Assembly: GCA_025355965.1 (NCBI GenBank) | Contig: JANXYR010000055.1 | Location: 1-64,000, forward strand | Direction: 5' to 3' | DNA length: 64,000 nt | Source of the DNA: Geobacteraceae bacterium | GTDB lineage: Bacteria; Desulfobacterota; Desulfuromonadia; Geobacterales; Pseudopelobacteraceae | Made by a program: the position numbers and the translations under genes | Shown: in pieces, positions 1 through 64,000 of the stretch | Layout: each line of letters begins with the position of its first letter | How positions within the stretch are numbered: position 1 is the stretch's first letter | Notes under the pieces: generated by a model | The model's input: only the letters and a program-made list of their open reading frames with translations | The model's database searches: none | Told to the model about the DNA's origin: nothing

Positions 1-387
1 CATCGTTGAAATATCAAGCGGTATCCCAAGAACCAGCCGTTCCGGGACTGTCATCTGGTCCAACTTCAATAAATAAGACGCGTCAGGCTGCAAAATAAGC
101 CTTAATTCCGAACCGTTCCGCAGAGGAACGGCAGCGATAGAATCTATTTCATGCAGTACCAGTGGGCGCAAAGGTTCCGCCAATTTAATGACGCTAACCG
201 CCAATGAATTGGCTGGCACTTCATACACTCCTGGATGCAAAACCTCACCACTGACTTTGATCGACACCCTTCCGCTAGGCAAAGCATGAAAAGCCGCACG
301 AGCAGGAATATCCTGGCTCGTACGGCTTTTCATATATATCGACACAAGCAACAGTGCCGCGCAAGCGACCATTACGACCCGCCGCAT
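1..387 (-). CDS. comEA: ComEA-like DNA-binding competence protein, 3' end cut off by window
   Basis: The minus strand is open from an ATG at 385-387 to the first base, giving 129 residues of an unfinished protein. Residues 1-17 form a hydrophobic N-terminal anchor (MRRVVMVACAALLLVS), so an envelope location is likely. A segment reading VSGEVLHPGVYEVPANS resembles the SLBB-like part that precedes the helix-hairpin-helix in ComEA proteins, and the last visible residues (RLVLGIPLDIS) match the start of that DNA-binding domain. Known ComEA proteins bind incoming DNA during transformation. The start lies 16 bases after the cimA stop on the same strand, with a modest GGAAG ribosome site, so it may be read through from cimA. 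The helix-hairpin-helix itself is outside the window, so the call rests on the linker and the arrangement. Confidence 0.6.
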   Translation of the reverse strand, partial: MRRVVMVACAALLLVSIYMKSRTSQDIPARAAFHALPSGRVSIKVSGEVLHPGVYEVPANSLAVSVIKLAEPLRPLVLHEIDSIAAVPLRNGSELRLILQPDASYLLKLDQMTVPERLVLGIPLDISTM

Positions 388-403
388 CGCTTCCGATCCC
401 GGT

Positions 404-1972
404 TTATTCCTCAGATTTGTGCAACTTATAGTCAATACTGTCAATCAGCGCTTGATAGGACGCATCGATAATGTTATCCGAAACGCCGACAGTCCCCCAC
501 CGGGAATGTTTGTCACCCGATTCAATCAGCACACGGGTCGATGAGGCCGTTCCCTGACCGGCAGGAAGGACGCGGACTTTGTAGTCCAACAATTTCACTT
601 CCTTCAATTTGGGGTAAAATTTCTCCAGCGCCTTGCGGATAGCATTATCAAGCGCATTAACCGGACCATTCCCCTCAGCAGCGGTATGCTCGACTTTCCC
701 GCCGACCTTAACCATGATGGTAGCTTCTGCCATCGGCTTCTGATCTTCACCACGTTTTTCGTCGATAACCCGGAAACCGAGTACGGTAAAGAATTTTTTG
801 TGAGCCCCAAGCGCCTTTTTCATCAACAGCTCGAACGATGCTTCCGCCCCTTCAAACTGATATCCGCGATTTTCCATATCCTTGATGTTGTCGAGGATCT
901 CCAGTGTGACAGGATCTTTACTGTCAAGGTTGATATTGAATTCTTCCGCCTTTGCCAAAATGTTGGAGCGACCAGAAAGATCAGAGATCAATACGCGAGT
1001 ACAGTTGCCGACCAACTCAGGGCGCATATGTTCGTAGGTTTCAGGATGACGCTGGATCGCACTGACATGCACCCCACCCTTGTGGGCGAAAGCCGAGTTA
1101 CCGACATAGGCCTGATGCTTGTTCGGTGAGATATTGGCCAGTTCATACACATAACGGGAAACCTCCCGCAGATGCCGCATCTGCTCGTCGGAGATGCAAT
1201 CCTTTTTCATTTTGGCCTTCAGCGCCGGAATAATTGAACATAGGTTGGCGTTACCACAACGCTCGCCGAAACCGTTGATGGTGCCCTGAACCTGGATTAT
1301 TCCCTGTTCGACCGCAATCATGGTGTTGGCTACGGCACATTCACCATCATTGTGAGTATGTATGCCGAGTGGGGTTTTGATATGTTTTTTAACCGTCTTG
1401 ATGATTTCAGCAACCTCAAACGGCATGGTACCACCGTTGGTATCACAGAGGATGATGCAGTCAACATTTGCGTTTTGTGCAGCCTGGAGGGTTTTGATGG
1501 CATAGTCGGGATTTGCCTTGTATCCGTCAAAGAAATGCTCAGCATCATAGAAAACTTCCGGAGCATGTTTTTTCAGATATTCAAGCGAATCAAAGATCAG
1601 TTCCAGATTCTCTTCCAGTGAAATACGCAGCGCTTCGCGCACATGAAAATCCCAGGTTTTACCGAAAATAGTAATCGCATCCGGCTCGGCTTTGACGAGC
1701 GTAATGATATTGCTGTCTTTGTCAGGAGTCACCTTGGCGCGACGGGTGGAACCAAACGCCGCAATCTTGGCATGAGTCAGCTTTTCTTTTTTGATATCTT
1801 TAAAGAAAGCCACATCTTTGGGATTACTCCCCGGCCACCCACCCTCGATATAGTGAACACCCAATTCGTCAAGTTTGTGAGCGATGCGAATTTTGTCCTC
1901 AACCAGAAAGGAAATGTCTTCGGCCTGGGTACCATCCCGCAGGGTTGTGTCATACAACTTGATTAAACTCAT
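404..1972 (-). CDS. cimA: (R)-citramalate synthase
   Basis: 522 residues, the normal length for the CimA family. It condenses pyruvate and acetyl-CoA to citramalate, the first step of the threonine-independent route to isoleucine used by Geobacter-type bacteria. The N-terminal HMG-CoA-lyase-like TIM barrel opens with [11 protein letters not shown] (residues 6-16), and the metal-binding HTHND motif lies near residue 205. The C-terminal part (about 390-515) is the LeuA-type dimerisation and allosteric domain, which suggests feedback control by isoleucine. The DGTQ variant and overall length separate it from 2-isopropylmalate and homocitrate synthases. It is followed on the same strand by the comEA-like gene. 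No leader peptide or attenuator is obvious in the 130 bases upstream. Confidence 0.93.
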
Positions 1973-2105
1973 GAATGCCTCCCGAAAGTAGTAAAAAGGT
2001 GCTGATTTCCTGATAAATAAAATCGCGTTCCGTTTTAGCTGTTTTTTGCGGATTTTTCAACTAAATCCAAAACAAAAACAAACCGCCCTGACCGTTCAGT
2101 CCACT

Positions 2106-3236
2106 TCAGGTAATCAGCTCCAGATAATTCTGCCGATTTATGAGTTGCCAGGCTGCATCAGGGTACGCATCTACCCACTCTTTGGGCGGCTTTGCATGTC
2201 CCTTGCCCCATTTCATCTCATAGCCGAACAGCTTACCTTCCCGTTCCTCAATCAAATCTATTTCATTTTGGCTATAGGTCCGCCAAAAATAGTTATTAGA
2301 CTGCTCCATCAGATATTCCTGTCGCTTAAACCGTTCAATCAGCAGATAGTTTTCCCACAACTCGCCCACATCATTACGGAGATCGAGTGCATTAAAGTTA
2401 TTGATAATGGCGTTACGCACACCGTTGTCGAGGAAGTAGTAGCGGCTGTTCTTGGTGATTTCCGAACGCAGATTACGGTTGAACCCAGAAAGTTTCTGGA
2501 TAACGAATGCCTTCTCCAGAAGGTCTAGATAGCGCTCTACAGTATTTTTGCTCATCCCCAGACTACTGCCGAGCTCGGTGTAGGAGACCTCTTTACCGAC
2601 CTGAAATGCCATCAACTGGAGCAGCCTGCTGATTTTTGCCGAATGACGAATGCCATCCAGCTCCAGAACATCCTTATAGAGATAGGATGTGACAATCTCT
2701 TTCAGATACTGCTCCCTTGCCCGGTTATCGTTGTTCAAAACCACCTCGGGGTACGATCCATAGATCAGGCGACTCTCCAGGTTGGCATCGGTCTGGTGCT
2801 GCTGCTCTATCTGTCCAATCTCCAACTGGGACAGCGGATATAACCTCAAAGTGGTTTTGCGCCCTGTAAGCGGCTCACCCAGCGCCCGTGCCAGGTCAAA
2901 AGAGGACGATCCGGTAGCAATAATTCTGATACCGGGAATGTGATCGATAATCAACTTGAGGTTAGCGCCAATATTGGAAACCTTCTGAGCCTCGTCCACC
3001 ACCAACAGGCGGTTGGCTCCGACAAAAGCGGAAAGCTTCTCGATCGACTGACTGGCCATGTATCCCTGCACCGTTATATCTTCGCCGCTGACAAAAAGAT
3101 ACGGCTCGTCAACTTCCTGAAGGAACCGCTTGACCAGCGTTGTCTTTCCGGTGCGGCGCGCACCGTAGATGATGACCGCCTTGCCCGGAATCAGCGCTTT
3201 TCGGAGATTATCAAGATGCTTTTGTTTGATGTACAT
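2106..3236 (-). CDS. ATP-binding protein of the AAA / DUF4143 type
   Basis: 376 residues from the ATG at 3236, chosen because CGGAG lies six bases upstream; the open frame extends five codons further. A Walker A motif GARRTGKTT sits near residue 25, a Walker B-like LLVVDEAQ near 85, and the C-terminal half matches the DUF4143 region, which includes a nuclease-like fold, by its pattern (SYTELGSSLGMSKNTVERYL winged-helix stretch, then a YFLDNGVRN segment). Such proteins are common, often horizontally acquired, and their cellular role is mostly unknown; some act in defence or toxin-like systems. It stands alone, with an inverted repeat over the presumed promoter, which hints at autoregulation. 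The family call is good; the function is unknown. Confidence 0.8.
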   Translation of the reverse strand: MYIKQKHLDNLRKALIPGKAVIIYGARRTGKTTLVKRFLQEVDEPYLFVSGEDITVQGYMASQSIEKLSAFVGANRLLVVDEAQKVSNIGANLKLIIDHIPGIRIIATGSSSFDLARALGEPLTGRKTTLRLYPLSQLEIGQIEQQHQTDANLESRLIYGSYPEVVLNNDNRAREQYLKEIVTSYLYKDVLELDGIRHSAKISRLLQLMAFQVGKEVSYTELGSSLGMSKNTVERYLDLLEKAFVIQKLSGFNRNLRSEITKNSRYYFLDNGVRNAIINNFNALDLRNDVGELWENYLLIERFKRQEYLMEQSNNYFWRTYSQNEIDLIEEREGKLFGYEMKWGKGHAKPPKEWVDAYPDAAWQLINRQNYLELIT

Positions 3237-3254
3237 TAAGAACTCCGGCATTTA

Positions 3255-3284
3255 ATTGACTGTATTATACATAATTGAGTCAAT
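3255..3284. promoter_or_regulatory. Inverted repeat over the promoter of the DUF4143 ATPase gene
   Basis: ATTGACT at 3255-3261 is mirrored by AGTCAAT at 3278-3284. The minus strand between the arms carries a TATAAT hexamer, with a TTGTTA-like -35 about 16 bases upstream of it. The dyad therefore covers the core promoter and could be an operator. This is seen only as sequence symmetry; no regulator is identified. Confidence 0.35.
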
Positions 3285-3492
3285 ATAACAATGAAATTTA
3301 TATTTAAAGGTTTGAATGGCGAGAATAAGATGAACAAGAAAAGAAGCGGGAGCAACCCTCAGCTGAGATTAACAAAAATGGCATGCTCCTCCCACCTCAA
3401 ACATTAGAATCCTTGACATCTTTTTACTGAGCCGTATAGAACCGCTCAATTAAATATTTCATACCATCCATTTCTTGGTCTGGAATTAACAA

Positions 3493-3588
3493 ATGAATCC
3501 AAGAGGAAGACCGAAAAAGGTGGGAGAAGGAAAGTTGCCTCTCCTCTTTACTCCACATCAAAAAAATAATAGAGGAGCTGAGTTATGA
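3493..3588 (+). CDS. Possible 31-residue basic peptide, GRPKK-containing
   Basis: A 31-codon frame begins MNPRGRPKKVGEGKLP and stops at 3586-3588, overlapping the ATG of the next gene in an ATGA arrangement. GRPKK resembles an AT-hook or the basic N-terminus of small DNA-binding proteins. No good ribosome site precedes it, and it is too short to judge. It may be a leader peptide, a remnant of a longer gene, or chance. Confidence 0.25.
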   Translation: MNPRGRPKKVGEGKLPLLFTPHQKNNRGAEL

Positions 3589-4160
3589 AGAACGAAGAAC
3601 AATCGTCTATTGAGCAACAAAATCATAGGGGTGATCCCATCGTTGTATTGAAGTTTAAAAAATGGTTATTTGCATATGTGATGTTGTCAATTTTATGGGG
3701 CCTGTGGTTTGCGAGTTTTAGGGCAATTGTTCCATATTTAACGACAGGGGATTTTGTCGATATATGGCCAGTGCATCATGGCTCGACAATAACAAAAGTG
3801 GGGCTTTTTGCGATGTCTTGCTTTTTCTTGTTATTTTCACCTTTCTTGGTCCCGTGTTTTCGTGTTGGAGATATTGCATTTTATGAGACACCTGTAGAAA
3901 TTAAACCATTTTTGGGCTTTTTCAAAAAAAGAATAGTCTCATATGGTGGAATGCACGTTGTAGAACGTGGTGATCGCGGATTTATACTTACAAAAAACAG
4001 AGTTCCAGATTGGCGGGCGAATATGTTCAACTATTGGAAAGCGATGAACTGGGAAGGGATTATTGTATCTAGGAACAGTATGGGACTGAATAATCCGGAA
4101 TGCTTAGCGCGAGCTTTAGAGATAATTCGTGAGCGGGCAATTACAATCACCAAGTTGTAA
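3585..4160 (+). CDS. Hypothetical membrane protein
   Basis: 191 residues with a clear AGAGGAG ribosome site. There are two hydrophobic segments, about residues 28-52 (WLFAYVMLSILWGLWFA) and 68-92 (FAMSCFFLLFSPFLVPCF), followed by a soluble C-terminal half. I do not recognise the family. Base composition is more AT-rich than the flanking cimA and mtaB, and the gene sits between a solitary ATPase gene and a MATE exporter, so it may be a recent arrival. It probably encodes an inner-membrane protein with a cytoplasmic C-terminal domain resembling a bacterial PH or PrgI-like fold, but that is only a guess. Confidence 0.6.
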   Translation: MKNEEQSSIEQQNHRGDPIVVLKFKKWLFAYVMLSILWGLWFASFRAIVPYLTTGDFVDIWPVHHGSTITKVGLFAMSCFFLLFSPFLVPCFRVGDIAFYETPVEIKPFLGFFKKRIVSYGGMHVVERGDRGFILTKNRVPDWRANMFNYWKAMNWEGIIVSRNSMGLNNPECLARALEIIRERAITITKL

Positions 4161-4314
4161 AGCTTAACCTTTGTATCTTTGACACATTAGCATCTATACG
4201 GTTTTTTCAACTAAAACACTAATCGACTTTCATTGCCGCATGAGCCATAGACCATGACGTTTTTTTAGACTGTTTTTTCTTGACCCTTGCCGCTTGACCC
4301 CTTACCCTGTTTTC

Positions 4315-5670
4315 ATGACCTCAGATCTGACATCCGCACCTATCCCAAAACTCGTTAGGCGCCTGGCTATACCGGCCGGAACCGGTTTTTTCTTCAACAC
4401 CATGTTCAATGTTGTGGACACCTGGTATGGGGGGCAGCTTTCGACCAGCGCCCTTGCTGCCCTGTCTCTTTCCTTCCCGGTTTTTTTTCTGATTCTGGCA
4501 ATCGGAAGCGGCGTGTCGACCGGTGCCACCACGCTGATCGGCAACGCCCTCGGCCGCAAAGAATATGACGAGGCCCGGCGCTACCTGTCCCAGTCACTCT
4601 CATTCGCCCTGCTCCACTCATTGCTCCTGACTGCCGCAGGCCTTGCGCTGGCCCCGAAGATATTTATCCTGATGGGAGCACGTGGTGAATATCTTGCTCT
4701 CGCCCTAAGCTATATGAATGTGATTTTTGCCGGCAGCTCCTTCTTTCTGCTCAACTTCGTGATGAATGCCATTCTCAACGCACATGGCAATAGCATGGCC
4801 TACCGTAATTTTCTGATCGGCGGTTTTTTTCTCAATCTGGTTCTGGATCCCTGGTTTATGTACGGTGGAGCCGGACTCCCTACTCTCGGACTTGGTGGGA
4901 TCGCTCTGGCTACAGTTTTAGTCCACTGTCTCGGGGTATTTTATCTATTCAGCCAATTGTCTAAAACCTGCAGCATGCCGTCACTCACTCTTGCCGATCT
5001 TCGTCCGCGCTGGAGTTATTTCAGTGAGCTTTTCAGACTGGGATTCCCGTCGGCCATGAATATGATGACAGTTTCCCTCGGCATCTTCATCATCACCTGG
5101 TTTGTAGGGCGATTTGGTGAGCAGGCTGTAGCAGCCTATGGTATCGGCACACGAATTGAGCAAATTGCATTATTGCCGGTCATGGGGCTGAACATGTCAA
5201 CCCTGGCCCTGACAGCTCAGAATTTCGGGGCCGAGAGAGTTGACCGCATTCGGGAAACTGTCCGGGTTTCGCTCCGCTATGGCGTTATTCTGGCGGCCAC
5301 AGGATCAGCTGCGGCGCTATTGTTTAGTCGTCAATTAATGGCTTTTTTTACTGTTGACCGCTCAGTTATAGACTTTGGAGCCGGGTTTCTGGCTATAGAA
5401 GCTTACGTATTTCCCGCGTATGTTCTGCTGTACATCTGTGTATCTGCCATGCAGGGGATCAAGAGACCCATGTTCGGTCTAATTATCGGGCTTTACCGAC
5501 AGATTGCCGGACCTGCCTTTATATTTCACCTGTTCACGACCGTCTTTGGATTAGGACTTATCGGCATCTGGTGGGGAATATTCGGGATAACATGGTCGGC
5601 GGCGCTGGTCGTAGTTTTCTATGTCAACAGGACACTTGCCAAACTTGAAAAGGAACTGATTACCATATGA
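4315..5670 (+). CDS. MATE family multidrug/metabolite exporter
   Basis: 451 residues from the ATG at 4315; an upstream TTG at 4294 would add seven residues with no conserved match. The chain is almost entirely hydrophobic, compatible with the twelve membrane helices of MATE transporters, in two repeated halves. PKLVRRLAIPAGTGFFFNTMFNVVDTW near the N-terminus (shown in parts here: RLAIPAGTGF, NVVDTW) is the family signature. These inner-membrane proteins expel cationic drugs or metabolites using a sodium or proton gradient. The stop overlaps the mtaB start (ATGA), so the two are translationally coupled, although no functional link is evident. Substrate cannot be read from sequence. Confidence 0.88.
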   Translation: MTSDLTSAPIPKLVRRLAIPAGTGFFFNTMFNVVDTWYGGQLSTSALAALSLSFPVFFLILAIGSGVSTGATTLIGNALGRKEYDEARRYLSQSLSFALLHSLLLTAAGLALAPKIFILMGARGEYLALALSYMNVIFAGSSFFLLNFVMNAILNAHGNSMAYRNFLIGGFFLNLVLDPWFMYGGAGLPTLGLGGIALATVLVHCLGVFYLFSQLSKTCSMPSLTLADLRPRWSYFSELFRLGFPSAMNMMTVSLGIFIITWFVGRFGEQAVAAYGIGTRIEQIALLPVMGLNMSTLALTAQNFGAERVDRIRETVRVSLRYGVILAATGSAAALLFSRQLMAFFTVDRSVIDFGAGFLAIEAYVFPAYVLLYICVSAMQGIKRPMFGLIIGLYRQIAGPAFIFHLFTTVFGLGLIGIWWGIFGITWSAALVVVFYVNRTLAKLEKELITI

Positions 5671-6950
5671 AACGCGTTGCTATCAGCACACTGGGATGCA
5701 AAACCAATCAATTCGAATCAGCCGCCATGATTGAACAATTAAAAGCCGCCGGGTACCTTGTCGTTCCCTTCACCGAACCATCTGACATCTATATCGTCAA
5801 CTCCTGCACCGTTACCGCCCGAACTGACGCGGAAACCCGCCGCCTTATCCGCCGTGCCCGCCGACTGAATCCTGACTCCCGCATAATTGCAACCGGCTGC
5901 TATGCACAGGTGGCGCGGGGTGAACTGGAAAAGATGCCAGAACTCGATTGTGTGCTCGGCAATCAAGAGAAGCAGAACATTTCCAACCTTCTGGAATCGG
6001 CCGAACATTCTGTTTCTGATATCAACGCAATCAGCAAAGCCGAACCGCTTAAGTTGACCAGTTTTGCCGAGCATACCCGTGCGTTTCTCCAGATCCAGAA
6101 CGGTTGCAACTCTTTCTGCGCCTACTGCATTGTTCCATACGCCCGTGGTCGCAGTCGCAGCGTCAAAACTGATGATATCCTTCAAGGAGTGCGTGATCTC
6201 GCCGCTAACGATTTCAAAGAGGTAGTGCTAACCGGCATTCATCTTGGCGCATATGGCCTTGATCTGACAACTCCAACATCATTGACATCTCTGGTAAGAG
6301 AGATTGAAGCTGAATGCATTGTGCCCCGGTTGCGCATTGGTTCGGTTGAGCCGAATGAAGTCGACGAAGAGCTGCTGAAACTGATGTCCACATCAAAGAG
6401 CATCTGTCCGCATCTGCACCTGCCGCTGCAGAGCGGCAGCGATTCTGTATTGAAACGTATGGGGAGGCCTTATACATCGGCTTTTTTCCGTATTTTAATG
6501 GGGCAGATTACTGCAGCAATGCCGGACGCATTTATCGGTGCCGATGTCATCGCCGGATTCCCGGCGGAAACAGAGGAAGAGTTTGAAGACACAATCCAGC
6601 TGCTTGAAGAGCTGCCGTTCTCCGACCTTCACGTTTTCCCTTATTCAAGTCGCCCCGGAACCAAGGCGGCCGGCATGCCGGGGCACGTTCCAGCCCGGAT
6701 TGTTACTGAGCGGGCAGCACGCTTGAGAGAAATTGCAAAAATGAAGAAGAATATGTTTTTGGAGCGGTTTATCGGTAAGGAGTTGAAAGTGCTGGTTCAG
6801 GCTTATAATGATAAAACCGGTAGTTGCAGAGGACTTACGCGCAATTACATCTCTGTTTCTTTTCCTGGGGAAAAATCACTTACTAATAAAGAGGTTACTG
6901 TCCTGGTAACGGACAGCAACGGGGAGGATTGTTCGGGGTTTAAGGCCTAA
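5667..6950 (+). CDS. mtaB: tRNA (N6-threonylcarbamoyladenosine-37-C2) methylthiotransferase
   Basis: 427 residues. The enzyme is a radical SAM iron-sulfur protein that adds a methylthio group to t6A37 of ANN-decoding tRNAs. The N-terminal UPF0004 domain has three cysteines in TLGCKTNQFE, NSCTVTA and ATGCYAQV for one [4Fe-4S] cluster. The radical SAM motif is CNSFCAYC, about residues 147-154, followed by VPYARGRSRS. A TRAM-like RNA-binding segment closes the chain. The STLGCKTNQFE signature places it with MtaB rather than MiaB or RimO. It overlaps the MATE gene by four bases and runs into a long palindrome shared with the convergent rlmB operon. Confidence 0.92.
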   Translation: MKRVAISTLGCKTNQFESAAMIEQLKAAGYLVVPFTEPSDIYIVNSCTVTARTDAETRRLIRRARRLNPDSRIIATGCYAQVARGELEKMPELDCVLGNQEKQNISNLLESAEHSVSDINAISKAEPLKLTSFAEHTRAFLQIQNGCNSFCAYCIVPYARGRSRSVKTDDILQGVRDLAANDFKEVVLTGIHLGAYGLDLTTPTSLTSLVREIEAECIVPRLRIGSVEPNEVDEELLKLMSTSKSICPHLHLPLQSGSDSVLKRMGRPYTSAFFRILMGQITAAMPDAFIGADVIAGFPAETEEEFEDTIQLLEELPFSDLHVFPYSSRPGTKAAGMPGHVPARIVTERAARLREIAKMKKNMFLERFIGKELKVLVQAYNDKTGSCRGLTRNYISVSFPGEKSLTNKEVTVLVTDSNGEDCSGFKA

Positions 6951-7072
6951 TTCCATTTCTAATCAAGGCGCTATCTTCGTTGGTTCGTCTTCGGCTCCTC
7001 AACATACGGTCTGTATGCCTCCGTCGCCTCAGTCCTCGCCGCCTTGATAGCACTCTTGATTAGAAATGGAAT
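6950..7072. repeat. 123-bp palindromic element between convergent genes
   Basis: The arms ATTCCATTTCTAATCAAG (6950-6967) and its exact complement (7055-7072) are 18 bp and perfect. Pairing continues inward with GCGCTATC against GATAGCAC after a small bulge. The loop holds a second hairpin CATAC-GGTCT-GTATG, and an alternative partner for the left arm (CGCCTTGAT, 7039-7047). The element begins at the last base of the mtaB stop and ends eight bases before the rlmB stop. It could act as a two-way terminator. Its composite build looks like a dispersed non-coding repeat; I believe similar units occur in Geobacter genomes, but this is from memory. Confidence 0.75.
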
Positions 7073-7080
7073 CCGGCCCA

Positions 7081-7818
7081 TTAACCCCGCACCTTCCGCG
7101 CAATCTCAAACAGGGCAATCCCGCCGGCTACAGAGGCGTTAAGCGAGCTAACCCCACCATACTGCGGGATCGACATCACGACATCGCACTGTTTGCGCAC
7201 GAGCGGCCTGATTCCCTCCCCTTCTCCGCCAACTACAAGCACAACATTTCCTGAAAAGTCAGTTCCATAGACTGATTGCCTGGCGGCGCCATCGAGCCCA
7301 TACACCCAGTAGCCTTGTTTTTTCAATGTTTCAAGCGTTTGTGCCACATTGGTAATCATGGCCACCGGTACAGTCTCTACTGCACCAGCCGATGTCTTCT
7401 CAGCAGCTGCCGTGATACCACAGGCACGGTCTTTGGGGATAAGGACGCCATCAACTCCGGCACAGGCGGCCGAACGGATCAAAGCACCCAGATTGTGCGG
7501 GTCCTGAATGGCGTCTAAAACAAGAAGAAACCCTGTCGAACCGGATTGGCTGATAGATGCCAGCAGATCGTCAAAGTCGGTATAGCGGAAGGGTTCCACT
7601 TCCAACGCAATTCCCTGGTGATGCGACGATGCACACATTTTAGTAAGATCCAGCTTATCCCGGCGGTGCACAGCTACTCCCCGCTCCTCGGCCAACCTGA
7701 TAATTTTTTCAACCCGATGATCAGTAGCACTGATCTGCACGTACAGATTGAAAGCACCGCGTGTCCCCTGCAAAGATTCTTTTACCGGATTGACACCAAA
7801 TATCAGTTCACCTTTCAT
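7081..7818 (-). CDS. rlmB: 23S rRNA (guanosine-2251-2'-O)-methyltransferase, SpoU family
   Basis: 245 residues, matching RlmB. It methylates the 2'-OH of G2251 in the peptidyl-transferase P loop of 23S rRNA. The N-terminal substrate-binding domain begins with the typical FGVNPVKESL. The SpoU knot motifs follow in order: DPHNLGALIRSA near residue 107, VGGEGEGIRPL near 197, and IPQYGGVSSLNASVAG near 217. The gene overlaps pyrF by four bases (ATGA) and is the last gene of the shc-hpnA-dxs-pyrF-rlmB run. TrmH-like relatives differ in their N-terminus, so the RlmB name is likely but not certain. Confidence 0.88.
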   Translation of the reverse strand: MKGELIFGVNPVKESLQGTRGAFNLYVQISATDHRVEKIIRLAEERGVAVHRRDKLDLTKMCASSHHQGIALEVEPFRYTDFDDLLASISQSGSTGFLLVLDAIQDPHNLGALIRSAACAGVDGVLIPKDRACGITAAAEKTSAGAVETVPVAMITNVAQTLETLKKQGYWVYGLDGAARQSVYGTDFSGNVVLVVGGEGEGIRPLVRKQCDVVMSIPQYGGVSSLNASVAGGIALFEIARKVRG

Positions 7819-8540
7819 GGGGTACCTTCCACTATCTCGTTAGCTATACATTCTGCCGCCTGGACCGGATCTGCAGCTTTGGCGATTGGGCGGCCAATTA
7901 CCAGGTAATCTGCTCCGGATGAAACCGCTTCTGCTGGAGTCATAATGCGCTTCTGATCGTCAACAGCTGCAAAAGATGGGCGTACACCCGGTGTAACAAT
8001 CAGAAAATCGGGGCCGCAGGCCTCTCTGATGAGACCGATTTCAAGCGGAGAGGCAACCACTCCATCCATGCCGGATGCCTTGGCCAGTCGCGCCAGTCGC
8101 ACCACCATATCCTGAACAGAATGTTCGATTCCTACCTGTCGCAAAGTTTCAACCGTTGACGAGGTCAGGACAGTCACCGCAAGTAGTCGTGGACGCTCCG
8201 CCTCGCTGAATTCCTTGTGTACGGCCGCCACGGCGGTTTCCATCATTTCGGCGCCACCCAGCGCATGCAGATTGGCCAGTTGGACACCAAGGCGGGCAGC
8301 CTCACACATCGCATTTGCAACTGTATTCGGAATGTCATGATATTTAAGATCAAGAAACACCTGGCCGCCATGGCGCTGAACAGCCTTGACCGCAGCCGGG
8401 CCACAGGAGGTGAACAGCTCCTTGCCGACCTTGAACATCCCTACTTTACCTGCCAATGAGTCAGCCCAGCGGTCGATGTCATCCAGACCATGTACATCCA
8501 GGGCAAAAATGATTTTATTGCGTGCTTCTTCAGATGTCAT
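7815..8540 (-). CDS. pyrF: Orotidine 5'-phosphate decarboxylase
   Basis: 241 residues, standard for the type I decarboxylase. It makes UMP from OMP in pyrimidine synthesis. IIFALDVHGLDDID opens the TIM barrel, and the catalytic FLDLKYHDIPNTV motif (Asp-Lys-x-x-Asp) lies near residue 60. The phosphate loop is VTPGVRPSF near 190 and the closing strand is DYLVIGRPI. The gene sits seven bases after dxs and overlaps rlmB, so it is probably co-transcribed with the hopanoid/isoprenoid genes although functionally unrelated to them. Confidence 0.95.
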   Translation of the reverse strand: MTSEEARNKIIFALDVHGLDDIDRWADSLAGKVGMFKVGKELFTSCGPAAVKAVQRHGGQVFLDLKYHDIPNTVANAMCEAARLGVQLANLHALGGAEMMETAVAAVHKEFSEAERPRLLAVTVLTSSTVETLRQVGIEHSVQDMVVRLARLAKASGMDGVVASPLEIGLIREACGPDFLIVTPGVRPSFAAVDDQKRIMTPAEAVSSGADYLVIGRPIAKAADPVQAAECIANEIVEGTP

Positions 8541-8547
8541 AATATCC

Positions 8548-10413
8548 TCACTTCATAAATTCCAAAGCTGCTGTGGTTATTCCTTCTGCATCAATCCCGA
8601 CATCTTTACGTAACTGAGCCTGGCTACCCTGCTCAATATAGTGGTCGGGAAGGCCAAGGCGGCGCACTTTTACATTCTGCAGGTTGTTGTCATACAGCAA
8701 CTCCAGAACGGCGCTGCCAAAACCACCTTGCAGGGCGTTTTCCTCCACCGTTATAATCCTGCCGGTCCGAAGGGCGACACCCAGTATTAATTCTGTATCA
8801 AGCGGTTTCACAAAACGGGCGTTGACGACTCCGACGGAAAATCCCTTCAACCTGAGCGCTTCAGCGGCCTGAAGTGCCGGGTAAACCGTTGCTCCAATTG
8901 CAACAATAGTCAGATCATTGCCATCAATCAACTGCTCGCCCTTTCCTATCTTGAAGCTTTTCAGCTCACGATCGAGATCGACTCCATAGCCGGCCCCTCT
9001 CGGGTAGCGTAGCGCAATCGGCAGGTCGGAATAAATGGCTGTCTTCAGCATATGACGCAATTCGTTCTCATCTTTTGGTGCCATGACGGTTATTCCAGGG
9101 AGGTGCCGCATATAAGACAGATCGAAAACACCGTGATGGGTAGGGCCGTCATCGCCCACAAGTCCGGCACGGTCCATGGCTATGGTTACCGGTAAATTTT
9201 GCAGGCAGACATCATGAAAAACCTGATCGTAGGCACGCTGAACAAAGGTTGAATAGATTGCGACCACCGGCCTGAATCCATCTGCAGCCAGGCCAGCTGC
9301 AAATGTCATAGCATGCTGTTCGGCTATGCCGACATCAAAAAAACGACCCGGAAAACGCTGCGAAAACGGATTTAGCCCGGTTCCATCCGGCATTGCAGCG
9401 GTTATGGCAATAATTTTTGAATCTTCTTCTGCCAACTGCACCAGAGTCTCACCAAAGAGATCCGTGTATGATTTTACCGTCGGCTTGGCAGCACCTTTGC
9501 CGGTGGTGACATCAAAGACGCCGACGCCATGATATTTGGCCGGAGTATCTTCGGCAGGTTTGTACCCCTTCCCTTTGGTGGTCATGATATGTACCAGCAG
9601 TGGGCCGTCCAGTTCATTTATATTATTGAACACTTCCACCAACTGCGGCAGATTATGGCCGTCCAGAGGGCCAAGATAATCAAAGCCGAGTGCTTCAAAC
9701 AGGGAACCGGGGGTGAGAAAACCCTTCAGCGAATTTTCCGCACGACGGGCAAACTGGAGAATATCAGTACCAAAAGCAGGGATATTCTTCAGTAACACCT
9801 GCATCTCTTTTTTTAAATCACGGTAGTAACGCCCCGTCATCTTGCGAGAAATAAAAGCGGAAAAAGCGCCAACGTTCTTTGAAATCGACATTTCGTTGTC
9901 ATTCAGAATGACAATCAGATTTTTTTTGAGGTGACCAGCCTGATTCAGTGCTTCAAAGGCCATACCGCCTGTCAGGGAACCATCACCTATCACCGCAATT
10001 GAATGACTTCGTTTCCCATCCAGACTGGCAGCCGCAGCCATACCCAGGCCAGCCGAAATAGAGGTTGATGAGTGGCCCACCCCGAAAGCATCGTGCTCTG
10101 ATTCAGAGCGTTTCGGAAAGCCGGAAATCCCCTTGTACTGTCGCTGGGTATGAAAACGGTCGCGACGTCCGGTGAGAATTTTATGAGTATAGGCCTGATG
10201 ACCAACATCCCAGATTATTTTGTCATTTGGGGAGTCAAAGCAGTAGTGCAGGGCTATCGACAGCTCAACTGTTCCCAGATTGGAACCAAGATGACCGCCG
10301 GTGGTAGAAACCGTTTCCAGAAGAAATTTCCGAACTTCCACTGCAAGCTCAGGCAATTGTTCCGGCCTTAATTTTTTCAGATCTGACGGGGAGTTTATAG
10401 TTTCAAGCAGCAT
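8548..10413 (-). CDS. dxs: 1-deoxy-D-xylulose-5-phosphate synthase
   Basis: 621 residues from the ATG at 10413, which has GAGGT at the right distance; the longer frame to 10458 would overlap hpnA. The thiamine-diphosphate enzyme joins pyruvate and glyceraldehyde 3-phosphate in the first step of the MEP isoprenoid pathway. Visible motifs are [13 protein letters not shown] near residue 65, the TPP-binding [15 protein letters not shown] near 142, and the transketolase pyrimidine motif with [17 protein letters not shown] near 358. It lies directly downstream of hpnA and shc, so precursor supply is coupled by position to hopanoid synthesis. Confidence 0.96.
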
Positions 10414-10430
10414 TATTGATACCTCATTTT

Positions 10431-11414
10431 TTAAGCATAGCCGTTCGTGCGGAACCACTCTACCGCGCGTTCCAGAGCTTCCTTTACGGGCGTCTGCAAC
10501 AAACCGAGCTCCTGAACAGCCCTTCCTGAGTCAAAATACATGTGATGTGCTGCCATTCGGACTCCAGCCAGAGGAATCAAAGGCTCGCACCCGGTAAACC
10601 TTGAAATGCCTTCATTGAGCCAGGCAGCCACCAGCACCGGAGTATACGGCAATCGAACTTTTGGCGCCGGAATTCCTGTTATCTCCTGGAGCATCATGAA
10701 GATATCACGTAAAGAAAGATTGGCGTTGCCGAGAATGTATTTACGGCCTGGGGACCCTTTATGCTCTGCAAGGATATGTCCACGAGCACACTCTTGGACA
10801 TCAATCAAGTTCAGGCCGGTATCAAGGTAAGCCGGCATCTTCCGTTTCAAGAAATCAACTATTATCTTCCCGGTAGGAGTAGGTTTTATATCCCATGGCC
10901 CCACAGGAGTCGATGGATTAACTATTACGAGCGGCAATCCGCGAGCAACAAACTTCTCTGCCTCACGTTCAGCAAGGAATTTGCTTTTCTTGTACGGCCC
11001 GACCATATCTGCCAGGGACACCTTCGTATCTTCATTTCCAGGTGTCCCATCCCCCGGATTTCCAAGAGTTCCGACGCTGCTAGTGTAGACAACACGTGAA
11101 ATATTATTTTCAATTGCTGCATCAAGAACAGCGGTGGTCCCCCCCACATTGGTAAGGTACATTTCTTCGGGGTTTCGCGTCCAGAGGCGGTAATCAGCTG
11201 CCGCATGGTACAGGACATCACACCCTTTAAGCCCGCTGCGCAAACCTGCCGTGTCGAGCAGATCACCCTTCCACAGCTCTACATCAAGCCCTTTCAGATT
11301 GGAAAGATTAGAGTTTGACCGCACCAACGCCCGTACCTCCCGCCCATCGCGAAGCAGTTCGCGAACGATACTGGCACCGATAAAACCTGTTGCACCGGTA
11401 ACAAATGTTTTCAT
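10431..11414 (-). CDS. hpnA: Hopanoid-associated NAD-dependent sugar epimerase/dehydratase HpnA
   Basis: 327 residues of the extended short-chain dehydrogenase fold. TGATGFIG (residues 7-14) binds NAD(P), and the catalytic YKKSK (Tyr-x3-Lys) is near residue 145. The family signature is [14 protein letters not shown] followed by [12 protein letters not shown]. HpnA proteins are found with squalene-hopene cyclase genes, and here shc lies five bases upstream, which supports the subfamily. Its exact substrate is not established; work on hopanoid side chains links it to sugar or head-group modification. The start codon ATG at 11414 is unambiguous. Confidence 0.9.
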
Positions 11415-11419
11415 CAGTT

Positions 11420-13459
11420 TTAAACGCTTTCAAGCAACAGTCGCCGGTATCTGCCAAGCGCTGTCAATGGGAAACAATTACGATAGATATGATACTTAAT
11501 CATAAAAAATTTGGGGAATCCTGTACCGGTAAAAGCATCTTCATCCCACGAGCCATCCTGTTTTTGGGTTGCAACAAGATATTCAACGCCCCGCAAGGCA
11601 GCTTTTGAATGTACCTCTCCTGCAGAAAAAAGCGAGAGAAGCGCCCAGCTTGTTTGCGACGCGGTACTGGGGCCACATCCCATCAAAGAGCGGTCCTCAT
11701 AAGAATCACAGACCTCTCCCCATCCGCCATCCGGATTCTGCTTGGACTTGAGCCAGTTGACCGCCTTTCTGATGTACGGCTGTGTCACATCTTCATCAAT
11801 AGCCACCAATCCGCCAAGCACTGACCAGGTGCCGTAAATATAGTTTACTCCCCAACGCCCCCACCAGGGGCCTTCAGGCTCCTGTTCTGCCTTGATAAAA
11901 TCCAGCGCCCTGATAATGGCTGAATGATTTTTAGGGTAGTTGAATGTACCCAGGAGTTCAAGCATTCGGCCGGTCAGATCGGCGGTCGGAGGGTCAATCA
12001 ATGCCTCCAGGTCGGCAAAAGGTATCTTGTTCAGAAGATATTTTGTGTTGTCTTTATCAAATGCTGCCCAGCCACCATTTTCGCTCTGCATGCCGAGACA
12101 CCAGTTAATGCCGCGCTTTATGGCCTGGTCTTTCTGTTTTTTATCACGAACTGTGATATCTCTAAGTGCCAGCATGACAAAACCGGAGTCATCAACATCA
12201 GGATACCAATCATTCAAAAACTCAAATGCCCAACCACCCGGCTCAAGATTGGGAGATTTGACCTGCCAATCCCCTTTGGAGCGGACTTCCCGGTCCAACA
12301 ACCACTGAGCGGCTTTAACCAAGGCCGGATGGTCAACCGGAACGCCGGCCTCCTGCATTGCTACAAGGGCTAGCGCAGTGTCCCATACAGGAGAAACGCA
12401 CGACTGCAACACCAGACACCCCTCATCTTCGATACAGAAGTTAGCCAGCGCTTCAAGTCCGCTGGCAACAACCGGATGATCGTTGGCATACCCGAGGCAG
12501 TGCAGCGCAAGAATGGAGTTAAGCATCGCAGGCTGGATTCCACCCCAATCTCCACTCGATTCCTGATGATCCAGAATCCACTGTTCAGCAAGAGCAACGG
12601 ATCTTTTATTAAATGGGCGGATTGGGGACGATTCATAAATTTTAAGCAGATGATCCACGCCAATAAAAAAGTTTTTCCAGCTCACAATTCCATCTTGAAG
12701 GGAGAATGTGTAATCAGTGGGGCGTGGCGGACGGACAAAGAGCTCCTGAACCCTGGCTCGCGGAGGCAATTTTCTTACCGGTTTTTTTGACATAACTACT
12801 GAAAGCGGAATAATTGTTGCGCGTGACCAGCTGGAAAATTCGTAAACGTTGAAGTAAGCCCATTCAGGGAGCATCATAAGCTCGATAGGCATTGACGGCA
12901 CTCCAAGCCAGGAAAATTCACCAAACAACGCCAGAAAAATTTTGGTAAATACCCGCGTTTTGAGAATGCCGCCTTTAGAAAGAATAAAGTCGCGTGCCCT
13001 GCACATTGCAGGATCATCAGCAGCATAACCTGCCAGTTTGAGCGCAAAATACGCCTCTACTGTTGCAGAAAGTTCTCCAGGCCCACCAAACCATATCGAC
13101 CAAGCCCCCTCCTTCGTCTGTTTGCTCAGTATATAATGCGCCATTTTCTGTTCGCGCAACTTGTCGACCATGCCAAGAAAATGAAACAGCATGATATATT
13201 CCGCAGTGATGGTTACATTCGACTCAAGCTCTGCCCACCAGTAACCATCAGGTAACTGCTCGCTAAAAAAGAAGTCCCGGCTTCTCTCTATCGCCTTATC
13301 GAGAGGATTCTGTGCATCGCCAACCATTTTTTTCCAGATTGTTGGAGGAAGGTGATGTATTTTGCCAGGAGTCTTTACTGTGTTTAATGAATCAGAAATA
13401 GACGTTTGAATATTAAATGAGGTAAGAGAATTTGATATTGAATACTTGTGCATTTTCAT
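11420..13459 (-). CDS. shc: Squalene-hopene cyclase
   Basis: 679 residues, in the usual range. The membrane-attached enzyme cyclises squalene to hopene and hopanol. Several QW repeats are visible (QPDGYWWAELE, QNPDGGWGEV, QKQDGSWDE, QESSGDWGG), and the acidic protonation motif appears as DVDDSG rather than the commoner DVDDTA, near residue 410. About 45 residues before PPTIWKKM are low-complexity and Ser/Asn-rich, longer than needed. GAGGAG precedes the ATG by nine bases. It leads the operon with hpnA and dxs. The DVDDSG variant keeps the catalytic aspartates, so activity is expected. Confidence 0.95.
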   Translation of the reverse strand: MKMHKYSISNSLTSFNIQTSISDSLNTVKTPGKIHHLPPTIWKKMVGDAQNPLDKAIERSRDFFFSEQLPDGYWWAELESNVTITAEYIMLFHFLGMVDKLREQKMAHYILSKQTKEGAWSIWFGGPGELSATVEAYFALKLAGYAADDPAMCRARDFILSKGGILKTRVFTKIFLALFGEFSWLGVPSMPIELMMLPEWAYFNVYEFSSWSRATIIPLSVVMSKKPVRKLPPRARVQELFVRPPRPTDYTFSLQDGIVSWKNFFIGVDHLLKIYESSPIRPFNKRSVALAEQWILDHQESSGDWGGIQPAMLNSILALHCLGYANDHPVVASGLEALANFCIEDEGCLVLQSCVSPVWDTALALVAMQEAGVPVDHPALVKAAQWLLDREVRSKGDWQVKSPNLEPGGWAFEFLNDWYPDVDDSGFVMLALRDITVRDKKQKDQAIKRGINWCLGMQSENGGWAAFDKDNTKYLLNKIPFADLEALIDPPTADLTGRMLELLGTFNYPKNHSAIIRALDFIKAEQEPEGPWWGRWGVNYIYGTWSVLGGLVAIDEDVTQPYIRKAVNWLKSKQNPDGGWGEVCDSYEDRSLMGCGPSTASQTSWALLSLFSAGEVHSKAALRGVEYLVATQKQDGSWDEDAFTGTGFPKFFMIKYHIYRNCFPLTALGRYRRLLLESV

Positions 13460-13777
13460 ACAGTCTAACTCCTCAACAACAACCGGTGCTACATCTGTGC
13501 AAAAAGTATATTTGATCTATGTAAAAGGCATGAAATCTAGCATAAAATGCTTATGGTTGTAAATTTTTTTCATTTTTAAGTTCCCCATAGAGCCATATAA
13601 CTTGACTCAACATTACCACCATAACCTCTATAGTTAATATAAGTGAATTTGTTATAACCGCTCCGAACTGCTTGAAGTCGCTTGACAATTCGCACATGCA
13701 TACGCATAAATGAAATTTGAGAACTCCATACCTCAAGAAACCACTTATTAACACTGATTTAACAGTTCAAGGCGATT
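13460..13777. other. Divergent intergenic region, 318 bp
   Basis: It separates shc (minus) and the TPR protein gene (plus), so it must hold two promoters. It is AT-rich. A 67-codon minus-strand frame inside it has poor composition and no ribosome site, and I treat it as chance. No riboswitch or clear operator is seen. Confidence 0.5.
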
Positions 13778-14695
13778 ATGCCACGTTTATACTTACAACT
13801 TTGTGTAATAGTGACGTTACTGTGCGGACTCATGAGCCATGCTCGGGCTGTCCAGTGGCAAACAATTAACGGTACATCACGCTATAAAGTAGCTTATGAT
13901 GAGCAGTCGATACGCCTGACTCCACTCGGACGCCTTGAAATATGGATCCGTTTTATTCCACGGGGAGAGGCTGATCGTAAATCGGCAGCAGCGGATTACA
14001 AGGAAAAGCACTATCGCTCACACTTGGAATACTATGAAATTGATTGCAGCGAGCAGTCCGCGGTACTAGGTTTAATAGATATTCTAGGCTTATCACAAGT
14101 ACGCCTGAAACGGCTGCAGGGTGGCACTAAGCCTGACCCGATACTGCCCGGCTCGGTGCTTGAAAACTTAGCAAAAAGAATATGCCCGATTCTGGACGAG
14201 GATTCTGAAGAAGAAAATGAAGTAATAATGCCCGAACAAAAAGATAAACGGGACAGAACCGATAACTCGACTCTAAGTAGCGACAAGCTGCAGCAGATAG
14301 AAAAACTTCAAAAAAAAGCAGCTTCAAAAGAAGCCACCGCTGAAACGTGGAAAGAGCTTGGAAATATCTATTTTGATACAGACCAGGCTGAACAGGCAAT
14401 CCACGCCTACGAGCGCGCTCTGGTTTTGCGACCCAATGACACCGATATCCTCAATGACCAAGGCGCCATGTATCGCCAGACCGGAGATTTTGGTCGTGCA
14501 TTGGCAAATTTTGAAAAAGCATTTTCCCTGGACCCATACAATCTTGAAAGCCTGTATAACAGTGGCTACGTATACGCCTTTGACCTAAACAACATCCAGA
14601 AAGCACTGATTATCTGGCGTCAATACATCGAGCTGGATTCAAAAAGTGAATCGGCACGACAAGTACAGTCGTTTATAGATCAGTACGGAAAATAA
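13778..14695 (+). CDS. Exported TPR protein with surface-adhesin-like N-terminal domain
   Basis: 305 residues. A signal peptide ends near residue 24 (SHARA before VQW). Residues 25-120 (VQWQTINGTSRYKVAYDEQSI start, split here) resemble the small surface-adhesin/DUF domains that test stress or envelope state. After a charged, lysine- and glutamate-rich linker (about 140-180) come three tetratricopeptide repeats: ELGNIYFDTDQAEQAIHAYE, LNDQGAMYRQTGDFGRALAN and LYNSGYVYAFDLNNIQKAL. It is probably periplasmic and works through protein contacts. No partner is indicated by neighbours; a tRNA gene follows 72 bases downstream. Confidence 0.75.
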   Translation: MPRLYLQLCVIVTLLCGLMSHARAVQWQTINGTSRYKVAYDEQSIRLTPLGRLEIWIRFIPRGEADRKSAAADYKEKHYRSHLEYYEIDCSEQSAVLGLIDILGLSQVRLKRLQGGTKPDPILPGSVLENLAKRICPILDEDSEEENEVIMPEQKDKRDRTDNSTLSSDKLQQIEKLQKKAASKEATAETWKELGNIYFDTDQAEQAIHAYERALVLRPNDTDILNDQGAMYRQTGDFGRALANFEKAFSLDPYNLESLYNSGYVYAFDLNNIQKALIIWRQYIELDSKSESARQVQSFIDQYGK

Positions 14696-14767
14696 CCTCC
14701 ATGAATCTGATATTTTTGATTCAGTTTTTTACCACAGTATGATACCTTGCTTGCCCGCGTGACCTTT

Positions 14768-14844
14768 GCGCCCGTAGCTCAGCTGGATAGAGTACCAGGC
14801 TTCGAACCTGGGTGTCGGCCGTTCGAATCGGTCCGGGCGTACCA
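14768..14844 (+). tRNA. tRNA-Arg (anticodon TCG)
   Basis: 77 nt with encoded CCA. Acceptor GCGCCCG pairs with CGGGCGT, the D arm is GCTC/GAGT, the anticodon stem CCAGG/CCTGG encloses CTTCGAA giving anticodon TCG, and the T loop is TTCGAAT. It reads CGN arginine codons. An intrinsic terminator follows nine bases later. Confidence 0.95.
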
Positions 14845-14846
14845 AT

Positions 14847-14862
14847 AATAACAGTCACTTAG
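14847..14862 (+). repeat. Direct repeat, left copy
   Basis: AATAACAGTCACTTAG occurs here, just after the tRNA-Arg(TCG) 3' end, and again at 15745-15760. The copies flank the triheme cytochrome gene about 0.9 kb apart. They could be attachment-site duplications or a terminator copy. Confidence 0.5.
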
Positions 14863-14885
14863 GATATTTCCTGAGTGACTTTTTT
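14853..14885 (+). terminator. Intrinsic terminator after tRNA-Arg(TCG)
   Basis: AGTCACTTAGG (14853-14863) pairs with CCTGAGTGACT (14870-14880) with one G-U pair and a six-base loop, followed by TTTTT. The left arm sits within a 16-bp sequence repeated at 15745-15760. Confidence 0.85.
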
Positions 14886-15106
14886 CTTTTGTGTTGTAGC
14901 TGGTGTTTTAATAAATTTGGAATATTAAAACACCCGCCTCCAATGGAAAGCGGGTTTTGTTTTCTCTATATTTGCATTCTTCATAAAAACAGAGTTTTGA
15001 TTATTATCTCCGGCCATCAGTTAATTTCAATTTATTTTTCACCGGCACATTGCCAATCTAGCAAGTGGTAGTAGACTAAAAATATCTATCAAGGAGGGCT
15101 CTTATT

Positions 15107-15448
15107 ATGAAAACGTTCTCTTCGTTGTTTGTGTCGATTCTGATCGCCATTGTAATACCTTTTTCTATTTTGGCTGCTGATATTCCAAGGGATATTGGCC
15201 CTGAAATAATCAAACTCAAAATGGGCGATATATATATGAACTTCAAGCACTGGAAACATCAGGAATCGAATAATAACGAATGTTTTCAATGTCACAATTC
15301 TAACGGGTGGAAAATAGGACCATGGGATAAGGAAATTGCCCACCAAATATGTATTACATGTCATGAAAATATTAAAAGAGGGCCGGCAGAATGCAATGGT
15401 TGCCACACTGCCAATTACACAGCTATTCAAAAGGAGAGCAGACCATGA
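15107..15448 (+). CDS. Periplasmic triheme c-type cytochrome, cytochrome c7-like
   Basis: 113 residues with a signal peptide ending near residue 24 (FSILAA). Three haem-binding motifs are present: CFQCH (59-63), CITCH (82-86) and CNGCH (96-100). His48, His51 and His79 are placed as distal ligands, so all haems can be bis-histidine, as in the PpcA/cytochrome c7 family that carries electrons across the periplasm in Geobacter. The KMGD...FKH.KHQ pattern also fits. AAGGAGGG lies ahead of the ATG. It is a single gene between two tRNA-Arg genes and flanked by a 16-bp direct repeat. Confidence 0.9.
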   Translation: MKTFSSLFVSILIAIVIPFSILAADIPRDIGPEIIKLKMGDIYMNFKHWKHQESNNNECFQCHNSNGWKIGPWDKEIAHQICITCHENIKRGPAECNGCHTANYTAIQKESRP

Positions 15449-15686
15449 GCTGACTTAAAAGGCAGACAGTAATGATCTGCCCTTCGCAAGTATCAAATTG
15501 ACCTGTTTTTTCGTTAGTAGCTGATATAGTGCCTATTTTTTAGAATCATCCGCAACATACATATTAATGCATGATTGTATACGTACTAAGAATAAGTATT
15601 GACATGTAAAATCAGCTAGTTAAATGATGTGCATATTCACTGTGCAAACCGACAAAGAGCTAGATTTTATGTGACATTTTTGAGAG

Positions 15687-15730
15687 ATATCCACAGCTTC
15701 AACAGGGTTATCCACATATTTTGTGGAAAG
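15687..15730. promoter_or_regulatory. Cluster of three DnaA-box-like 9-mers
   Basis: ATATCCACA (15687-15695) and a perfect TTATCCACA (15708-15716) lie in the same orientation, 21 bp apart, two helical turns. CTTTCCACA lies inverted at 15722-15730. Chance occurrence of one box is common; three spaced in phase in an AT-rich region is less so. It could be an origin remnant, a DnaA-titrating site or a DnaA-regulated promoter. Confidence 0.45.
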
Positions 15731-15744
15731 TTTTTCAAGCTCGA

Positions 15745-15760
15745 AATAACAGTCACTTAG
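15745..15760 (+). repeat. Direct repeat, right copy
   Basis: Second copy of AATAACAGTCACTTAG (first at 14847-14862). It overlaps the stop region of the weak minus-strand frame that ends at 15753. Confidence 0.5.
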
Positions 15761-15977
15761 TCATTTTTTGTGCTAACAGCATCAGTTGGTCAGATTTATA
15801 AATACAGTACAATTTCTTGATAATAATTTTTGCTGCAACCTCCCTCCAATTTACTCCCAGATAATCTTTAAGCTCCCAGGCGTTATGGATGAATATGCTG
15901 TCGTACTCTTCACCGGAAGCTGCATCAAATACTTCCAGGCCTATTGTATTCGTGTCTGTAGTTGACGCTGAGGACAT
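15753..15977 (-). CDS. Doubtful small hypothetical protein
   Basis: A 74-codon frame (MSSASTTDTNTIGLEVF start). Its composition is protein-like and mildly amphipathic near the end, but no ribosome site precedes the ATG and I recognise no family. It ends inside the 16-bp direct repeat. It could be the tail of a longer lost gene. Confidence 0.3.
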   Translation of the reverse strand: MSSASTTDTNTIGLEVFDAASGEEYDSIFIHNAWELKDYLGVNWREVAAKIIIKKLYCIYKSDQLMLLAQKMTK

Positions 15978-16139
15978 CCAAAGGGTTATCAGATTTTTGT
16001 TTTAATTCCCGTAAACAGCTATAAAGATATGTCAACAGCCACAAACCTTGACAATAGCAACGGCGGACGATATAGTTCCCGTGGTTTTAAGCAAGATTAT
16101 CAGTCGTCATAATAATATTCTTATTGAATGAAAGTTCAT

Positions 16140-16216
16140 GCGCTCGTAGCTCAGCTGGATAGAGCAACGGCCTTCTAAGCCGTAGGTCGCACGTTCGAGT
16201 CGTGCCGGGCGTACCA
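16140..16216 (+). tRNA. tRNA-Arg (anticodon TCT)
   Basis: 77 nt with encoded CCA. The acceptor stem GCGCTCG/CGGGCGT closes with two G-U pairs, the anticodon stem ACGGC/GCCGT encloses CTTCTAA giving anticodon TCT, and the T loop is TTCGAGT. It reads AGA/AGG codons. Its first 26 bases differ from the tRNA-Arg(TCG) at 14768 by one base, so the pair probably arose by duplication. Confidence 0.95.
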
Positions 16217-16221
16217 AAAAA

Positions 16222-16257
16222 AACAGGCACTTACGACTATTGTCGTATGTGCCTGTT
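16222..16257 (+). terminator. Hairpin after tRNA-Arg(TCT)
   Basis: AACAGGCACTTACGAC (16222-16237) pairs with GTCGTATGTGCCTGTT (16242-16257) with one mismatch and a four-base loop. There is no proper T tract, so it may be a processing or partial terminator structure. Confidence 0.6.
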
Positions 16258-16278
16258 CCTTAAAAGGAGGATGAATAA

Positions 16279-16641
16279 ATGAACGCAATGATAATACACA
16301 AAACAAACGTCAAAAATGAAGTGTTAGATAACTTGGCTATGGCACTACCGGACATTATTTCAGATTCGCTGGAGTTACCTGGTGGAAAACTGGCAATACT
16401 CAAACCGGAACAAGTTGCGCTGGAGTTTTCTCAAGCGAGCCCCCGTGATACCGGTTCGGACATAAAAATAATGGTATTTGCCCGGAGCCTCATTCTACGT
16501 TCATCAAATGAAAAAGAACTGGCAAATGAAATACTTAAAAAGGTTGTTTTATTGGCTACTAAATCCGGTGAGGAATACTCTATAGACGTTCGCTTATATC
16601 TCATGGAAATTGGCGCAGCGGATCACTCATTGCGCGACTAG
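16279..16641 (+). CDS. Hypothetical protein
   Basis: 120 residues behind a strong AAGGAGG site (16264-16270) and followed by a terminator-like hairpin, so it is almost certainly a real gene. It has no signal peptide or membrane segment. The sequence looks like a compact alpha/beta protein (LAILKPEQVALEFSQ, IKIMVFARSLILRS, YSIDVRLYLMEIG). The alternation of strands and helices, with about 115 residues, recalls tautomerase-like or phage tail-terminator-like folds, but I cannot assign a family. It lies just after a tRNA-Arg gene, a common landing site for mobile elements. Confidence 0.7.
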   Translation: MNAMIIHKTNVKNEVLDNLAMALPDIISDSLELPGGKLAILKPEQVALEFSQASPRDTGSDIKIMVFARSLILRSSNEKELANEILKKVVLLATKSGEEYSIDVRLYLMEIGAADHSLRD

Positions 16642-16655
16642 GCAAAAGAACAAAA

Positions 16656-16692
16656 AGAGTCCCTCATCAGATGATGGAGGGCTCTTTTTTTT
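16656..16692 (+). terminator. Intrinsic terminator
   Basis: AGAG-CCCTC-ATC pairs with GAT-GAGGG-CTCT around a short loop, with single-base bulges, followed by a run of eight T. It ends the 120-residue hypothetical gene. Confidence 0.8.
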
Positions 16693-16848
16693 ATAATTTG
16701 GTCGCAGGTTCGCGTGTTTTACTTTCAGGTAATATTTCCTGAATGTTTAATCTTGCTTTTTTAGGCCCAGGGTCAGCTTGACAATTCAAGAATCAGTGGT
16801 AGATCTATGGCAATTGGTGAAATTTCAATATGAGAGGTGGTGGACAAA

Positions 16849-17040
16849 ATGCTAATTAGAATAAAGCATAATGACAACCGTTTTGACTATGTGAAGGCCA
16901 ATGTGCTGGATTTGTTTATTGAGTCAAAAGAGATTAAAAGCTTCAAGCGATCTGCTGGATGGGTCGTGTTAGGGGTTGATCCCGTAAGGCTGACTGAACG
17001 CACCAACCCTGAGAATTATCATATAATGACAGCTTCGTGA
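16849..17040 (+). CDS. Small conserved-looking hypothetical protein
   Basis: 63 residues from ATG 16849, chosen because GAGGTGG is eight bases upstream; a GTG at 16837 overlaps that site. The chain starts MLIRIKHNDNRFDYVKANVL and holds the segment FKRSAGWVVLGVDPVR. I have an impression that short proteins with this KRS-GW-VGxDPxR pattern recur in Geobacter-type genomes, but no function is known to me. It is soluble, basic and monocistronic. Confidence 0.6.
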   Translation: MLIRIKHNDNRFDYVKANVLDLFIESKEIKSFKRSAGWVVLGVDPVRLTERTNPENYHIMTAS

Positions 17041-17317
17041 ATTAGCTGTGAAATCCGCCTCCACAAATCCAGTTACTCTATCTAAGCCGCCTATCTATCG
17101 TCAGACTCATCTGACCCGGCGAGCCGGAAGGAATATCCCCACCGGCTTCTGGTTCGGCTACGTATGTTTTTCGGCGGTTTGTTGCCGTCGAGGGTAACTC
17201 TCGAAAAAACACGCGAAACATAGTGCCCGGCTTAATGAGCAAGGTACGGACAAAATTCGTATCGGGCAACATCTTCTGCTCTGGTTTACCTGATTACATT
17301 AGGGCATTGCCTTTCTG
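17041..17317. other. GC-rich intergenic stretch with consecutive hairpins
   Basis: Between 17100 and 17204 four hairpins follow each other: GTCAGA-CTCA-TCTGAC (17100-17115), GAGCCGG with CCGGCTT, CGGC with GCCG, and TCGAG with CTCGA (17188-17204). The flanks are AT-rich. A 64-codon minus-strand frame crosses it but has no ribosome site. It could be a structured RNA, a 3' UTR structure of the PEP-CTERM gene, or a fragment of a mobile element. Confidence 0.4.
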
Positions 17318-17905
17318 TTATCCATTTCGCTTTAACCGGTATGTTGCAAGACCTATCAAGCCTGACGCCAACAAGAATATAGTTGATGGCTCAGGGACGG
17401 GGGGCGGCGATTTTGGCTCGTCGCCACATTCCGGCCACGGTTTATCCTCCCTATCCAATCCCTCAATAACACCTTGCTTCACAATGTCACTTAAACACTC
17501 ACTATGGTCCTCGTTTAATCGGGGGAGAACACCATCCTGCCTCAAACCATCAGACTCATGTCCCTCTTGCGATGCCGTATCCAGTTCCTCGTCGGGATTG
17601 TCCCCCGAACCGGCTGTCCCATGTTCCATTACAAATTTATTCCATCCCAACACAATTCTTAAAGCTTCAGAGGCGTACAAATCCTCATATCCAGTCCTGA
17701 ATTCGGAATTTATCATGTACCTTTGTAATTCCCTCCCTGTGCCATCAGCTAACAGTACATTACTTAAGCCTGAGCCGACGACTTTAGACTCTAATGGCCC
17801 TTTAAGCCTGCCACCACCGTCTCTGATTATTGAAAAGGCTCCCGCATTCACTTGGGATCCCAACAGCAATCCGATGACTATCGCAATTAATCCACTCTTC
17901 GTCAT
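17318..17905 (-). CDS. PEP-CTERM sorting-domain protein
   Basis: 195 residues from ATG 17905, which has AAGGAG upstream; the longer frame starts before the transcription start predicted from the sigma-54 promoter. A signal peptide (MTKSGLIAIVIGLLLGSQVNA) leads a middle domain with no family I know, rich in acidic residues. The last 26 residues are a textbook PEP-CTERM tail: a VPEPS motif, a hydrophobic helix, then RLKRNG. Such proteins are processed by an exosortase (EpsH/XrtA) and are tied to extracellular polysaccharide and biofilm. No exosortase gene is in the window. The Pel locus 30 kb away is a different polysaccharide system. Confidence 0.9.
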   Translation of the reverse strand: MTKSGLIAIVIGLLLGSQVNAGAFSIIRDGGGRLKGPLESKVVGSGLSNVLLADGTGRELQRYMINSEFRTGYEDLYASEALRIVLGWNKFVMEHGTAGSGDNPDEELDTASQEGHESDGLRQDGVLPRLNEDHSECLSDIVKQGVIEGLDREDKPWPECGDEPKSPPPVPEPSTIFLLASGLIGLATYRLKRNG

Positions 17906-17985
17906 GTAACGCTCCTTTAACACCAAAATATCCATATCTCGCATTACTTCATATAGTTCTAATTTCTTTGAGTACATGACAAAGT

Positions 17986-18001
17986 AGCAATTTTAGTGCC
18001 A
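17986..18001 (-). promoter_or_regulatory. Sigma-54 (-24/-12) promoter of the PEP-CTERM gene
   Basis: The minus strand reads TGGCACTAAAATTGCT, matching the TGGCAC-N5-TTGCW consensus at every fixed base with GG and GC ten bases apart. It points at the PEP-CTERM gene, whose ATG is 80 bases away. PEP-CTERM genes in other bacteria are known to be RpoN-dependent through the PrsK/PrsR two-component system, which fits. Confidence 0.85.
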
Positions 18002-18235
18002 GTTTGCTAAGTACTTAGTTTCACTTTTAATTATAACATATTGAATCAAGTTTTAATTAAAATGTAAAAGATCTCGACACTGCGGTTGGCAGCAATTTAT
18101 GCTCATTCGCACATTGCCTAGCATCTTCAAATAAAAAGTGGGGTGGGTCAAAAATCAAAGTATGTTGACAGAACTAACAGGAAACCCAGAAGTTTTTAGA
18201 CAAGAGTTTGGCCGACGACCTATCCAATATTGTTG

Positions 18236-18790
18236 TCATAGGTACTGATACAACGTCTCCCGGCTTATCTTCATATCACGGGCTATCACGGCTTTCTTTT
18301 CGCCATTGGCGGCACGTTTCTTGATCTCTGCTATCCGCTCATCAGTCATTTCCCGCTTACGCCCTTTATATGCTCCGGCTTGTTTGGCAATGGCTATGCC
18401 GTCAAGCTGGCGCTCCCGAATCAGTGACCGCTCAAACTCTGCAAAAGCTCCCATAGCCGATAGCAACAAAGTCGCCATTGGTGAATTTTCCCCTGAAAAG
18501 GTAAGTTTCTCTTTCACAAACTCGATGCTTATACCACGTCCGGTGAGATCGGTTACAATCCTTCTTAGATCGTTCAAATTACGGGCGAGGCGATCAAGTG
18601 AATGAACAACAACATGGTCGCCTTTCCGTACGAACTTCAGCATTTCAGTTAAAGCCGGCCGGTGAATATCTTTGCCTGAAACCTTATCAATAAAAGTCTG
18701 ATTAAATTTCAATCCATCAAGCTGCCTGTCTCTGTTCTGCCCGACACTGGAAACCCTTATATATCCAATTTTATGACCTTCCATCTGCAC
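18236..18790 (-). CDS. Serine recombinase, resolvase/invertase family
   Basis: 184 residues with the catalytic domain first: IGYIRVSS carries Arg12 and nucleophile Ser14, followed by the DRLARNLNDLRRIV and FAEFERSLIRERQ segments of the long E helix. A helix-turn-helix of the Hin/resolvase type closes the chain (AVIARDMKISRETLYQY). Size and order match Tn3-type resolvases and DNA invertases. No transposase, invertible segment or terminal repeat was found next to it, so it is probably an orphan left by a transposon or plasmid. Confidence 0.9.
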   Translation of the reverse strand: MQMEGHKIGYIRVSSVGQNRDRQLDGLKFNQTFIDKVSGKDIHRPALTEMLKFVRKGDHVVVHSLDRLARNLNDLRRIVTDLTGRGISIEFVKEKLTFSGENSPMATLLLSAMGAFAEFERSLIRERQLDGIAIAKQAGAYKGRKREMTDERIAEIKKRAANGEKKAVIARDMKISRETLYQYL

Positions 18791-19180
18791 GCTCCCTGAT
18801 TAATAATTGTGTCAGGTTTGAGTCTAAGATATTAGGCTGAATGTATCAAATAAATATTTTTACCATTTAAATTTGGCACAAACACTGTCAGGTAAAATGT
18901 ACTGTGGGATGTACTCAAAACTGACATAACATAAAAACACACTGAGAATGCCGGTTTATGTCGCTATTTGTCGCATACAAGCTCAGTTTTAATAAGCGAT
19001 ATTAGTATGTTGTGAATAATATTTCAAAATTCTGTGAGATAAGAGAAGCGGAGGGAATCCAGTTTAATAGTTCAGAAAATGCACTGTAAAGCCTTAAGAG
19101 CCTTGCCAAGTCCTTCCCCCTGCTCCTAGCGTGCGATCATTATCAAAACAGGCTTGTGCAGCTTTTCTATGCTTTATAAA
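18791..19180. other. 390-bp region upstream of the resolvase
   Basis: No gene is supported. It is AT-rich with weak dyads such as TAATAAGCGATATTA near 18992. A resolvase res site would be expected here, but I cannot show the three paired sub-sites. Confidence 0.3.
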
Positions 19181-19339
19181 TTACTCGCGACGTATTCTTA
19201 TAACAAACAAATAGGTAATCAGTAGGAATGGAAGAGTTGAAAAGGAAGCTGCCAAGTTGCCTGCATAAAGCTGCCAAGTTGAAAAGACAACCAGTCCAAC
19301 CACAAAAACAAGAAGAAGCATTGAACCAAGTTTGTTCAT
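19181..19339 (-). CDS. Small two-helix membrane protein
   Basis: 52 residues from ATG 19339 (MNKLGSMLLLVFVVGLVVFS start); a longer frame to 19369 adds ten residues without support. Two hydrophobic segments separated by a short polar turn (TWQLYAGNLAASF) end in RIRRE, so the C-terminus is likely cytoplasmic. No recognised family, and the ribosome site is weak. Confidence 0.45.
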   Translation of the reverse strand: MNKLGSMLLLVFVVGLVVFSTWQLYAGNLAASFSTLPFLLITYLFVIRIRRE

Positions 19340-19452
19340 GGGCACCACTGATACAGCAGCAGACGGCAATGCTACTGCAAGTTTTTAGAATATAGGTGAC
19401 GCCAGAGCCGTTAGGACTGACATCACCTAATCGAAATATGTTGTACAGCGGT

Positions 19453-19719
19453 CTACAGGTTTTTGAGGTTCTTGCCTGCCGAAAACTTACCGCTTTTTGA
19501 CGCAGCGATATTCAGCTCCGCACCAGTCTGAGGATTGCGGCCTTTGCGAGCAGCACGCTCTGCAACCTGAAAGGTTCCGAAACCTGGAAAAGTGACCTTG
19601 TCGCCAGCCTTCAGTAAGTCAGCTGTTACCTTCAAAAACGCATCAACTGTTTCAGCTGCAACCGTTTTTGGGACTTCCAGCTCCTCTGCTACTTTTGCTA
19701 CAAATTCTGCTTTTGTCAT
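19453..19719 (-). CDS. HU/IHF-family DNA-binding protein
   Basis: 88 residues, the classic HU size. The arm region GFGTFQVAERAARKGRNPQTGAE is split across residues 46-68 and includes the intercalating-proline motif RNPQTG. It is a nucleoid protein that bends DNA as a dimer. A second HU gene follows 350 bases upstream on the same strand. AAGGAG lies ahead of the ATG. HU alpha/beta and IHF subunits cannot be told apart here, though RNPQTG favours HU. Confidence 0.93.
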   Translation of the reverse strand: MTKAEFVAKVAEELEVPKTVAAETVDAFLKVTADLLKAGDKVTFPGFGTFQVAERAARKGRNPQTGAELNIAASKSGKFSAGKNLKNL

Positions 19720-20065
19720 AAAATTCTCCTTGGTGTTTTGTTCTGGTAGGGTATTGTAAATCGATTGTATGCATGGGTTAATAGCACAAGATCAAAAAAA
19801 TGTCAGTGGGAATGACTATTTTGTTTCATTAACAGAATTCACCAATTTGGCAACAGAAAAATTGTACGTTGGTTATGCTCCCTGCAGACGGAGCTGAATA
19901 CTCAGGGGACGGCTTATCAAAATCAATCCGTAACAAAACACAAAAAGGGGTTACAGCATGAACTGTAACCCCTTTTCCAACATTTAACGGTGCGAAGGCT
20001 GGCATTTAGTACAGCCTACGTCGAGAGGTCAATTGGGAACTAAAGTGAGCCCCCAGTTGACGTTT
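19720..20065. other. Intergenic region between two HU genes
   Basis: It holds the terminator of the upstream HU gene (19943-19976) and the promoter of the downstream one. No gene is seen. Confidence 0.5.
19943..19976 (-). terminator. Strong intrinsic terminator of the upstream HU gene
   Basis: AAAAGGGGTTACAG (19943-19956) and its exact complement (19963-19976) form a 14-bp stem with a six-base loop. Read on the minus strand the stem ends in a T run, 90 bases after the stop of the HU gene at 20066. The symmetric A/T flanks could also let it work in the other direction. Confidence 0.85.
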
Positions 20066-20380
20066 CTATTTCTTTTTAGCTGGAGCCTTTGCTGCCGCTT
20101 TGACGGGCTTGGCATTCAGATCTTTGAGGGACTTGCCGGGAGTGAACTTGCCATTTGTCTTGGCAGCAATCTTCATTTCCTTGCCGGTCTGAGGATTTCT
20201 GCCGGTACGGGCAGCACGGGTCACCGCGCTGAATGTGCCGAAACCAACAAGAGTGATTTTATCACCTGTTTTCAGAGCGGTTGTGGTCGCAGCGATGAAG
20301 CTGTTAAGCGCTCTTTCTGCTTGAACCTTGGTTAGTTCAGCACCTTCTGCAATTTTTGTAACGAGTTCTGATTTGTTCAT
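20066..20380 (-). CDS. HU-like DNA-binding protein with lysine/alanine-rich tail
   Basis: 104 residues: a full HU domain ([20 protein letters not shown] start, RNPQTGKEM arm) plus about 15 extra residues, [14 protein letters not shown], resembling histone H1-type or mycobacterial HU tails. The tail probably adds non-specific DNA contacts or compaction. It lies next to another HU gene without a tail, so two dimers or a heterodimer are possible. A ribosome site GGGAGG precedes the ATG. Confidence 0.92.
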
Positions 20381-20555
20381 AAAACCTCCCTAACGAAATT
20401 TTTGTACCATATATACCCAGAAACAACTTATGTCCATTTATTTCGTCAATCACCGGTATCCACATCAACTAGGACAGCAAAGTATTTCAAAAACAGGGAC
20501 ATTTAAATAGAACTAAACCAAGCTTAAATTCTTAATTTTTCTCTCTTGATAACCT

Positions 20556-21431
20556 TTAGTATCTTACCCCGCATTTAACTGGTGAGTTTAAATCTTTCAT
20601 TTGCCCAGTACAGCATTTTCCTCGAATGTTCACTCTGATAGTATTTTTAACAGTGTTATCAGGAAGTTCAACGAGATCATCATAACTATTTCCACATTCC
20701 AATTTTGATACAGATCCATTTGCAAACTTAACCAAGCAATGCTCTACCTGAACAAAATGAGGAGTTGTGCATAATTCATTTGTCCTGACATTGCTCCCAT
20801 AATCACTCAGAACCACGTTTTCTATCAAATTCGGAAAATGAGTAAAACCTACAACATCCCATTCCTGTATTTTCTTTTCTGAGTTTACATCCACATTTTT
20901 TTTGTCTCTTTCTTCGATTGGCCGTATATTTTCCGTCTCTTGCTTTTTTATTACCAACCCGGCAGGCGTAACCTTGCCAAAATTCTTTTCAATTGCAAAA
21001 TCTTCAATACTCGGCGAAGCAGGATTGCTAGTTTTTCTCTCATCTACAACCGCTTTTTTTTCTTTGGCAATAATACTAGCCTTTTCCGCTTCTATGGCAG
21101 ATCTATCTATTGTTAATGTCTTCCGTTCAATGCTTCTGAATAAATTCACAGAAACAATATTGTCTGTGAATTTATCTAAATCTGATGTCTTTTTTACAGC
21201 CTTATCATTAATTGAAAGAAAAATATCACCCCGTTTAAATCCTGCTTTATCTGCAGGGGAATCATAAGAGACACCGGTTATAGTCGGCCTGTAACCAGTT
21301 AAACCATATTTCATATAAGACGATGGAACATCTTGGTCAGATATAGATGCCCCATATAAATCATAAGCATAAACCACATTTGCTGTAAGGCTAAAAAACG
21401 AAATTGAAATAATCATTATCAAATGTCTCAT
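20556..21431 (-). CDS. Exported PDZ-domain protein
   Basis: 291 residues from ATG 21431 (AAGGAAA upstream); an earlier ATG at 21461 adds ten charged residues before the signal peptide. A signal peptide ends near residue 22 (ANVVYA). A PDZ domain follows (TGVSYDSPADKAGFKRGDIF is its typical carboxylate loop and helix), then a charged coiled linker and a C-terminal domain with six cysteines (NELCTTPH, EHCLVKF, KLECGNS, GKCCTG, VKCGVRY) likely to form disulfides. There is no protease domain. I do not know the C-terminal family. Confidence 0.75.
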   Translation of the reverse strand: MRHLIMIISISFFSLTANVVYAYDLYGASISDQDVPSSYMKYGLTGYRPTITGVSYDSPADKAGFKRGDIFLSINDKAVKKTSDLDKFTDNIVSVNLFRSIERKTLTIDRSAIEAEKASIIAKEKKAVVDERKTSNPASPSIEDFAIEKNFGKVTPAGLVIKKQETENIRPIEERDKKNVDVNSEKKIQEWDVVGFTHFPNLIENVVLSDYGSNVRTNELCTTPHFVQVEHCLVKFANGSVSKLECGNSYDDLVELPDNTVKNTIRVNIRGKCCTGQMKDLNSPVKCGVRY

Positions 21432-21680
21432 ACTGTCGTTTTCCTTTATCTTGTCGTCCAATCAGATTTAGAAGGTGAGTGAACAATACGTGCTTTATCA
21501 AGCTGTTTCAATAAGAATTGTTTCTGGCTTGTTCTTTGCTAAAAAAAGTCCCCATTACTGCTTTTCAGGAACAGTTATGAGGACAGTCTTGGCTTGATCC
21601 AGATAAACAACTGAATCAAAAATATTTTTCTGGAGCGGGAAACTTCTTTTTTCAGTACTTCGTGTGTTTTTAAGTATTCC

Positions 21681-22298
21681 TCACTGTTTATCACTCACAG
21701 TATCCCGCAACTTGACGGCAAGACTCTGCAGAGAAAATGGCTTCTGGATGAAATTTACACTCTCATCCAGTACACCGCGTTGGGCGATCATGTTGGCTGT
21801 ATAGCCGGACATAAACAAAATATTGATATCCGGGTAAAATGAATGTAACCGTTCAGCCAAATCTGGACCATTCATTTCCGGCATAACTACGTCTGTAACC
21901 AGAATTTGTATCTTGCCAGCATGTTCTTTAGCCAGAGTAATGGCATCACCAAGAGTGCCGGCGGCCAACACCTGATACCTTAATTGCTCCAGCATCATCT
22001 TACCAAGCTTCAAGAGTGCAGGTTCGTCTTCCACCAGCAGCACCGTCTCACCGCAGCTTGTTGGGGCTTCCGTAGCATTTTCCAACTGGCTATCTACTGC
22101 CTGGTCATCATAGCGAGGCAGGTAAATTCTAAAGATGGTTCCATTCCCTGGTTCGCTGTAGACGTTGACGAATCCGTTGTTCTGTTTGACAATGCCATAC
22201 ACCATAGAAAGCCCTAAACCGGTTCCTTGGCCCACTCCCTTACTCGTAAAAAACGGTTCGAAAATTTGACTAAGAATTTCTTTGTCCATGCCACGGCA
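21681..22298 (-). pseudogene. C-terminal fragment of a hybrid sensor histidine kinase
   Basis: Recognisable homology begins at GMDKEILSQIFEPFF, the G1/F boxes of the HATPase domain, continues through GTGLGLSMVYGIVKQ, and then a full receiver domain (VLLVEDEPALLKLG, phospho-acceptor in VTDVVMPEMNG, Lys in FIQKPFS). The PAS, dimerisation and N-box parts are absent. The first 18 codons of the open frame up to 22340 are a shifted reading of an acyl-CoA ligase fragment, so this is the 3' product of a deletion. The receiver could still fold if expressed. Confidence 0.8.
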
Positions 22299-22540
22299 AT
22301 TGCTCCACGAATGATGATGCCCCAATATGCTATTGCCCACCAGGAAGAGTTCGGCCCCCAGATCAGCACCCTGTCGCCAGGCACCACGCCCTTTTGCGCC
22401 AGGAGATTTGCCATCTTCAGAGCAAGATTGTGGAACTCCCGGTAGGAGACGACCAACCGTCGCACGCCGGTGCGATTCACAAAGGCGGTTTTATCACCCA
22501 GAGCTTCAAACGTATTAAAAAGGTCGATCAGTGTCTGCAT
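22290..22540 (-). pseudogene. N-terminal fragment of an AMP-dependent acyl-CoA synthetase
   Basis: The frame keeps its ATG at 22540 with GGGAG upstream and reads like the start of an AMP-forming ligase: NRTGVRRLVVSYREF, LLAQKGVVPGDRVLIWGPNS, AIAYWGIIIRGAIAV. After about 83 residues similarity stops, and the DNA becomes sensor-kinase sequence in another frame. The AMP-binding TSGTTG motif and all later parts are missing, so it is non-functional. Confidence 0.82.
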
Positions 22541-22557
22541 GAGTGCTCCCAGGTAAG

Positions 22558-22606
22558 CAAATCCCCCTCAGCTTTTCCCTTTTGAAGGGGGCCTAGGGGG
22601 AATTTG
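22558..22606. repeat. Palindromic repeat with CCCCCT/AGGGGG arms
   Basis: CAAATCCCCCT (22558-22568) is mirrored by AGGGGGAATTTG (22595-22606) with one extra A, and an inner CCCTT-TTG-AAGGG hairpin is nested inside. It looks like a member of the AAATCCCCC-type dispersed repeats common in bacterial intergenic DNA. It lies between the ligase fragment and the next gene. Confidence 0.6.
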
Positions 22607-22628
22607 CCATTATAAGGTGTTACTCTAA

Positions 22629-23570
22629 TTATTTATCCCGTCCCCGGCCTCGATCATCATCTCTGTCCTGGCCTTGTCCGTGGCCACGACCGGGTTGCTG
22701 CTGCTCGCCACGGTCCTTAGATCTCTGCTCCTGCTCTTTCACCCTCGGTGCCTGTTGCACATGCGGTGGAGCTGCTGGCTGCTGTTTCTGGTCATGCACT
22801 GCCGGGCCACGCGACTGAGGAGGTGTATGGTCTTGGGCAGGTTTTTGAGCGGACTCACCGCCCCGCTGCGGTGGCTTAGAGTGCTGATCAGCCGGAGCAT
22901 TTATCTGCCTTGGGTTTTTCATCTGCGGAGCATCCTGCCTTCCCCGCTGTGCAGGTGCTGGTGCTTTTTGTTCTACCTGCTGTTTGAGGTGCTGACGGAC
23001 TGCTTTGTCACGCGGCTGGTAACGGTAACTTTGGCCGCGCAGCTCATGTTGTTGCTCTACCTGTGGGTACCGATCACCTGAATACTGCCGCTGATAGGCA
23101 GGCAATGGGGCGCGCCTCGGAGCAGAGGAACGATTCCAGCGGTCCCATCCGCTATGGCGTTGTTCCCATCCACCGCCCCAGTGCTGACCCCATCGTGGCG
23201 GAGCATTGGACTGCCACCCGCGGAAATACGGGGGCGGCTGGCGGTAGTAGCGCACAGGTACACGAAGGACGAACAGAGGTACAGCCTCTGGTTCTACAAA
23301 TCCCCATGGGCCGTTGTACCAGGTACTCGCATACCAGTTATCATTCTGATAAACCCAGTACATGCCATCGTAAAAGAAGTAATTGGCATCCACCCCTGGA
23401 GCATAGTAAACCGGATAGCCCGGCACCGGGGCCAGTTCCGGGAATAACGGAAGGTTGATACCGATGCTCAAATTTGGCAGCCCGATACCGATGCTTACGC
23501 TGGCTGGAGCGTTGGTAACAGTGCACATCAGCATAGACAGCGCAATCAGTACGTAACGTATTTTCTTCAT
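22629..23570 (-). CDS. Exported Pro/Gln/Arg-rich protein
   Basis: 313 residues with a signal peptide ending near residue 23. A short conserved stretch (IGIGLPNLSIGINLP) is followed by an aromatic-rich domain (YFFYDGMYWVYQNDNWY, WYNGPWGFVEPE) of a type seen in exported proteobacterial proteins. From about residue 115 to the end it is low-complexity, rich in Gln, Pro, Arg and finally Asp/Arg/Gly, and surely disordered. It is the last of three exported-protein genes; AAGGAG lies ahead of the ATG. Function unknown; nucleic-acid or polysaccharide binding is possible for such a basic tail. Confidence 0.75.
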   Translation of the reverse strand: MKKIRYVLIALSMLMCTVTNAPASVSIGIGLPNLSIGINLPLFPELAPVPGYPVYYAPGVDANYFFYDGMYWVYQNDNWYASTWYNGPWGFVEPEAVPLFVLRVPVRYYRQPPPYFRGWQSNAPPRWGQHWGGGWEQRHSGWDRWNRSSAPRRAPLPAYQRQYSGDRYPQVEQQHELRGQSYRYQPRDKAVRQHLKQQVEQKAPAPAQRGRQDAPQMKNPRQINAPADQHSKPPQRGGESAQKPAQDHTPPQSRGPAVHDQKQQPAAPPHVQQAPRVKEQEQRSKDRGEQQQPGRGHGQGQDRDDDRGRGRDK

Positions 23571-23620
23571 ATCATCTCCTTTTTATAAACAGTAGTCTGG
23601 CAGATCAGACTGCGGAAATC

Positions 23621-23932
23621 CTAGTCCCGCCTGTTGTGTTTGTCATGGCCATTCCCGCGGCCATTATCCTCGTGATGTTCCTTCTCTTTTTTATAGTGCT
23701 TGCCATGTTTTCTTTTTTCCATATAAACTCGGCGATCTCGTTCAATATAGTATGGACGACCTCCGTCGATATGGACGTAAACGTTCGGCGGTGCTGGCTG
23801 GTAATCATTGATGCTGAAGCTCAGGTTGGGGGTACCTACCTGCACTGAAACTGCAGCGTTGGACTCATTTAATCCAAAGACCATTGTAACTGCCGTCAGA
23901 ATCAGCAGGGAAAGAAGTAATTTTGTACGCAT
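23621..23932 (-). CDS. Small exported His/Lys-rich protein
   Basis: 103 residues. A signal peptide (ends near ESNAA) is followed by VSVQVGTPNLSFSIN, which resembles the same position of the protein encoded at 22629-23570, so the two share an ancestral N-terminal module. The last 35 residues are rich in His, Lys, Arg and Asp and may bind metal or polyanions. It lies between the aromatic-rich protein gene and an outer-membrane barrel gene on one strand, probably one transcript. Confidence 0.7.
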   Translation of the reverse strand: MRTKLLLSLLILTAVTMVFGLNESNAAVSVQVGTPNLSFSINDYQPAPPNVYVHIDGGRPYYIERDRRVYMEKRKHGKHYKKEKEHHEDNGRGNGHDKHNRRD

Positions 23933-23950
23933 AACAAATCCTTTTTTTAT

Positions 23951-24559
23951 TTAGTTAAAAAAATACCGGATACCGACCGTAGTGGAAAAACTCGTTGGAT
24001 CGAAATCACCTACGTGATCACCAGTCTGACGGTCGGTTATTTTGGCATCGGGTGCTACTACCAGTTTAGCCTCTGCGGTCAGGGCCAGGTTTTTTTGCAG
24101 GAAGTAATCAACGCCCCCACTTAGGTGAGCTCCTACCTTCGTATCTACATCGCTTCTGTGCCCAAAATTTTCATCATAGTCAGTGAAAAGAATATCAAGT
24201 CCAACGCCAACGTAAGGAACTATCTGGCGCTGTTGAAGCACAAAACGGTACTGCCCGCCGAATGAAAGATCGGTAACGCCGAAATCTCCGGTCTCGGAAC
24301 CGAAAGTGGCTCGCGTTGCCTCAATCTCAACGGCGATGTGATCATCAATGCCGTAGATTAAGCCGCCACCGGCGATAAAACCGACATCGGTTTTGTTATT
24401 GTAATAAGTCGGAGTGCTACCGGCTGTGTTGTCAGCCGGGTTTATTAATCCGACCCTGCCGGTAACGCCGAGTTTTCCCATGATGCTGTCAGCCATGGCG
24501 GTACCTGCTGTCATAGAAACGGTTGTTGCGAGACATGCTAATACGATGAGCTTTTTCAT
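23951..24559 (-). CDS. Outer-membrane beta-barrel protein, OmpA/OmpW-like small barrel
   Basis: 202 residues. A signal peptide ends near AMA-DS. The rest alternates polar and hydrophobic residues in strands with paired glycines (GVTGRVGLINP, VGFIAGGGLIYGI, QIVPYVGVGLDILF, FSTTVGIRYFF), typical of eight-stranded barrels, and finishes YFFN, close to the expected C-terminal Phe. It sits first in a three-gene exported cluster. Exact family and cargo are unknown. Confidence 0.82.
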   Translation of the reverse strand: MKKLIVLACLATTVSMTAGTAMADSIMGKLGVTGRVGLINPADNTAGSTPTYYNNKTDVGFIAGGGLIYGIDDHIAVEIEATRATFGSETGDFGVTDLSFGGQYRFVLQQRQIVPYVGVGLDILFTDYDENFGHRSDVDTKVGAHLSGGVDYFLQKNLALTAEAKLVVAPDAKITDRQTGDHVGDFDPTSFSTTVGIRYFFN

Positions 24560-24643
24560 TGATTGATTCTCCCTGTTTAGTTGTTATGTTCACTCTTACG
24601 ACCCTGTTTGGATTATATTGTAACTCCTGTAGTCCATTTGTAA

Positions 24644-24808
24644 AGTCCAGAAGAGAGGGTTATTGCACGGCACTCTTTCGCCGCCTGGAGTCTTACTATC
24701 GGGATAAATCCGTTACGGCTTGTAAAGCTCATGGGGCATGCATCAAAGCAAATGGTGTATGAGGTATATGTGACCTTCCCCCTGAATGCTCAACCATTGC
24801 AAACTTAG
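24644..24808 (+). pseudogene. C-terminal remnant of a tyrosine recombinase
   Basis: Translating from 24665 gives a segment beginning ARHSFAAWSLTIGINPLRL and continuing LVKLMGHASKQMVYEVY. It aligns almost residue for residue with the end of the intact integrase at 25708-27069 (MRHSFAAWALTLRIDPNRL, LVRLMGHGSKQMIYEVY). The catalytic Arg, His and Tyr of the box II region are kept, but everything upstream is gone and a stop lies at 24641. It shows that a second, related element once occupied this site. Confidence 0.85.
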
Positions 24809-24844
24809 TGATTTCGGTCTAGAACCTCAAACAAGGAGCTAGAC

Positions 24845-24990
24845 ATGAAGAAACGTTTCACTGAAGAGCAGATCATCGGCATCTTGAAGCAGGCTCAATC
24901 CGGTATGAAGATCGTAGACCTCTGCCGGATGCACGGCATCAGCGATGTAACCTTCTACAACTGGCGTTCCAAGTACGGCGGCATGGAAGT
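24845..24990 (+). mobile_element. 5' fragment of an IS3-family orfA
   Basis: The frame from ATG 24845 (MKKRFTEEQIIGILKQAQSG start) through DLCRMHGISDVTFYNWRSKYGGMEV is the helix-turn-helix of an IS3-type transposase OrfA with its own AAGGAG site. Similarity stops at 24990. The rest of orfA, all of orfB and the inverted ends are missing, so it is dead. Confidence 0.85.
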
Positions 24991-25374
24991 ATTGGTTCCA
25001 TTTGGAGTTACCTCACTACGGAATGGTTCTCCCTGCGCCTCCCAGACAACGACAAAGCCGAACGGCGCACTATTCTTCCTTGGTGGCACGCTGTCCAGGA
25101 GTGCGGTTCCCTGTTTGGCGTGGATAACGGGGCGCGGCGAACCTTTGACAGTGATGATGTCCAGAGTATCAAGGAAATACTGCCGCATGTCTTTGGCCGG
25201 ATGATCACCATTGCTGCCCTATCCGGCGTTAAGGATCGCATAAAATCGATCCATCACATGGCCAAGCTACTGTTTGATACGACCAATGATGCAAAGTTCA
25301 ATGAGAAGTATAAGGAGAAGCTTATAAAAATGGGCTACCGTGGCAAGCTGGGAGGGTCTGACGATGAAGAATGA
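24991..25374 (+). pseudogene. 3' part of an element-borne gene, 5' end replaced by the IS fragment
   Basis: A frame reading WSYLTTEWFSLRLPDND and then ILPHVFGRMITIAALSGVK, with YKEKLIKMGYRGKLG near the end, runs open to a stop at 25372-25374. Its own start is lost at the IS3 junction; an internal GTG at 25120 would leave 84 residues. It overlaps the excisionase-like gene by eleven bases. This arrangement (hypothetical, excisionase, integrase) suggests a conserved cargo or accessory protein of the element. No family recognised. Confidence 0.55.
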
Positions 25375-25645
25375 GCAATTGCCCGAACTGCTGACTGTCG
25401 AACAGTTTGCCCAACGCCTCCAGGTGTCACGCGCCACCGTCTTTGCCTGGATACAAAAACAGATTCTTGTCCAGGGTCGGCACTTCCTCAAGATTGGCCG
25501 TGTCCTCCGCTTCACCTGGTCGGATGATTTTATTTCCCTGCTGCTAAAAGAATCCGCTGCGGCCGTGGCGGTTGCTCCCCCTGCCCTTTCACCTGTCGTT
25601 GTTTCCAGAAAGAAAACCGGCAGCTCGTTAAATTGGGAGTACTGA
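25364..25645 (+). CDS. Excisionase-like helix-turn-helix protein
   Basis: 93 residues from ATG 25364 (GGAGGG upstream). LLTVEQFAQRLQVSRATVFAW is split here as LLTVEQFAQRL and VSRATVFAWIQK; it is a MerR/excisionase-type winged helix, followed by RHFLKIGRVLRFTW and a short Ala/Pro/Val tail. Directly upstream of an integrase, it is probably the recombination directionality factor or a regulator of the element. Confidence 0.8.
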   Translation: MKNEQLPELLTVEQFAQRLQVSRATVFAWIQKQILVQGRHFLKIGRVLRFTWSDDFISLLLKESAAAVAVAPPALSPVVVSRKKTGSSLNWEY

Positions 25646-25707
25646 AAAATGAAACGGATGTGCTATGCTCATAACCGGACTTTAGAAGGTGGGTATTTTG
25701 TAGCGGA

Positions 25708-27069
25708 ATGGAGACTACTACCATGAAGCAATTACCTACTCTCGACGTGCTCTTTGACAACGAGGAGAAGAAACAAGGCAGCATCATCAGGAAAGCAGGC
25801 TCACGCAAGCTGTATGTCCTTTTCTATTACTTCAACAAGCGAGTAGAGAAGACCACCGGCCTTAACGACACCAAAAAGAACCGCGAAAAAGTGCGGCTCT
25901 GGCTTGATCGCATCATTGAACGCCGTGACGTTGGCAAATTGATCTTTGCTGAAGCTTTCCCAGGATCATCAGACAACGAGAAAGCATACTTTGCCAAGTT
26001 GGAAGGGTGGCAGTATTCACCTGAACCGAGGGATATTCTTTTTGAAGATTACGTTAAAGAATGGCTTCAGAATGTTTGGAGTCATTATGCCGAAGGAACC
26101 AAGAAAGATGATTACAAGCTGATTATCAATTCCTGGCTGCTGCCGCACTTCAAAGAGATGACTTTCTTTCAGATCAGCAGCGTGGAAATCCAGAAATTCA
26201 TTTCCACTATCAAATGGCGGCAAGGGGCTAAGAAGGGGCAACTACTCTCAAAAGCCAGGGCAAAGAATATTATCATTCCGCTTCGTACAATCTGGAATGA
26301 TGCCTGTGACCAATACCGCTGGATTCTGCACAATCCCTTCACCAATCTGAAAAAGCATCTTCCTAAGACTCCGGCTAAAAGAAGAGAAGGTTTCCGGTTC
26401 GATGAATGGACTGAATTTCTGAAACACGTTCACCCCTGGTATCAACCTGTTGTTGAATTGATGATGCTGACCGGTATGATTAATTCTGAAATAGCCGGTT
26501 TACGAGTAACCGACATCAAGCCGGATTATATTCTGGTGCAGCATACCATCGTCAGAGGGAAAGAAAACGACACTCCCAAGACCCTCTACCGGATCAGGAA
26601 GATACCGATCACCCAGGCCATCAGAAAACGGCTGGATATCCTCCTGGAGAGAAACTCCGGTGACAAACTGGTAACAACCAAGACCGGAACATATTTCAAC
26701 CCTGCCAATTTCAGAAAAGACATCTGGGAGAAAGCTGGTAAAGCCTGCGGGATTACCGACAAAGTACCTTACTCCATGCGCCATTCATTCGCAGCCTGGG
26801 CATTAACGCTGCGGATTGATCCTAATCGCTTGGTACGGCTCATGGGGCATGGTTCAAAGCAGATGATCTATGAGGTCTACGGTGATTACATCGAAGGGCT
26901 TGACGAGGACTTCTGGCAAATCCTGGAATACTTCGGTCAGGACTTCGCTCAACCGAAAAAGAAGCAATCAGCAACAATTGGCTACGGTCAAGTTGTTCCT
27001 TACCAGATGCAACATCCTGATTTTCCGCAGATAAACGAAGCCCCGATCTACTACAAAAACTCATTTTAG
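25708..27069 (+). CDS. Tyrosine-type site-specific integrase
   Basis: 453 residues with an N-terminal arm-binding domain (about 1-100), a core-binding SAM-like domain (105-200) and the catalytic domain. Arg358 (MRHSF), His381 (LMGH) and nucleophile Tyr391 (YEVYGDY) are present. The first catalytic arginine position falls in TGMINSEIAGL, where Ile258 stands where TGxR is usual, and the HxxR box has Tyr355 in place of His. I recall related integrases with TGMI at this place, so a shifted alignment or another arginine may serve. It ends 64 bases from the 3' end of tRNA-Gly, its likely attachment site. ATG 25723 is an alternative start with GGAG upstream. Confidence 0.92.
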   Translation: METTTMKQLPTLDVLFDNEEKKQGSIIRKAGSRKLYVLFYYFNKRVEKTTGLNDTKKNREKVRLWLDRIIERRDVGKLIFAEAFPGSSDNEKAYFAKLEGWQYSPEPRDILFEDYVKEWLQNVWSHYAEGTKKDDYKLIINSWLLPHFKEMTFFQISSVEIQKFISTIKWRQGAKKGQLLSKARAKNIIIPLRTIWNDACDQYRWILHNPFTNLKKHLPKTPAKRREGFRFDEWTEFLKHVHPWYQPVVELMMLTGMINSEIAGLRVTDIKPDYILVQHTIVRGKENDTPKTLYRIRKIPITQAIRKRLDILLERNSGDKLVTTKTGTYFNPANFRKDIWEKAGKACGITDKVPYSMRHSFAAWALTLRIDPNRLVRLMGHGSKQMIYEVYGDYIEGLDEDFWQILEYFGQDFAQPKKKQSATIGYGQVVPYQMQHPDFPQINEAPIYYKNSF

Positions 27070-27132
27070 TGAAAGTTTTAGTGATAGTCGGGGCAAATCG
27101 TAGCGAATCATAAATGATTCTATGTACTTAAA

Positions 27133-27207
27133 TGGAGCGGGAAACGGGATTCGAACCCGCGACTTCGACCTTGGCAAGGTCGCACTCTACCACTGAGTTA
27201 TTCCCGC
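27133..27207 (-). tRNA. tRNA-Gly (anticodon GCC)
   Basis: 75 nt including encoded CCA. Acceptor GCGGGAA/TTCCCGC, D arm ACTC/GAGT, anticodon stem CGACC/GGTCG around TTGCCAA giving GCC, and T loop TTCGAAT. Its 3' end faces the integrase gene, the usual geometry for an element integrated into a tRNA. Confidence 0.96.
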
Positions 27208-27293
27208 TTGCGAGACCAGATTTATAGCAAATAGAGCTATTGGTGTCAACTTTTTTTAGCACTCAATGCATTTTTTCAATATGAGGACATATC

Positions 27294-28475
27294 TTACTGC
27301 AATGCCAGCAGCGTTCGGTAAGCTGAAACCAACTGCCTTGACCTGCTGTCCCAAGAATGTATTCTGATTACTCTCTCTGTGAGCCGCTCTGAAAGAGAAA
27401 TCATAAGGTCGCTGTTATGTATCGTTGAAATAATCGTGTTTGCCAGTAAAGCTTTATTTCCATGCTCAACATATATCCCGTCATCACCGAGAATCTCCCG
27501 ATTGATTTGATTATCAAACACAACTGTCGGCAGTCCACAAGCCATGTAATTGAACAATTTGCCATTGGCCTCGGTTTGTGACAATTTTGGCGACACTGCA
27601 AGGTCCCCGGCACTTAGGAAAAACGGAGCACGATCATAGCTCACACGCCCGGTGAAAGTGATTACATCTTCAATACCCATCTCAGCTGCCTTCCTCTGAT
27701 AATCCTTCTCGGGAAAACCCATAAGCAGAAACCGTATATCCGGGGATTCTTTTCTGACAAGTGCGATTACGTCCAACAACAGATCAACACCTTGATATTG
27801 ATTAAATAGGCCGAGATAAACCACCAGCTTTACATGGTCAGAAATTCCAAGCTCACGGCGAGCTTCTTTTCGAGGATAAGGTTTGAATATCTCCGTATCC
27901 ACTCCATCAATCAGATTGGTTACCTTCTCTGATTCAATTCCCCAATCGTTTATCAGTTCCTGGCGCCCTTTATCGGAACTGGTGATTATATGATCGGCGC
28001 GTCGGTCAATAAAACGTTCAATCAATTTAAATATTCTCAGCAGCGGCGATGTCGCGCTGAAAAATCCGTGATTGAGGGATTCACCACTCAAACTACCCTG
28101 ATAATCAAAGAGAAGTGGAATATGAAATAATCTCTTGAGAACAGAACCGATCAAAGTTCCTTCGTGCAAATGGGCATGAATCAGATGAGGGCGGAATGAG
28201 CGTGCTTCGGCAAGTGCCTTCCACAGCAGCAGAACATCAAGGTACGGCTTATGCCAGGAGGGACCAGCCTCTAGCTTGTTGTACCACGGCATCTGCGGTA
28301 TTCGCAGCACTCTAACCCCCGGCATATCCCGGCCAAGGTGGTACGTCACAATACAGACCTCGTGGCCAAGCTTCGTCAGCGCCCGCGCTTCCTCATATAT
28401 TCTGACATGACACCCCCTGTCGGCAAAATAGGGTGTTGGGGCGATCATCAGTACGCGGAGTGCGTCTTCAGTCAA
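27294..28475 (-). CDS. Glycosyltransferase, GT4 family
   Basis: 393 residues with the GT-B fold of GT4. The N-terminal domain opens with LMIAPTPYFADRGCHVRI, typical of enzymes with a glycine-rich loop that meets the acceptor. The C-terminal domain has VVYLGLFNQYQGVDLLL and the nucleotide-sugar E-x7-E region in QTEANGKLFNYMACGLP. It is cytoplasmic or membrane-attached and would transfer one sugar to a lipid-linked or polysaccharide acceptor. It overlaps the adjacent GT2 gene by eight bases. Sugar and acceptor are not readable. Confidence 0.88.
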   Translation of the reverse strand: MTEDALRVLMIAPTPYFADRGCHVRIYEEARALTKLGHEVCIVTYHLGRDMPGVRVLRIPQMPWYNKLEAGPSWHKPYLDVLLLWKALAEARSFRPHLIHAHLHEGTLIGSVLKRLFHIPLLFDYQGSLSGESLNHGFFSATSPLLRIFKLIERFIDRRADHIITSSDKGRQELINDWGIESEKVTNLIDGVDTEIFKPYPRKEARRELGISDHVKLVVYLGLFNQYQGVDLLLDVIALVRKESPDIRFLLMGFPEKDYQRKAAEMGIEDVITFTGRVSYDRAPFFLSAGDLAVSPKLSQTEANGKLFNYMACGLPTVVFDNQINREILGDDGIYVEHGNKALLANTIISTIHNSDLMISLSERLTERVIRIHSWDSRSRQLVSAYRTLLALQ

Positions 28476-29427
28476 GGTTTATCCTGTCTTTAACAACATA
28501 AATTGGCTTGCCTTGCGACTCAAAGTAGGTTCTTGCATTCAGCTCGCCAAGCAGCCCCAGTACAATAAACTGAACCCCCATAAAAAGCAGAAAGGCTGTC
28601 AGTATCAGCAGTGGATTCCTATTCATGCTGAGGTTCTCAAATATCTTCATATACAGGGTCATCGTTCCCGTACCCACTGCAGCAAACATGGTGTAAACGC
28701 CCCATTTCCCGAACAGCTGAATCGGCTTGGTGGAATAGGCCATCAAAAACTTGACCGTTAACAGATCAAGTACGACTCGCAGTGTTCTGGAGATGCCATA
28801 CTTACTGACCCCATGCAGGCGAGGGAAGTGATTTACCGGCAGTTCCGTTACTTTGGCACCGAACTGGGAGGCCAGCGCCGGAACAAAGCGATGCATTTCG
28901 CCGTACAGATTTATGCCATCCAACACTTCACGGCGATATGCCTTGAGCGTGCAGCCGTAATCATGCAGATGAACACCGGTCTGGCGGGAAATAAGGGAAT
29001 TTGCAATCATTGAGGGAATCTTACGGCTGATGAAAGTGTCTTTTCGATCACGACGCCACCCGGAAACAACATCATATCCTTCATGAATTTTGGCAACCAA
29101 TCGCGGTATATCAGCGGGGTCATTCTGCAGATCACCATCCATCGGAATAATTATGTCACCTTTTGCATAATCAAAGCCTGCCGACATTGCAGCTGTCTGG
29201 CCAAAATTTCTGCGAAAGCGAATAACTTTAAGGGCGGTATCTCTGGCAGCAAGCCTTGTAAGCACGCTATATGACTCATCAGAAGAACCATCATCAACCA
29301 TGACGATTTCATATGAACATCCCATTGCTTGCAATGCAGAAGTGATCGCAGAATATACCGCTTCTACGTTATCCTGCTCGTTGAACACCGGTACAACAAT
29401 ACTTATATCCACGTTTTTCTCCATCAA
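28468..29427 (-). CDS. GT2 glycosyltransferase with two C-terminal membrane helices
   Basis: 319 residues. The catalytic domain begins ISIVVPVFNEQDNVEAV and has the DXD in PMDGDLQNDP, followed by VVSGWRRDRKD and the MHRFVPALA segment. Two membrane helices near the end (about 230-250 and 265-290) make it the GtrB/ArnC/DPM1 type that loads a sugar onto undecaprenyl phosphate. It overlaps the GT4 gene, so both likely act in one envelope-glycan pathway. Confidence 0.88.
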   Translation of the reverse strand: MMEKNVDISIVVPVFNEQDNVEAVYSAITSALQAMGCSYEIVMVDDGSSDESYSVLTRLAARDTALKVIRFRRNFGQTAAMSAGFDYAKGDIIIPMDGDLQNDPADIPRLVAKIHEGYDVVSGWRRDRKDTFISRKIPSMIANSLISRQTGVHLHDYGCTLKAYRREVLDGINLYGEMHRFVPALASQFGAKVTELPVNHFPRLHGVSKYGISRTLRVVLDLLTVKFLMAYSTKPIQLFGKWGVYTMFAAVGTGTMTLYMKIFENLSMNRNPLLILTAFLLFMGVQFIVLGLLGELNARTYFESQGKPIYVVKDRINLD

Positions 29428-29482
29428 TTAAGTACCTGCAACTGCATAGTTAATTGTTCCTTAGTCAGCAAGTATCGGTCGA

Positions 29483-30439
29483 CTATTCAGGAAAGCTTTC
29501 CCCTAAACTCTTAATTTTTCTTATCCGTATGGAACTATCTTGAACCGGAGCCGGCCTCCCACACAGTAAACCCCACAGCAAACCGACTCCGTTCACGATA
29601 TGCATAAGAGGATAAATGCCGAGCAGGAGTAAAGAAAACAGACGTCCGGTCCGCTGCAACACACAGAGCAAACTTACTGAAGCTGCGCAAATATATATCA
29701 CGAGAGGAGAAAGCAGTATTAAATGTTTGATATATATCAGTGAGAGGACCAGATAAGCGACAAAAAAGAGCGGAATAAAGCTTGTTACCGAATATGAGCG
29801 AGTAATGAGAGTTTGTTGCCCCCTGCCACGTCCATAGTTAAACATCTGACGAATAAATGCCTTCAAAGTTTGGCGTTGACTGCGAAAGACAAGCATCGAC
29901 GGAGCGTGGAGCAAGCTGTAGCCAGCTGATGTAACCCGCTCCATAAATTCATTTTCCTCGTTTGGGTACAAACATTCGTTAAATCCGTTGAGATCGATAA
30001 AAACCGAGCGACGAACTGCAAGGTTGCACAAAATCAGCTCCTTATCAGTAGTCTTGCGTGTTTCACCATAAGTGCGATAGCGATTGCTTACGGCACCGGA
30101 ACCGAATTTAGAAGCAAGAGCTTGACCAAACAGCTGTTGAAGCCAGCTGTCTTCTACAGGTGTAAGTGATGGTCCACCTACAACAGCTACTAGAGGATCG
30201 CTCATTGCATCGTAGCAACAAGCCAGATTTTCAGGGATTATCAGCGAATCATCATCCAGGAAATACAGTATATCACCAACCGCCTCCCTCGCAGCCCGGT
30301 TACGCTGCTGACTTGGTGCACTCCCTTCAGCAAGAAGAATTTCATACCCTGGATCATCAGGCATGATCTTTTTGAGGTGCTGGCACGCAGCAACATAGCC
30401 ACCCGGCTTTACTGGAATAATTATAGAAATAGTTGACAT
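29483..30439 (-). CDS. GT2 glycosyltransferase, membrane-anchored
   Basis: 318 residues from ATG 30439; the upstream part of the open frame overlaps a terminator hairpin and is not coding. The domain starts ISIIIPVKPGG, with the DXD region as YFLDDDSLI and a later FNECLYPNEENEFMERV catalytic acid segment. Three hydrophobic helices fill the last third. It is probably an inner-membrane sugar transferase of the same cluster as the two glycosyltransferases downstream. Confidence 0.82.
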   Translation of the reverse strand: MSTISIIIPVKPGGYVAACQHLKKIMPDDPGYEILLAEGSAPSQQRNRAAREAVGDILYFLDDDSLIIPENLACCYDAMSDPLVAVVGGPSLTPVEDSWLQQLFGQALASKFGSGAVSNRYRTYGETRKTTDKELILCNLAVRRSVFIDLNGFNECLYPNEENEFMERVTSAGYSLLHAPSMLVFRSQRQTLKAFIRQMFNYGRGRGQQTLITRSYSVTSFIPLFFVAYLVLSLIYIKHLILLSPLVIYICAASVSLLCVLQRTGRLFSLLLLGIYPLMHIVNGVGLLWGLLCGRPAPVQDSSIRIRKIKSLGESFPE

Positions 30440-30452
30440 AGGCCCGCTACAC

Positions 30453-30480
30453 AAAAACACCGGGCGTACCCGGTGTTTTT
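30453..30480 (-). terminator. Intrinsic terminator of the resB-ccsA operon
   Basis: AAAAACACCGGG (30453-30464) pairs perfectly with CCCGGTGTTTTT (30469-30480) across a four-base loop. On the minus strand it follows ccsA by about 50 bases and ends in a T run. Confidence 0.85.
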
Positions 30481-30527
30481 GTTTCTATCTGAAGAAGTTT
30501 AAATATTGAACCGAAGAATGCCCAAAT

Positions 30528-31382
30528 CTATTTACCGCCGCCATAGCTATGAAGACCTGAGAGGAACAGATTGACCCCCAGGTAGCAAAAGATGGTGGCG
30601 GCGAAACCAATTACCGAGAGCCAGGCCGCGCGTTTGCCAACCCACCCTTTGGTGATGCGTGCGTGCAAAAAGGCGGCGTAGACAAACCATACAATTAGCG
30701 ACCATGTTTCCTTTGGGTCCCAGCTCCAGTAGGTGCCCCAGGCATAATTTGCCCAAGCAGCTCCGGTGATTATGCCCAGTGTCAAAAGCGGAAAACCAAT
30801 CATGATTGCACGATAATTAAGATCATCCAGTACCTTGAGTGGAGGAAACATGGACATAAGTCCGCCGGCCTGTGCTGACGAATCGGTAGCTTCAACGGCA
30901 GTTTTAATCAGATACATGATTGAAATTCCGCAAGCGACAGCAAATGCGGCATAACCGAGGAAGCAGGTAATTACATGGTAAAGCAGCCAGTTACTCTGTA
31001 GCGCCGGAACAAGCGGCTCAATGCCGGTGCTCATGCCAAGCTGTGCCCATGCCATACCCAACAGCGCAAACGGCACAACAAACGCCCCGACTATCCGATA
31101 TTTATAACGAATATCGATGTAGGCAAAAAGCAGAACGATCGTCCATGAAAAAAATACTATTGATTCATACAGGTTAGACATTGGCGCATGGCCGACGCCC
31201 AAATCATAGGACTCCTTCCAGCGGAGCCCGATTGCCACAGTTTGAACAGCAAGTCCAGCGTACGCGGTAAAACTGCCAGCCAAGCCGAGCGACTTGTTTT
31301 GGCTGGCCAGGAATGCAAAAAAAGCGAGCATTGAGATTAAATATGTAAAAGTTGTAATGTTAAAAAGCAGGGAACTAGTCAT
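30528..31382 (-). CDS. ccsA: Cytochrome c biogenesis protein CcsA (ResC-like)
   Basis: 284 residues with about eight membrane helices. The haem-handling WWD motif lies near residue 220 (WGTYWSWDPKETWSL), with conserved periplasmic histidines around it. With ResB it forms the system II cytochrome c synthase, which exports haem and attaches it to CxxCH proteins such as the triheme cytochrome at 15107. GGAGGT precedes the ATG. It follows resB by 16 bases. Confidence 0.93.
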   Translation of the reverse strand: MTSSLLFNITTFTYLISMLAFFAFLASQNKSLGLAGSFTAYAGLAVQTVAIGLRWKESYDLGVGHAPMSNLYESIVFFSWTIVLLFAYIDIRYKYRIVGAFVVPFALLGMAWAQLGMSTGIEPLVPALQSNWLLYHVITCFLGYAAFAVACGISIMYLIKTAVEATDSSAQAGGLMSMFPPLKVLDDLNYRAIMIGFPLLTLGIITGAAWANYAWGTYWSWDPKETWSLIVWFVYAAFLHARITKGWVGKRAAWLSVIGFAATIFCYLGVNLFLSGLHSYGGGK

Positions 31383-31398
31383 AAACTGTAAACCTCCA

Positions 31399-32745
31399 TT
31401 AAATTTTTAGATGCTGAAACTTTTCAGAAATGTCTTCAAACTGCATTTGGAATGCTGCCTGATTTTTATTTGCATTGCCATAAATATGGGCTTGCCCTTT
31501 TGATACGACTACCCAGACGCGCTTATGCGACATGAAAAAAGCGACGCCAATACCAATCACCATAAGGGTACATCCCAGCCAGACAACCCAGACGCCGGGG
31601 TCATTAGCCACCTGCAGGCCGGTATACATCTTGGCATCCGTGCCGATAAAAGCAAAGATCAGTTTGTCGCCCCGCATCTCGTCCAAGGTAGGGTTGTTCT
31701 TAAACACCTTGAAGTATCTTGGTTCTCCACCTTTTTCTTTCACGCCAACAACAGCGACCATCCCCTCACCTGGATTATCGGTCAGATCCACAATGGTTGC
31801 AGTGCGGCCATCCGGCAGGTCTGTCTGGGTGTCGGGACGCAGAGCAATCTGCTCAGTTTTGCCATTCTCCCGCTGCCTGACCGAAAATAAATAATTACTA
31901 GAATTGCTCGCCTGGCCATAGTTTGATTGATAAAAAGTGATCCCTTTGTAGGTCAGCGGCTCATTAACAATAACCTTTACCTGTGAATAACCGGGGACCG
32001 GTTTACCATTTTCCAAAACCGTCAAAGTACTCCTGAATTCCTTGGGTGCACCATTGGCATAAAACTCGACGTTAAACTTTTCGCAAAGAAGTTCAAAGCC
32101 GAGCGGCATCTGTTGACCGTTATGTTTTTGAAACACATTAACGCTGGTTCCTTCAACAATGGAGACAAACCCTTTATATCCGACTAAAGATCCAATTATT
32201 GCTCCTATAAAGATCACCAGAATGCTCAGGTGAACTACATATACGCCCAAGCGACACCAGGCAGTTTTCTGCGCAAAAAGATGATAATCACCATTATGCT
32301 CGGTGACCACCGGCGTGGAAAACTCTTTACTCAGAAATTCAACAAGTCTCTCTTTCCCTTTTTCAATGGATCCGGAAAATAATAGCTCTTTTTTTAACGG
32401 GAATGAGTTACGAAGCCCCTCCCCCAAAACAAGGGTTGGCTCACTGATAAATTTGAATACATGCGGCAGACGTTTAATGGAGCAAGAAACAAGGTTAATA
32501 CTAAACACGTACAGCAGGGTAATGAACCACCAGGAGTGGTACATATCAAAGAAACCGAGTTTGGAGTATATCTGCAGCTTGGATTGACTGATCTGAGCGA
32601 CATATTCTGGCGGCAGTGCACCCTGTGGCAAAACTGTGCCGATTATCGATGTCAAGGCCAGTGAAATCAGCAAAGAGAGTGTCAGTTTCAGAGAACAGAA
32701 AAAATCCCAGACGCTGTTAATAAAGTTTCGTTCAGTGGTTGCCAA
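31399..32745 (-). CDS. resB: Cytochrome c biogenesis protein ResB (Ccs1)
   Basis: 448 residues from a TTG at 32745, preferred because GGAG lies six bases upstream; the frame open to 32793 adds 16 residues with no ribosome site. Membrane helices at the N-terminus (LTLSLLISLALTSIIGTVLP), around 60-85 and 150-175, and a last one near 400 flank a large periplasmic domain. It is the partner of CcsA in haem ligation to apocytochromes c. It starts the operon; the region upstream is AT-rich. Confidence 0.9.
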   Translation of the reverse strand: MATTERNFINSVWDFFCSLKLTLSLLISLALTSIIGTVLPQGALPPEYVAQISQSKLQIYSKLGFFDMYHSWWFITLLYVFSINLVSCSIKRLPHVFKFISEPTLVLGEGLRNSFPLKKELLFSGSIEKGKERLVEFLSKEFSTPVVTEHNGDYHLFAQKTAWCRLGVYVVHLSILVIFIGAIIGSLVGYKGFVSIVEGTSVNVFQKHNGQQMPLGFELLCEKFNVEFYANGAPKEFRSTLTVLENGKPVPGYSQVKVIVNEPLTYKGITFYQSNYGQASNSSNYLFSVRQRENGKTEQIALRPDTQTDLPDGRTATIVDLTDNPGEGMVAVVGVKEKGGEPRYFKVFKNNPTLDEMRGDKLIFAFIGTDAKMYTGLQVANDPGVWVVWLGCTLMVIGIGVAFFMSHKRVWVVVSKGQAHIYGNANKNQAAFQMQFEDISEKFQHLKI

Positions 32746-32967
32746 TGGAATCTCCAAACTTGAGTATAGTGTAAGCTGTAGGACAACATGCATTTAATCA
32801 ATTTTGGACAATACCCCAAATTTCAAAAAAAATGCACCACTTTTTTCCATTCCCTATCGTTTTACTTAATTTTCATTCCAAGTGGCCTTAGGTAATGATC
32901 GCTTTCATTTTTATATTCATCGTGTATACTCAAAAGGCAATACAAATTATTTTTTTGCGGAGTGGTT

Positions 32968-33174
32968 ATGCCAGTTATTCTGGAAGCAATTCTCATTTCT
33001 GCCGGTATGCTCTTCATATTCGCCCTGGCATTCTTGGCCTTGTTTCTGCTAGCGATCAGCATGATGCCGATCGAGCGTGGTCTATCCAAAATGGTCTGGG
33101 ACGCAACAACACCTAAAAAGCGCGTTCCAACTCCGGCCAAGGGTTCTTTCCGTGATTTCAGTACCAAGCATTGA
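32968..33174 (+). CDS. Small single-helix membrane protein
   Basis: 68 residues from ATG 32968, with GGAG five bases upstream. One long hydrophobic helix (residues 5-33) is followed by a basic tail (KKRVPTPAKGSFRDF). An overlapping minus-strand frame of 101 codons lacks a ribosome site, and I prefer the plus one. No family recognised. Confidence 0.55.
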   Translation: MPVILEAILISAGMLFIFALAFLALFLLAISMMPIERGLSKMVWDATTPKKRVPTPAKGSFRDFSTKH

Positions 33175-33198
33175 TACGTTAATGTTGTGTCGTATCAA
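33171..33198. promoter_or_regulatory. Inverted repeat TTGATACG/CGTATCAA
   Basis: Eight-base perfect arms (33171-33178 and 33191-33198) separated by 12 bases, overlapping the stop of the small membrane protein gene. There is no T run, so it may be an operator for gabD or a weak terminator. Confidence 0.35.
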
Positions 33199-33412
33199 CG
33201 AGACCTGATACACGGGACAAATGTGGTAAAGAAGTTTTTAACTATTTGCCCTAAACCCATGAGAATGATTTCTAACTTACTAAAGGCTTCTCGAATTCGG
33301 GCAGCCTTTTTCAATACACAACCCTGACAAACAGGATAAGTAGTTAACAAAATTTGGCTTTGCAAAATGCCGCAGAAACTAATCTTAACTTACCAAGCGG
33401 AGGAATTAACGT

Positions 33413-34867
33413 ATGCTGCCACTGAAAGATCCGACCCTGCTGAAAAATCACTGTTATCTGGCTGGCGATTGGAGTAATGCCGACAACAATGAAACTATAA
33501 CGGTCACTAACCCGGCTACCGATAAAACGCTCGGTACGGTTCCAAAAATGGGCGCTGCCGAGACCCGCCGAGCAATTGACGCAGCCGCAGCCGCCCTACC
33601 AGCCTGGCGGGCAAGAACTGCGAAGGACCGCTCCAGCATTCTGAGACGCTGGTTCGAGCTAATCATGATCAACCAAGACGATCTTGCAGTCATCATGACT
33701 GCAGAGCAGGGAAAACCGTTGGCCGAGGCAAAGGGTGAAATTTCCTATGCTGCCTCCTTTATCGAGTGGTTTGCCGAAGAGGGTAAACGGGTCTACGGAG
33801 ATACTATCCCCGGTCACACAGCTGATAAGCGCATTGTTGTCATAAAAGAGCCGATCGGGGTCTGCGCTGCTATTACCCCCTGGAATTTCCCGGCTGCCAT
33901 GATTACCCGCAAAGCCGGACCGGCATTGGCTGCCGGCTGTACGATGGTTGTAAAACCTGCCAGTGCTACTCCTTTTTCAGCCCTGGCTCTGGCAGAGCTC
34001 GGGGAGCGTGCCGGAATTCCGGCGGGTGTTTTCAGTGTTCTAACAGGCTCCGCCTCTGCAATCGGTAACGAAATGACCGCTAATCCGCTCGTCCGTAAAC
34101 TAACCTTTACCGGATCGACTGAAATCGGAAAGCAGTTGATGGTGCAGTGTGCCGCCACCGTCAAGAAAGTTTCACTGGAACTGGGTGGCAATGCCCCGTT
34201 CATAGTATTTGATGATGCCGATCTTGATGCTGCCGTAGACGGCGCCATAGCATCCAAGTACCGTAACACTGGACAAACCTGCGTTTGCACTAACAGACTA
34301 TTAGTACAGTCTGGAGTTTACGATCTCTTTATACAAAAATTATCCGCTGCTGTAGCAAAAATGCAGATCGGTAACGGCTTGACAGGGGATGTCCAACAGG
34401 GGCCACTGATAAACATGGCTGCTGTAGAAAAAGTTGAGGAGCATATTGCCGATGCAACAGCTAAAGGCGCCAGAATAGTATGTGGCGGCAAGCGCCACAG
34501 TTTGGGCGGAACTTTTTTTGAGCCGACGATTGTGGCCGATGTCACCCCGGAGATGCTGGTTGCCCGCGAAGAGACTTTCGGCCCATTGGCTCCCGTATTC
34601 AGATTTTACAGCGACGCAGAAGCTATTCAAATGGCTAATGACACAGAATTCGGCCTGGCGTCATATTTCTACAGCCGTGATATAAGCCGCGTATGGCGTA
34701 TCGCCGAGGCATTGGAATACGGCATGGTCGGCATCAACACCGGCTTGATATCGACTGAAGTAGCCCCTTTTGGCGGAGTTAAGGAATCCGGGATAGGGCG
34801 CGAAGGCTCACACTATGGAATTGAGGAGTTCCTTGAGATCAAGTACCTCTGCCTGGGCGGAATTTGA
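33413..34867 (+). CDS. gabD: NAD(P)-dependent succinate-semialdehyde dehydrogenase
   Basis: 484 residues, the GabD length. Aldehyde dehydrogenase motifs are all present: PWNFPAAMITRK for cofactor entry, TFTGSTEIGK for the dinucleotide loop, the general base Glu in LELGGNAPF near residue 259, and nucleophile Cys in NTGQTCVCTNR near 293. It oxidises succinate semialdehyde to succinate. No GABA transaminase gene is near, so the aldehyde source is unknown. GGAGG precedes the ATG. Confidence 0.9.
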   Translation: MLPLKDPTLLKNHCYLAGDWSNADNNETITVTNPATDKTLGTVPKMGAAETRRAIDAAAAALPAWRARTAKDRSSILRRWFELIMINQDDLAVIMTAEQGKPLAEAKGEISYAASFIEWFAEEGKRVYGDTIPGHTADKRIVVIKEPIGVCAAITPWNFPAAMITRKAGPALAAGCTMVVKPASATPFSALALAELGERAGIPAGVFSVLTGSASAIGNEMTANPLVRKLTFTGSTEIGKQLMVQCAATVKKVSLELGGNAPFIVFDDADLDAAVDGAIASKYRNTGQTCVCTNRLLVQSGVYDLFIQKLSAAVAKMQIGNGLTGDVQQGPLINMAAVEKVEEHIADATAKGARIVCGGKRHSLGGTFFEPTIVADVTPEMLVAREETFGPLAPVFRFYSDAEAIQMANDTEFGLASYFYSRDISRVWRIAEALEYGMVGINTGLISTEVAPFGGVKESGIGREGSHYGIEEFLEIKYLCLGGI

Positions 34868-34920
34868 TCCTTGGTACAAGTGCTATTCCCCTTTGATTTG
34901 TGTTTATTGTGAAATTCATG

Positions 34921-34957
34921 TTGACAATTAACGTTCTTTCCTATAGAAATAGTAGAC
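34921..34957 (+). promoter_or_regulatory. Promoter of the Rrf2 regulator with possible Rrf2 half-site
   Basis: TTGACA at 34921 and TATAGA at 34942 are spaced 15 bases, tight but usable. The -10 region contains CTATAGAAAT, which matches CTATAGATAT in the cysK promoter region at 35447-35456, so the regulator may bind both. If this promoter is used the message would have almost no leader. Confidence 0.4.
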
Positions 34958-35419
34958 ATGTTATCAAAGAAAACAAAATATGCACTAAAGGCATTGATAA
35001 ATTTAGCGGGACAACCGGTTGACGAACCGGTTCTTATTTCCGAACTCGCCAGACAAGAACAAATACCGCGTAAATTTTTGGAAGCAATTTTGCTGTCACT
35101 TAAAAATACCGGTATGCTCCAGAGTAAAATCGGCAAGGGGGGTGGTTATTCACTCGCCAGGGAACCCCGCAACATCAGCATCGGCAGTATTATAAAGGTA
35201 CTTGAGGGTGGTTACGCACCGGTGCAATGCCTGAACGACAACACTACTCCCGGATGCGATGAATGCGAAGACTCTTCCAGTTGCGGAATACGACTGGTAA
35301 TGGCCGATGTAATGCAGGCAATCAGTGCGGTTCTTGAAACAACCACGCTGGCAGACATGATCGAACGTTCTGACAATGCTAAACGTGCCAGCTCAAAAAT
35401 AATGGATTTTAGTATTTAA
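34958..35419 (+). CDS. Rrf2-family transcriptional regulator
   Basis: 153 residues. The N-terminal winged helix has KTKYALKALINLA, the recognition part SELARQEQIPRKFLEAIL and a wing with GKGGGYSLAR. Four cysteines, at 91, 100, 103 and 109, are close to the iron-sulfur-ligand region of IscR, so cluster or thiol sensing is possible. Directly upstream of cysK and a sulfur operon, it is probably the CymR/IscR-like controller of cysteine supply. Confidence 0.9.
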   Translation: MLSKKTKYALKALINLAGQPVDEPVLISELARQEQIPRKFLEAILLSLKNTGMLQSKIGKGGGYSLAREPRNISIGSIIKVLEGGYAPVQCLNDNTTPGCDECEDSSSCGIRLVMADVMQAISAVLETTTLADMIERSDNAKRASSKIMDFSI

Positions 35420-35432
35420 TTTTTTTATCACT

Positions 35433-35457
35433 AATATCTACTTAATCTATAGATATT
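35433..35457 (+). promoter_or_regulatory. Candidate Rrf2 operator before cysK
   Basis: AATATCT (35433-35439) and AGATATT (35451-35457) are inverted arms around TAATCTATAG-rich DNA, between the regulator gene and cysK. The symmetry and AT content resemble CymR/Rrf2 boxes. Confidence 0.5.
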
Positions 35458-35482
35458 ATTAAACCTTGAAAGGAGATACATC

Positions 35483-36436
35483 ATGAGCAAGATTTATGCA
35501 GACAATTCGCAGTCAATCGGCAACACCCCACTGGTGAAATTAAACCATATTGTAGGCAACTCAAAAGCGACAATCCTGGCAAAAGTAGAGGGTCGCAACC
35601 CGGCTTATTCGGTCAAATGCCGCATCGGCGCGAATATGATCTGGGATGCTGAAAAACGCGGTGTTTTGAAGGCGGGGGTTGAGATCATCGAGCCAACTTC
35701 CGGAAACACCGGCATCGCTCTAGCGTACGTTGCAGCAGCCCGTGGCTACAAGCTCACCCTGACCATGCCAGAAACGATGAGTATCGAGCGGCGCCGAGTA
35801 CTGGCTGCACTTGGCGCCAACCTGATCCTGACCCCAGGTACCGAGGGTATGAAGGGGGCCATCAGCCGCGCCGAAGAGATGGCAGCCGCTGAACCTGAAA
35901 AATATTTTCTTCCACAGCAGTTTAAAAACCCAGCTAATCCCGAGATTCACGAGAAGACAACGGGACCGGAAATATGGAATGACACCGATGGCGAAGTTGA
36001 CGTTATTGTTGCTGGCGTTGGCACCGGAGGAACAATTACCGGGATTTCGCGCTACATAAAAAATACCAAGGGCAAAAACATCATCTCGGTAGCAGTCGAA
36101 CCGAGAGAGAGCCCGGTGATTACCCAACATCTGGCCGGTCAACCGATTCAGCCGGCGCCGCACAAGATCCAGGGAATCGGCGCCGGATTTATCCCGGAGA
36201 CTCTCGACCTCTCAGTTATTGATCGCGTTGAACTTGTCGACAGTGCCGAAGCGATCGAATTTGCCAAACGCCTTGCCCGGGAAGAAGGTATGCTGGTCGG
36301 CATCTCCTGCGGAGCTGCCGTGGCTGCAGCGGTACGGCTCGGCCAGCTGGATGAATTTGCCGGCAAGACCATCGTAGTCATTCTTCCTGACGGCGCCGAA
36401 CGCTATCTTTCAACGGCACTCTTCGAGGGAATCTGA
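35483..36436 (+). CDS. cysK: Cysteine synthase A (O-acetylserine sulfhydrylase)
   Basis: 317 residues of fold-type II PLP enzyme. Lys45 in NPAYSVKCR binds [18 protein letters not shown] holds the substrate loop and [10 protein letters not shown] the phosphate. It makes cysteine from O-acetylserine and sulfide. AAGGAGA lies ahead of the ATG. The gene begins a sulfur-related series with two trans-sulfuration enzymes, a ThiF-like protein and MnmA. Confidence 0.94.
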
Positions 36437-36522
36437 TCAATTCCAGCAGAACCTCACCCGGTTTCGAGAGCTAACGGCGTTAATACACTTATCCCTTTTT
36501 GGCGCCAACTTGGGAGGACATC

Positions 36523-37659
36523 ATGAACATCGCAACTCAAGCGGTACAAATCGGACTTGAATGGGATACTCGCACCGGAGCGGTTACAGTTCCTATTTAC
36601 CAGACCGCAACCTTCAGGCATCCGGGGCTCGGTCAAAGCACCGGCTATGATTACAGCCGCTCCGGCAATCCGACCCGTCAGTCGCTGGAGGATGGCATCG
36701 CAAAACTCGACGGTGCGGACCGTGGTTTTGCCTATTCGTCCGGCATGGCGGCCATTACCAACCTGCTGCTGCTTTTCAAATCCGGAGACCACTTGATCGT
36801 AACTGAAGACCTCTACGGCGGCACCTGTCGTCTGTTTGACAAGATTTTCAGCCAGTATGGCCTCTCTTTCAGCTATGTAGATACGACGAACACAGATGCG
36901 ATACGTGCAGCAATTACTCCCTCCACAAAAGCAGTATTTGTTGAAACACTCACCAACCCGTTGCTCAAGTTTGCCGATCTGCCTGCCATTTCGGCCGTCT
37001 GTAAAGAAAGTAATCTGCTGTTGATTGCTGACAACACCTTTCTGACACCCTATCTGCTCCGTCCGCTTGACCTAGGTGCGGATATCGCTGTATACAGCGC
37101 AACCAAGTACCTGGCAGGTCACAATGACACGGTGGCCGGACTGGTTACCGTCAAGGATCCGGTTCTGGCGGAACAGGTGTATTTTCACCAGAATTCTGTG
37201 GGTGCCGTACTGGGGCCACAGGATTCCTGGCTGACTATCCGTGGCATCAAGACCCTGGCAATCAGGATGGATCGTCAGCAGCATAATGCCGGACGGATTG
37301 CTGAGTGGTTGTCCGCCCACCCCCGCATAACTAAAGTATATTACCCCGGATTGGATAATCACCCCGATCATACCCTGATGAGTCGGGATGCCCGCGGCTT
37401 TTGTGCGATGATCTCTTTTGAGGTTGACAAGCATGAGCTGGTCGAGCAAATTCTGCTGAAAACGAAACTGATCTCGTTTGCCGAAAGTCTCGGGGGCGTT
37501 GAAAGCCTGATAACCTTTCCCGAAGTTCAGACCCACGCAGACATCCCGCCTGAACTGCGGGCCAGGCTGGGGATAAATAACTTGCTGCTGCGGCTCTCCG
37601 TTGGGATCGAAGATTGCTGCGACCTGATTGAGGATCTGCGCCAGGCGCTTGAAGCTTAA
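36523..37659 (+). CDS. Cys/Met-metabolism PLP enzyme (cystathionine gamma-synthase/beta-lyase type), copy 1
   Basis: 378 residues from ATG 36523, with GGGAGG upstream; a longer frame starts at 36499. PLP-fold type I: TYDYSRSGNPTR-like substrate region (GYDYSRSGNPTR here), SSGMAAI phosphate loop, DNTFLTPYLLRP, and Schiff-base Lys in YSATKYLAGHND. Members make or split cystathionine in methionine or reverse trans-sulfuration. The adjacent paralogue suggests one is MetB-like and the other MetC-like, but I cannot assign them. Confidence 0.87.
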   Translation: MNIATQAVQIGLEWDTRTGAVTVPIYQTATFRHPGLGQSTGYDYSRSGNPTRQSLEDGIAKLDGADRGFAYSSGMAAITNLLLLFKSGDHLIVTEDLYGGTCRLFDKIFSQYGLSFSYVDTTNTDAIRAAITPSTKAVFVETLTNPLLKFADLPAISAVCKESNLLLIADNTFLTPYLLRPLDLGADIAVYSATKYLAGHNDTVAGLVTVKDPVLAEQVYFHQNSVGAVLGPQDSWLTIRGIKTLAIRMDRQQHNAGRIAEWLSAHPRITKVYYPGLDNHPDHTLMSRDARGFCAMISFEVDKHELVEQILLKTKLISFAESLGGVESLITFPEVQTHADIPPELRARLGINNLLLRLSVGIEDCCDLIEDLRQALEA

Positions 37660-37671
37660 GGAGTGATGACC

Positions 37672-38805
37672 ATGAAACTTGCAACCAAACTGATCCATGG
37701 TGGCCCGACTATTGACCAACAGACCGGGGCGATGGGGGTACCGATCTACCAGATATCGACCTACCGCCAGACTTCGGTCGATCATTTCAGCAAATATGAC
37801 TATGCCCGTGGCGACAACCCGACCCGCGAAGCGCTTGAGGACACTATCGCCGTGCTGGAGAGTGGAACTCGCTGCCTCGCTTTTGCCTCCGGTATGGCGG
37901 CAATATCGACTACTTTGATGATCTTCTCGCCCGGCGACCACCTGGTCGTCTGCGATGATGTATACGGCGGCGCCTACCGGGTAATTTCAAACATCTTCAG
38001 CCGGATGGGAATTACTGCCACTTTTGTCGATGCCACCGATCTGGCGGCTATTGAGTCAGCCATTCGCCCGGAGACAAAGGGGATCTATCTGGAGACGCCG
38101 TCAAATCCACTCCTGAAAGTTACCGATCTGCGCGGAGCAGTTGATATCGCCCACCGGCACGGCATCATCACCCTGGTTGACAACACCTTCATGACCCCTT
38201 ACCTGCAGCGCCCACTGGAACTCGGCTGTGATATCGTCCTGCACAGCGGCACCAAGTTCATCAACGGTCACAGCGATGTTCTCTGCGGTTTTGCCGTAGT
38301 CAGGGACAAAGAACTAGGACAGCGCATCCGCTATATTCAGAATGCCTTTGGAACCGGTCTCGGCCCGCAGGACTCATTCTTGACGCTGAGGGGCGTAAAG
38401 ACCCTGAAGGTCAGAATGGATCAGAGTCAACAGAACACACTCAAGATTGTTACCTGGCTGAAGCAACATCCACGTGTCACAGCACTCCATTATCCTGGAC
38501 TTCCAGAGCATCCCGGCCACGCAGTTCACGCCGGCCAGGCCGACGGACCGGGGGCTGTCTTTTCCTTTGAACTTGATTCCTATGAAACAACCAAGCGGCT
38601 ACTGGAAAATTCGCACTTGGCGGCTTTTGCGGTTAGCCTGGGAGGGGTTGAAAGCATCATTTCCTACCCGGCAAAAATGTCGCACGCCTCAGTTCCCAAA
38701 GAAGAGCGGGAACGGAAAGGAATTACCGATACGCTCGTACGCCTCTCGGTCGGCCTGGAAGACCCGGACGATCTGATCGCCGACCTCCAGCAGGCGATCG
38801 GCTAA
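37672..38805 (+). CDS. Cys/Met-metabolism PLP enzyme, copy 2
   Basis: 377 residues from ATG 37672, the one at proper distance from AAGGAG. The pattern is the same as copy 1: KYDYARGDNPTR, ASGMAAI, VDNTFMTPYLQRP and Schiff-base Lys in HSGTKFINGHSD. Sequence similarity along the whole length shows tandem duplication. It lies 12 bases after copy 1 and three before the ThiF-like gene, so one transcript is likely. Confidence 0.87.
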   Translation: MKLATKLIHGGPTIDQQTGAMGVPIYQISTYRQTSVDHFSKYDYARGDNPTREALEDTIAVLESGTRCLAFASGMAAISTTLMIFSPGDHLVVCDDVYGGAYRVISNIFSRMGITATFVDATDLAAIESAIRPETKGIYLETPSNPLLKVTDLRGAVDIAHRHGIITLVDNTFMTPYLQRPLELGCDIVLHSGTKFINGHSDVLCGFAVVRDKELGQRIRYIQNAFGTGLGPQDSFLTLRGVKTLKVRMDQSQQNTLKIVTWLKQHPRVTALHYPGLPEHPGHAVHAGQADGPGAVFSFELDSYETTKRLLENSHLAAFAVSLGGVESIISYPAKMSHASVPKEERERKGITDTLVRLSVGLEDPDDLIADLQQAIG

Positions 38806-38808
38806 ACC

Positions 38809-39612
38809 ATGAAGATCCATATCAACGAAGAATCCACCATTATCGAGGATGGCCTAACGCTTGGAGCTGTTGCGGCACTTTACAAGATCGGTGCCGACGT
38901 ACTGATACTGAACGGTTTCCCGGCCCCAGCAGATACTGTGCTGAGTGACGGTGACGAAGTTTTTTTGATCCGGCGTGGTGAAGTGCCGACGAAAGAAGAG
39001 CTTGAAGGAATGATGGCGTCACGACACACTCCCGGAGTCCACGCACGTTTGAAACAGGCGGTTGTGGGCATTGCAGGCGTAGGCGGTCTCGGTTCGGCAG
39101 TGGCGGTGGCACTGGCGCGGATCGGGGTGGGACGACTGTTGATTGCAGACTTTGACGTTGTTGAACCCTCCAACCTTAATCGACAGCAGTATTTCATCGA
39201 CCAGATCGGCCAATTCAAAGTTGAAGCTCTGGCCTGCAACCTCAAAAGGATTAATCCGTACGTAACTGTTGAGGCTCATTGTTTGCTACTCACTCCGGAA
39301 AATATTCCGGCAGTTTTTTCCGACTGTTCGGTTGTGATTGAGGCATTCGACCGCGCCGAAATGAAGGCCATGCTGGTAAACTGTGCTCTTGAAACACTAC
39401 CGCAAAGCACTGTCATTGCCGCTTCCGGGGTAGCCGGATACGGATCTAACAACAGCATTGCAACACGTAAAATTTCACGACGCCTCTACATGGTAGGTGA
39501 TGCCATATCAGAAGCTGCGCCGGGCAACGGCCTGATGGCCCCACGTGTCGGCATTGCCGCGCATCACCAGGCCAACCAGGCCATCAGAATTTTGTTAGGG
39601 GAAGAAGAATGA
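38809..39612 (+). CDS. ThiS-like/ThiF fusion, ubiquitin-activating-type adenylyltransferase
   Basis: 267 residues. Residues 1-57 have a ThiS/ubiquitin-like beta-grasp (MKIHINEESTIIEDGLTLG, then LSDGDEVFLIRRGE), but no terminal Gly-Gly, since the chain runs on into the enzyme. The ThiF domain has the nucleotide loop GIAGVGGLGS (87-96), then DFDVVEPSNLNRQQ and a conserved Arg/Lys set. The CxxC zinc motifs of MoeB are absent, as in the thiF family 2 type. It would activate a carrier protein C-terminus for sulfur transfer; whether the built-in domain is a decoy is unknown. It overlaps mnmA by four bases. Confidence 0.85.
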   Translation: MKIHINEESTIIEDGLTLGAVAALYKIGADVLILNGFPAPADTVLSDGDEVFLIRRGEVPTKEELEGMMASRHTPGVHARLKQAVVGIAGVGGLGSAVAVALARIGVGRLLIADFDVVEPSNLNRQQYFIDQIGQFKVEALACNLKRINPYVTVEAHCLLLTPENIPAVFSDCSVVIEAFDRAEMKAMLVNCALETLPQSTVIAASGVAGYGSNNSIATRKISRRLYMVGDAISEAAPGNGLMAPRVGIAAHHQANQAIRILLGEEE

Positions 39613-40667
39613 GCAGAATAGCCGTAGCCATGAGCGGAGGGGTAGATTCCTCCGTCACCGCCGCTCTGTTGAAACAGCAGGGACACGATGTCATCGGCAT
39701 CACAATGCGCCTTTTTGCACCTCACAGCAGCGGCAGCGGTTCAGCGGTCCATGATGCGGCTGCCGTTGCGCGGCATCTGGGTATCCCTCACCACGTTGCC
39801 GACTTTACCCCCGATTTTAACAGGCTGATCATCAGCGACTTCATCGAAGAATACCGTGCCGGACACACACCAAACCCATGCGTTCGTTGCAACCGCTATA
39901 TAAAATTCGGCATGCTTCTGGAGAAGGCGCGTGAACTGGGGGCCGACCTTTTGGCTACCGGGCACTACGTCAGAAAGACCGTTGATCCGGACGGCACCTG
40001 TCACCTACGGGTTGCCGGCAACAGAAGCAAGGACCAATCGTATTTCCTTTACACTCTGACTCAGCAACAGTTACGTCAAGTTATCTTCCCGCTCGGTGAG
40101 ATCGAAAGTAAAGACGAGGTGCGAACTCTGGCGCGCGAGTTCGCTCTTCCGGTAGCAGAAAAAAGTGACAGCCAGGAGGTCTGCTTTATACCGAATGACG
40201 ATTATGTGGCTTTTTTGGAAGGGGGTGGAACGTTGGGCGCTACCGATGGCGACATCATCCATCTAAGCGGCCAGACAGTCGGACGCCATCATGGCACCCA
40301 CCGCTACACGATCGGCCAGCGCAAGGGGTTGGGGATTGCCTGGAGCGAACCGCTTTACGTGACAGCAATAGATGCGGAACGGAATATAGTTGTGGTAGCG
40401 GAGCAGCAACATGTATATGCAGACAGGTTGCGGGCGGAAAACGTCAGCTGGATTGTGGAACCGGGTACAGAGGAGTTTGACGCAACCTGCAAGATCCGCT
40501 ACCGCCACCAACCGGTGGGTTGTCTGGTCCGGTTATTGGCTGGGAACAGCTGCGAAGTGCGCTTCGACCAGAGGCAAAAAGCGATCACACCAGGACAGTC
40601 CCTAGTTTTCTACCGTGGGGATGAAGTCCTTGGCGGGGGAATAATCATCGGTTCATCAGTAAGCTAA
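39609..40667 (+). CDS. mnmA: tRNA-specific 2-thiouridylase
   Basis: 352 residues. SGGVDSS (residues 9-15) is the PP-loop; Cys91 in NPCVRCN is the nucleophile and SQEVCFIP supplies the persulfide cysteine. It puts sulfur at position 2 of U34 in Lys, Glu and Gln tRNAs, drawing on a cysteine desulfurase. The place at the end of a cysteine/sulfur operon is fitting. It ends three bases before the convergent repeat-protein gene. Confidence 0.95.
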   Translation: MSRIAVAMSGGVDSSVTAALLKQQGHDVIGITMRLFAPHSSGSGSAVHDAAAVARHLGIPHHVADFTPDFNRLIISDFIEEYRAGHTPNPCVRCNRYIKFGMLLEKARELGADLLATGHYVRKTVDPDGTCHLRVAGNRSKDQSYFLYTLTQQQLRQVIFPLGEIESKDEVRTLAREFALPVAEKSDSQEVCFIPNDDYVAFLEGGGTLGATDGDIIHLSGQTVGRHHGTHRYTIGQRKGLGIAWSEPLYVTAIDAERNIVVVAEQQHVYADRLRAENVSWIVEPGTEEFDATCKIRYRHQPVGCLVRLLAGNSCEVRFDQRQKAITPGQSLVFYRGDEVLGGGIIIGSSVS

Positions 40668-40670
40668 AAG

Positions 40671-42224
40671 TTATTTCCAGGTGGCGTGCTCCTTAGGTGT
40701 TTTTATCTTAAACTCCAAATACTGCACCGCTTTTTTCAGTTTTTCATTTGGCATTTCCATATCCAAAAATATGCCGAGAGCATCAAGCACCCGTTTTTCC
40801 GAATTCTGATTGGCAAAACCATCCCCTTCAGCAATGCCCCGTAGATAGCTGAGTAAAGATTTTTGTTCATCTTCACTCTTAAGACGCTTAGGATCAGCAA
40901 TAAAAAGCAGATAACGGGCCTTGTCCCGAATCGGCCCTCCCAATTGTTTTTCTTCCAGAAACGCCTCGATAACAGTCGCAATGCTCCCCTGCTCGGCATA
41001 ATTCAAAGTTTTGTTCTCGAGATAGGAGGCCAGATATTCCAAGGCAGCCAGGCGACTTGCAGAATCTCCGACTTCAAACAGCAGCAGCTGTGCGGCCTGT
41101 AACTTCAGAACGTCCGGCTGTTCCGGATGAAGAAAACAGCGCAACATAAAGGCCAGTTTTTCGCGGGCCGACGGTGCCAGCGCAGCATCAGTTACCTTTG
41201 AACGGACCTGTTCCAGCAGCTCACGTTTGTTGTCATATTCGCCGAAGCGAATCTGGACTATCAGAGCACGAACCTGCTGATCTTCAGTAACATCCCACAA
41301 TTCATCAACAGACTTCAGAATCTTGCCGCAAATGGAGTGGATCTTTTCTTCCTTGGTCGGCTCTTCCTGATTCCAATAATCCGGGTAGGTATCAAGGACC
41401 GTATCGGAATTTTCGGGATCCTTCATTTTTTCCAGTATGACCCTGAAGTAGTTCAGAATCTCTATCTGATAATGACTGCCACCATCCTTTAACGGCCGGA
41501 GGAGATCATCCAAAAAGGTGTTATTCAACCCGGAAGCACCGCTGCAAAGGTATCTATATACCCCCTCAGCCTTATCAACCTGTTTTTCGATGTATTTATG
41601 GCGCAGGGCTTCACCCAGATTGGTAGACTGGACTTTCTTGAAAAAAACACTTAGGAGGTTGGATGCCTGATGCTTGATATTGTGGTCTATTTCGTCAGAC
41701 ATAACAATATCCAGACAGGCATCAAATATTTTCACCTGTTCATGCTCATCGCGGGATGAATCAATATAATCCTCGACGATCGCCAAAATTTCGGACATAT
41801 GGCTACGATTCCGGCTATTGAGAAGTGTAGTGAAAGTGTCACGCAAACTGCTCGAATCAACAATTCCAAACAGAAATTTGACAGCCGAATTCCTGCTTGA
41901 GGCGCCCTTGCCATCGGCAGATTTAAGCAGTTTTAAAATACTTTCTGCCGGATCGGTCACCCAGTCAGGCACCAGATCCTCCATAAAATGCTCAGCTTTT
42001 CTGCGAACGACAGCATCCAGATCGTAGATAAAATAACGAGCAACATCGATACGGAAGTCACGAGTGGCTGCGGAGGAAGAAATTACATCTAAAGCTGCCG
42101 CCTTGTCTTTGGCCGAAAGCCTGGCAATATCCTTCTTTGCCTTGGATGAGTCATTGATTTTTACATAAAAATTGACTATGTCTTTTACCGACACTTCCGC
42201 ATCAATATCTATATCGTTTTTCAT
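40671..42224 (-). CDS. HEAT-like repeat protein of unknown function
   Basis: 517 residues, all alpha-helical by pattern, with no signal peptide. Short helical pairs recur (DFRIDVARYFIYDLDAV, NSAVKFLFGIVDSSS, HQASNLLSVFFKKV, LQAAQLLLFEVGDSAS), resembling HEAT/ARM-type repeats. It starts MKNDIDIDAEVSVKDIVNF with a charged N-terminus. A cytoplasmic scaffold role is likely. The divergent neighbour starts about 110 bases away. Confidence 0.65.
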   Translation of the reverse strand: MKNDIDIDAEVSVKDIVNFYVKINDSSKAKKDIARLSAKDKAAALDVISSSAATRDFRIDVARYFIYDLDAVVRRKAEHFMEDLVPDWVTDPAESILKLLKSADGKGASSRNSAVKFLFGIVDSSSLRDTFTTLLNSRNRSHMSEILAIVEDYIDSSRDEHEQVKIFDACLDIVMSDEIDHNIKHQASNLLSVFFKKVQSTNLGEALRHKYIEKQVDKAEGVYRYLCSGASGLNNTFLDDLLRPLKDGGSHYQIEILNYFRVILEKMKDPENSDTVLDTYPDYWNQEEPTKEEKIHSICGKILKSVDELWDVTEDQQVRALIVQIRFGEYDNKRELLEQVRSKVTDAALAPSAREKLAFMLRCFLHPEQPDVLKLQAAQLLLFEVGDSASRLAALEYLASYLENKTLNYAEQGSIATVIEAFLEEKQLGGPIRDKARYLLFIADPKRLKSEDEQKSLLSYLRGIAEGDGFANQNSEKRVLDALGIFLDMEMPNEKLKKAVQYLEFKIKTPKEHATWK

Positions 42225-42337
42225 TTAAGACACCTTTCTGAATGTTTTGCGCGAGTATAACCGTAAGAGGTGTTATGCGCAATACCATCTCAATCATGCC
42301 TTAAAAAACTAGCCGCGCCAGGCTTGGAGGAAATTAT

Positions 42338-43315
42338 ATGCGCACCAAACTTATCTGCATCTGCCTCATTGTTTTTTCAAATAACTTTGCTTTTGCAGAG
42401 AACAAAATCACCTTCTACCGGGATGGCGCTCTTCATCAAGTGGAAGCCATAGCAGTAAAAGGGGTTGTAGATCTGTCACTTGAAGATGGCTTGCTGGAGC
42501 AGACTCTCAAAGTTTTTCCAGCACCTGGCACAACTATTCTGGGAGTTGAAATACGCAAGAACGAGCCAGGAAATGCATCTGACAATGAGTCGGAAACGCT
42601 GACCGAGCAGCGGCGGCGACTTGAGGACCGCCTGCAGGCACTAGAAACCCGTGAGGCTATTTTTACCTCTGCGGCAAAAGCGCAAAGCGGTAAGGCACCT
42701 CGCAAAAGCAAGGCAAATCCCGATCCGATGCAGGCCATCCGTCAGGGGACAGACTTTGCGATCGCACAACTGGAAGCTGTCTATACTGCACGACGCAAGA
42801 CAACTCAGGAAATTCAGAAAATTGACGCCCGCATTGCCAAAGCCAGAAAGGGCAGCCACTCTGCGATAAGTTCCGTACGGATAGCGGTCACACCACCTCG
42901 AGGCAAGGTAACACTCCGCTACGCAACAGCAGAACGTGGCTGGCAACCGCAGTACAACCTGCACATGAATGGTGATGGAATGGCCAGACTTCAGCTTACA
43001 GCAAAAATTCTGTTGAGCACTAGGGGGTATCAGATTCTGGTTTCATCCGGATCTATTGCCGACAGCACGTCTGCAACCGCTCTTACGCTTCAGGCGGGGA
43101 AAGAAGCTATACTGGCCAACTACAAACTTCCGCTTACAGATGAGCATTTTGGCGATGGTATTTTCAATAAATTTTCCGGAAAAGTAACTAATTCAGGCGT
43201 GAACTATCTGCCACCCGGAGATTCAGGGCTTTTCAGGAATGGTGTATATCTGGGGAGATTTAGATTTGAAGGACTTTCATCAGGGCAGAGCAGAGTTATT
43301 TCACTTGGGAAGTAA
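42338..43315 (+). CDS. Exported DUF4140/DUF4139-like protein
   Basis: 325 residues with a signal peptide ending near residue 20 (FAFAEN). An N-terminal DUF4140-like beta region (ITFYRDGALHQVEAIA) is followed by a coiled coil (residues 88-170, LTEQRRRLEDRLQALETRE, split here) and a DUF4139-like beta domain containing RGWQPQYNLHMNG. The family includes MuiA-type mucoidy inhibitors, but this copy is shorter than usual (typical members exceed 500 residues). GGAGG precedes the ATG. Function unknown, envelope-associated. Confidence 0.7.
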   Translation: MRTKLICICLIVFSNNFAFAENKITFYRDGALHQVEAIAVKGVVDLSLEDGLLEQTLKVFPAPGTTILGVEIRKNEPGNASDNESETLTEQRRRLEDRLQALETREAIFTSAAKAQSGKAPRKSKANPDPMQAIRQGTDFAIAQLEAVYTARRKTTQEIQKIDARIAKARKGSHSAISSVRIAVTPPRGKVTLRYATAERGWQPQYNLHMNGDGMARLQLTAKILLSTRGYQILVSSGSIADSTSATALTLQAGKEAILANYKLPLTDEHFGDGIFNKFSGKVTNSGVNYLPPGDSGLFRNGVYLGRFRFEGLSSGQSRVISLGK

Positions 43316-43361
43316 TTATCACAGACCGGCTATCCTCAACGAGCATAATCACGACATTGAT

Positions 43362-45476
43362 TCAGCTTTTATGTTCCTTGTAAAACTGCGCGAAATCATC
43401 TGCCGATAATGGCCTGCTGAAGTAAAAACCCTGTATAACCGAACAGCCTCTTTCCACAAGATATGCAAGCTGCTCCTCAGTTTCAACCCCCTCTGCAACC
43501 AGTTCCATATCCAACCCTTGCGCCATGGCAATGATCGTATTAACCACCGCTGCATCATTTCTAGTTACCAGCATCCGGCGGACAAACGATATATCTATTT
43601 TCAGCTCGTTAATCGGCAAGCGCCCCAGGTATTCAAGCGATGAATAGCCGGTTCCGAAATCATCCAGTGACAATATGACACCGATCTCAGCCAGTGCCGT
43701 CATTTTTTCAAGAGTGCGCGCGCTGTCGACCATGATTATGCTTTCGGTCAGTTCCAGACAGAGGTAACGCGGGTCAAGACCGGTAACTTCGAGTACCCGC
43801 TTGACTGTAACATCAAGATCACTGCGCATGAACTGCAGGGCCGAAATATTAACCGACACGCGCAATACCGGAAGACCAAGCTTCTGCCATTCAACGGCTT
43901 GCGAACAGGCCTGCCATAATACCCATTCGCCAACCGCCACAATCATGCCGCTCTCCTCTAGAATCGGTATAAATATGCCTGGTGGAACGCGGGCTGCACC
44001 GGTCGGAGTCCAACGCAGCAAAGCTTCCACACCGATCACAGTTCCATTAACATGGTCAATCTGTGGCTGATAGTTCAGGCAGAATTCACCAAGGTCAAGT
44101 GCTTTATGAAGCTTTGCCTCCAATTCAAAACGCTCCTCCAACTGGCTGTTCAATTCACGGTTGTATAAGCAGATTGAGTTCTTACCCTCTTTCTTGGCCT
44201 GGTACATGGCTGCTTCGCCATTTTTCAGAAGGCTTTCCGCACATTCGCCATCCTCCGGGTAAAGAACCACACCTATACTCGCAGTAGCAATGATCTCCGT
44301 GCCTCTTATGGTAAAGACATCGTTCATGGCACCGAGAATTTTCTCGGCACGTTGCCTTGCATCATCTGCATCTGTTGACAACGGCGGAATTATCGTAAAT
44401 TCATCCCCAACAAAACGTGATACTACGGAGCTGTGCCCACAGACCGTTTCCAGGCGGCGGGCAATCTCCTTCAGCAAAATATCCCCGAATTTGTGCCCAA
44501 AGGTATCATTTACATATTTGAGATTATCGATATCCAACACCATCAGTGTCAGGTACTGGCTATCGCGGTTGATCAACTCCATCTGCATCTCGAGATACGT
44601 CTGGAAATAATATCGATTCGTCAAGCCGGTCAGAACATCGAAATTTGCCTGATAATAGAGCTGCTCTTCATGGAGCTTGCGGGCGGTAATATCCTCTTTT
44701 ATAGCAACATAATTGGTAATAATGCCGTTCTCATCCTTGATCGGGGCAATACTGTTAAGCTCCCAGTAAAGCTTTCCATCCTTTGCCTTGTTGCAAAACT
44801 CACCCTGCCACTCCTCTCCGGCGGTAATCGTCTTCCACATATAAACGTAATAACTGTCTGGTTGCTTGCCGGATTTAAGGATACGCGGGTTCTGTCCGAT
44901 CACATCTTCACGGCTATAGCCGGATATCACCGTAAATTTTGGATTGACGTATTCAATATTCCCGTTGATATCGGTGATAACAACACTGTTGGCGCTCTGC
45001 TCCACGGCAGTGTTCAACTTGCGCAACTCCGCCGTCCGCTGTTTGACCAGCAGCTCCAGATTTTCATGATAGTCCCGGTTTTCCTTCACCAGCCTGGCTC
45101 TCTCAATACAACTGGCAACCATCAACTCCAGCTCAACCATATCGATAACCGGTTTACTCAGATAATCCCAGGCACCGCGCCGCAAGGCCTCTATCGCATC
45201 CGACAGCACACCGGTACCTGACAGGACAATTATCGGAAGGTTGTCATCAAGTCTTTTGGCCGCTTCTACTACCTCAATACCATCCACATTCGGCATGCGC
45301 AGATCAGTTATGACAACATCCGGATGCAATGTAGATATCTTGTCAATCCCCTCTTGACCATCGCACGCCTGCAGCACGGTAAAGCCGCAGTCTTCAAAAT
45401 AAGCCGCAACGCTGCTTCGGACTGATTCTTCGTCGTCAATGGTCAATAACACAAGATTGCCAGCTTGCAGTTCCAT
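43362..45476 (-). CDS. Receiver-PAS-GGDEF-EAL c-di-GMP phosphodiesterase
   Basis: 704 residues. A receiver domain (phospho-acceptor in VVITDLRMPN, Lys in YLSKPV), a PAS domain (VVITDINGNIEYVNPKF), a GGDEF domain and an EAL domain follow in order. The diguanylate site reads RFVGDEF, with Val replacing the first Gly, so synthase activity is doubtful. The EAL site is whole: VEALLRW, LELTES and DDFGTGYSS. Net output is probably c-di-GMP hydrolysis under phosphorelay control. It overlaps the preceding receiver gene by one base and ends the MCP-kinase-receiver operon. Confidence 0.9.
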   Translation of the reverse strand: MELQAGNLVLLTIDDEESVRSSVAAYFEDCGFTVLQACDGQEGIDKISTLHPDVVITDLRMPNVDGIEVVEAAKRLDDNLPIIVLSGTGVLSDAIEALRRGAWDYLSKPVIDMVELELMVASCIERARLVKENRDYHENLELLVKQRTAELRKLNTAVEQSANSVVITDINGNIEYVNPKFTVISGYSREDVIGQNPRILKSGKQPDSYYVYMWKTITAGEEWQGEFCNKAKDGKLYWELNSIAPIKDENGIITNYVAIKEDITARKLHEEQLYYQANFDVLTGLTNRYYFQTYLEMQMELINRDSQYLTLMVLDIDNLKYVNDTFGHKFGDILLKEIARRLETVCGHSSVVSRFVGDEFTIIPPLSTDADDARQRAEKILGAMNDVFTIRGTEIIATASIGVVLYPEDGECAESLLKNGEAAMYQAKKEGKNSICLYNRELNSQLEERFELEAKLHKALDLGEFCLNYQPQIDHVNGTVIGVEALLRWTPTGAARVPPGIFIPILEESGMIVAVGEWVLWQACSQAVEWQKLGLPVLRVSVNISALQFMRSDLDVTVKRVLEVTGLDPRYLCLELTESIIMVDSARTLEKMTALAEIGVILSLDDFGTGYSSLEYLGRLPINELKIDISFVRRMLVTRNDAAVVNTIIAMAQGLDMELVAEGVETEEQLAYLVERGCSVIQGFYFSRPLSADDFAQFYKEHKS

Positions 45477-45865
45477 TAAAATGGTCTCCCTTTTGCGGCA
45501 ACAAGCTTGATTTTGTCAACCAGCTTAGACAGATAGTGAATCGGCTTTAATATAACGTCATCAGCCGTCATGCCAATAGCTTGCAGTTCCTCTGACAAAG
45601 TGTACAGCATGCCAGTATGAAGCATAAAGCCTGTATAGGGGCAGAGAGCATAAGCAGAGACAATAAACTCCTCACCGTTCATACCAGGCAGACCCATGTC
45701 GGATATACAGACAGCCGGGCTTATAGAAACGATTGACTCCAAAGCTTCCTCAGCGCTGGCAGCACAATGCACACTAAACCCCTCATCCTCCAGATAAGCT
45801 GAAACACAGTCGCGAATCATTTCTTCATCATCAACGAGCAGAACCTTGATATCAGCGTTGTTCAT
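45476..45865 (-). CDS. Single-domain response regulator
   Basis: 129 residues from ATG 45865, overlapping the end of the PAS kinase gene by 14 bases. The receiver has DDEEMIRD acidic residues, phospho-acceptor Asp in VCISDMGLPGMNG and Lys in VILKPIHYLS. With no output domain it may relay phosphate from the neighbouring kinase to the GGDEF/EAL protein. A longer frame to 45973 exists but overlaps the kinase in another frame. Confidence 0.87.
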   Translation of the reverse strand: MNNADIKVLLVDDEEMIRDCVSAYLEDEGFSVHCAASAEEALESIVSISPAVCISDMGLPGMNGEEFIVSAYALCPYTGFMLHTGMLYTLSEELQAIGMTADDVILKPIHYLSKLVDKIKLVAAKGRPF

Positions 45866-47054
45866 TGCCCCCTCCTCTACAAGGAAGCTTAAGCGTAAAA
45901 CAGCTCCCCTCGCCAAGGCACGACCGGACATCGATCGAGCCGTGATGACGATTGGTAATGATGGCATAAGCAACAGATAGCCCCAGACCGGTACCGACGC
46001 CTACCTCCTTGGTAGAAAAAAACGGTTCAAAGACCCGCTGACGGGTGGTTTCATCCATACCCGGGCCGTTGTCTTCAATCTCAATCAGAGCCATACCTTC
46101 GGACAGCCCGGTTCGCACTGTAATTAGCGGCTGCCTGTTCATTGATGCAGAAGAGATAGCCTGAGCAGCATTTTTAAGGATATTCAGCAGTACTTGCTCT
46201 ATCTCCGCCACAACCATCCGTACCGGAGGTATACCAGCATCATAGGAGCGTTGCAGCCTGATCAGATTAAAATGATATTTTTTCTTCATGTCATAATCGG
46301 TGCCGGCTAACTTCATCACTCTATCCAGTAAAACTGAAAGATCGACGTATTCGACACCGGAATCACCCCGGCGACTGAATTGGAGCATATTTGATATAAT
46401 ATCGGAAGCCCTCATACCGGCGCTACGAATGTGACCAATAAAATCAAAGACCCCCCGTTTTTGCAAGTAAGCGCGCACCAGATCGAGACTGACACCAACC
46501 TCGGAAGCAGCTTTATAATTTGCCGGGATATCAGTGGATACCCGCCGCTCGATGTTCTGGGCATGCTGCAAAATGGCCCCGAGCGGATTATTGATCTCAT
46601 GCGCCATACCGGCCGCCATACCGCTAATCATGCTCATCTTTTCAGTCTGAGTCATAAGTTCTTCAATGCGGAGCCGTTCTGTGACATCCTGGCTAATGCC
46701 GATAATAGTCAAAATACCGTTTTCATCAATATGCGGTGTCCCGCGAGAAGTAAACCAGCGCCAACCACGTTCAGCATGTCGGATACGATAAGTAACCTCC
46801 TGAGTAGAGTTGGACTGTATCGCCTTCAAAATAGTTGTTTCGCAGCGAGGAATATCTTCTTGATGGACAAACTCACGGAAATTGTGTCCCACAACTTCAG
46901 ATGGCACATGCCCGAGAATCTTCTCCCAGGCAGGGGAAACATAGACAAAGTCGCCCTCCGTATCCAACGAGAAGATAATGTCACAGGAGTTTTCCACCAG
47001 CATCCGGTAGCGCGATTCACTTTTAAAAAATGTTTCTGATGATTTTGGTGGCAT
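45852..47054 (-). CDS. PAS sensor histidine kinase
   Basis: 400 residues without membrane segments. A PAS/PAC sensor (SRYRMLVENSCDIIFSLD, split) is followed by the dimerisation domain with the phospho-His in GMAHEINNPLGAI, and the ATPase with N box LNILKNAAQA, G1 IEDNGPGMD, F box VFEPFFSTK and G2 GTGLGLSVAY. All catalytic boxes are intact. It lies between a chemoreceptor and a receiver gene on one strand. Confidence 0.92.
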   Translation of the reverse strand: MPPKSSETFFKSESRYRMLVENSCDIIFSLDTEGDFVYVSPAWEKILGHVPSEVVGHNFREFVHQEDIPRCETTILKAIQSNSTQEVTYRIRHAERGWRWFTSRGTPHIDENGILTIIGISQDVTERLRIEELMTQTEKMSMISGMAAGMAHEINNPLGAILQHAQNIERRVSTDIPANYKAASEVGVSLDLVRAYLQKRGVFDFIGHIRSAGMRASDIISNMLQFSRRGDSGVEYVDLSVLLDRVMKLAGTDYDMKKKYHFNLIRLQRSYDAGIPPVRMVVAEIEQVLLNILKNAAQAISSASMNRQPLITVRTGLSEGMALIEIEDNGPGMDETTRQRVFEPFFSTKEVGVGTGLGLSVAYAIITNRHHGSIDVRSCLGEGSCFTLKLPCRGGGNEQR

Positions 47055-47070
47055 AACTTGTTCCTTAGGT

Positions 47071-47126
47071 TTCGACTCCGCTCAGCCAACAGTCAGGGAG
47101 AAGGGTGGTCCCTGAGCGGAGTCGAA
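47071..47126. repeat. Inverted repeat with TTCGACTCCGCTCAG arms
   Basis: Perfect 15-base arms at 47071-47085 and 47112-47126. Units of this kind are widespread intergenic repeats in bacteria. It sits between the MCP stop and the PAS kinase start, where a hairpin in the message could reduce read-through. Confidence 0.75.
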
Positions 47127-47129
47127 GGG

Positions 47130-48773
47130 TTACAACTTGAACTGTCCGACAAGCTCTTTCAACTCTTCCGCCTGACGGGAAACATCATTGGCGGCAACTG
47201 CAGTTTCATGCAGGGCGTGGTCATTTTGCTTGGCCAAATCGTTCAGGTTCATGACGTTGCTGCTGATCTCGCGGGTCGTAGCGGTCTGTTCTTCGGCAGC
47301 GGTTGCAATCTGACTGATCTGCTCGGTTACATCGTTGATGATGTCGAGGATTTCCTGTAACGAACGACCGGAGTCAGCAGTATGGCTGGTCCCCTGCTCA
47401 ACCTGGGTCACACTCTGTTCCATTGAGGTGACCGCATCTTTGGTTTCTTTCTGAATGGCCTTGATCATTTCGCCGATCTCTTTGGTAGCACGGGTGGTAC
47501 GTTCGGCAAGGGCACGCACTTCGTCGGCAACAACCGCAAAGCCCCTTCCCTGTTCGCCGGCACGGGCTGCTTCAATAGCGGCATTCAGGGCCAGCAAGTT
47601 GGTCTGATCGGCGATGTCTTCGATAGTGCCGATGATAGCGCCGATCTGTTCTGAGCGGACTCCAAGTGCGCCAACGGTACTGGCGGCATTTTGAACCCGC
47701 TCAGCGATTGTGCTCATTACGGCGATTGATTGGCCGACGACAGCTACACCCTGGTTAGCTTTCTGGGTTGCGCCATTGGCGTTGGTGGCAGCGTGGTGAC
47801 AATTATTGGCGATGTCGCCGGAAGTGGCCGACATCTCTTCACCGGCGGTTGCCAGTGAGGTGGATTGTGAGGAAAGTTGAGCAATACTATCGGTCATCTG
47901 TTTTGTTGTCTGCTGAAGCTGCAGTGAAGATGAAGCCAGTTGCAGTGAGCTGCCGGAAACCTGGCAGATAATGCCGTGCAGTTTGCCGATAAAGGTATTG
48001 AACCATTCGCTCAGTTCGCCGATCTCGTTCTTGCCGAGGACCGGCAGACGGCGGGTCAAGTCACCTTCACCCTGGGCGATGTCCCTGATGGTATCGACCA
48101 CAGCCTTGATCGGACCGGTAATGGTACGGGAGACCAGCCATGCAAGCAGTATACTGAGCGCCAGGATGCCAAACAGGGCAATGCCGATACCGATCTGGAT
48201 CTGACGGACATGGGCGGTCACATCATCAACGTAGATACCGGTACCGATCACCCAGCCCCACGGCTGGTACAGTTCAACATAAGAAATTTTGGGTACCGGT
48301 TGAGAGTTGCCTGGTTTGGACCAGGCATAATCAACAAAGCCTTTCCCTTTGTCCTTGCATACCTGGACCATCTCCACAAATAGCGCCTTACCGTTGGGGT
48401 CCTTGTTTTCGCTCAGGTCCTTGCCGTTCAGTTCCGGCTTGAGAGGGTGCATAACCATTTTAGGACCAAGATCGTTGATCCAGAGATAGTTATTTCCATC
48501 GTATCGCATGGCGCCAATCCGCTCGGCAGCACGCTTCTGAGCTTCTTCTTTCGTGAGGGTTCCAGCTTCCACCTGTTTTTGGTAGGAAAACAGCAGACTG
48601 GTTGTTTCCTGCACCAGATAGCTGACGGTCGCTTTTTTCTCTGCCATGATCAGCCCGCGGATAAAAGGCACCAGCGCAAACATTGTAGCGAGAACCAACA
48701 CCAACCATGTCAGCAGTGACAGGCTCATTATCTTCGTAAAAATACCCCAGTCCTTGTACGCCTTGAATTGCAT
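47130..48773 (-). CDS. Methyl-accepting chemotaxis protein with single Cache sensor
   Basis: 547 residues from ATG 48773 (GAGGAGG upstream). A membrane helix near residue 20-45, a periplasmic single-Cache domain ([20 protein letters not shown], then [12 protein letters not shown]) and a second helix near 205-225 are followed by a HAMP domain and a signalling domain whose hairpin tip reads [20 protein letters not shown]. It responds to a small ligand, often a carboxylate. It starts an operon with a kinase and c-di-GMP enzyme, so it may signal to those rather than to flagella. Confidence 0.93.
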
Positions 48774-48838
48774 ATTGCCTCCTCGTAATACCAACGCTCT
48801 TGATACGTATAGATTGTAGATTTGTATCTAGATCAGAG

Positions 48839-48854
48839 AGCAGAGAACGTGCCA
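48839..48854 (-). promoter_or_regulatory. Sigma-54 promoter of the MCP operon
   Basis: The minus strand reads TGGCACGTTCTCTGCT: GG and GC ten bases apart, one change (C for T) from TTGC in the -12 element. It points at the MCP ATG 66 bases away. The NtrC-type activator gene is immediately upstream. Confidence 0.75.
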
Positions 48855-49040
48855 GAGGAATGAATATTAATTTTCAGTAAATACGGATAGTTATGAGTTT
48901 GTTTTTGGATGGGGGCTGCGACATAAATTGACTGATGCAAGCGCATTGTGTGGTTATATCTGATTTATCGGCATGTTACAGGATGTGCCAGATGTTGCAG
49001 CAGCAACTTTTGTCGCAGGGGGAGGATTCCCGCCAGCTCA

Positions 49041-50450
49041 TTATCCCTGCCGCGACAACCTTTTGTTAAGCGCCTGGCGGGTGATCCCCAGATATGCAGC
49101 GGCCAAACGCTGATTATTGTCAGCCATACGCAACGCCTCGGAGATCAGAAGATCCTCAGCCACCTTTAGAGTCGGGAACTTTTCGGCGAAAGGGCAGACC
49201 GGACAAAGGCTGCTGACCGGGACAGAAAATACGTTGGGGCGCAGACCGCTGTCGATCGCTGTCACTATCGACTCCAGCGACAAAGTGTGACTCACAGAAC
49301 GGGCAACGGCATCATGGATTATCGCTTCCAGCTCGCGGATATTGCCGGGAAAACGGTAGGCAGCCAGATAACGGTTCAATTCAGGCGGAGCGTTCGGAGT
49401 CATTTTACCAAGCAAAGCAGATGCCTTCTCCATAAAATGCGCCGTCAGCAGCGGTAGATCTTCGGGACGGTTACGGAGCGGCGGAAGCTCCACACGGTGG
49501 CTGCAGAGCCTGTAATACAGATCAGGACGAAATGTGCCCTGTTCCATCTTGAGTTTCAGATCAGCATGAGTGGCCGCCACAATCCGGACGTCACTCCTCA
49601 GCACCTTGTCGGCACCGAGCGGCAGGTATTCGCCCTCCTGCAGCAGCCTCAGAAGTTTGACCTGTGAACCGGGCGCCAGATCGCCGATCTCGTCCAAGAA
49701 AAGTGTGCCGCCTGACGCCTGGCGTATCAAGCCCTCGCGGACACGGTCAGCGCCGGTAAAGGCCCCGCGCAGATGACCGAAAAGTGTGTCGCTGAACATA
49801 CTGTCATCCAACCCGGCCAGGTTTATCGCCACAAACGGACCACCCAGTCCGCTTAAAGTATGGACCGCCCTTGCAATCAGCTCTTTGCCGGTACCGGTTT
49901 CTCCGGTAATCAGGACCGGTTGTCGTGATGGAGCGACAGATTCAAGATACAGAAAAATAGCGCGCATCCGGGATGAAGACGTGATGATGCTGCTGAAAGC
50001 GGACTCGTTCCCCAACGTCCCGTCAGAAAGGTGGCGACGCAGGCGCTCCAGCTCATATTTTGTACGGGCTCGTTCAAGAGAACGTTCCAGCATGATCTGC
50101 AGTTCTTCAAGATTCCCTATCGGCTTGGAAAGATAATCCCAAGCCCCCAAACGCATGGCCCGCACCGCCTCATTGACCTCACCTACTCCTGAAACTACCA
50201 CAATCGGCGTGAATTCAGATTCTGCCGCAATCGCTTCCACCAGTGCAAAACCATCCATCACCGGCATCCGCAGATCGGTCATGACAATGTCCGGACGCTG
50301 GTTTCTGAACTGTTCCAGCCCGATTTGGCCGTTTTCAGCTGACAGAACCCGGAAACCCATGTCGTCGAGAAAAACCGTCAACGACTCCCGGACATACCGT
50401 TCATCTTCGACCACCAGGATAGTCGGCTGTTTTTCGGTAAATGTTTTCAT
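49041..50450 (-). CDS. Sigma-54-dependent response regulator, NtrC type
   Basis: 469 residues: a receiver (phospho-acceptor in VMTDLRMPV, Lys in YLSKPI), an AAA+ domain with Walker A GETGTGKE, the sigma-54-contacting GAFTGA loop and Walker B GGTLFLDEIGD, then a Fis-type helix-turn-helix (LAAAYLGITRQALNKRL). A CPVCPF pair lies in the linker. It begins 27 bases after pelG and is probably the last gene of the pel operon. The hybrid kinase upstream of pelA is a natural phosphate donor. Confidence 0.94.
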   Translation of the reverse strand: MKTFTEKQPTILVVEDERYVRESLTVFLDDMGFRVLSAENGQIGLEQFRNQRPDIVMTDLRMPVMDGFALVEAIAAESEFTPIVVVSGVGEVNEAVRAMRLGAWDYLSKPIGNLEELQIMLERSLERARTKYELERLRRHLSDGTLGNESAFSSIITSSSRMRAIFLYLESVAPSRQPVLITGETGTGKELIARAVHTLSGLGGPFVAINLAGLDDSMFSDTLFGHLRGAFTGADRVREGLIRQASGGTLFLDEIGDLAPGSQVKLLRLLQEGEYLPLGADKVLRSDVRIVAATHADLKLKMEQGTFRPDLYYRLCSHRVELPPLRNRPEDLPLLTAHFMEKASALLGKMTPNAPPELNRYLAAYRFPGNIRELEAIIHDAVARSVSHTLSLESIVTAIDSGLRPNVFSVPVSSLCPVCPFAEKFPTLKVAEDLLISEALRMADNNQRLAAAYLGITRQALNKRLSRQG

Positions 50451-50477
50451 ATTTGGCTCGTAACCGTCTTCCTTGAC

Positions 50478-51848
50478 TTATTGCAGCATGAACGTTTCGT
50501 ATTCCAGACTGGTCAAATCACGATCCAGAACAAAAAGTCCACACATTATGGTTATACAGAGCGAGACGGCAAAACCATACCCATAATAAAATGGTCCCAT
50601 CCTGATTGACAAAAGGCTGAGCAGAAAGTTGAGTGCCGTAAACAGCATCGTCAGGGACAATGCTCGCCTGCGCCGGTCCAGATAAAAATAAATATTGAGA
50701 ATACCCAGTAACACGACCTGAAAACCTGCTCCGGCAACATCGATGTAGAGCAACGGCAGGAATACCGTGGGAATACCCAGCATTCCAAGCAGAGAGCGAC
50801 CCATAATAAATACGGCAATAGTGGCAATGGCCTGTGTCTTGATGATATCATAAATACCCTCTCGCGCCATGCGTACCATTTCGTCCTTCATCTCTTTGAT
50901 ATATGAAAGTGAGCCCCCCTCACGCACAGCATCGTAGTAACGGTCGTAGTATTCGACAAAGTCTGTCTCCATGCGCACAAGGAATACTGCCATGCCAGGC
51001 AAAATTGCCAGATACGCCAAAAATACCGGCAAATCGTAAATTTCAGAGGCGTTCAAAGGGCCGATGACATTGGTCCCGGTATAGGGATGAAACCAGAACA
51101 CAAATTTGTCTGCCCAGATGCCAAGATTATAAAACAGGCCGATAAAAACCAACGCCGGATAAATCCGCCCCTTACGCAAAAAGTCAAACTCTATCATAAC
51201 TCGTGAAGGGTAGTTTTTGAAGACGACAATCAGCATCCCCATAAGCAGTACAAACTGACCTATCAGAAAGGCCAGCATAAGCCCTTCAAGACCCCACACC
51301 CTTAAAAACAACACCAAAATAAGAGAAGTGCCATATCCCGCAGCAAAATTCAGAAGTATGGCTTTGTATGCTTTAAGTCCGGAAAGCAGAATTGCTCCAA
51401 TCCAGACATCTGAAAGAATAACAAATGTTGTGGCAAACAGCAGCCTGAAATAAAGTGAATTCTTCGGGAAAAGGAAGTATGTCATTGGAAATGCAACCAT
51501 ACCGCCAATAATAGTGACCAGGAACAGTAACCCTATCAGGTTCGGCATCAGGCGGTAATGCTCTTTTTCAAATATCCTGTCGGCACAATATCTGGTAAAA
51601 GCCAACTGGGTCAGGCCGGTATAGATAAGCGACATTGCAATAAGATAGGTGATACAGACCTGAAAATGTGAAACCAATATATTCGGGATAACCATCGGAA
51701 CAGAGATAATGCCGATAATAATTACTGCCAGAATAGAGAGTATCCATGGGCCGGAACTGATAATGCCGGCGTAAGCATAGGTCTGCAGCAGGGAAAAATA
51801 GGAATCCCGCTTGAGAAGCTTGCGTAGTTCGAAGCCGATTCCGGCCAT
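50478..51848 (-). CDS. pelG: Pel polysaccharide export membrane protein PelG
   Basis: 456 residues, the length known for PelG. It starts MAGIGFELRKLLKRDSYFSL, a PelG hallmark, and has about twelve membrane helices of a polysaccharide transporter/flippase-like fold. In the Pel system it works with PelD, PelE and PelF at the inner membrane. It shares one base with pelF. Confidence 0.95.
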   Translation of the reverse strand: MAGIGFELRKLLKRDSYFSLLQTYAYAGIISSGPWILSILAVIIIGIISVPMVIPNILVSHFQVCITYLIAMSLIYTGLTQLAFTRYCADRIFEKEHYRLMPNLIGLLFLVTIIGGMVAFPMTYFLFPKNSLYFRLLFATTFVILSDVWIGAILLSGLKAYKAILLNFAAGYGTSLILVLFLRVWGLEGLMLAFLIGQFVLLMGMLIVVFKNYPSRVMIEFDFLRKGRIYPALVFIGLFYNLGIWADKFVFWFHPYTGTNVIGPLNASEIYDLPVFLAYLAILPGMAVFLVRMETDFVEYYDRYYDAVREGGSLSYIKEMKDEMVRMAREGIYDIIKTQAIATIAVFIMGRSLLGMLGIPTVFLPLLYIDVAGAGFQVVLLGILNIYFYLDRRRRALSLTMLFTALNFLLSLLSIRMGPFYYGYGFAVSLCITIMCGLFVLDRDLTSLEYETFMLQ

Positions 51849-53359
51849 CAGTTCATCCCCTTCCGGTAAAGTTGGCGATAGCTGTCAAACATACGCTCCT
51901 GCGAATAAAAACACTCTACGCGTGCAATTGCTGACCGGCGCGCCCGTCGCCACTCTTCAGGGTTGCTCAGAAGTTGCAGAATCTCCGTTGCCATGGCCTG
52001 CGGGTCGTTGATGCCGACAACCCCACCGGCAGCTCCGATAGCTTCATCTTCTTCTCCAAACCCCATAATCAGTTGCCTGCAGGCACCAACGTCGGTAGAG
52101 ACCACCGGGAGTCCCGCCGCGAAAGCCTCCAGAATAACAAGTGGCAGCCCTTCACTGACGGAGCTAAGCACCAACACTCCGGTTTTAGGAAATATTTCCA
52201 CCGGATTCTGAAATCCCATAAAAATGACCTGATTATCAAGTACAAGACTTTCAGTGAGCGACTTGCATTCAGCAGCGTACTCCGGGTCTTCGTCCTCAGG
52301 ACCTATTATCCACCCCTGAACTGTTGGGATATGGTTTGCGATGATACGAATAGCACGGATGAATGTTTTGATATCCTTGATTGGAACGACCCTGCCAAGC
52401 AGTGTCAACACCATCGGCGGCTCCTCCGGCTGATCATTCCTTAACGGGGCATAGCGGGCGATATTGATGCCATTCGGTACGACATGAGCGCGTTCAGGCA
52501 GTGCACCATCGGCTATTTCACGTTCTCTGGCACCATCATAAAGCGATATGATTGTGCCGGAAGCGTTATAACAGAAGCGGCCGATAGTCTCAAAAAAACG
52601 GATCCAAAGGTCACGAAAAAAGCTGATCTCAGTTGGATCTTTTTGAAGTGCATTACGATTATCCTGTATCCAGCTGCTCTGAATTAAATCAATGCGGCGC
52701 TCTTTTGTATAAATGCCATGCTCGGACAATATCAGAGGGCGATCGGCACTGTAATGCAGCAATGACCCGAGAAAGCCGGCATACCCGGTTGAGACTGTGT
52801 GATACACCCTGGCCGGGATCAGATTACTGGCTATTTCGGCCAAGAGCCAGATAGGAGCGTGCATGTTGCGGACTGTCCAGAAATAGTCCACAAATGAAGG
52901 ATCGGTACAACGTTCCTCAAAAAGTTCTGAAATCAGCTCCCAGGACTGCCTAGAATAAAGAAACTGCCTGTAATCGATCCCTTTGTCCGGATTCATATAA
53001 AAGTCCAGATCCTTGATCGAATGACTGAGAGTACTTGCATCCGGCATAAGAAACCAGGCATGCAGATCCCTGATTATTTTGAACACTTCCTTGTTACCTT
53101 CATGGGCAACAATCTTCGGTTTTGTCCGGGGATCCTGCAGATAATGGACTTCCAGATGTACCAGGTTTTCAGGAAGTTCATACTTCATGCCACCATAATC
53201 CTCACGGCTGCTGCCGATAAAGACAGCACCGAAGCGGTATTCCGGAAAGCCGCGGATAATCTGGTTTACCCAACTTGAAACACCACCGCTTACGTAGGGA
53301 AATGTTCCCTCGAGAAGCAGCATGATATCAACCTGGTCTGTTTTTGGAAAATTATCCAT
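51848..53359 (-). CDS. pelF: Pel polysaccharide glycosyltransferase PelF
   Basis: 503 residues, near the Pseudomonas length. A GT4 enzyme: LLLEGTFPYVSGGVSSWVNQ (split at 20 residues) at the start, and LTLLGRVVPIKDIKTFI and SVSEGLPLVILEAFAAGLPVV-type donor-binding parts in the C-terminal domain. It is a soluble cytoplasmic enzyme that polymerises the amino-sugar chain, using UDP-linked donor in the known system. It lies four bases after pelE. Confidence 0.95.
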   Translation of the reverse strand: MDNFPKTDQVDIMLLLEGTFPYVSGGVSSWVNQIIRGFPEYRFGAVFIGSSREDYGGMKYELPENLVHLEVHYLQDPRTKPKIVAHEGNKEVFKIIRDLHAWFLMPDASTLSHSIKDLDFYMNPDKGIDYRQFLYSRQSWELISELFEERCTDPSFVDYFWTVRNMHAPIWLLAEIASNLIPARVYHTVSTGYAGFLGSLLHYSADRPLILSEHGIYTKERRIDLIQSSWIQDNRNALQKDPTEISFFRDLWIRFFETIGRFCYNASGTIISLYDGAREREIADGALPERAHVVPNGINIARYAPLRNDQPEEPPMVLTLLGRVVPIKDIKTFIRAIRIIANHIPTVQGWIIGPEDEDPEYAAECKSLTESLVLDNQVIFMGFQNPVEIFPKTGVLVLSSVSEGLPLVILEAFAAGLPVVSTDVGACRQLIMGFGEEDEAIGAAGGVVGINDPQAMATEILQLLSNPEEWRRARRSAIARVECFYSQERMFDSYRQLYRKGMN

Positions 53360-53363
53360 CCGG

Positions 53364-54290
53364 TTATTCCATCCAGAACTTTGCTATCGGGCCAATACCC
53401 GGTTTATGGCGTAACAGAGGATCATCTGCAAAAAACTGTTTCAACGCTTTAAAATCCCTTTGACGATAAGCCAGCTCTGCAAGATAGGGTATTACCCTGT
53501 CACGATGCGCTCCACGCACCAGCCCCAGGTTTATGAATTTTTGTGCCAGCTGCAAGTCCCCTTTACGCAAGTGAATTTTCCCCATAAGTATCAACAGTGA
53601 GTGGTCATCAACCTCCGCATTGTATGCCTGAGTGGCATATTGCAGTGATTGATCGATAAAAAATTGCGACAGGTCATTGTTCAGTTCGTTAAAAACCATC
53701 TCCCAGTAGGAGAATGCCAGTGATCGATATAAATGCCGCCTTTCATCCGGGTCATCCTGGTCATCAAACTCACGAAGTTTATGCAGGGCTTCAGAGATCG
53801 TAGTGCCTATAACCTTTTCACGCTGGTCGTAAAGTTTAAATGCCAGCAATCTGATTTCATCGTCACTGTCACTGGTAGCCATCTGCAGCAGTCGACTAGA
53901 GTTGGACCCACCACCGGCGTTGACTGCCAGAAGCGCCTTAAGGCGCATACCGCGCGGGAGCGCAGGGGTGCGAAGACGAGACCATGCACCCCCCTCTCCC
54001 ATTCCTTGCGCCAGACCTCCTGATTCAGCCATAAACGGAGGTGTACTAACAGTATAGAATTCAGTCCTCTCCTTGAAATGCTGGAAATAACGGAAATAGA
54101 TCAGTATCACGAATATCCCCAGAGCCCCCAGCAGCGGAACAAAGAAGATAAAAGCGAAGAGAATGATCACGGCGTAACGCGGGCGAATGTCGAAGCGCCC
54201 AGGAATCATTACAACCAGTATAAATGAAAACAATGCCGAAACAATGGCATGCCCTGCCAGGAAGAGTATCAGCTGATTTGTGCCACTCAT
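53364..54290 (-). CDS. pelE: PelE-like inner-membrane protein with helical repeats
   Basis: 308 residues. Two membrane helices (about 7-28 and 38-65) precede a soluble helical region with TPR-like pairs (SLLILMGKIHLRKGDLQLAQ, VIPYLAELAYRQRDFKAL). Family-wide similarity to PelE is low, so the name rests on architecture and on the position between pelD and pelF. PelE is believed to bridge the inner-membrane complex. Confidence 0.82.
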   Translation of the reverse strand: MSGTNQLILFLAGHAIVSALFSFILVVMIPGRFDIRPRYAVIILFAFIFFVPLLGALGIFVILIYFRYFQHFKERTEFYTVSTPPFMAESGGLAQGMGEGGAWSRLRTPALPRGMRLKALLAVNAGGGSNSSRLLQMATSDSDDEIRLLAFKLYDQREKVIGTTISEALHKLREFDDQDDPDERRHLYRSLAFSYWEMVFNELNNDLSQFFIDQSLQYATQAYNAEVDDHSLLILMGKIHLRKGDLQLAQKFINLGLVRGAHRDRVIPYLAELAYRQRDFKALKQFFADDPLLRHKPGIGPIAKFWME

Positions 54291-55600
54291 GCCACATCCA
54301 CAAGCAAATCAGCCAACTGATTCAACGGGTCATCAGCCGCCACCATAAAAGAGCGTGACGATACACCACCTTCACTGATTTTCACCCCGAAATCTTTACG
54401 AAACATCTCGTTCAGCCTTGCCATGTACCCCTCTACAGCTGCAGGCCCGGAGAAAGGCATCAGGGTTGCAAACTGAACTCCCCATCCCAGATCCCGGCGC
54501 CATCCGTGATCAAGGCCCCGCTGCTGCCGTTCAAGCGCAAGACACATGTCGTGCAGCCTTGCCGCAGGCATTACATTAACTACAACCAATGCGCTGGTAA
54601 CATCAAGTTCGCGCCGCAGTCGAACCATCTTGTACAATTCTGCGGCAAACATTGTCGGACAGTCCGGAAATACAGTCAGCAGACTGCGGGCTTCATAGGC
54701 AGCCTCGGCATGATCAGTCGCATACGCAAGCAAAACACCCAGTATCTGAAGCGTTTCACGTTTCAGTGCGAGAAAAGGCATCTCACTGACCAGCAGGATT
54801 CCTTTCGTGATTCCAGCGCTGGTACGCAGAGGAGCTGCCACCAGATAAGGGCTTTTCTCGTCTACAGCAAGACGGTTTATCGACTGGTAAGAGGCATTTC
54901 CTGTCTCGATGGCAGATCGGAGCAGAAGGTCATCCGCTTTGAAGAGTGCTCCGCGGCCACACTCGGCCACCGGTTTTTCCTGCATGCTCCCGTCATTTTC
55001 CATCAAATATATTGCGGCGCTCTCAAGGTTGCAGTAATGCACCAAAATTGAAATCAGCGCAGAACCGGTTTCCAGATCCAATAAGCCGCCATGTGAGGCC
55101 AGTATGCTGCGCAGGTCGATTAAGGCGTCCCGAAGAGTCACCGGTCTACTTATCAGATTCTGCTCCAGGCGGTCGTGAGACAGGCGCACCATAAAATAGG
55201 ACCGTGACAACTGTTCGAACCGCTCACTTGCATGGCGGCTCAACTGGTCGGAGCGCCGCAAACGCGTACTCCAGACAGTACTGAACTGGCCGCAAACCAT
55301 AGTCATTAGAATACCGCCGAGCATGAAAATCGTCGGGAATTCACCATTTAGAAGCCCCATCCTGAACAGGGACAGATAAAGCAGGCAGATTATGGCAATA
55401 GAAACCATACCTGGAGCAATCCCGTAACGAAGCGCTATCAGCAGCGGGGCAAACAGAACCCACTGAAAATCCGCCTTGATGAAAAATGGATCGGAGCGAT
55501 TGAGAAAATAACCCCCGGCAAGGATTATAGCTGTTATGACAAGCGTCTCCAGCCATCTTTCCGCTCTCTCGGACAGATATTTATTAAGCTTGAAACTCAT
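54287..55600 (-). CDS. pelD: c-di-GMP-binding regulator PelD
   Basis: 437 residues. Four membrane helices (about 17-130), a GAF domain (170-300) and a degenerate GGDEF domain follow one another. Arg361-x-x-Asp364 (RGLD) matches the place of the RxxD inhibitory site through which Pseudomonas PelD binds c-di-GMP; Arg416 is a possible further contact. The GGDEF catalytic motif itself is missing. Binding would switch on polymerisation. It overlaps pelC and pelE by four bases each. Confidence 0.92.
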   Translation of the reverse strand: MSFKLNKYLSERAERWLETLVITAIILAGGYFLNRSDPFFIKADFQWVLFAPLLIALRYGIAPGMVSIAIICLLYLSLFRMGLLNGEFPTIFMLGGILMTMVCGQFSTVWSTRLRRSDQLSRHASERFEQLSRSYFMVRLSHDRLEQNLISRPVTLRDALIDLRSILASHGGLLDLETGSALISILVHYCNLESAAIYLMENDGSMQEKPVAECGRGALFKADDLLLRSAIETGNASYQSINRLAVDEKSPYLVAAPLRTSAGITKGILLVSEMPFLALKRETLQILGVLLAYATDHAEAAYEARSLLTVFPDCPTMFAAELYKMVRLRRELDVTSALVVVNVMPAARLHDMCLALERQQRGLDHGWRRDLGWGVQFATLMPFSGPAAVEGYMARLNEMFRKDFGVKISEGGVSSRSFMVAADDPLNQLADLLVDVA

Positions 55601-56148
55601 TTTTGCGGATTCTTGGGACGTTCTTCAGGGAGCACACTGATTTCTCCCAGCAGGCGTTCCAACACCTGTTGGGCCACTGAACTGACTGCATCACGGCTCC
55701 AGCCGCTCTTGCCGGCAGCGCCGCTCCAGACAATCTTCCCCTCCGGCAATTCTATAAGTTGCAGTGTGAAGGCGGCCACCGGTTCGCCGTCCAGGCCGAC
55801 TTTGTAGCGCCATTCATTAACAGCACCGGTCAGCACATAGCGTATTTTTTTCTGCTTTGCCAGTTCCATTGCTTCACGCTGACGCTTTTCACCGCGGTCC
55901 ATGCCCAGCTCTTCCGGTTTTGCTTCAACCGCAATCCGTTCCAGATGCTGTACACCACGTGCATAAAGCAGTGCGGCAACAATTGACTCACACCGTTCGG
56001 CGGCATAAGGTGTTTCTGTGTTGTTGACAAATGGAACCAGGCCCCAGTTTTCCTGGAAGGAGACCGCTCTCCCACTCTGGTTCAAGGTTACACAACCAGC
56101 CAAGCTGAGAGTTACTGCAATTAGAAGCATTGTTATCAAATGTTTCAT
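55597..56148 (-). CDS. pelC: Outer-membrane lipoprotein PelC
   Basis: 183 residues with a lipobox LSLAGC (Cys19 to 20 region). The mature part carries VLTGAVNEWRYKVG and VWSGAAGKSGWSRD, typical of PelC, which forms a ring on the periplasmic face of the outer membrane and guides the cationic polymer to the PelB barrel. It lies 13 bases after the pelB C-terminal gene. Confidence 0.9.
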   Translation of the reverse strand: MKHLITMLLIAVTLSLAGCVTLNQSGRAVSFQENWGLVPFVNNTETPYAAERCESIVAALLYARGVQHLERIAVEAKPEELGMDRGEKRQREAMELAKQKKIRYVLTGAVNEWRYKVGLDGEPVAAFTLQLIELPEGKIVWSGAAGKSGWSRDAVSSVAQQVLERLLGEISVLPEERPKNPQK

Positions 56149-56161
56149 AGTTCCTCCTCAA

Positions 56162-58990
56162 TCATTCGAAATAATAGCGATACAGCAGATCTGCACGGGT
56201 TGTTAGAGCGCTGATACCAAAAGAACCGCTATCTTGTGAAAAAGACAGCTCCAGCTTGTCCAGACCAAATACCGGACCTACCAGCCCAAAATCGTAGTGA
56301 AATCCGGTACCAGTTGTACTGGTCCAGCTTGCATCAACAGAAGTAAAGGGTTGCCATTGCCTCACGTAATTTGCACGCCCATCCCGCCCGATACTTATGC
56401 CGACGCCCGCCTGGGTAAATGTTGCGGGGACATAATAGGATGGATTGGCAACTGCAACAGGTATCAGCGAGAGTGCCTTGCCGACCGGTGTGCCGGTTCT
56501 GTCATAGTAATGATACCCGGCAAATGTCCGCAGATTCGTATCAGGCCAACTACTTAAAAACCGGTGAGTCAATTCACCTTCAAATGCAACCCCTCGTCCC
56601 AACTCTCTACGCTCCTGATCACGCAGGTACTGCCCGGAAACGTGCAAAGACAGCATATCACGTGATGTAAGAGAACTCAAAAGACCGATTTTGGCCTCAT
56701 CCTTTATCCCGCCGATCTTCATATATACATCTTCTGTCCCGGCTGTCCCCATCAAAAGTGCAAAATCTATCGTCAAACGATTGTTCACTTTCAAGTCACT
56801 CTGTATTGACGATGATAGATAACGGGAAAGAGAATCAGTAACACCTGCCGTAAACTCGGCAGTTCCCCGTTCATGGCGCATTAGGAATCCAAGTTGAGCA
56901 TTCTGCGCACTACTGACATGCTCTCCAAGAATACCGGCTCTCAGGTGCCGAATATCTGTATTGCCGACCTCAACACGCAAAGAATAGCGTGGAGTAACTG
57001 TAAAGGTGTGAGAAAAGCGTTGTTCCAGAAATCCTACACCGTCCTGATCCATCAGGCTCATGCGATAACGGAATCCGCCAGGGCGACTGCCGTAGAGAAT
57101 CCGTAACTGCTGATCCAGCAGATGGTCGCGGTCATTGATCTGAAAACCTTCAAAAGCTTGGGTCTCTGCAACTGGAAACCACCCGACACGCGATGCACCT
57201 TCAACCGCGTCCCTGTATGGCAGGCGTTGCAACTCTTTTTGCAATAGTCCCATAATACGGGGGCGATCGTTTTCGTCCAAAGCAAAAGACAGCTCCGCCC
57301 AAAGCGGTCGCTGAGTCATGCGAGTAAACTCTTTCCAATACCACATCCGCCCGAAATCACTCCTGCCACTAGACAGAGCCCAGGCAATAACCAGTTCACG
57401 ACTGGCCGCATCCTGTGGAGAACGCATTATTGTCTGCATCTGCCGATCAAGTGGCTCGCCCGGTTCTACCCGCATTGCCAGAGTGGCATAACTGTTTAGC
57501 AAAGTACGCCGCTCTGTTTCTGATAAAGCCTGACCGCCTTTCATCTGTTTACGTACAAGATGAAGCGCCCGTAAACGTTCGAGAAAAGCCGGTTCCGGCC
57601 ACCCGAACTGTTCCATGGCATCAGCGTAACCGGCCAACCAGGAGGGGTCATTGCGCATTTTACTGTAACGCGCCTGAAAGTAGATCAGCGACTCGCTATA
57701 TTCTCCCAGATATAAGTAAGCCGCAGCATAGGCGTCAAACATAACCGGCATTGATTGCACTCGTTCTTTCCAGCCTTCGAGTGTCTTTTGCAGTTCTTCT
57801 CTTTGCCCTAGATCCAACAACAGCCAGATATATCCTTCAGCCAGAGAGAGATCGTGCGGCGCAAGTACAAGTGCGTGCTGATAGCTGCGCATACTTGCGA
57901 GCGAATCTCCGGCACCTTGATATACCTGCGCAACAAGCCGCCAATAATAAGTTGACTCCCCCATGGACTCCGGTAATAAAGAGTGCTCGGACTTCTGTAT
58001 AAGGGTTATAAGCTCCTTGTAACGTTTCTGTGTCGTTCCAAGTTCCAGCAGAGTAATCAAATACCCCCCCTTACCCAAACGTTCCCAAGCTTCCATAGCC
58101 AGATCATAAGCCCGGCCAGGATTTTTTTCTCTGGTCAACAGGACCAGACGCTGGTAATCCACATCACGCCCAACACCGGCATCCACCAGCAATTGCGCAG
58201 CCTTTTCCGCAGTGCGTAAATCCTGTAGCGCCCAGGCCAAATCACCGAATGTTTGCCAGTATTCCTGTTCTGCAGGAGGGGTCTGCTGTTCGCCGAGAGC
58301 CAGAATGTTATATGCCGCCATAACATCCCTGGAACCGTAAGCCAGTGAGGCCGCTTTGAGCAAATCTGTCGCTGACACGCCATAACTTGCAGTTTTATCA
58401 AGCAGAGAATCAATGGCATACTTATGTTGACCAACCGCTTCATATAATCTGGCAAGTTGTTCCAACACATACTTCCGGTCCGCCCCACCCCGCTGATTTT
58501 CCAATGCCGCAATCGCATCTTCGGGGATACCTAACAACTCACAAACAGCCACATACTCCCTTAGTGACGCTGGACTACCGGTAAAGCCACGCATTTCGAG
58601 CAGAAACTTGAGCCGGACTCTGTCTCCAAGTGCCCGTGCCAATCTTAATGATTGATCAACTGCATCCTGCTGATTAAGCTCCTTGGCAAGAAAAAGCCAA
58701 TGTTGAAGAGCCTTGGCTGAATTTCCTGACCATTCACCACTCTGTGCCGCTTTGCGACGCCATACCGGGTCACTCGGCCTTGAGGCAACGGCCTTTTCTG
58801 CCAGAAGGAACGCTTCAGCAGAATTGCTGTTGGCAAGAAAAACCTCATAACTGAGCCCATAAAGTTCCGCATCAAAGGGTATTCCGGGGGCCATCGGCGG
58901 AGGTGCCTCTTCAGCACGGCACGATATGGCAGCACCCAAAGGCGTCACTGCCAGCAGAAATGCAGCTATCCAGCACAGAACAGGTTTCAC
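56162..58990 (-). CDS. pelB: PelB C-terminal part: TPR superhelix and outer-membrane barrel
   Basis: 942 residues with a signal peptide (ends near LGAAISCRA). Repeated TPR units run from about 45 to 560, and the last 300 residues are a beta-barrel with alternating strands ending YRYYFE. In Pseudomonas one 1193-residue PelB carries both an N-terminal membrane helix with TPRs and this part. Here the start is a GTG that shares a base with the stop of the preceding gene (TAGTG), so the two parts are separate proteins. The signal peptide makes the split functional rather than a frameshift. Confidence 0.88.
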   Translation of the reverse strand: MKPVLCWIAAFLLAVTPLGAAISCRAEEAPPPMAPGIPFDAELYGLSYEVFLANSNSAEAFLLAEKAVASRPSDPVWRRKAAQSGEWSGNSAKALQHWLFLAKELNQQDAVDQSLRLARALGDRVRLKFLLEMRGFTGSPASLREYVAVCELLGIPEDAIAALENQRGGADRKYVLEQLARLYEAVGQHKYAIDSLLDKTASYGVSATDLLKAASLAYGSRDVMAAYNILALGEQQTPPAEQEYWQTFGDLAWALQDLRTAEKAAQLLVDAGVGRDVDYQRLVLLTREKNPGRAYDLAMEAWERLGKGGYLITLLELGTTQKRYKELITLIQKSEHSLLPESMGESTYYWRLVAQVYQGAGDSLASMRSYQHALVLAPHDLSLAEGYIWLLLDLGQREELQKTLEGWKERVQSMPVMFDAYAAAYLYLGEYSESLIYFQARYSKMRNDPSWLAGYADAMEQFGWPEPAFLERLRALHLVRKQMKGGQALSETERRTLLNSYATLAMRVEPGEPLDRQMQTIMRSPQDAASRELVIAWALSSGRSDFGRMWYWKEFTRMTQRPLWAELSFALDENDRPRIMGLLQKELQRLPYRDAVEGASRVGWFPVAETQAFEGFQINDRDHLLDQQLRILYGSRPGGFRYRMSLMDQDGVGFLEQRFSHTFTVTPRYSLRVEVGNTDIRHLRAGILGEHVSSAQNAQLGFLMRHERGTAEFTAGVTDSLSRYLSSSIQSDLKVNNRLTIDFALLMGTAGTEDVYMKIGGIKDEAKIGLLSSLTSRDMLSLHVSGQYLRDQERRELGRGVAFEGELTHRFLSSWPDTNLRTFAGYHYYDRTGTPVGKALSLIPVAVANPSYYVPATFTQAGVGISIGRDGRANYVRQWQPFTSVDASWTSTTGTGFHYDFGLVGPVFGLDKLELSFSQDSGSFGISALTTRADLLYRYYFE

Positions 58991-59877
58991 TAAGCCCCCG
59001 TCTGATGTTTAGGCGTTTCCATACCAAGAGCACGTCTGACAAGGCGCTGAGCCCGTGCCGGCTCCCCGGCAGCCAAACCGACCCTGGTTAGAAAAATCAG
59101 GGTGGCGCGGTCTGACTTTAGTCCGTCGATGTTCCGTTCGCCCGCTTCAAATGCCTCCTTTGGCAGGTTGCCAGCCTGCAGCATACGCACAGCACGAAAC
59201 AACAGCTCCCTCCGTTTTGCAAGCGTATCGGCCTGTTTCATCAGCCCAAAACAGATAGCAGCACCTCTGCGGTAATCGCCAGCTATCTGGGCCTTTGCCG
59301 CTTCATCGTCCGGCTGTGTGTTCTCCAGGGTTTCCTTGGCAGCAAGTTTCTGGTTATATTCCTGCCATAATTCCAGATCTCCGGCTTTGCGTGCATCGTT
59401 GGCAAAATCCCGCAAACGCCAGGCCGGTGGGTTCTTTCCTCCCAATTCATTGGCAGCCAAAGCTACAAGAGGTTTCAGACGACTCCACTCTGCGCTACCC
59501 GGATTAGACTGAACAAACATGTTTTTTAATGCCATATATTTAAGCTCGATCAGCAAACGTTTTTGAGCCCCGGTAATCCCGGTTGGAACACCCGAAAGCA
59601 CCACCAAGGCCCTGCGAGAACCACCGGAACGCACCAGCGAGGCTGCCACCCTGAAACGCAACTCCGTATCATCCGGACGTATGCGCAGTAGCGCCTCCCG
59701 GTAACGAATTGTAGTTGCATCATCACCAGTGCCAAGAACACCCAGCAGGCCCTGCTCCGGATAAAGGAGAACCAGCACCAGCATAAAGGCACAGAAAATC
59801 GCAATTACACTTAAAGGCGTAGCAAAGCGCTCCCTCTTTGCTGTTTCAGGATTACCGGCAGTCGACTGTGAACGCAT
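58990..59877 (-). CDS. PelB N-terminal part: membrane-anchored TPR protein
   Basis: 295 residues. One membrane helix (about 22-42, LSVIAIFCAFMLVLVLLYP) is followed by periplasmic TPR-like helices (ATTIRYREALLRIRPDD, AQRLVRRALGME). It corresponds to the N-terminal end of Pseudomonas PelB that contacts PelA. It overlaps pelA by 26 bases and the C-terminal gene by one. Together the two parts have about 1237 residues, near the length of a single PelB. Confidence 0.82.
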   Translation of the reverse strand: MRSQSTAGNPETAKRERFATPLSVIAIFCAFMLVLVLLYPEQGLLGVLGTGDDATTIRYREALLRIRPDDTELRFRVAASLVRSGGSRRALVVLSGVPTGITGAQKRLLIELKYMALKNMFVQSNPGSAEWSRLKPLVALAANELGGKNPPAWRLRDFANDARKAGDLELWQEYNQKLAAKETLENTQPDDEAAKAQIAGDYRRGAAICFGLMKQADTLAKRRELLFRAVRMLQAGNLPKEAFEAGERNIDGLKSDRATLIFLTRVGLAAGEPARAQRLVRRALGMETPKHQTGA

Positions 59878-62614
59878 GCTTTCCTTCAGGCAGCTCCGCT
59901 ACCAGTTCATTAATATTTCCGCTTGTCACGGCTTTGATGCCTTTGGAAAAACGACACCCCTTGGCATTACCAATATGGATTCTAAATGGTGTATAACCAT
60001 GCAATCCCAATTTCAAACTATTGTTACCCCGTTCGAGGTAGTCAAGAAAACCTCCCGCAGACGCAAGATACGGTTCAGCAGGGGATAATTTTTCAAGCTG
60101 CACCCGAGCCTCACCGCCAGGCAGAAGATGCAGGTAACGGCTGTCACCATGATCGTTAAATCCAGCTACTTTATTGCTATTTTGCAGATCAGGATATCCA
60201 AGAGTGCGGGGAATACGGATCTGGCGCATTTGCCCGTTATTACGTATCAACCAGCCGGAACCATCCCAGGCAATTACCGTTCGATTAAAGTCAAGTACCT
60301 TCTCAATATACTCTGATGTGTAAATAGCAAACAACCTCTGCCCAATAGCCCAATCATGCACTTGTTTAAGGGCGTGTAGTGATGCCTCTTTGGTTGCGGA
60401 ATAAAAATGATAGTAGATATCAACCGGTTTAAACCGTATTGGTAAATCCGTTAATCTGAAGGTTTCCAACACTCGCTTATAACCATAGAACGGTCCGGTC
60501 CAGAGATTTGTATAAACATTTTCGTTCTGATTAGGGGCAAAAACTTGAAAAAAGTCCCCTCTTGGTATGCCTAGTGGAGCAACACTACTAATACTACGAT
60601 TCGATCCGGTGATCAGCGTATTGCCACCGTTAATATTAAGGGCACCAGCTTCGTAGGTCATCCTGACGGCCTCTTCCCCCGGAACGCAATTGCCGGTCCA
60701 CTGAAAAATGCGGGCCTTTTTTCCCGGAGGCATCAAGTTCAGGTTGATGTAGTCCAGCGAACCGGCAATTTCATCCTTCAGGTTGAAGGAGTACCCTGGA
60801 ATTTTGACCGCTGGCCAGACCTGCGTTCCTGTTTCCGTCTGATCCGGCTTCCATCTAAATGGATGCGAGAAGGAATGACTTGCTCCTTCAACATTTGAAA
60901 GTGCCAAAATACCTCGGGCTATATTCTCCAGCTGCGGCGCCAGAAGCGGTTTTATACCGTTTTTGGTAAATGAGCTGGTGATAAGCGAGATGGTTGTCGG
61001 TATGCGGTAGCGTTCCAGGATATGCTTACGCAGTTCCTCAGCCGCAAACCTTCCGCCGGGCCACTCAGCGCGACTTTCGAAGCCGTCACCATCCACATGG
61101 GACAGTAGTAGTCGTACACCATTCTCTGTAGTGACATCCGGAACAGGCATGTCCCGCAGACGCAACGCATCCTTGAAAAAGCTTAACGGATTCACCACCC
61201 ACGCAGTCTGTTCTCCAAAAAGAGGCGCCATTACGTACGGCTCAAGCACATAACCACCCCAAGCAGTTATCGCTGCCGCATCACTGACAATCACATTGCC
61301 TGACAAGAGTTGCAGCAAAGACTTCCCGGTCGTCAACTTTATCGGAACAAAATCGTCAGCATGCGGCAGTGGTTGCTGTTCAAAGCCAATACGCTGATCT
61401 TTCATAATGACCTTGATCGGCGGAACAATCTTTTCTGCAGGCACCGACTCCAAGCCAAGAGAAGAGAGGTAACCGGCATCAAATGTCACACCGAAACGAT
61501 CCAAAAAAACAATTGGTACACCTTCGGAAATACGCCGTAATGTCCAATCCTTTAGTCCTTGCTTTTCCCCGGAACGACTTGAATATGGCCACACAAGCAC
61601 GCCTGCATAACGTCCTTCAAGAATCCCTTCCGGCAACGGTTCCCTCAGGTCATGCAGCTTCACCGTATATCCCATGTAATTCAGCGGCATTACCGCATAA
61701 CGCTGGAGATTGGTAAAGAAGGCGTCCCCATTCCCTTCGGCACCGTCATAAAGCCCAAGAACCGTTCGCGGCATAACTTCTAGCGACCCGACCCCCAAAC
61801 TGGCCAGATCCTTATCTGCCACCCAAGGGATAAAGCCCAGTGCTTTGATTTTTTCTGCGGTCTGCCTTGCAAGATCGCGCTTGCCCGGCGGGACATAGTC
61901 TATGGCAATCACCGGCACGCCGGCTCTTTTGACCTCGTTCAGCCTCGCAGTCAACCACTCCCGGTCATTAGGCGCCACTTCGCTGTATTGACCGGTGGCT
62001 GGGCTGAAATTTTGGTACAGGGATTCCGCTGCAACAGCAAAAACAATGTCTTTAATCTTGGGGAATATCTCAAAGCCTCGATTCAAGATCAGGCGAGCTT
62101 CCGGATGGCGCTTTTTGATCGCACGCACTGTCTCTGCCAAACCAAATTCCATAGCAGCCAGCCTGCTTTTATCGGTTGACAACTGATATGAATCCATCGT
62201 GTCGAGAAAAAAACCCCTGTACCCGGCACTCCACAGCGGTTCAACCACTTTATCCAGAAAGAATTCGCGCCACTCAGGGCTTGAAACATCAATAACCTTT
62301 GAATTCCAGTCCTTGTTCTCGCAAACAAACCATTTCCGATCCATCTGCTTCGTATAATTGCGATTCGGGTCTGCCTCTCCGATACTGACATAGGCGAACA
62401 GGCTACTCGGCCCTGCACCATAGACTTCCGGTGCCAGCCCGCTATCCGGATCAACTACAACAGCATCAAATACCTTCAGCTCATTAATCGGGGGATTCGG
62501 AGCATAATAAAGGGCTACGCTGAATGGCTTTTGTGAAGAAGCACCACAAGCCGTTCCGCAGAGGACCAGAACCGTAATCAATATAATCAGACGAATACAT
62601 CCCTGAATCGTCAT
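59852..62614 (-). CDS. pelA: PelA, periplasmic glycoside hydrolase and deacetylase
   Basis: 920 residues with a signal peptide ending near residue 25. The N-terminal hydrolase barrel (GH166-like) has LYYAPNPPINELKVFD and RGFFLDTMDSYQ. A middle domain with a glutamine-amidotransferase-like fold follows, and the C-terminal deacetylase (CE18-like) has LLSHVDGDGFESR (Asp pair) and SHSFSHPF (His-x3-His). PelA deacetylates and trims Pel polysaccharide in the periplasm. It opens the operon, about 80 bases after the sensor kinase gene; I saw no good sigma-54 site in that gap. Confidence 0.93.
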   Translation of the reverse strand: MTIQGCIRLIILITVLVLCGTACGASSQKPFSVALYYAPNPPINELKVFDAVVVDPDSGLAPEVYGAGPSSLFAYVSIGEADPNRNYTKQMDRKWFVCENKDWNSKVIDVSSPEWREFFLDKVVEPLWSAGYRGFFLDTMDSYQLSTDKSRLAAMEFGLAETVRAIKKRHPEARLILNRGFEIFPKIKDIVFAVAAESLYQNFSPATGQYSEVAPNDREWLTARLNEVKRAGVPVIAIDYVPPGKRDLARQTAEKIKALGFIPWVADKDLASLGVGSLEVMPRTVLGLYDGAEGNGDAFFTNLQRYAVMPLNYMGYTVKLHDLREPLPEGILEGRYAGVLVWPYSSRSGEKQGLKDWTLRRISEGVPIVFLDRFGVTFDAGYLSSLGLESVPAEKIVPPIKVIMKDQRIGFEQQPLPHADDFVPIKLTTGKSLLQLLSGNVIVSDAAAITAWGGYVLEPYVMAPLFGEQTAWVVNPLSFFKDALRLRDMPVPDVTTENGVRLLLSHVDGDGFESRAEWPGGRFAAEELRKHILERYRIPTTISLITSSFTKNGIKPLLAPQLENIARGILALSNVEGASHSFSHPFRWKPDQTETGTQVWPAVKIPGYSFNLKDEIAGSLDYINLNLMPPGKKARIFQWTGNCVPGEEAVRMTYEAGALNINGGNTLITGSNRSISSVAPLGIPRGDFFQVFAPNQNENVYTNLWTGPFYGYKRVLETFRLTDLPIRFKPVDIYYHFYSATKEASLHALKQVHDWAIGQRLFAIYTSEYIEKVLDFNRTVIAWDGSGWLIRNNGQMRQIRIPRTLGYPDLQNSNKVAGFNDHGDSRYLHLLPGGEARVQLEKLSPAEPYLASAGGFLDYLERGNNSLKLGLHGYTPFRIHIGNAKGCRFSKGIKAVTSGNINELVAELPEGKHAFTVDCR

Positions 62615-62694
62615 ACCATCCTCTCAACACATTAATTACATCAATAAAAAAACGTTGTTTTCAAAGGGTTCCAAATTGACACAACAGTGCCCAG

Positions 62695-64000
62695 CTACCG
62701 CAATGCATCCGCCACTGCCCGGCTCAGTTCACTACGGTTATACGGTTTTTGAATAAAGCCGCGGGCGCCCAGCGCTAGCAACTCTTCACCGGTTCCTTCG
62801 CGGTTGAATCCGGAGCAGAACAGCACTCTCACTTCCGGATCCAGTTCACGTAACCGTAGAAGAACCTCCTTGCCTCCCATCTTCGGCATAATCATGTCCA
62901 ACATAACCAGCAAGATATCGCCCCGATGGGCGGCAAACACCTCCAGTGCCTGTTCTCCATGTTCAGCCAGATAAACCGTATAACCCAAGTCTTCGAGCAA
63001 ATTTCGACCAACGTCACGCAGAATTTTTTCATCATCAACCAGGAGAATTCCGCCTTTTCCGGCAACAGAATCTTCATTACATATTGGAGAAACCGCTCCC
63101 CCTTCTATCATCGGGAGGTAGATTTTGAACACCGAGCCGACTCCTGGTTCACTCTGTACATACAATTCGCCTTGATGGCTCCGAACGGTTCCGTAAATAG
63201 CCGCTAAACCAAGCCCGGTGCCTTTGCCGACCTGTTTTGTGGTAAAAAACGGTTCGAAGATATGTTCCATAACTTCTTTTGTCATGCCGACCCCGGTATC
63301 TGACACAGCAATTTCAAGATAACTGCCTGGTGCCAGAGATATGCCCATCAACCGGCAGGCGGACTCATCCAGCGTTTTTACGGCGGTTGCATAGGTTAGA
63401 GTGCCACCATCAGGCATGGCATCACGGGCATTAACACCAAGATTAAGAAGTGCATTCTGTAACTGGGTCTGATCGCCCAGCACAAAAGGATTACCACTAT
63501 CCAAGTTGCGTGTAAGCTCTATCTGCTTGTCAATAGTGTGCTCCAGCAGACTGATGACGACGGCAATGGTGTCATGGATGCAAACCAGGTTTGAAACCGC
63601 TGTTCCTTTGCGGGAGAATGTCAGCAGTTCGCGGGTCAGGTCTGCGGAACGCGTCGTTGCTTCGATGATGATATCCACCATCTTATGGTTTTTGTCATCA
63701 CAATGCAGACGGCGCTTCAGCAATTCGGCAGCGGCCATGATCCCGGCCAGCATATTATTAAAATCATGGGCAATGCCGCCGGCTAACTGACCAACTACAT
63801 CCATCTTTTGCGACTGAAGCAACAGGTTTTGGAGCCGCTTTTGCTCCGAGATATCCATAATTGCGGCCAAAACAAACGGGCGGTCACCTATTTTCAGCAG
63901 GGTAGCGGAAACAATCGTATCAAATTCCTCGCCACCCTTCCGGCAGGCTCCCACTTCAATGTTGTGAACATAGTCGTTGTCCTTCAACAATTGCAGGTAG
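62695..64000 (-). CDS. Hybrid sensor histidine kinase, 5' end outside window
   Basis: 434 residues are visible and the frame is open past the window edge. A PAS/PAC end (VLAAIMDISEQKRLQ), the dimerisation domain with GGIAHDFNNMLAGI, an ATPase with LNLGVNARDAM, VSDTGVGM, IFEPFFTTK and GTGLGLAAIYG, and a C-terminal receiver (ILLVDDEKILRD, LLVMLDMIMPKMGG, FIQKPYN) follow in order. All catalytic boxes are whole. It sits on the same strand upstream of pelA and likely feeds the NtrC-type regulator at the other end of the operon. Confidence 0.92.
   Translation of the reverse strand, partial: YLQLLKDNDYVHNIEVGACRKGGEEFDTIVSATLLKIGDRPFVLAAIMDISEQKRLQNLLLQSQKMDVVGQLAGGIAHDFNNMLAGIMAAAELLKRRLHCDDKNHKMVDIIIEATTRSADLTRELLTFSRKGTAVSNLVCIHDTIAVVISLLEHTIDKQIELTRNLDSGNPFVLGDQTQLQNALLNLGVNARDAMPDGGTLTYATAVKTLDESACRLMGISLAPGSYLEIAVSDTGVGMTKEVMEHIFEPFFTTKQVGKGTGLGLAAIYGTVRSHQGELYVQSEPGVGSVFKIYLPMIEGGAVSPICNEDSVAGKGGILLVDDEKILRDVGRNLLEDLGYTVYLAEHGEQALEVFAAHRGDILLVMLDMIMPKMGGKEVLLRLRELDPEVRVLFCSGFNREGTGEELLALGARGFIQKPYNRSELSRAVADALR

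Follow-up and report, generated by a model that had tools for sequence, protein, structure and literature searches.

A complete pel operon flanked by kinase and activator genes of an older sigma-54-linked c-di-GMP module in a Geobacteraceae bacterium

Introduction

Operons for the Pel polysaccharide in Pseudomonas aeruginosa and other Proteobacteria have been surveyed (PMC7112194) and carry the genes pelABCDEFG, with a PelD protein that includes an RxxD motif. The residues of P. aeruginosa PelD that bind c-di-GMP have been described (PMC2170427), and fission of pelB has already been reported for other lineages (PMC7112194). In P. aeruginosa, pel is controlled by FleQ, an activator of the sigma-54 type (PMC10723142). 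For the Geobacteraceae, sigma-54 promoters have been predicted upstream of che/mcp operons, and unpublished data cited in the same work link a Geobacter beta-group chemosensory cluster to effects on the extracellular matrix (PMC2577667). NtrC-family two-component systems use regulators of REC-AAA-Fis HTH architecture with a GAFTGA motif, which act on a -24/-12 promoter from tandem enhancers that precede it.

The locus described here shares features with each of these systems. It lies in a window of 64,000 nucleotides, the whole stretch of Geobacteraceae DNA to which the original prediction refers. The original prediction proposed that a kinase encoded upstream of pel switches an activator encoded downstream, which in turn induces an operon whose last product lowers c-di-GMP and so restrains Pel synthesis. 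A search of the open-access literature for pel with sigma-54, or for an insertion into a two-component operon, gave no account of the arrangement seen here.

Results

Gene calling and profile searches of the window revealed a complete pelA-G operon between a hybrid histidine kinase gene (hyHK) and an NtrC-type activator gene (ntrC). All genes named in the original prediction are present where it placed them, on the minus strand. The order of transcription is hyHK, pelA, an open reading frame of 295 amino acids, pelB, pelC, pelD, pelE, pelF and pelG, followed by ntrC, 246 nt that include a promoter, and genes for a methyl-accepting chemotaxis protein (MCP), a PAS histidine kinase, a receiver and a REC-PAS-GGDEF-EAL protein. 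Only 80 nt separate hyHK from pelA and 27 nt separate pelG from ntrC, and no strand-matching terminator was found in the latter interval. Features given below are on the minus strand unless noted otherwise.

The pelA product (59852..62614), a hydrolase/deacetylase, matches Pfam GH114 and, by phmmer, a solved PelA (9cgy, E 2e-166). The gene pelB (56162..58990) encodes TPR repeats and a C-terminal beta barrel (Pfam B-barrel_PelB_C, E 1e-50), pelF (51848..53359) a glycosyltransferase (NCBIfam PelF equivalog, E 8e-223) and pelG (50478..51848) an inner-membrane exporter (Pfam PelG, E 3e-157). PelC (55597..56148) was assigned from an LpoB-like fold match, its position and its conservation within the order. 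PelE (53364..54290) has no Pfam match and was assigned from its position and from homologs that occupy the corresponding site in 22 further pel loci of the Geobacterales, that is, by homology within the order only. With PelA, PelD, PelF and PelG encoded together on one strand beside these partners, the locus is by sequence a Pel operon with Pel as its predicted product. The gene order is that of P. aeruginosa, and PelA, B, C, D, F and G are matched to their counterparts there by profile, sequence or structure, whereas PelE is matched by position. The locus differs in its extra gene and in its location between kinase and activator genes.

The extra gene (58990..59877) encodes one transmembrane segment and a weak TPR match (TPR_20, E 0.058). 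Nearly all of the Geobacterales pel operons examined have it at this position, after pelA and before pelB, and its product probably corresponds to the N-terminal portion of PelB, split off as a separate protein. PelD (54287..55600; Pfam PelD_GGDEF) appears competent to respond to c-di-GMP, as had been proposed. When aligned to the solved P. aeruginosa protein, its RGLD motif (361-364) coincides with R367/D370 and the arginine of its YMARL motif with that of YLQRL, such that both the RxxD motif and the second arginine used for binding are kept.

Full-length analysis of HyHK (62695..64000 for the C-terminal part within the window, the gene extending to about 65493 on the contig) gave Pfam matches to a weak periplasmic ABC_sub_bind-like sensor, PAS, HisKA, HATPase and REC domains. 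The activator (49041..50450; Pfam REC, AAA+ and Fis-type HTH) has a receiver aspartate at position 59 and GAFTGA at 229 in its AAA+ domain, features that define an NtrC-type protein. Its orthologs keep GAFTGA or GAYTGA, and the recognition-helix region LAAAYLGITRQALNKRL is almost invariant across 19 ortholog rows. In 11 relatives that lack pel, hyHK directly precedes ntrC and the two genes are adjacent or overlapping, which supports the view that the proteins form a real pair. About eight relatives instead carry hyHK directly before a PAS-kinase operon with no ntrC after it, so HyHK may have other partners.

Downstream of ntrC, the operon encodes an MCP with an sCache_2 sensor (47130..48773), the PAS histidine kinase (45852..47054; Pfam and orthologs), a single-domain CheY-like receiver (45476..45865) and the EAL protein (43362..45476), the MCP, receiver and EAL protein being assigned by Pfam. 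The MCP gene starts at the ATG at 48773 rather than at the TTG at 48794 of the raw reading frame, and MCP orthologs from ten further genomes are 84-95 percent identical. The receiver gene probably starts at the ATG at 45865, the methionine at which its ortholog in the closest relative, G015, begins. CheA and CheW are absent from this operon, although both are encoded at the homologous locus of G001, G005, G010, G019, G021 and G041. The missing cheA/cheW and the terminal EAL gene also set the operon apart from the described Geobacter che clusters (PMC2577667).

A sigma-54 promoter ahead of the MCP gene, proposed earlier, is strongly supported. The -24/-12 element TGGCACGTTCTCTGCT (48839..48854) shows the proper GG/GC spacing with a single mismatch. 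A single such box is weak evidence on its own, since sites matching the consensus with two mismatches occur in the window at chance level (43 versus 41 expected), and conservation and enhancers were therefore used instead. Across both strands of 68.5 kb, just two sites keep the GG/GC intact with no more than one mismatch, the MCP box being one of them, and relatives have this box ahead of their orthologous operon as well. The genome has one rpoN gene.

Upstream of this box are three predicted enhancer dyads with the consensus TGCGACAnAAGTTGC, which in this rigid cassette stand at about -173, -154 and -86 relative to the -12 element. Here they are dyad 1 TGCGACAAAAGTTGC (49003..49017, centre -170), the degenerate dyad 1b TGTGCCAGATGTTGC (48984..48998, plus strand, centre -151) and dyad 2 TGCGACATAAATTGA (48917..48931, plus strand, centre -84). 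Across the promoters compared, dyad centres range from -170 to -175 for the outermost, lie mostly between -151 and -157 for the middle one and range from -84 to -88 for the innermost, and the outermost dyad accompanies every compared promoter that has a sigma-54 box. Enhancer sites number 2.15 per region versus 0.026 in shuffled sequences, and the pair is found in 17 of 39 genomes of the genus versus 1 of 39 for a reversed control. The cassette also lies 3′ of ntrC in G001, G010, G021, G041 and G005, though the gene it drives differs. While receiver, AAA+ and HTH domains and tandem sites are those of NtrC-family systems in general, the enhancer sequence and three-site spacing are particular to this family.

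Conservation of the box and the fixed enhancer distances make the MCP/EAL operon the apparent target of the activator. The proposed chain from kinase to activator to operon is supported for the pairing and for the target, and phosphotransfer between the two proteins is its inferred step. The claim that the last gene product lowers c-di-GMP also fared well. In all 17 orthologs the protein carries a degenerate GGDEF motif (FVGDEF) together with a complete set of EAL catalytic residues, for which reason it is predicted to be a phosphodiesterase only; its nearest solved relative is MorA. Given its GGDEF domain, the protein could instead raise c-di-GMP and close a positive loop, a reading that the same two features make improbable.

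Comparison of relatives indicates that HyHK-NtrC-(MCP)-PAS kinase-REC-EAL is a genus-wide module older than the pel insertion. Among the pel-bearing Geobacterales loci examined, pel lies between hyHK and ntrC only in this genome (G000) and in G015, which is about 90 percent identical. A PelG search of 395 genomes of the phylum, covering short flanks, gave no additional case in which ntrC or hyHK immediately follows pelG. Of the five other members of the genus that carry pel, four (G001, G005, G041 and G047) have it unlinked to the module, and most of the genus has the module without pel. The two operons therefore do not generally travel together in relatives, which by the original prediction's own standard counts largely against it, these gene arrangements reject a loop conserved with pel, and a closed circuit built around pel, as first envisaged, is unsupported. 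In G015, the EAL operon follows a different kinase and sits on a separate contig. No enhancer pair could be located in that assembly, in which contig ends limit certainty; a search gave two single unpaired matches elsewhere, with strand counts of one versus one in the reversed control.

Phylogeny points to horizontal acquisition of this pel operon. In the Pel protein tree, G000 and G015 group with genera g12 and g10 and with one genome from a different family (support 0.99-1.0), apart from the pels of four congeners, whereas in the module tree they are nested beside the pel-less G012 and G043. The insertion left the genes on either side with their reading frames exactly intact.

Discussion

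We consider it probable that a foreign pel operon was inserted into an older two-component and c-di-GMP module, that ntrC expression now follows that of pel, and that a phosphodiesterase brake may have resulted. The insertion would have been a single event at the precise junction of hyHK and ntrC, in the ancestor shared by G000 and G015. HyHK would phosphorylate the activator, which would then bind the three dyads downstream of ntrC and open the sigma-54 promoter for the chemoreceptor, PAS kinase, receiver and phosphodiesterase genes. The tight packing from pelA to ntrC suggests that ntrC is probably co-transcribed with pel and that its product is most likely made from the pel mRNA, in which case activator levels would track pel expression. 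Pel production would thus arm the phosphodiesterase operon, and an active kinase would lower c-di-GMP and turn PelD off. Such a delayed brake, and with it a negative-feedback loop, is possible in this genome given the predicted phosphodiesterase, although a phosphodiesterase that acts globally would not necessarily affect PelD. Also, pel may have its own promoter in the 80-nt gap, or ntrC one inside pelG; a scan of the pel region for sigma-70 promoters (19 sites versus 14.6 expected) and terminators (24 versus 15.5) was set aside as near noise.

A neighbourhood formed by chance has somewhat less than an even probability. Here, pel would have its own promoter and regulation at a tolerated site, and the module would serve chemosensing or motility with no effect on Pel. 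Consistent with this reading, most members of the genus use the module without pel, pel resides elsewhere in four congeners, and the cassette in relatives drives a full chemosensory operon. However, the exact preservation of flanking frames, the retention of the insertion in two diverged species, and the short pelG-ntrC gap free of a matching terminator all argue for more than tolerance. The stronger proposal, that the insertion wired Pel to the pre-existing phosphodiesterase operon such that Pel synthesis builds its own kinase-gated c-di-GMP brake, is tentative and on balance unlikely; it would represent a regulatory loop that arose through a single insertion.

It is much less likely that the activator also directly controls pel as FleQ does, even though the genes are close together and FleQ likewise belongs to the sigma-54-type AAA+ activators and has links to both c-di-GMP and pel. 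FleQ acts by a different mechanism, at a sigma-70 pel promoter and in response to c-di-GMP, whereas the activator here has a phosphorylatable receiver and predicted sites only at the MCP operon. The exact enhancer core occurs just twice in 3.35 Mb, both times upstream of the MCP gene, and no enhancer or convincing sigma-54 site was found upstream of hyHK or pelA. The one sigma-54-like site before pelA has three mismatches (two in G015) and lies inside the hyHK coding region, and none precedes hyHK. A FleQ-type regulator of pel was rejected on these grounds, the activator is probably not driving pel, and our analysis gave no sign that either it or the kinase controls pel transcription. The least probable history, an ancestral pel lost from all other relatives, has nothing specific in its favour, would require many independent precise losses, each restoring adjacent or overlapping junctions, and conflicts with the discordant pel and module phylogenies.

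If the account favoured here is correct, one insertion event newly linked a biofilm polysaccharide to a circuit that degrades c-di-GMP, for which the pel-less sister species G012 and G043 would represent natural before-states. The activator-enhancer-promoter cassette has clear DNA sites and fixed spacing and is conserved in a Geobacter-type genus over chemosensory and c-di-GMP genes, which makes its predicted regulon directly testable.

Gene content and pel insertion

All genes named in the original prediction were found at 43362-64000, every one on the minus strand. Profile matches identify PelG (E 3e-157), PelD (PelD_GGDEF), PelC (LpoB-like) and the C-terminal barrel of PelB, PelF has an NCBIfam equivalog match (E 8e-223), and PelA gave an 860-residue alignment with the solved PelA 9cgy (E 2e-166). 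PelE was assigned from its position and its homologs in the order. An additional 295-aa TM/TPR gene between pelA and pelB, seen in nearly all examined Geobacterales pel operons, is probably a piece split off from PelB; fission of pelB is already reported from other lineages (PMC7112194). Other pel loci have a gap of ~1.7 kb with room for an additional gene, either between pelC and pelD (G001, G005, G041, G047) or between pelB and pelC (G119, G109), and none is present in the window operon.

The gene for the hybrid histidine kinase (HyHK), complete on the contig and extending past the window, encodes a weak periplasmic ABC_sub_bind-like sensor followed by PAS, HisKA, HATPase and REC domains. 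The pel genes overlap or almost touch, and ntrC, encoding the sigma-54 activator, starts 27 nt past pelG; pel and ntrC most likely share one transcript.

The proposed pairing of kinase and activator is borne out by 11 relatives lacking pel at this site, where no more than ~30 nt separates hyHK from the ntrC behind it, or the stop of one overlaps the start of the other. Complete cases such as G043 and G012 carry hyHK, ntrC, MCP, PAS kinase, REC and EAL genes, which is the window order minus pel. The comparison indicates that this module predates the pel insertion. Across 23 genomes of the order that carry pel, only the window genome and its congener G015 have pel flanked by a kinase and activator of the module type, in a comparison where two loci stop at or just past pelG and some upstream flanks are short. 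In the pel protein tree these two genomes join genera g12 and g10 as well as one genome from a different family (support 0.99 to 1.0), apart from congeners G001, G005, G041 and G047, while the module tree places them together, adjoining the pel-less G012 and G043. A foreign pel operon inserted once, exactly at the junction of hyHK and ntrC, explains both flanks and trees. The difference between ntrC and its relatives is confined to the first few codons.

A conserved enhancer-promoter cassette

A sigma-54 box, TGGCACGTTCTCTGCT (48839-48854, minus strand), ends 65 nt before the start codon (ATG) of MCP. A loose consensus search was uninformative, but at high stringency the contig has just two sites, this box among them. 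The other, a perfect consensus TGGCACTAAAATTGCT (17986-18001, minus strand), lies upstream of a 219-aa ORF (17318-17977, minus strand) whose N-terminal stretch resembles a signal peptide, and has no relation to pel. Twelve genomes of the set have the box at this position before MCP, and in G040 and G044, which lack MCP, it precedes the PAS-kinase gene; the G015 upstream region is the sole one in the set without it. The window genome has a single rpoN. In NtrC the motif for sigma-54 contact reads GAFTGA (many orthologs have GAYTGA), and the recognition-helix region is nearly invariant among orthologs.

Enhancer dyads with the consensus TGCGACAnAAGTTGC accompany the box. Across 14 sequences (the 12 genomes with MCP plus G040 and G044), mean major-allele frequency is 0.94 and 0.97 for the box and 0.93 and 0.85 for two dyads, against 0.61 for the remaining region. 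The first dyad is centred at -170 to -175 from the -12 element in every promoter with a box; most promoters have another at -84 to -88 and a third, weaker copy, 19 nt from the first, at -151 to -157. These distances are kept despite divergence of the intervening DNA. The exact enhancer core occurs twice in the 3.35-Mb genome, both times upstream of MCP, and 17 of 39 genus genomes contain the paired pattern, versus one of 39 for a reversed control. Some of the sequences compared went into the consensus, and these tests are partly independent of it. The same cassette stands directly downstream of ntrC, driving another operon, in G001, G010, G021, G041 and at a second G005 promoter, all left out of the first alignment. 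Conservation of the box and the fixed dyad spacing thus uphold the predicted sigma-54 promoter, and such promoters were predicted earlier upstream of Geobacter che and mcp operons (PMC2577667).

Variants of the module

Six genomes (G001, G005, G010, G019, G021, G041) carry a chemosensory operon (CheA, CheW, MCP, CheR, CheD, CheB and others) with ntrC or MCP on one side and the PAS-kinase-REC-EAL genes on the other, and therefore the module is a chemosensory/c-di-GMP circuit; the window, G012 and G043 have the form without the che core. In those six the cassette stands before the full chemosensory operon (for example, L078 4400-18425 in G041), which has two short ORFs of 112 and 125 aa, without Pfam match, ahead of cheA.

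In G001, G010, G041 and G021 (L075, L077, L078, L079) ntrC lies behind a stand-alone receiver gene and another kinase rather than HyHK, which suggests that the kinase partner was swapped and the output cassette retained. In five loci (L070, L071, L080, L081 and L072, from G052, G023, G048, G013 and G009) PAS-kinase-REC-EAL directly follows HyHK without ntrC or MCP, and HyHK may therefore be linked directly to that phosphorelay.

c-di-GMP and the proposed brake on Pel

In PelD an RGLD aligns with R367-D370 of P. aeruginosa PelD, and the segment matching the one with R402 also contains an Arg; in P. aeruginosa these residues have been demonstrated to bind c-di-GMP (PMC2170427). Most of the 39 genomes of the genus have an ortholog of the EAL gene, at ~71-88 percent identity. 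The gene encodes a REC-PAS-GGDEF-EAL protein that has FVGDEF in place of GGDEF and a complete EAL catalytic set in 17/17 orthologs. Given this degenerate GGDEF and complete EAL set, the protein is most likely a phosphodiesterase, in agreement with the predicted lowering of c-di-GMP.

A delayed brake on Pel would result from the probable combination of a shared pel-ntrC transcript and a kinase-gated phosphodiesterase operon, the kinase setting the timing of its activation by NtrC; we infer all functional steps past the promoter. The search upstream of hyHK and pelA gave no enhancer and no convincing sigma-54 site. Selection of the loop jointly with pel is not favoured by conservation among congeners: pel is unlinked to the module in four of the five other pel-bearing ones, contrary to the expected co-occurrence. 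In the G015 assembly the enhancer pair was not found and PAS-kinase-REC-EAL sits behind another kinase. Each of the three G015 pieces stops where its contig does, and the cassette may therefore lie in an assembly gap. The original prediction therefore stands for promoter, pairing and enzyme type, whereas its dedicated pel feedback loop has no support beyond the window genome.

The locus varies a known theme, with its pel operon set inside a two-component/sigma-54/c-di-GMP module. Two results are the most useful: the enhancer-promoter cassette, and the pairing of a state before the insertion with one after it.
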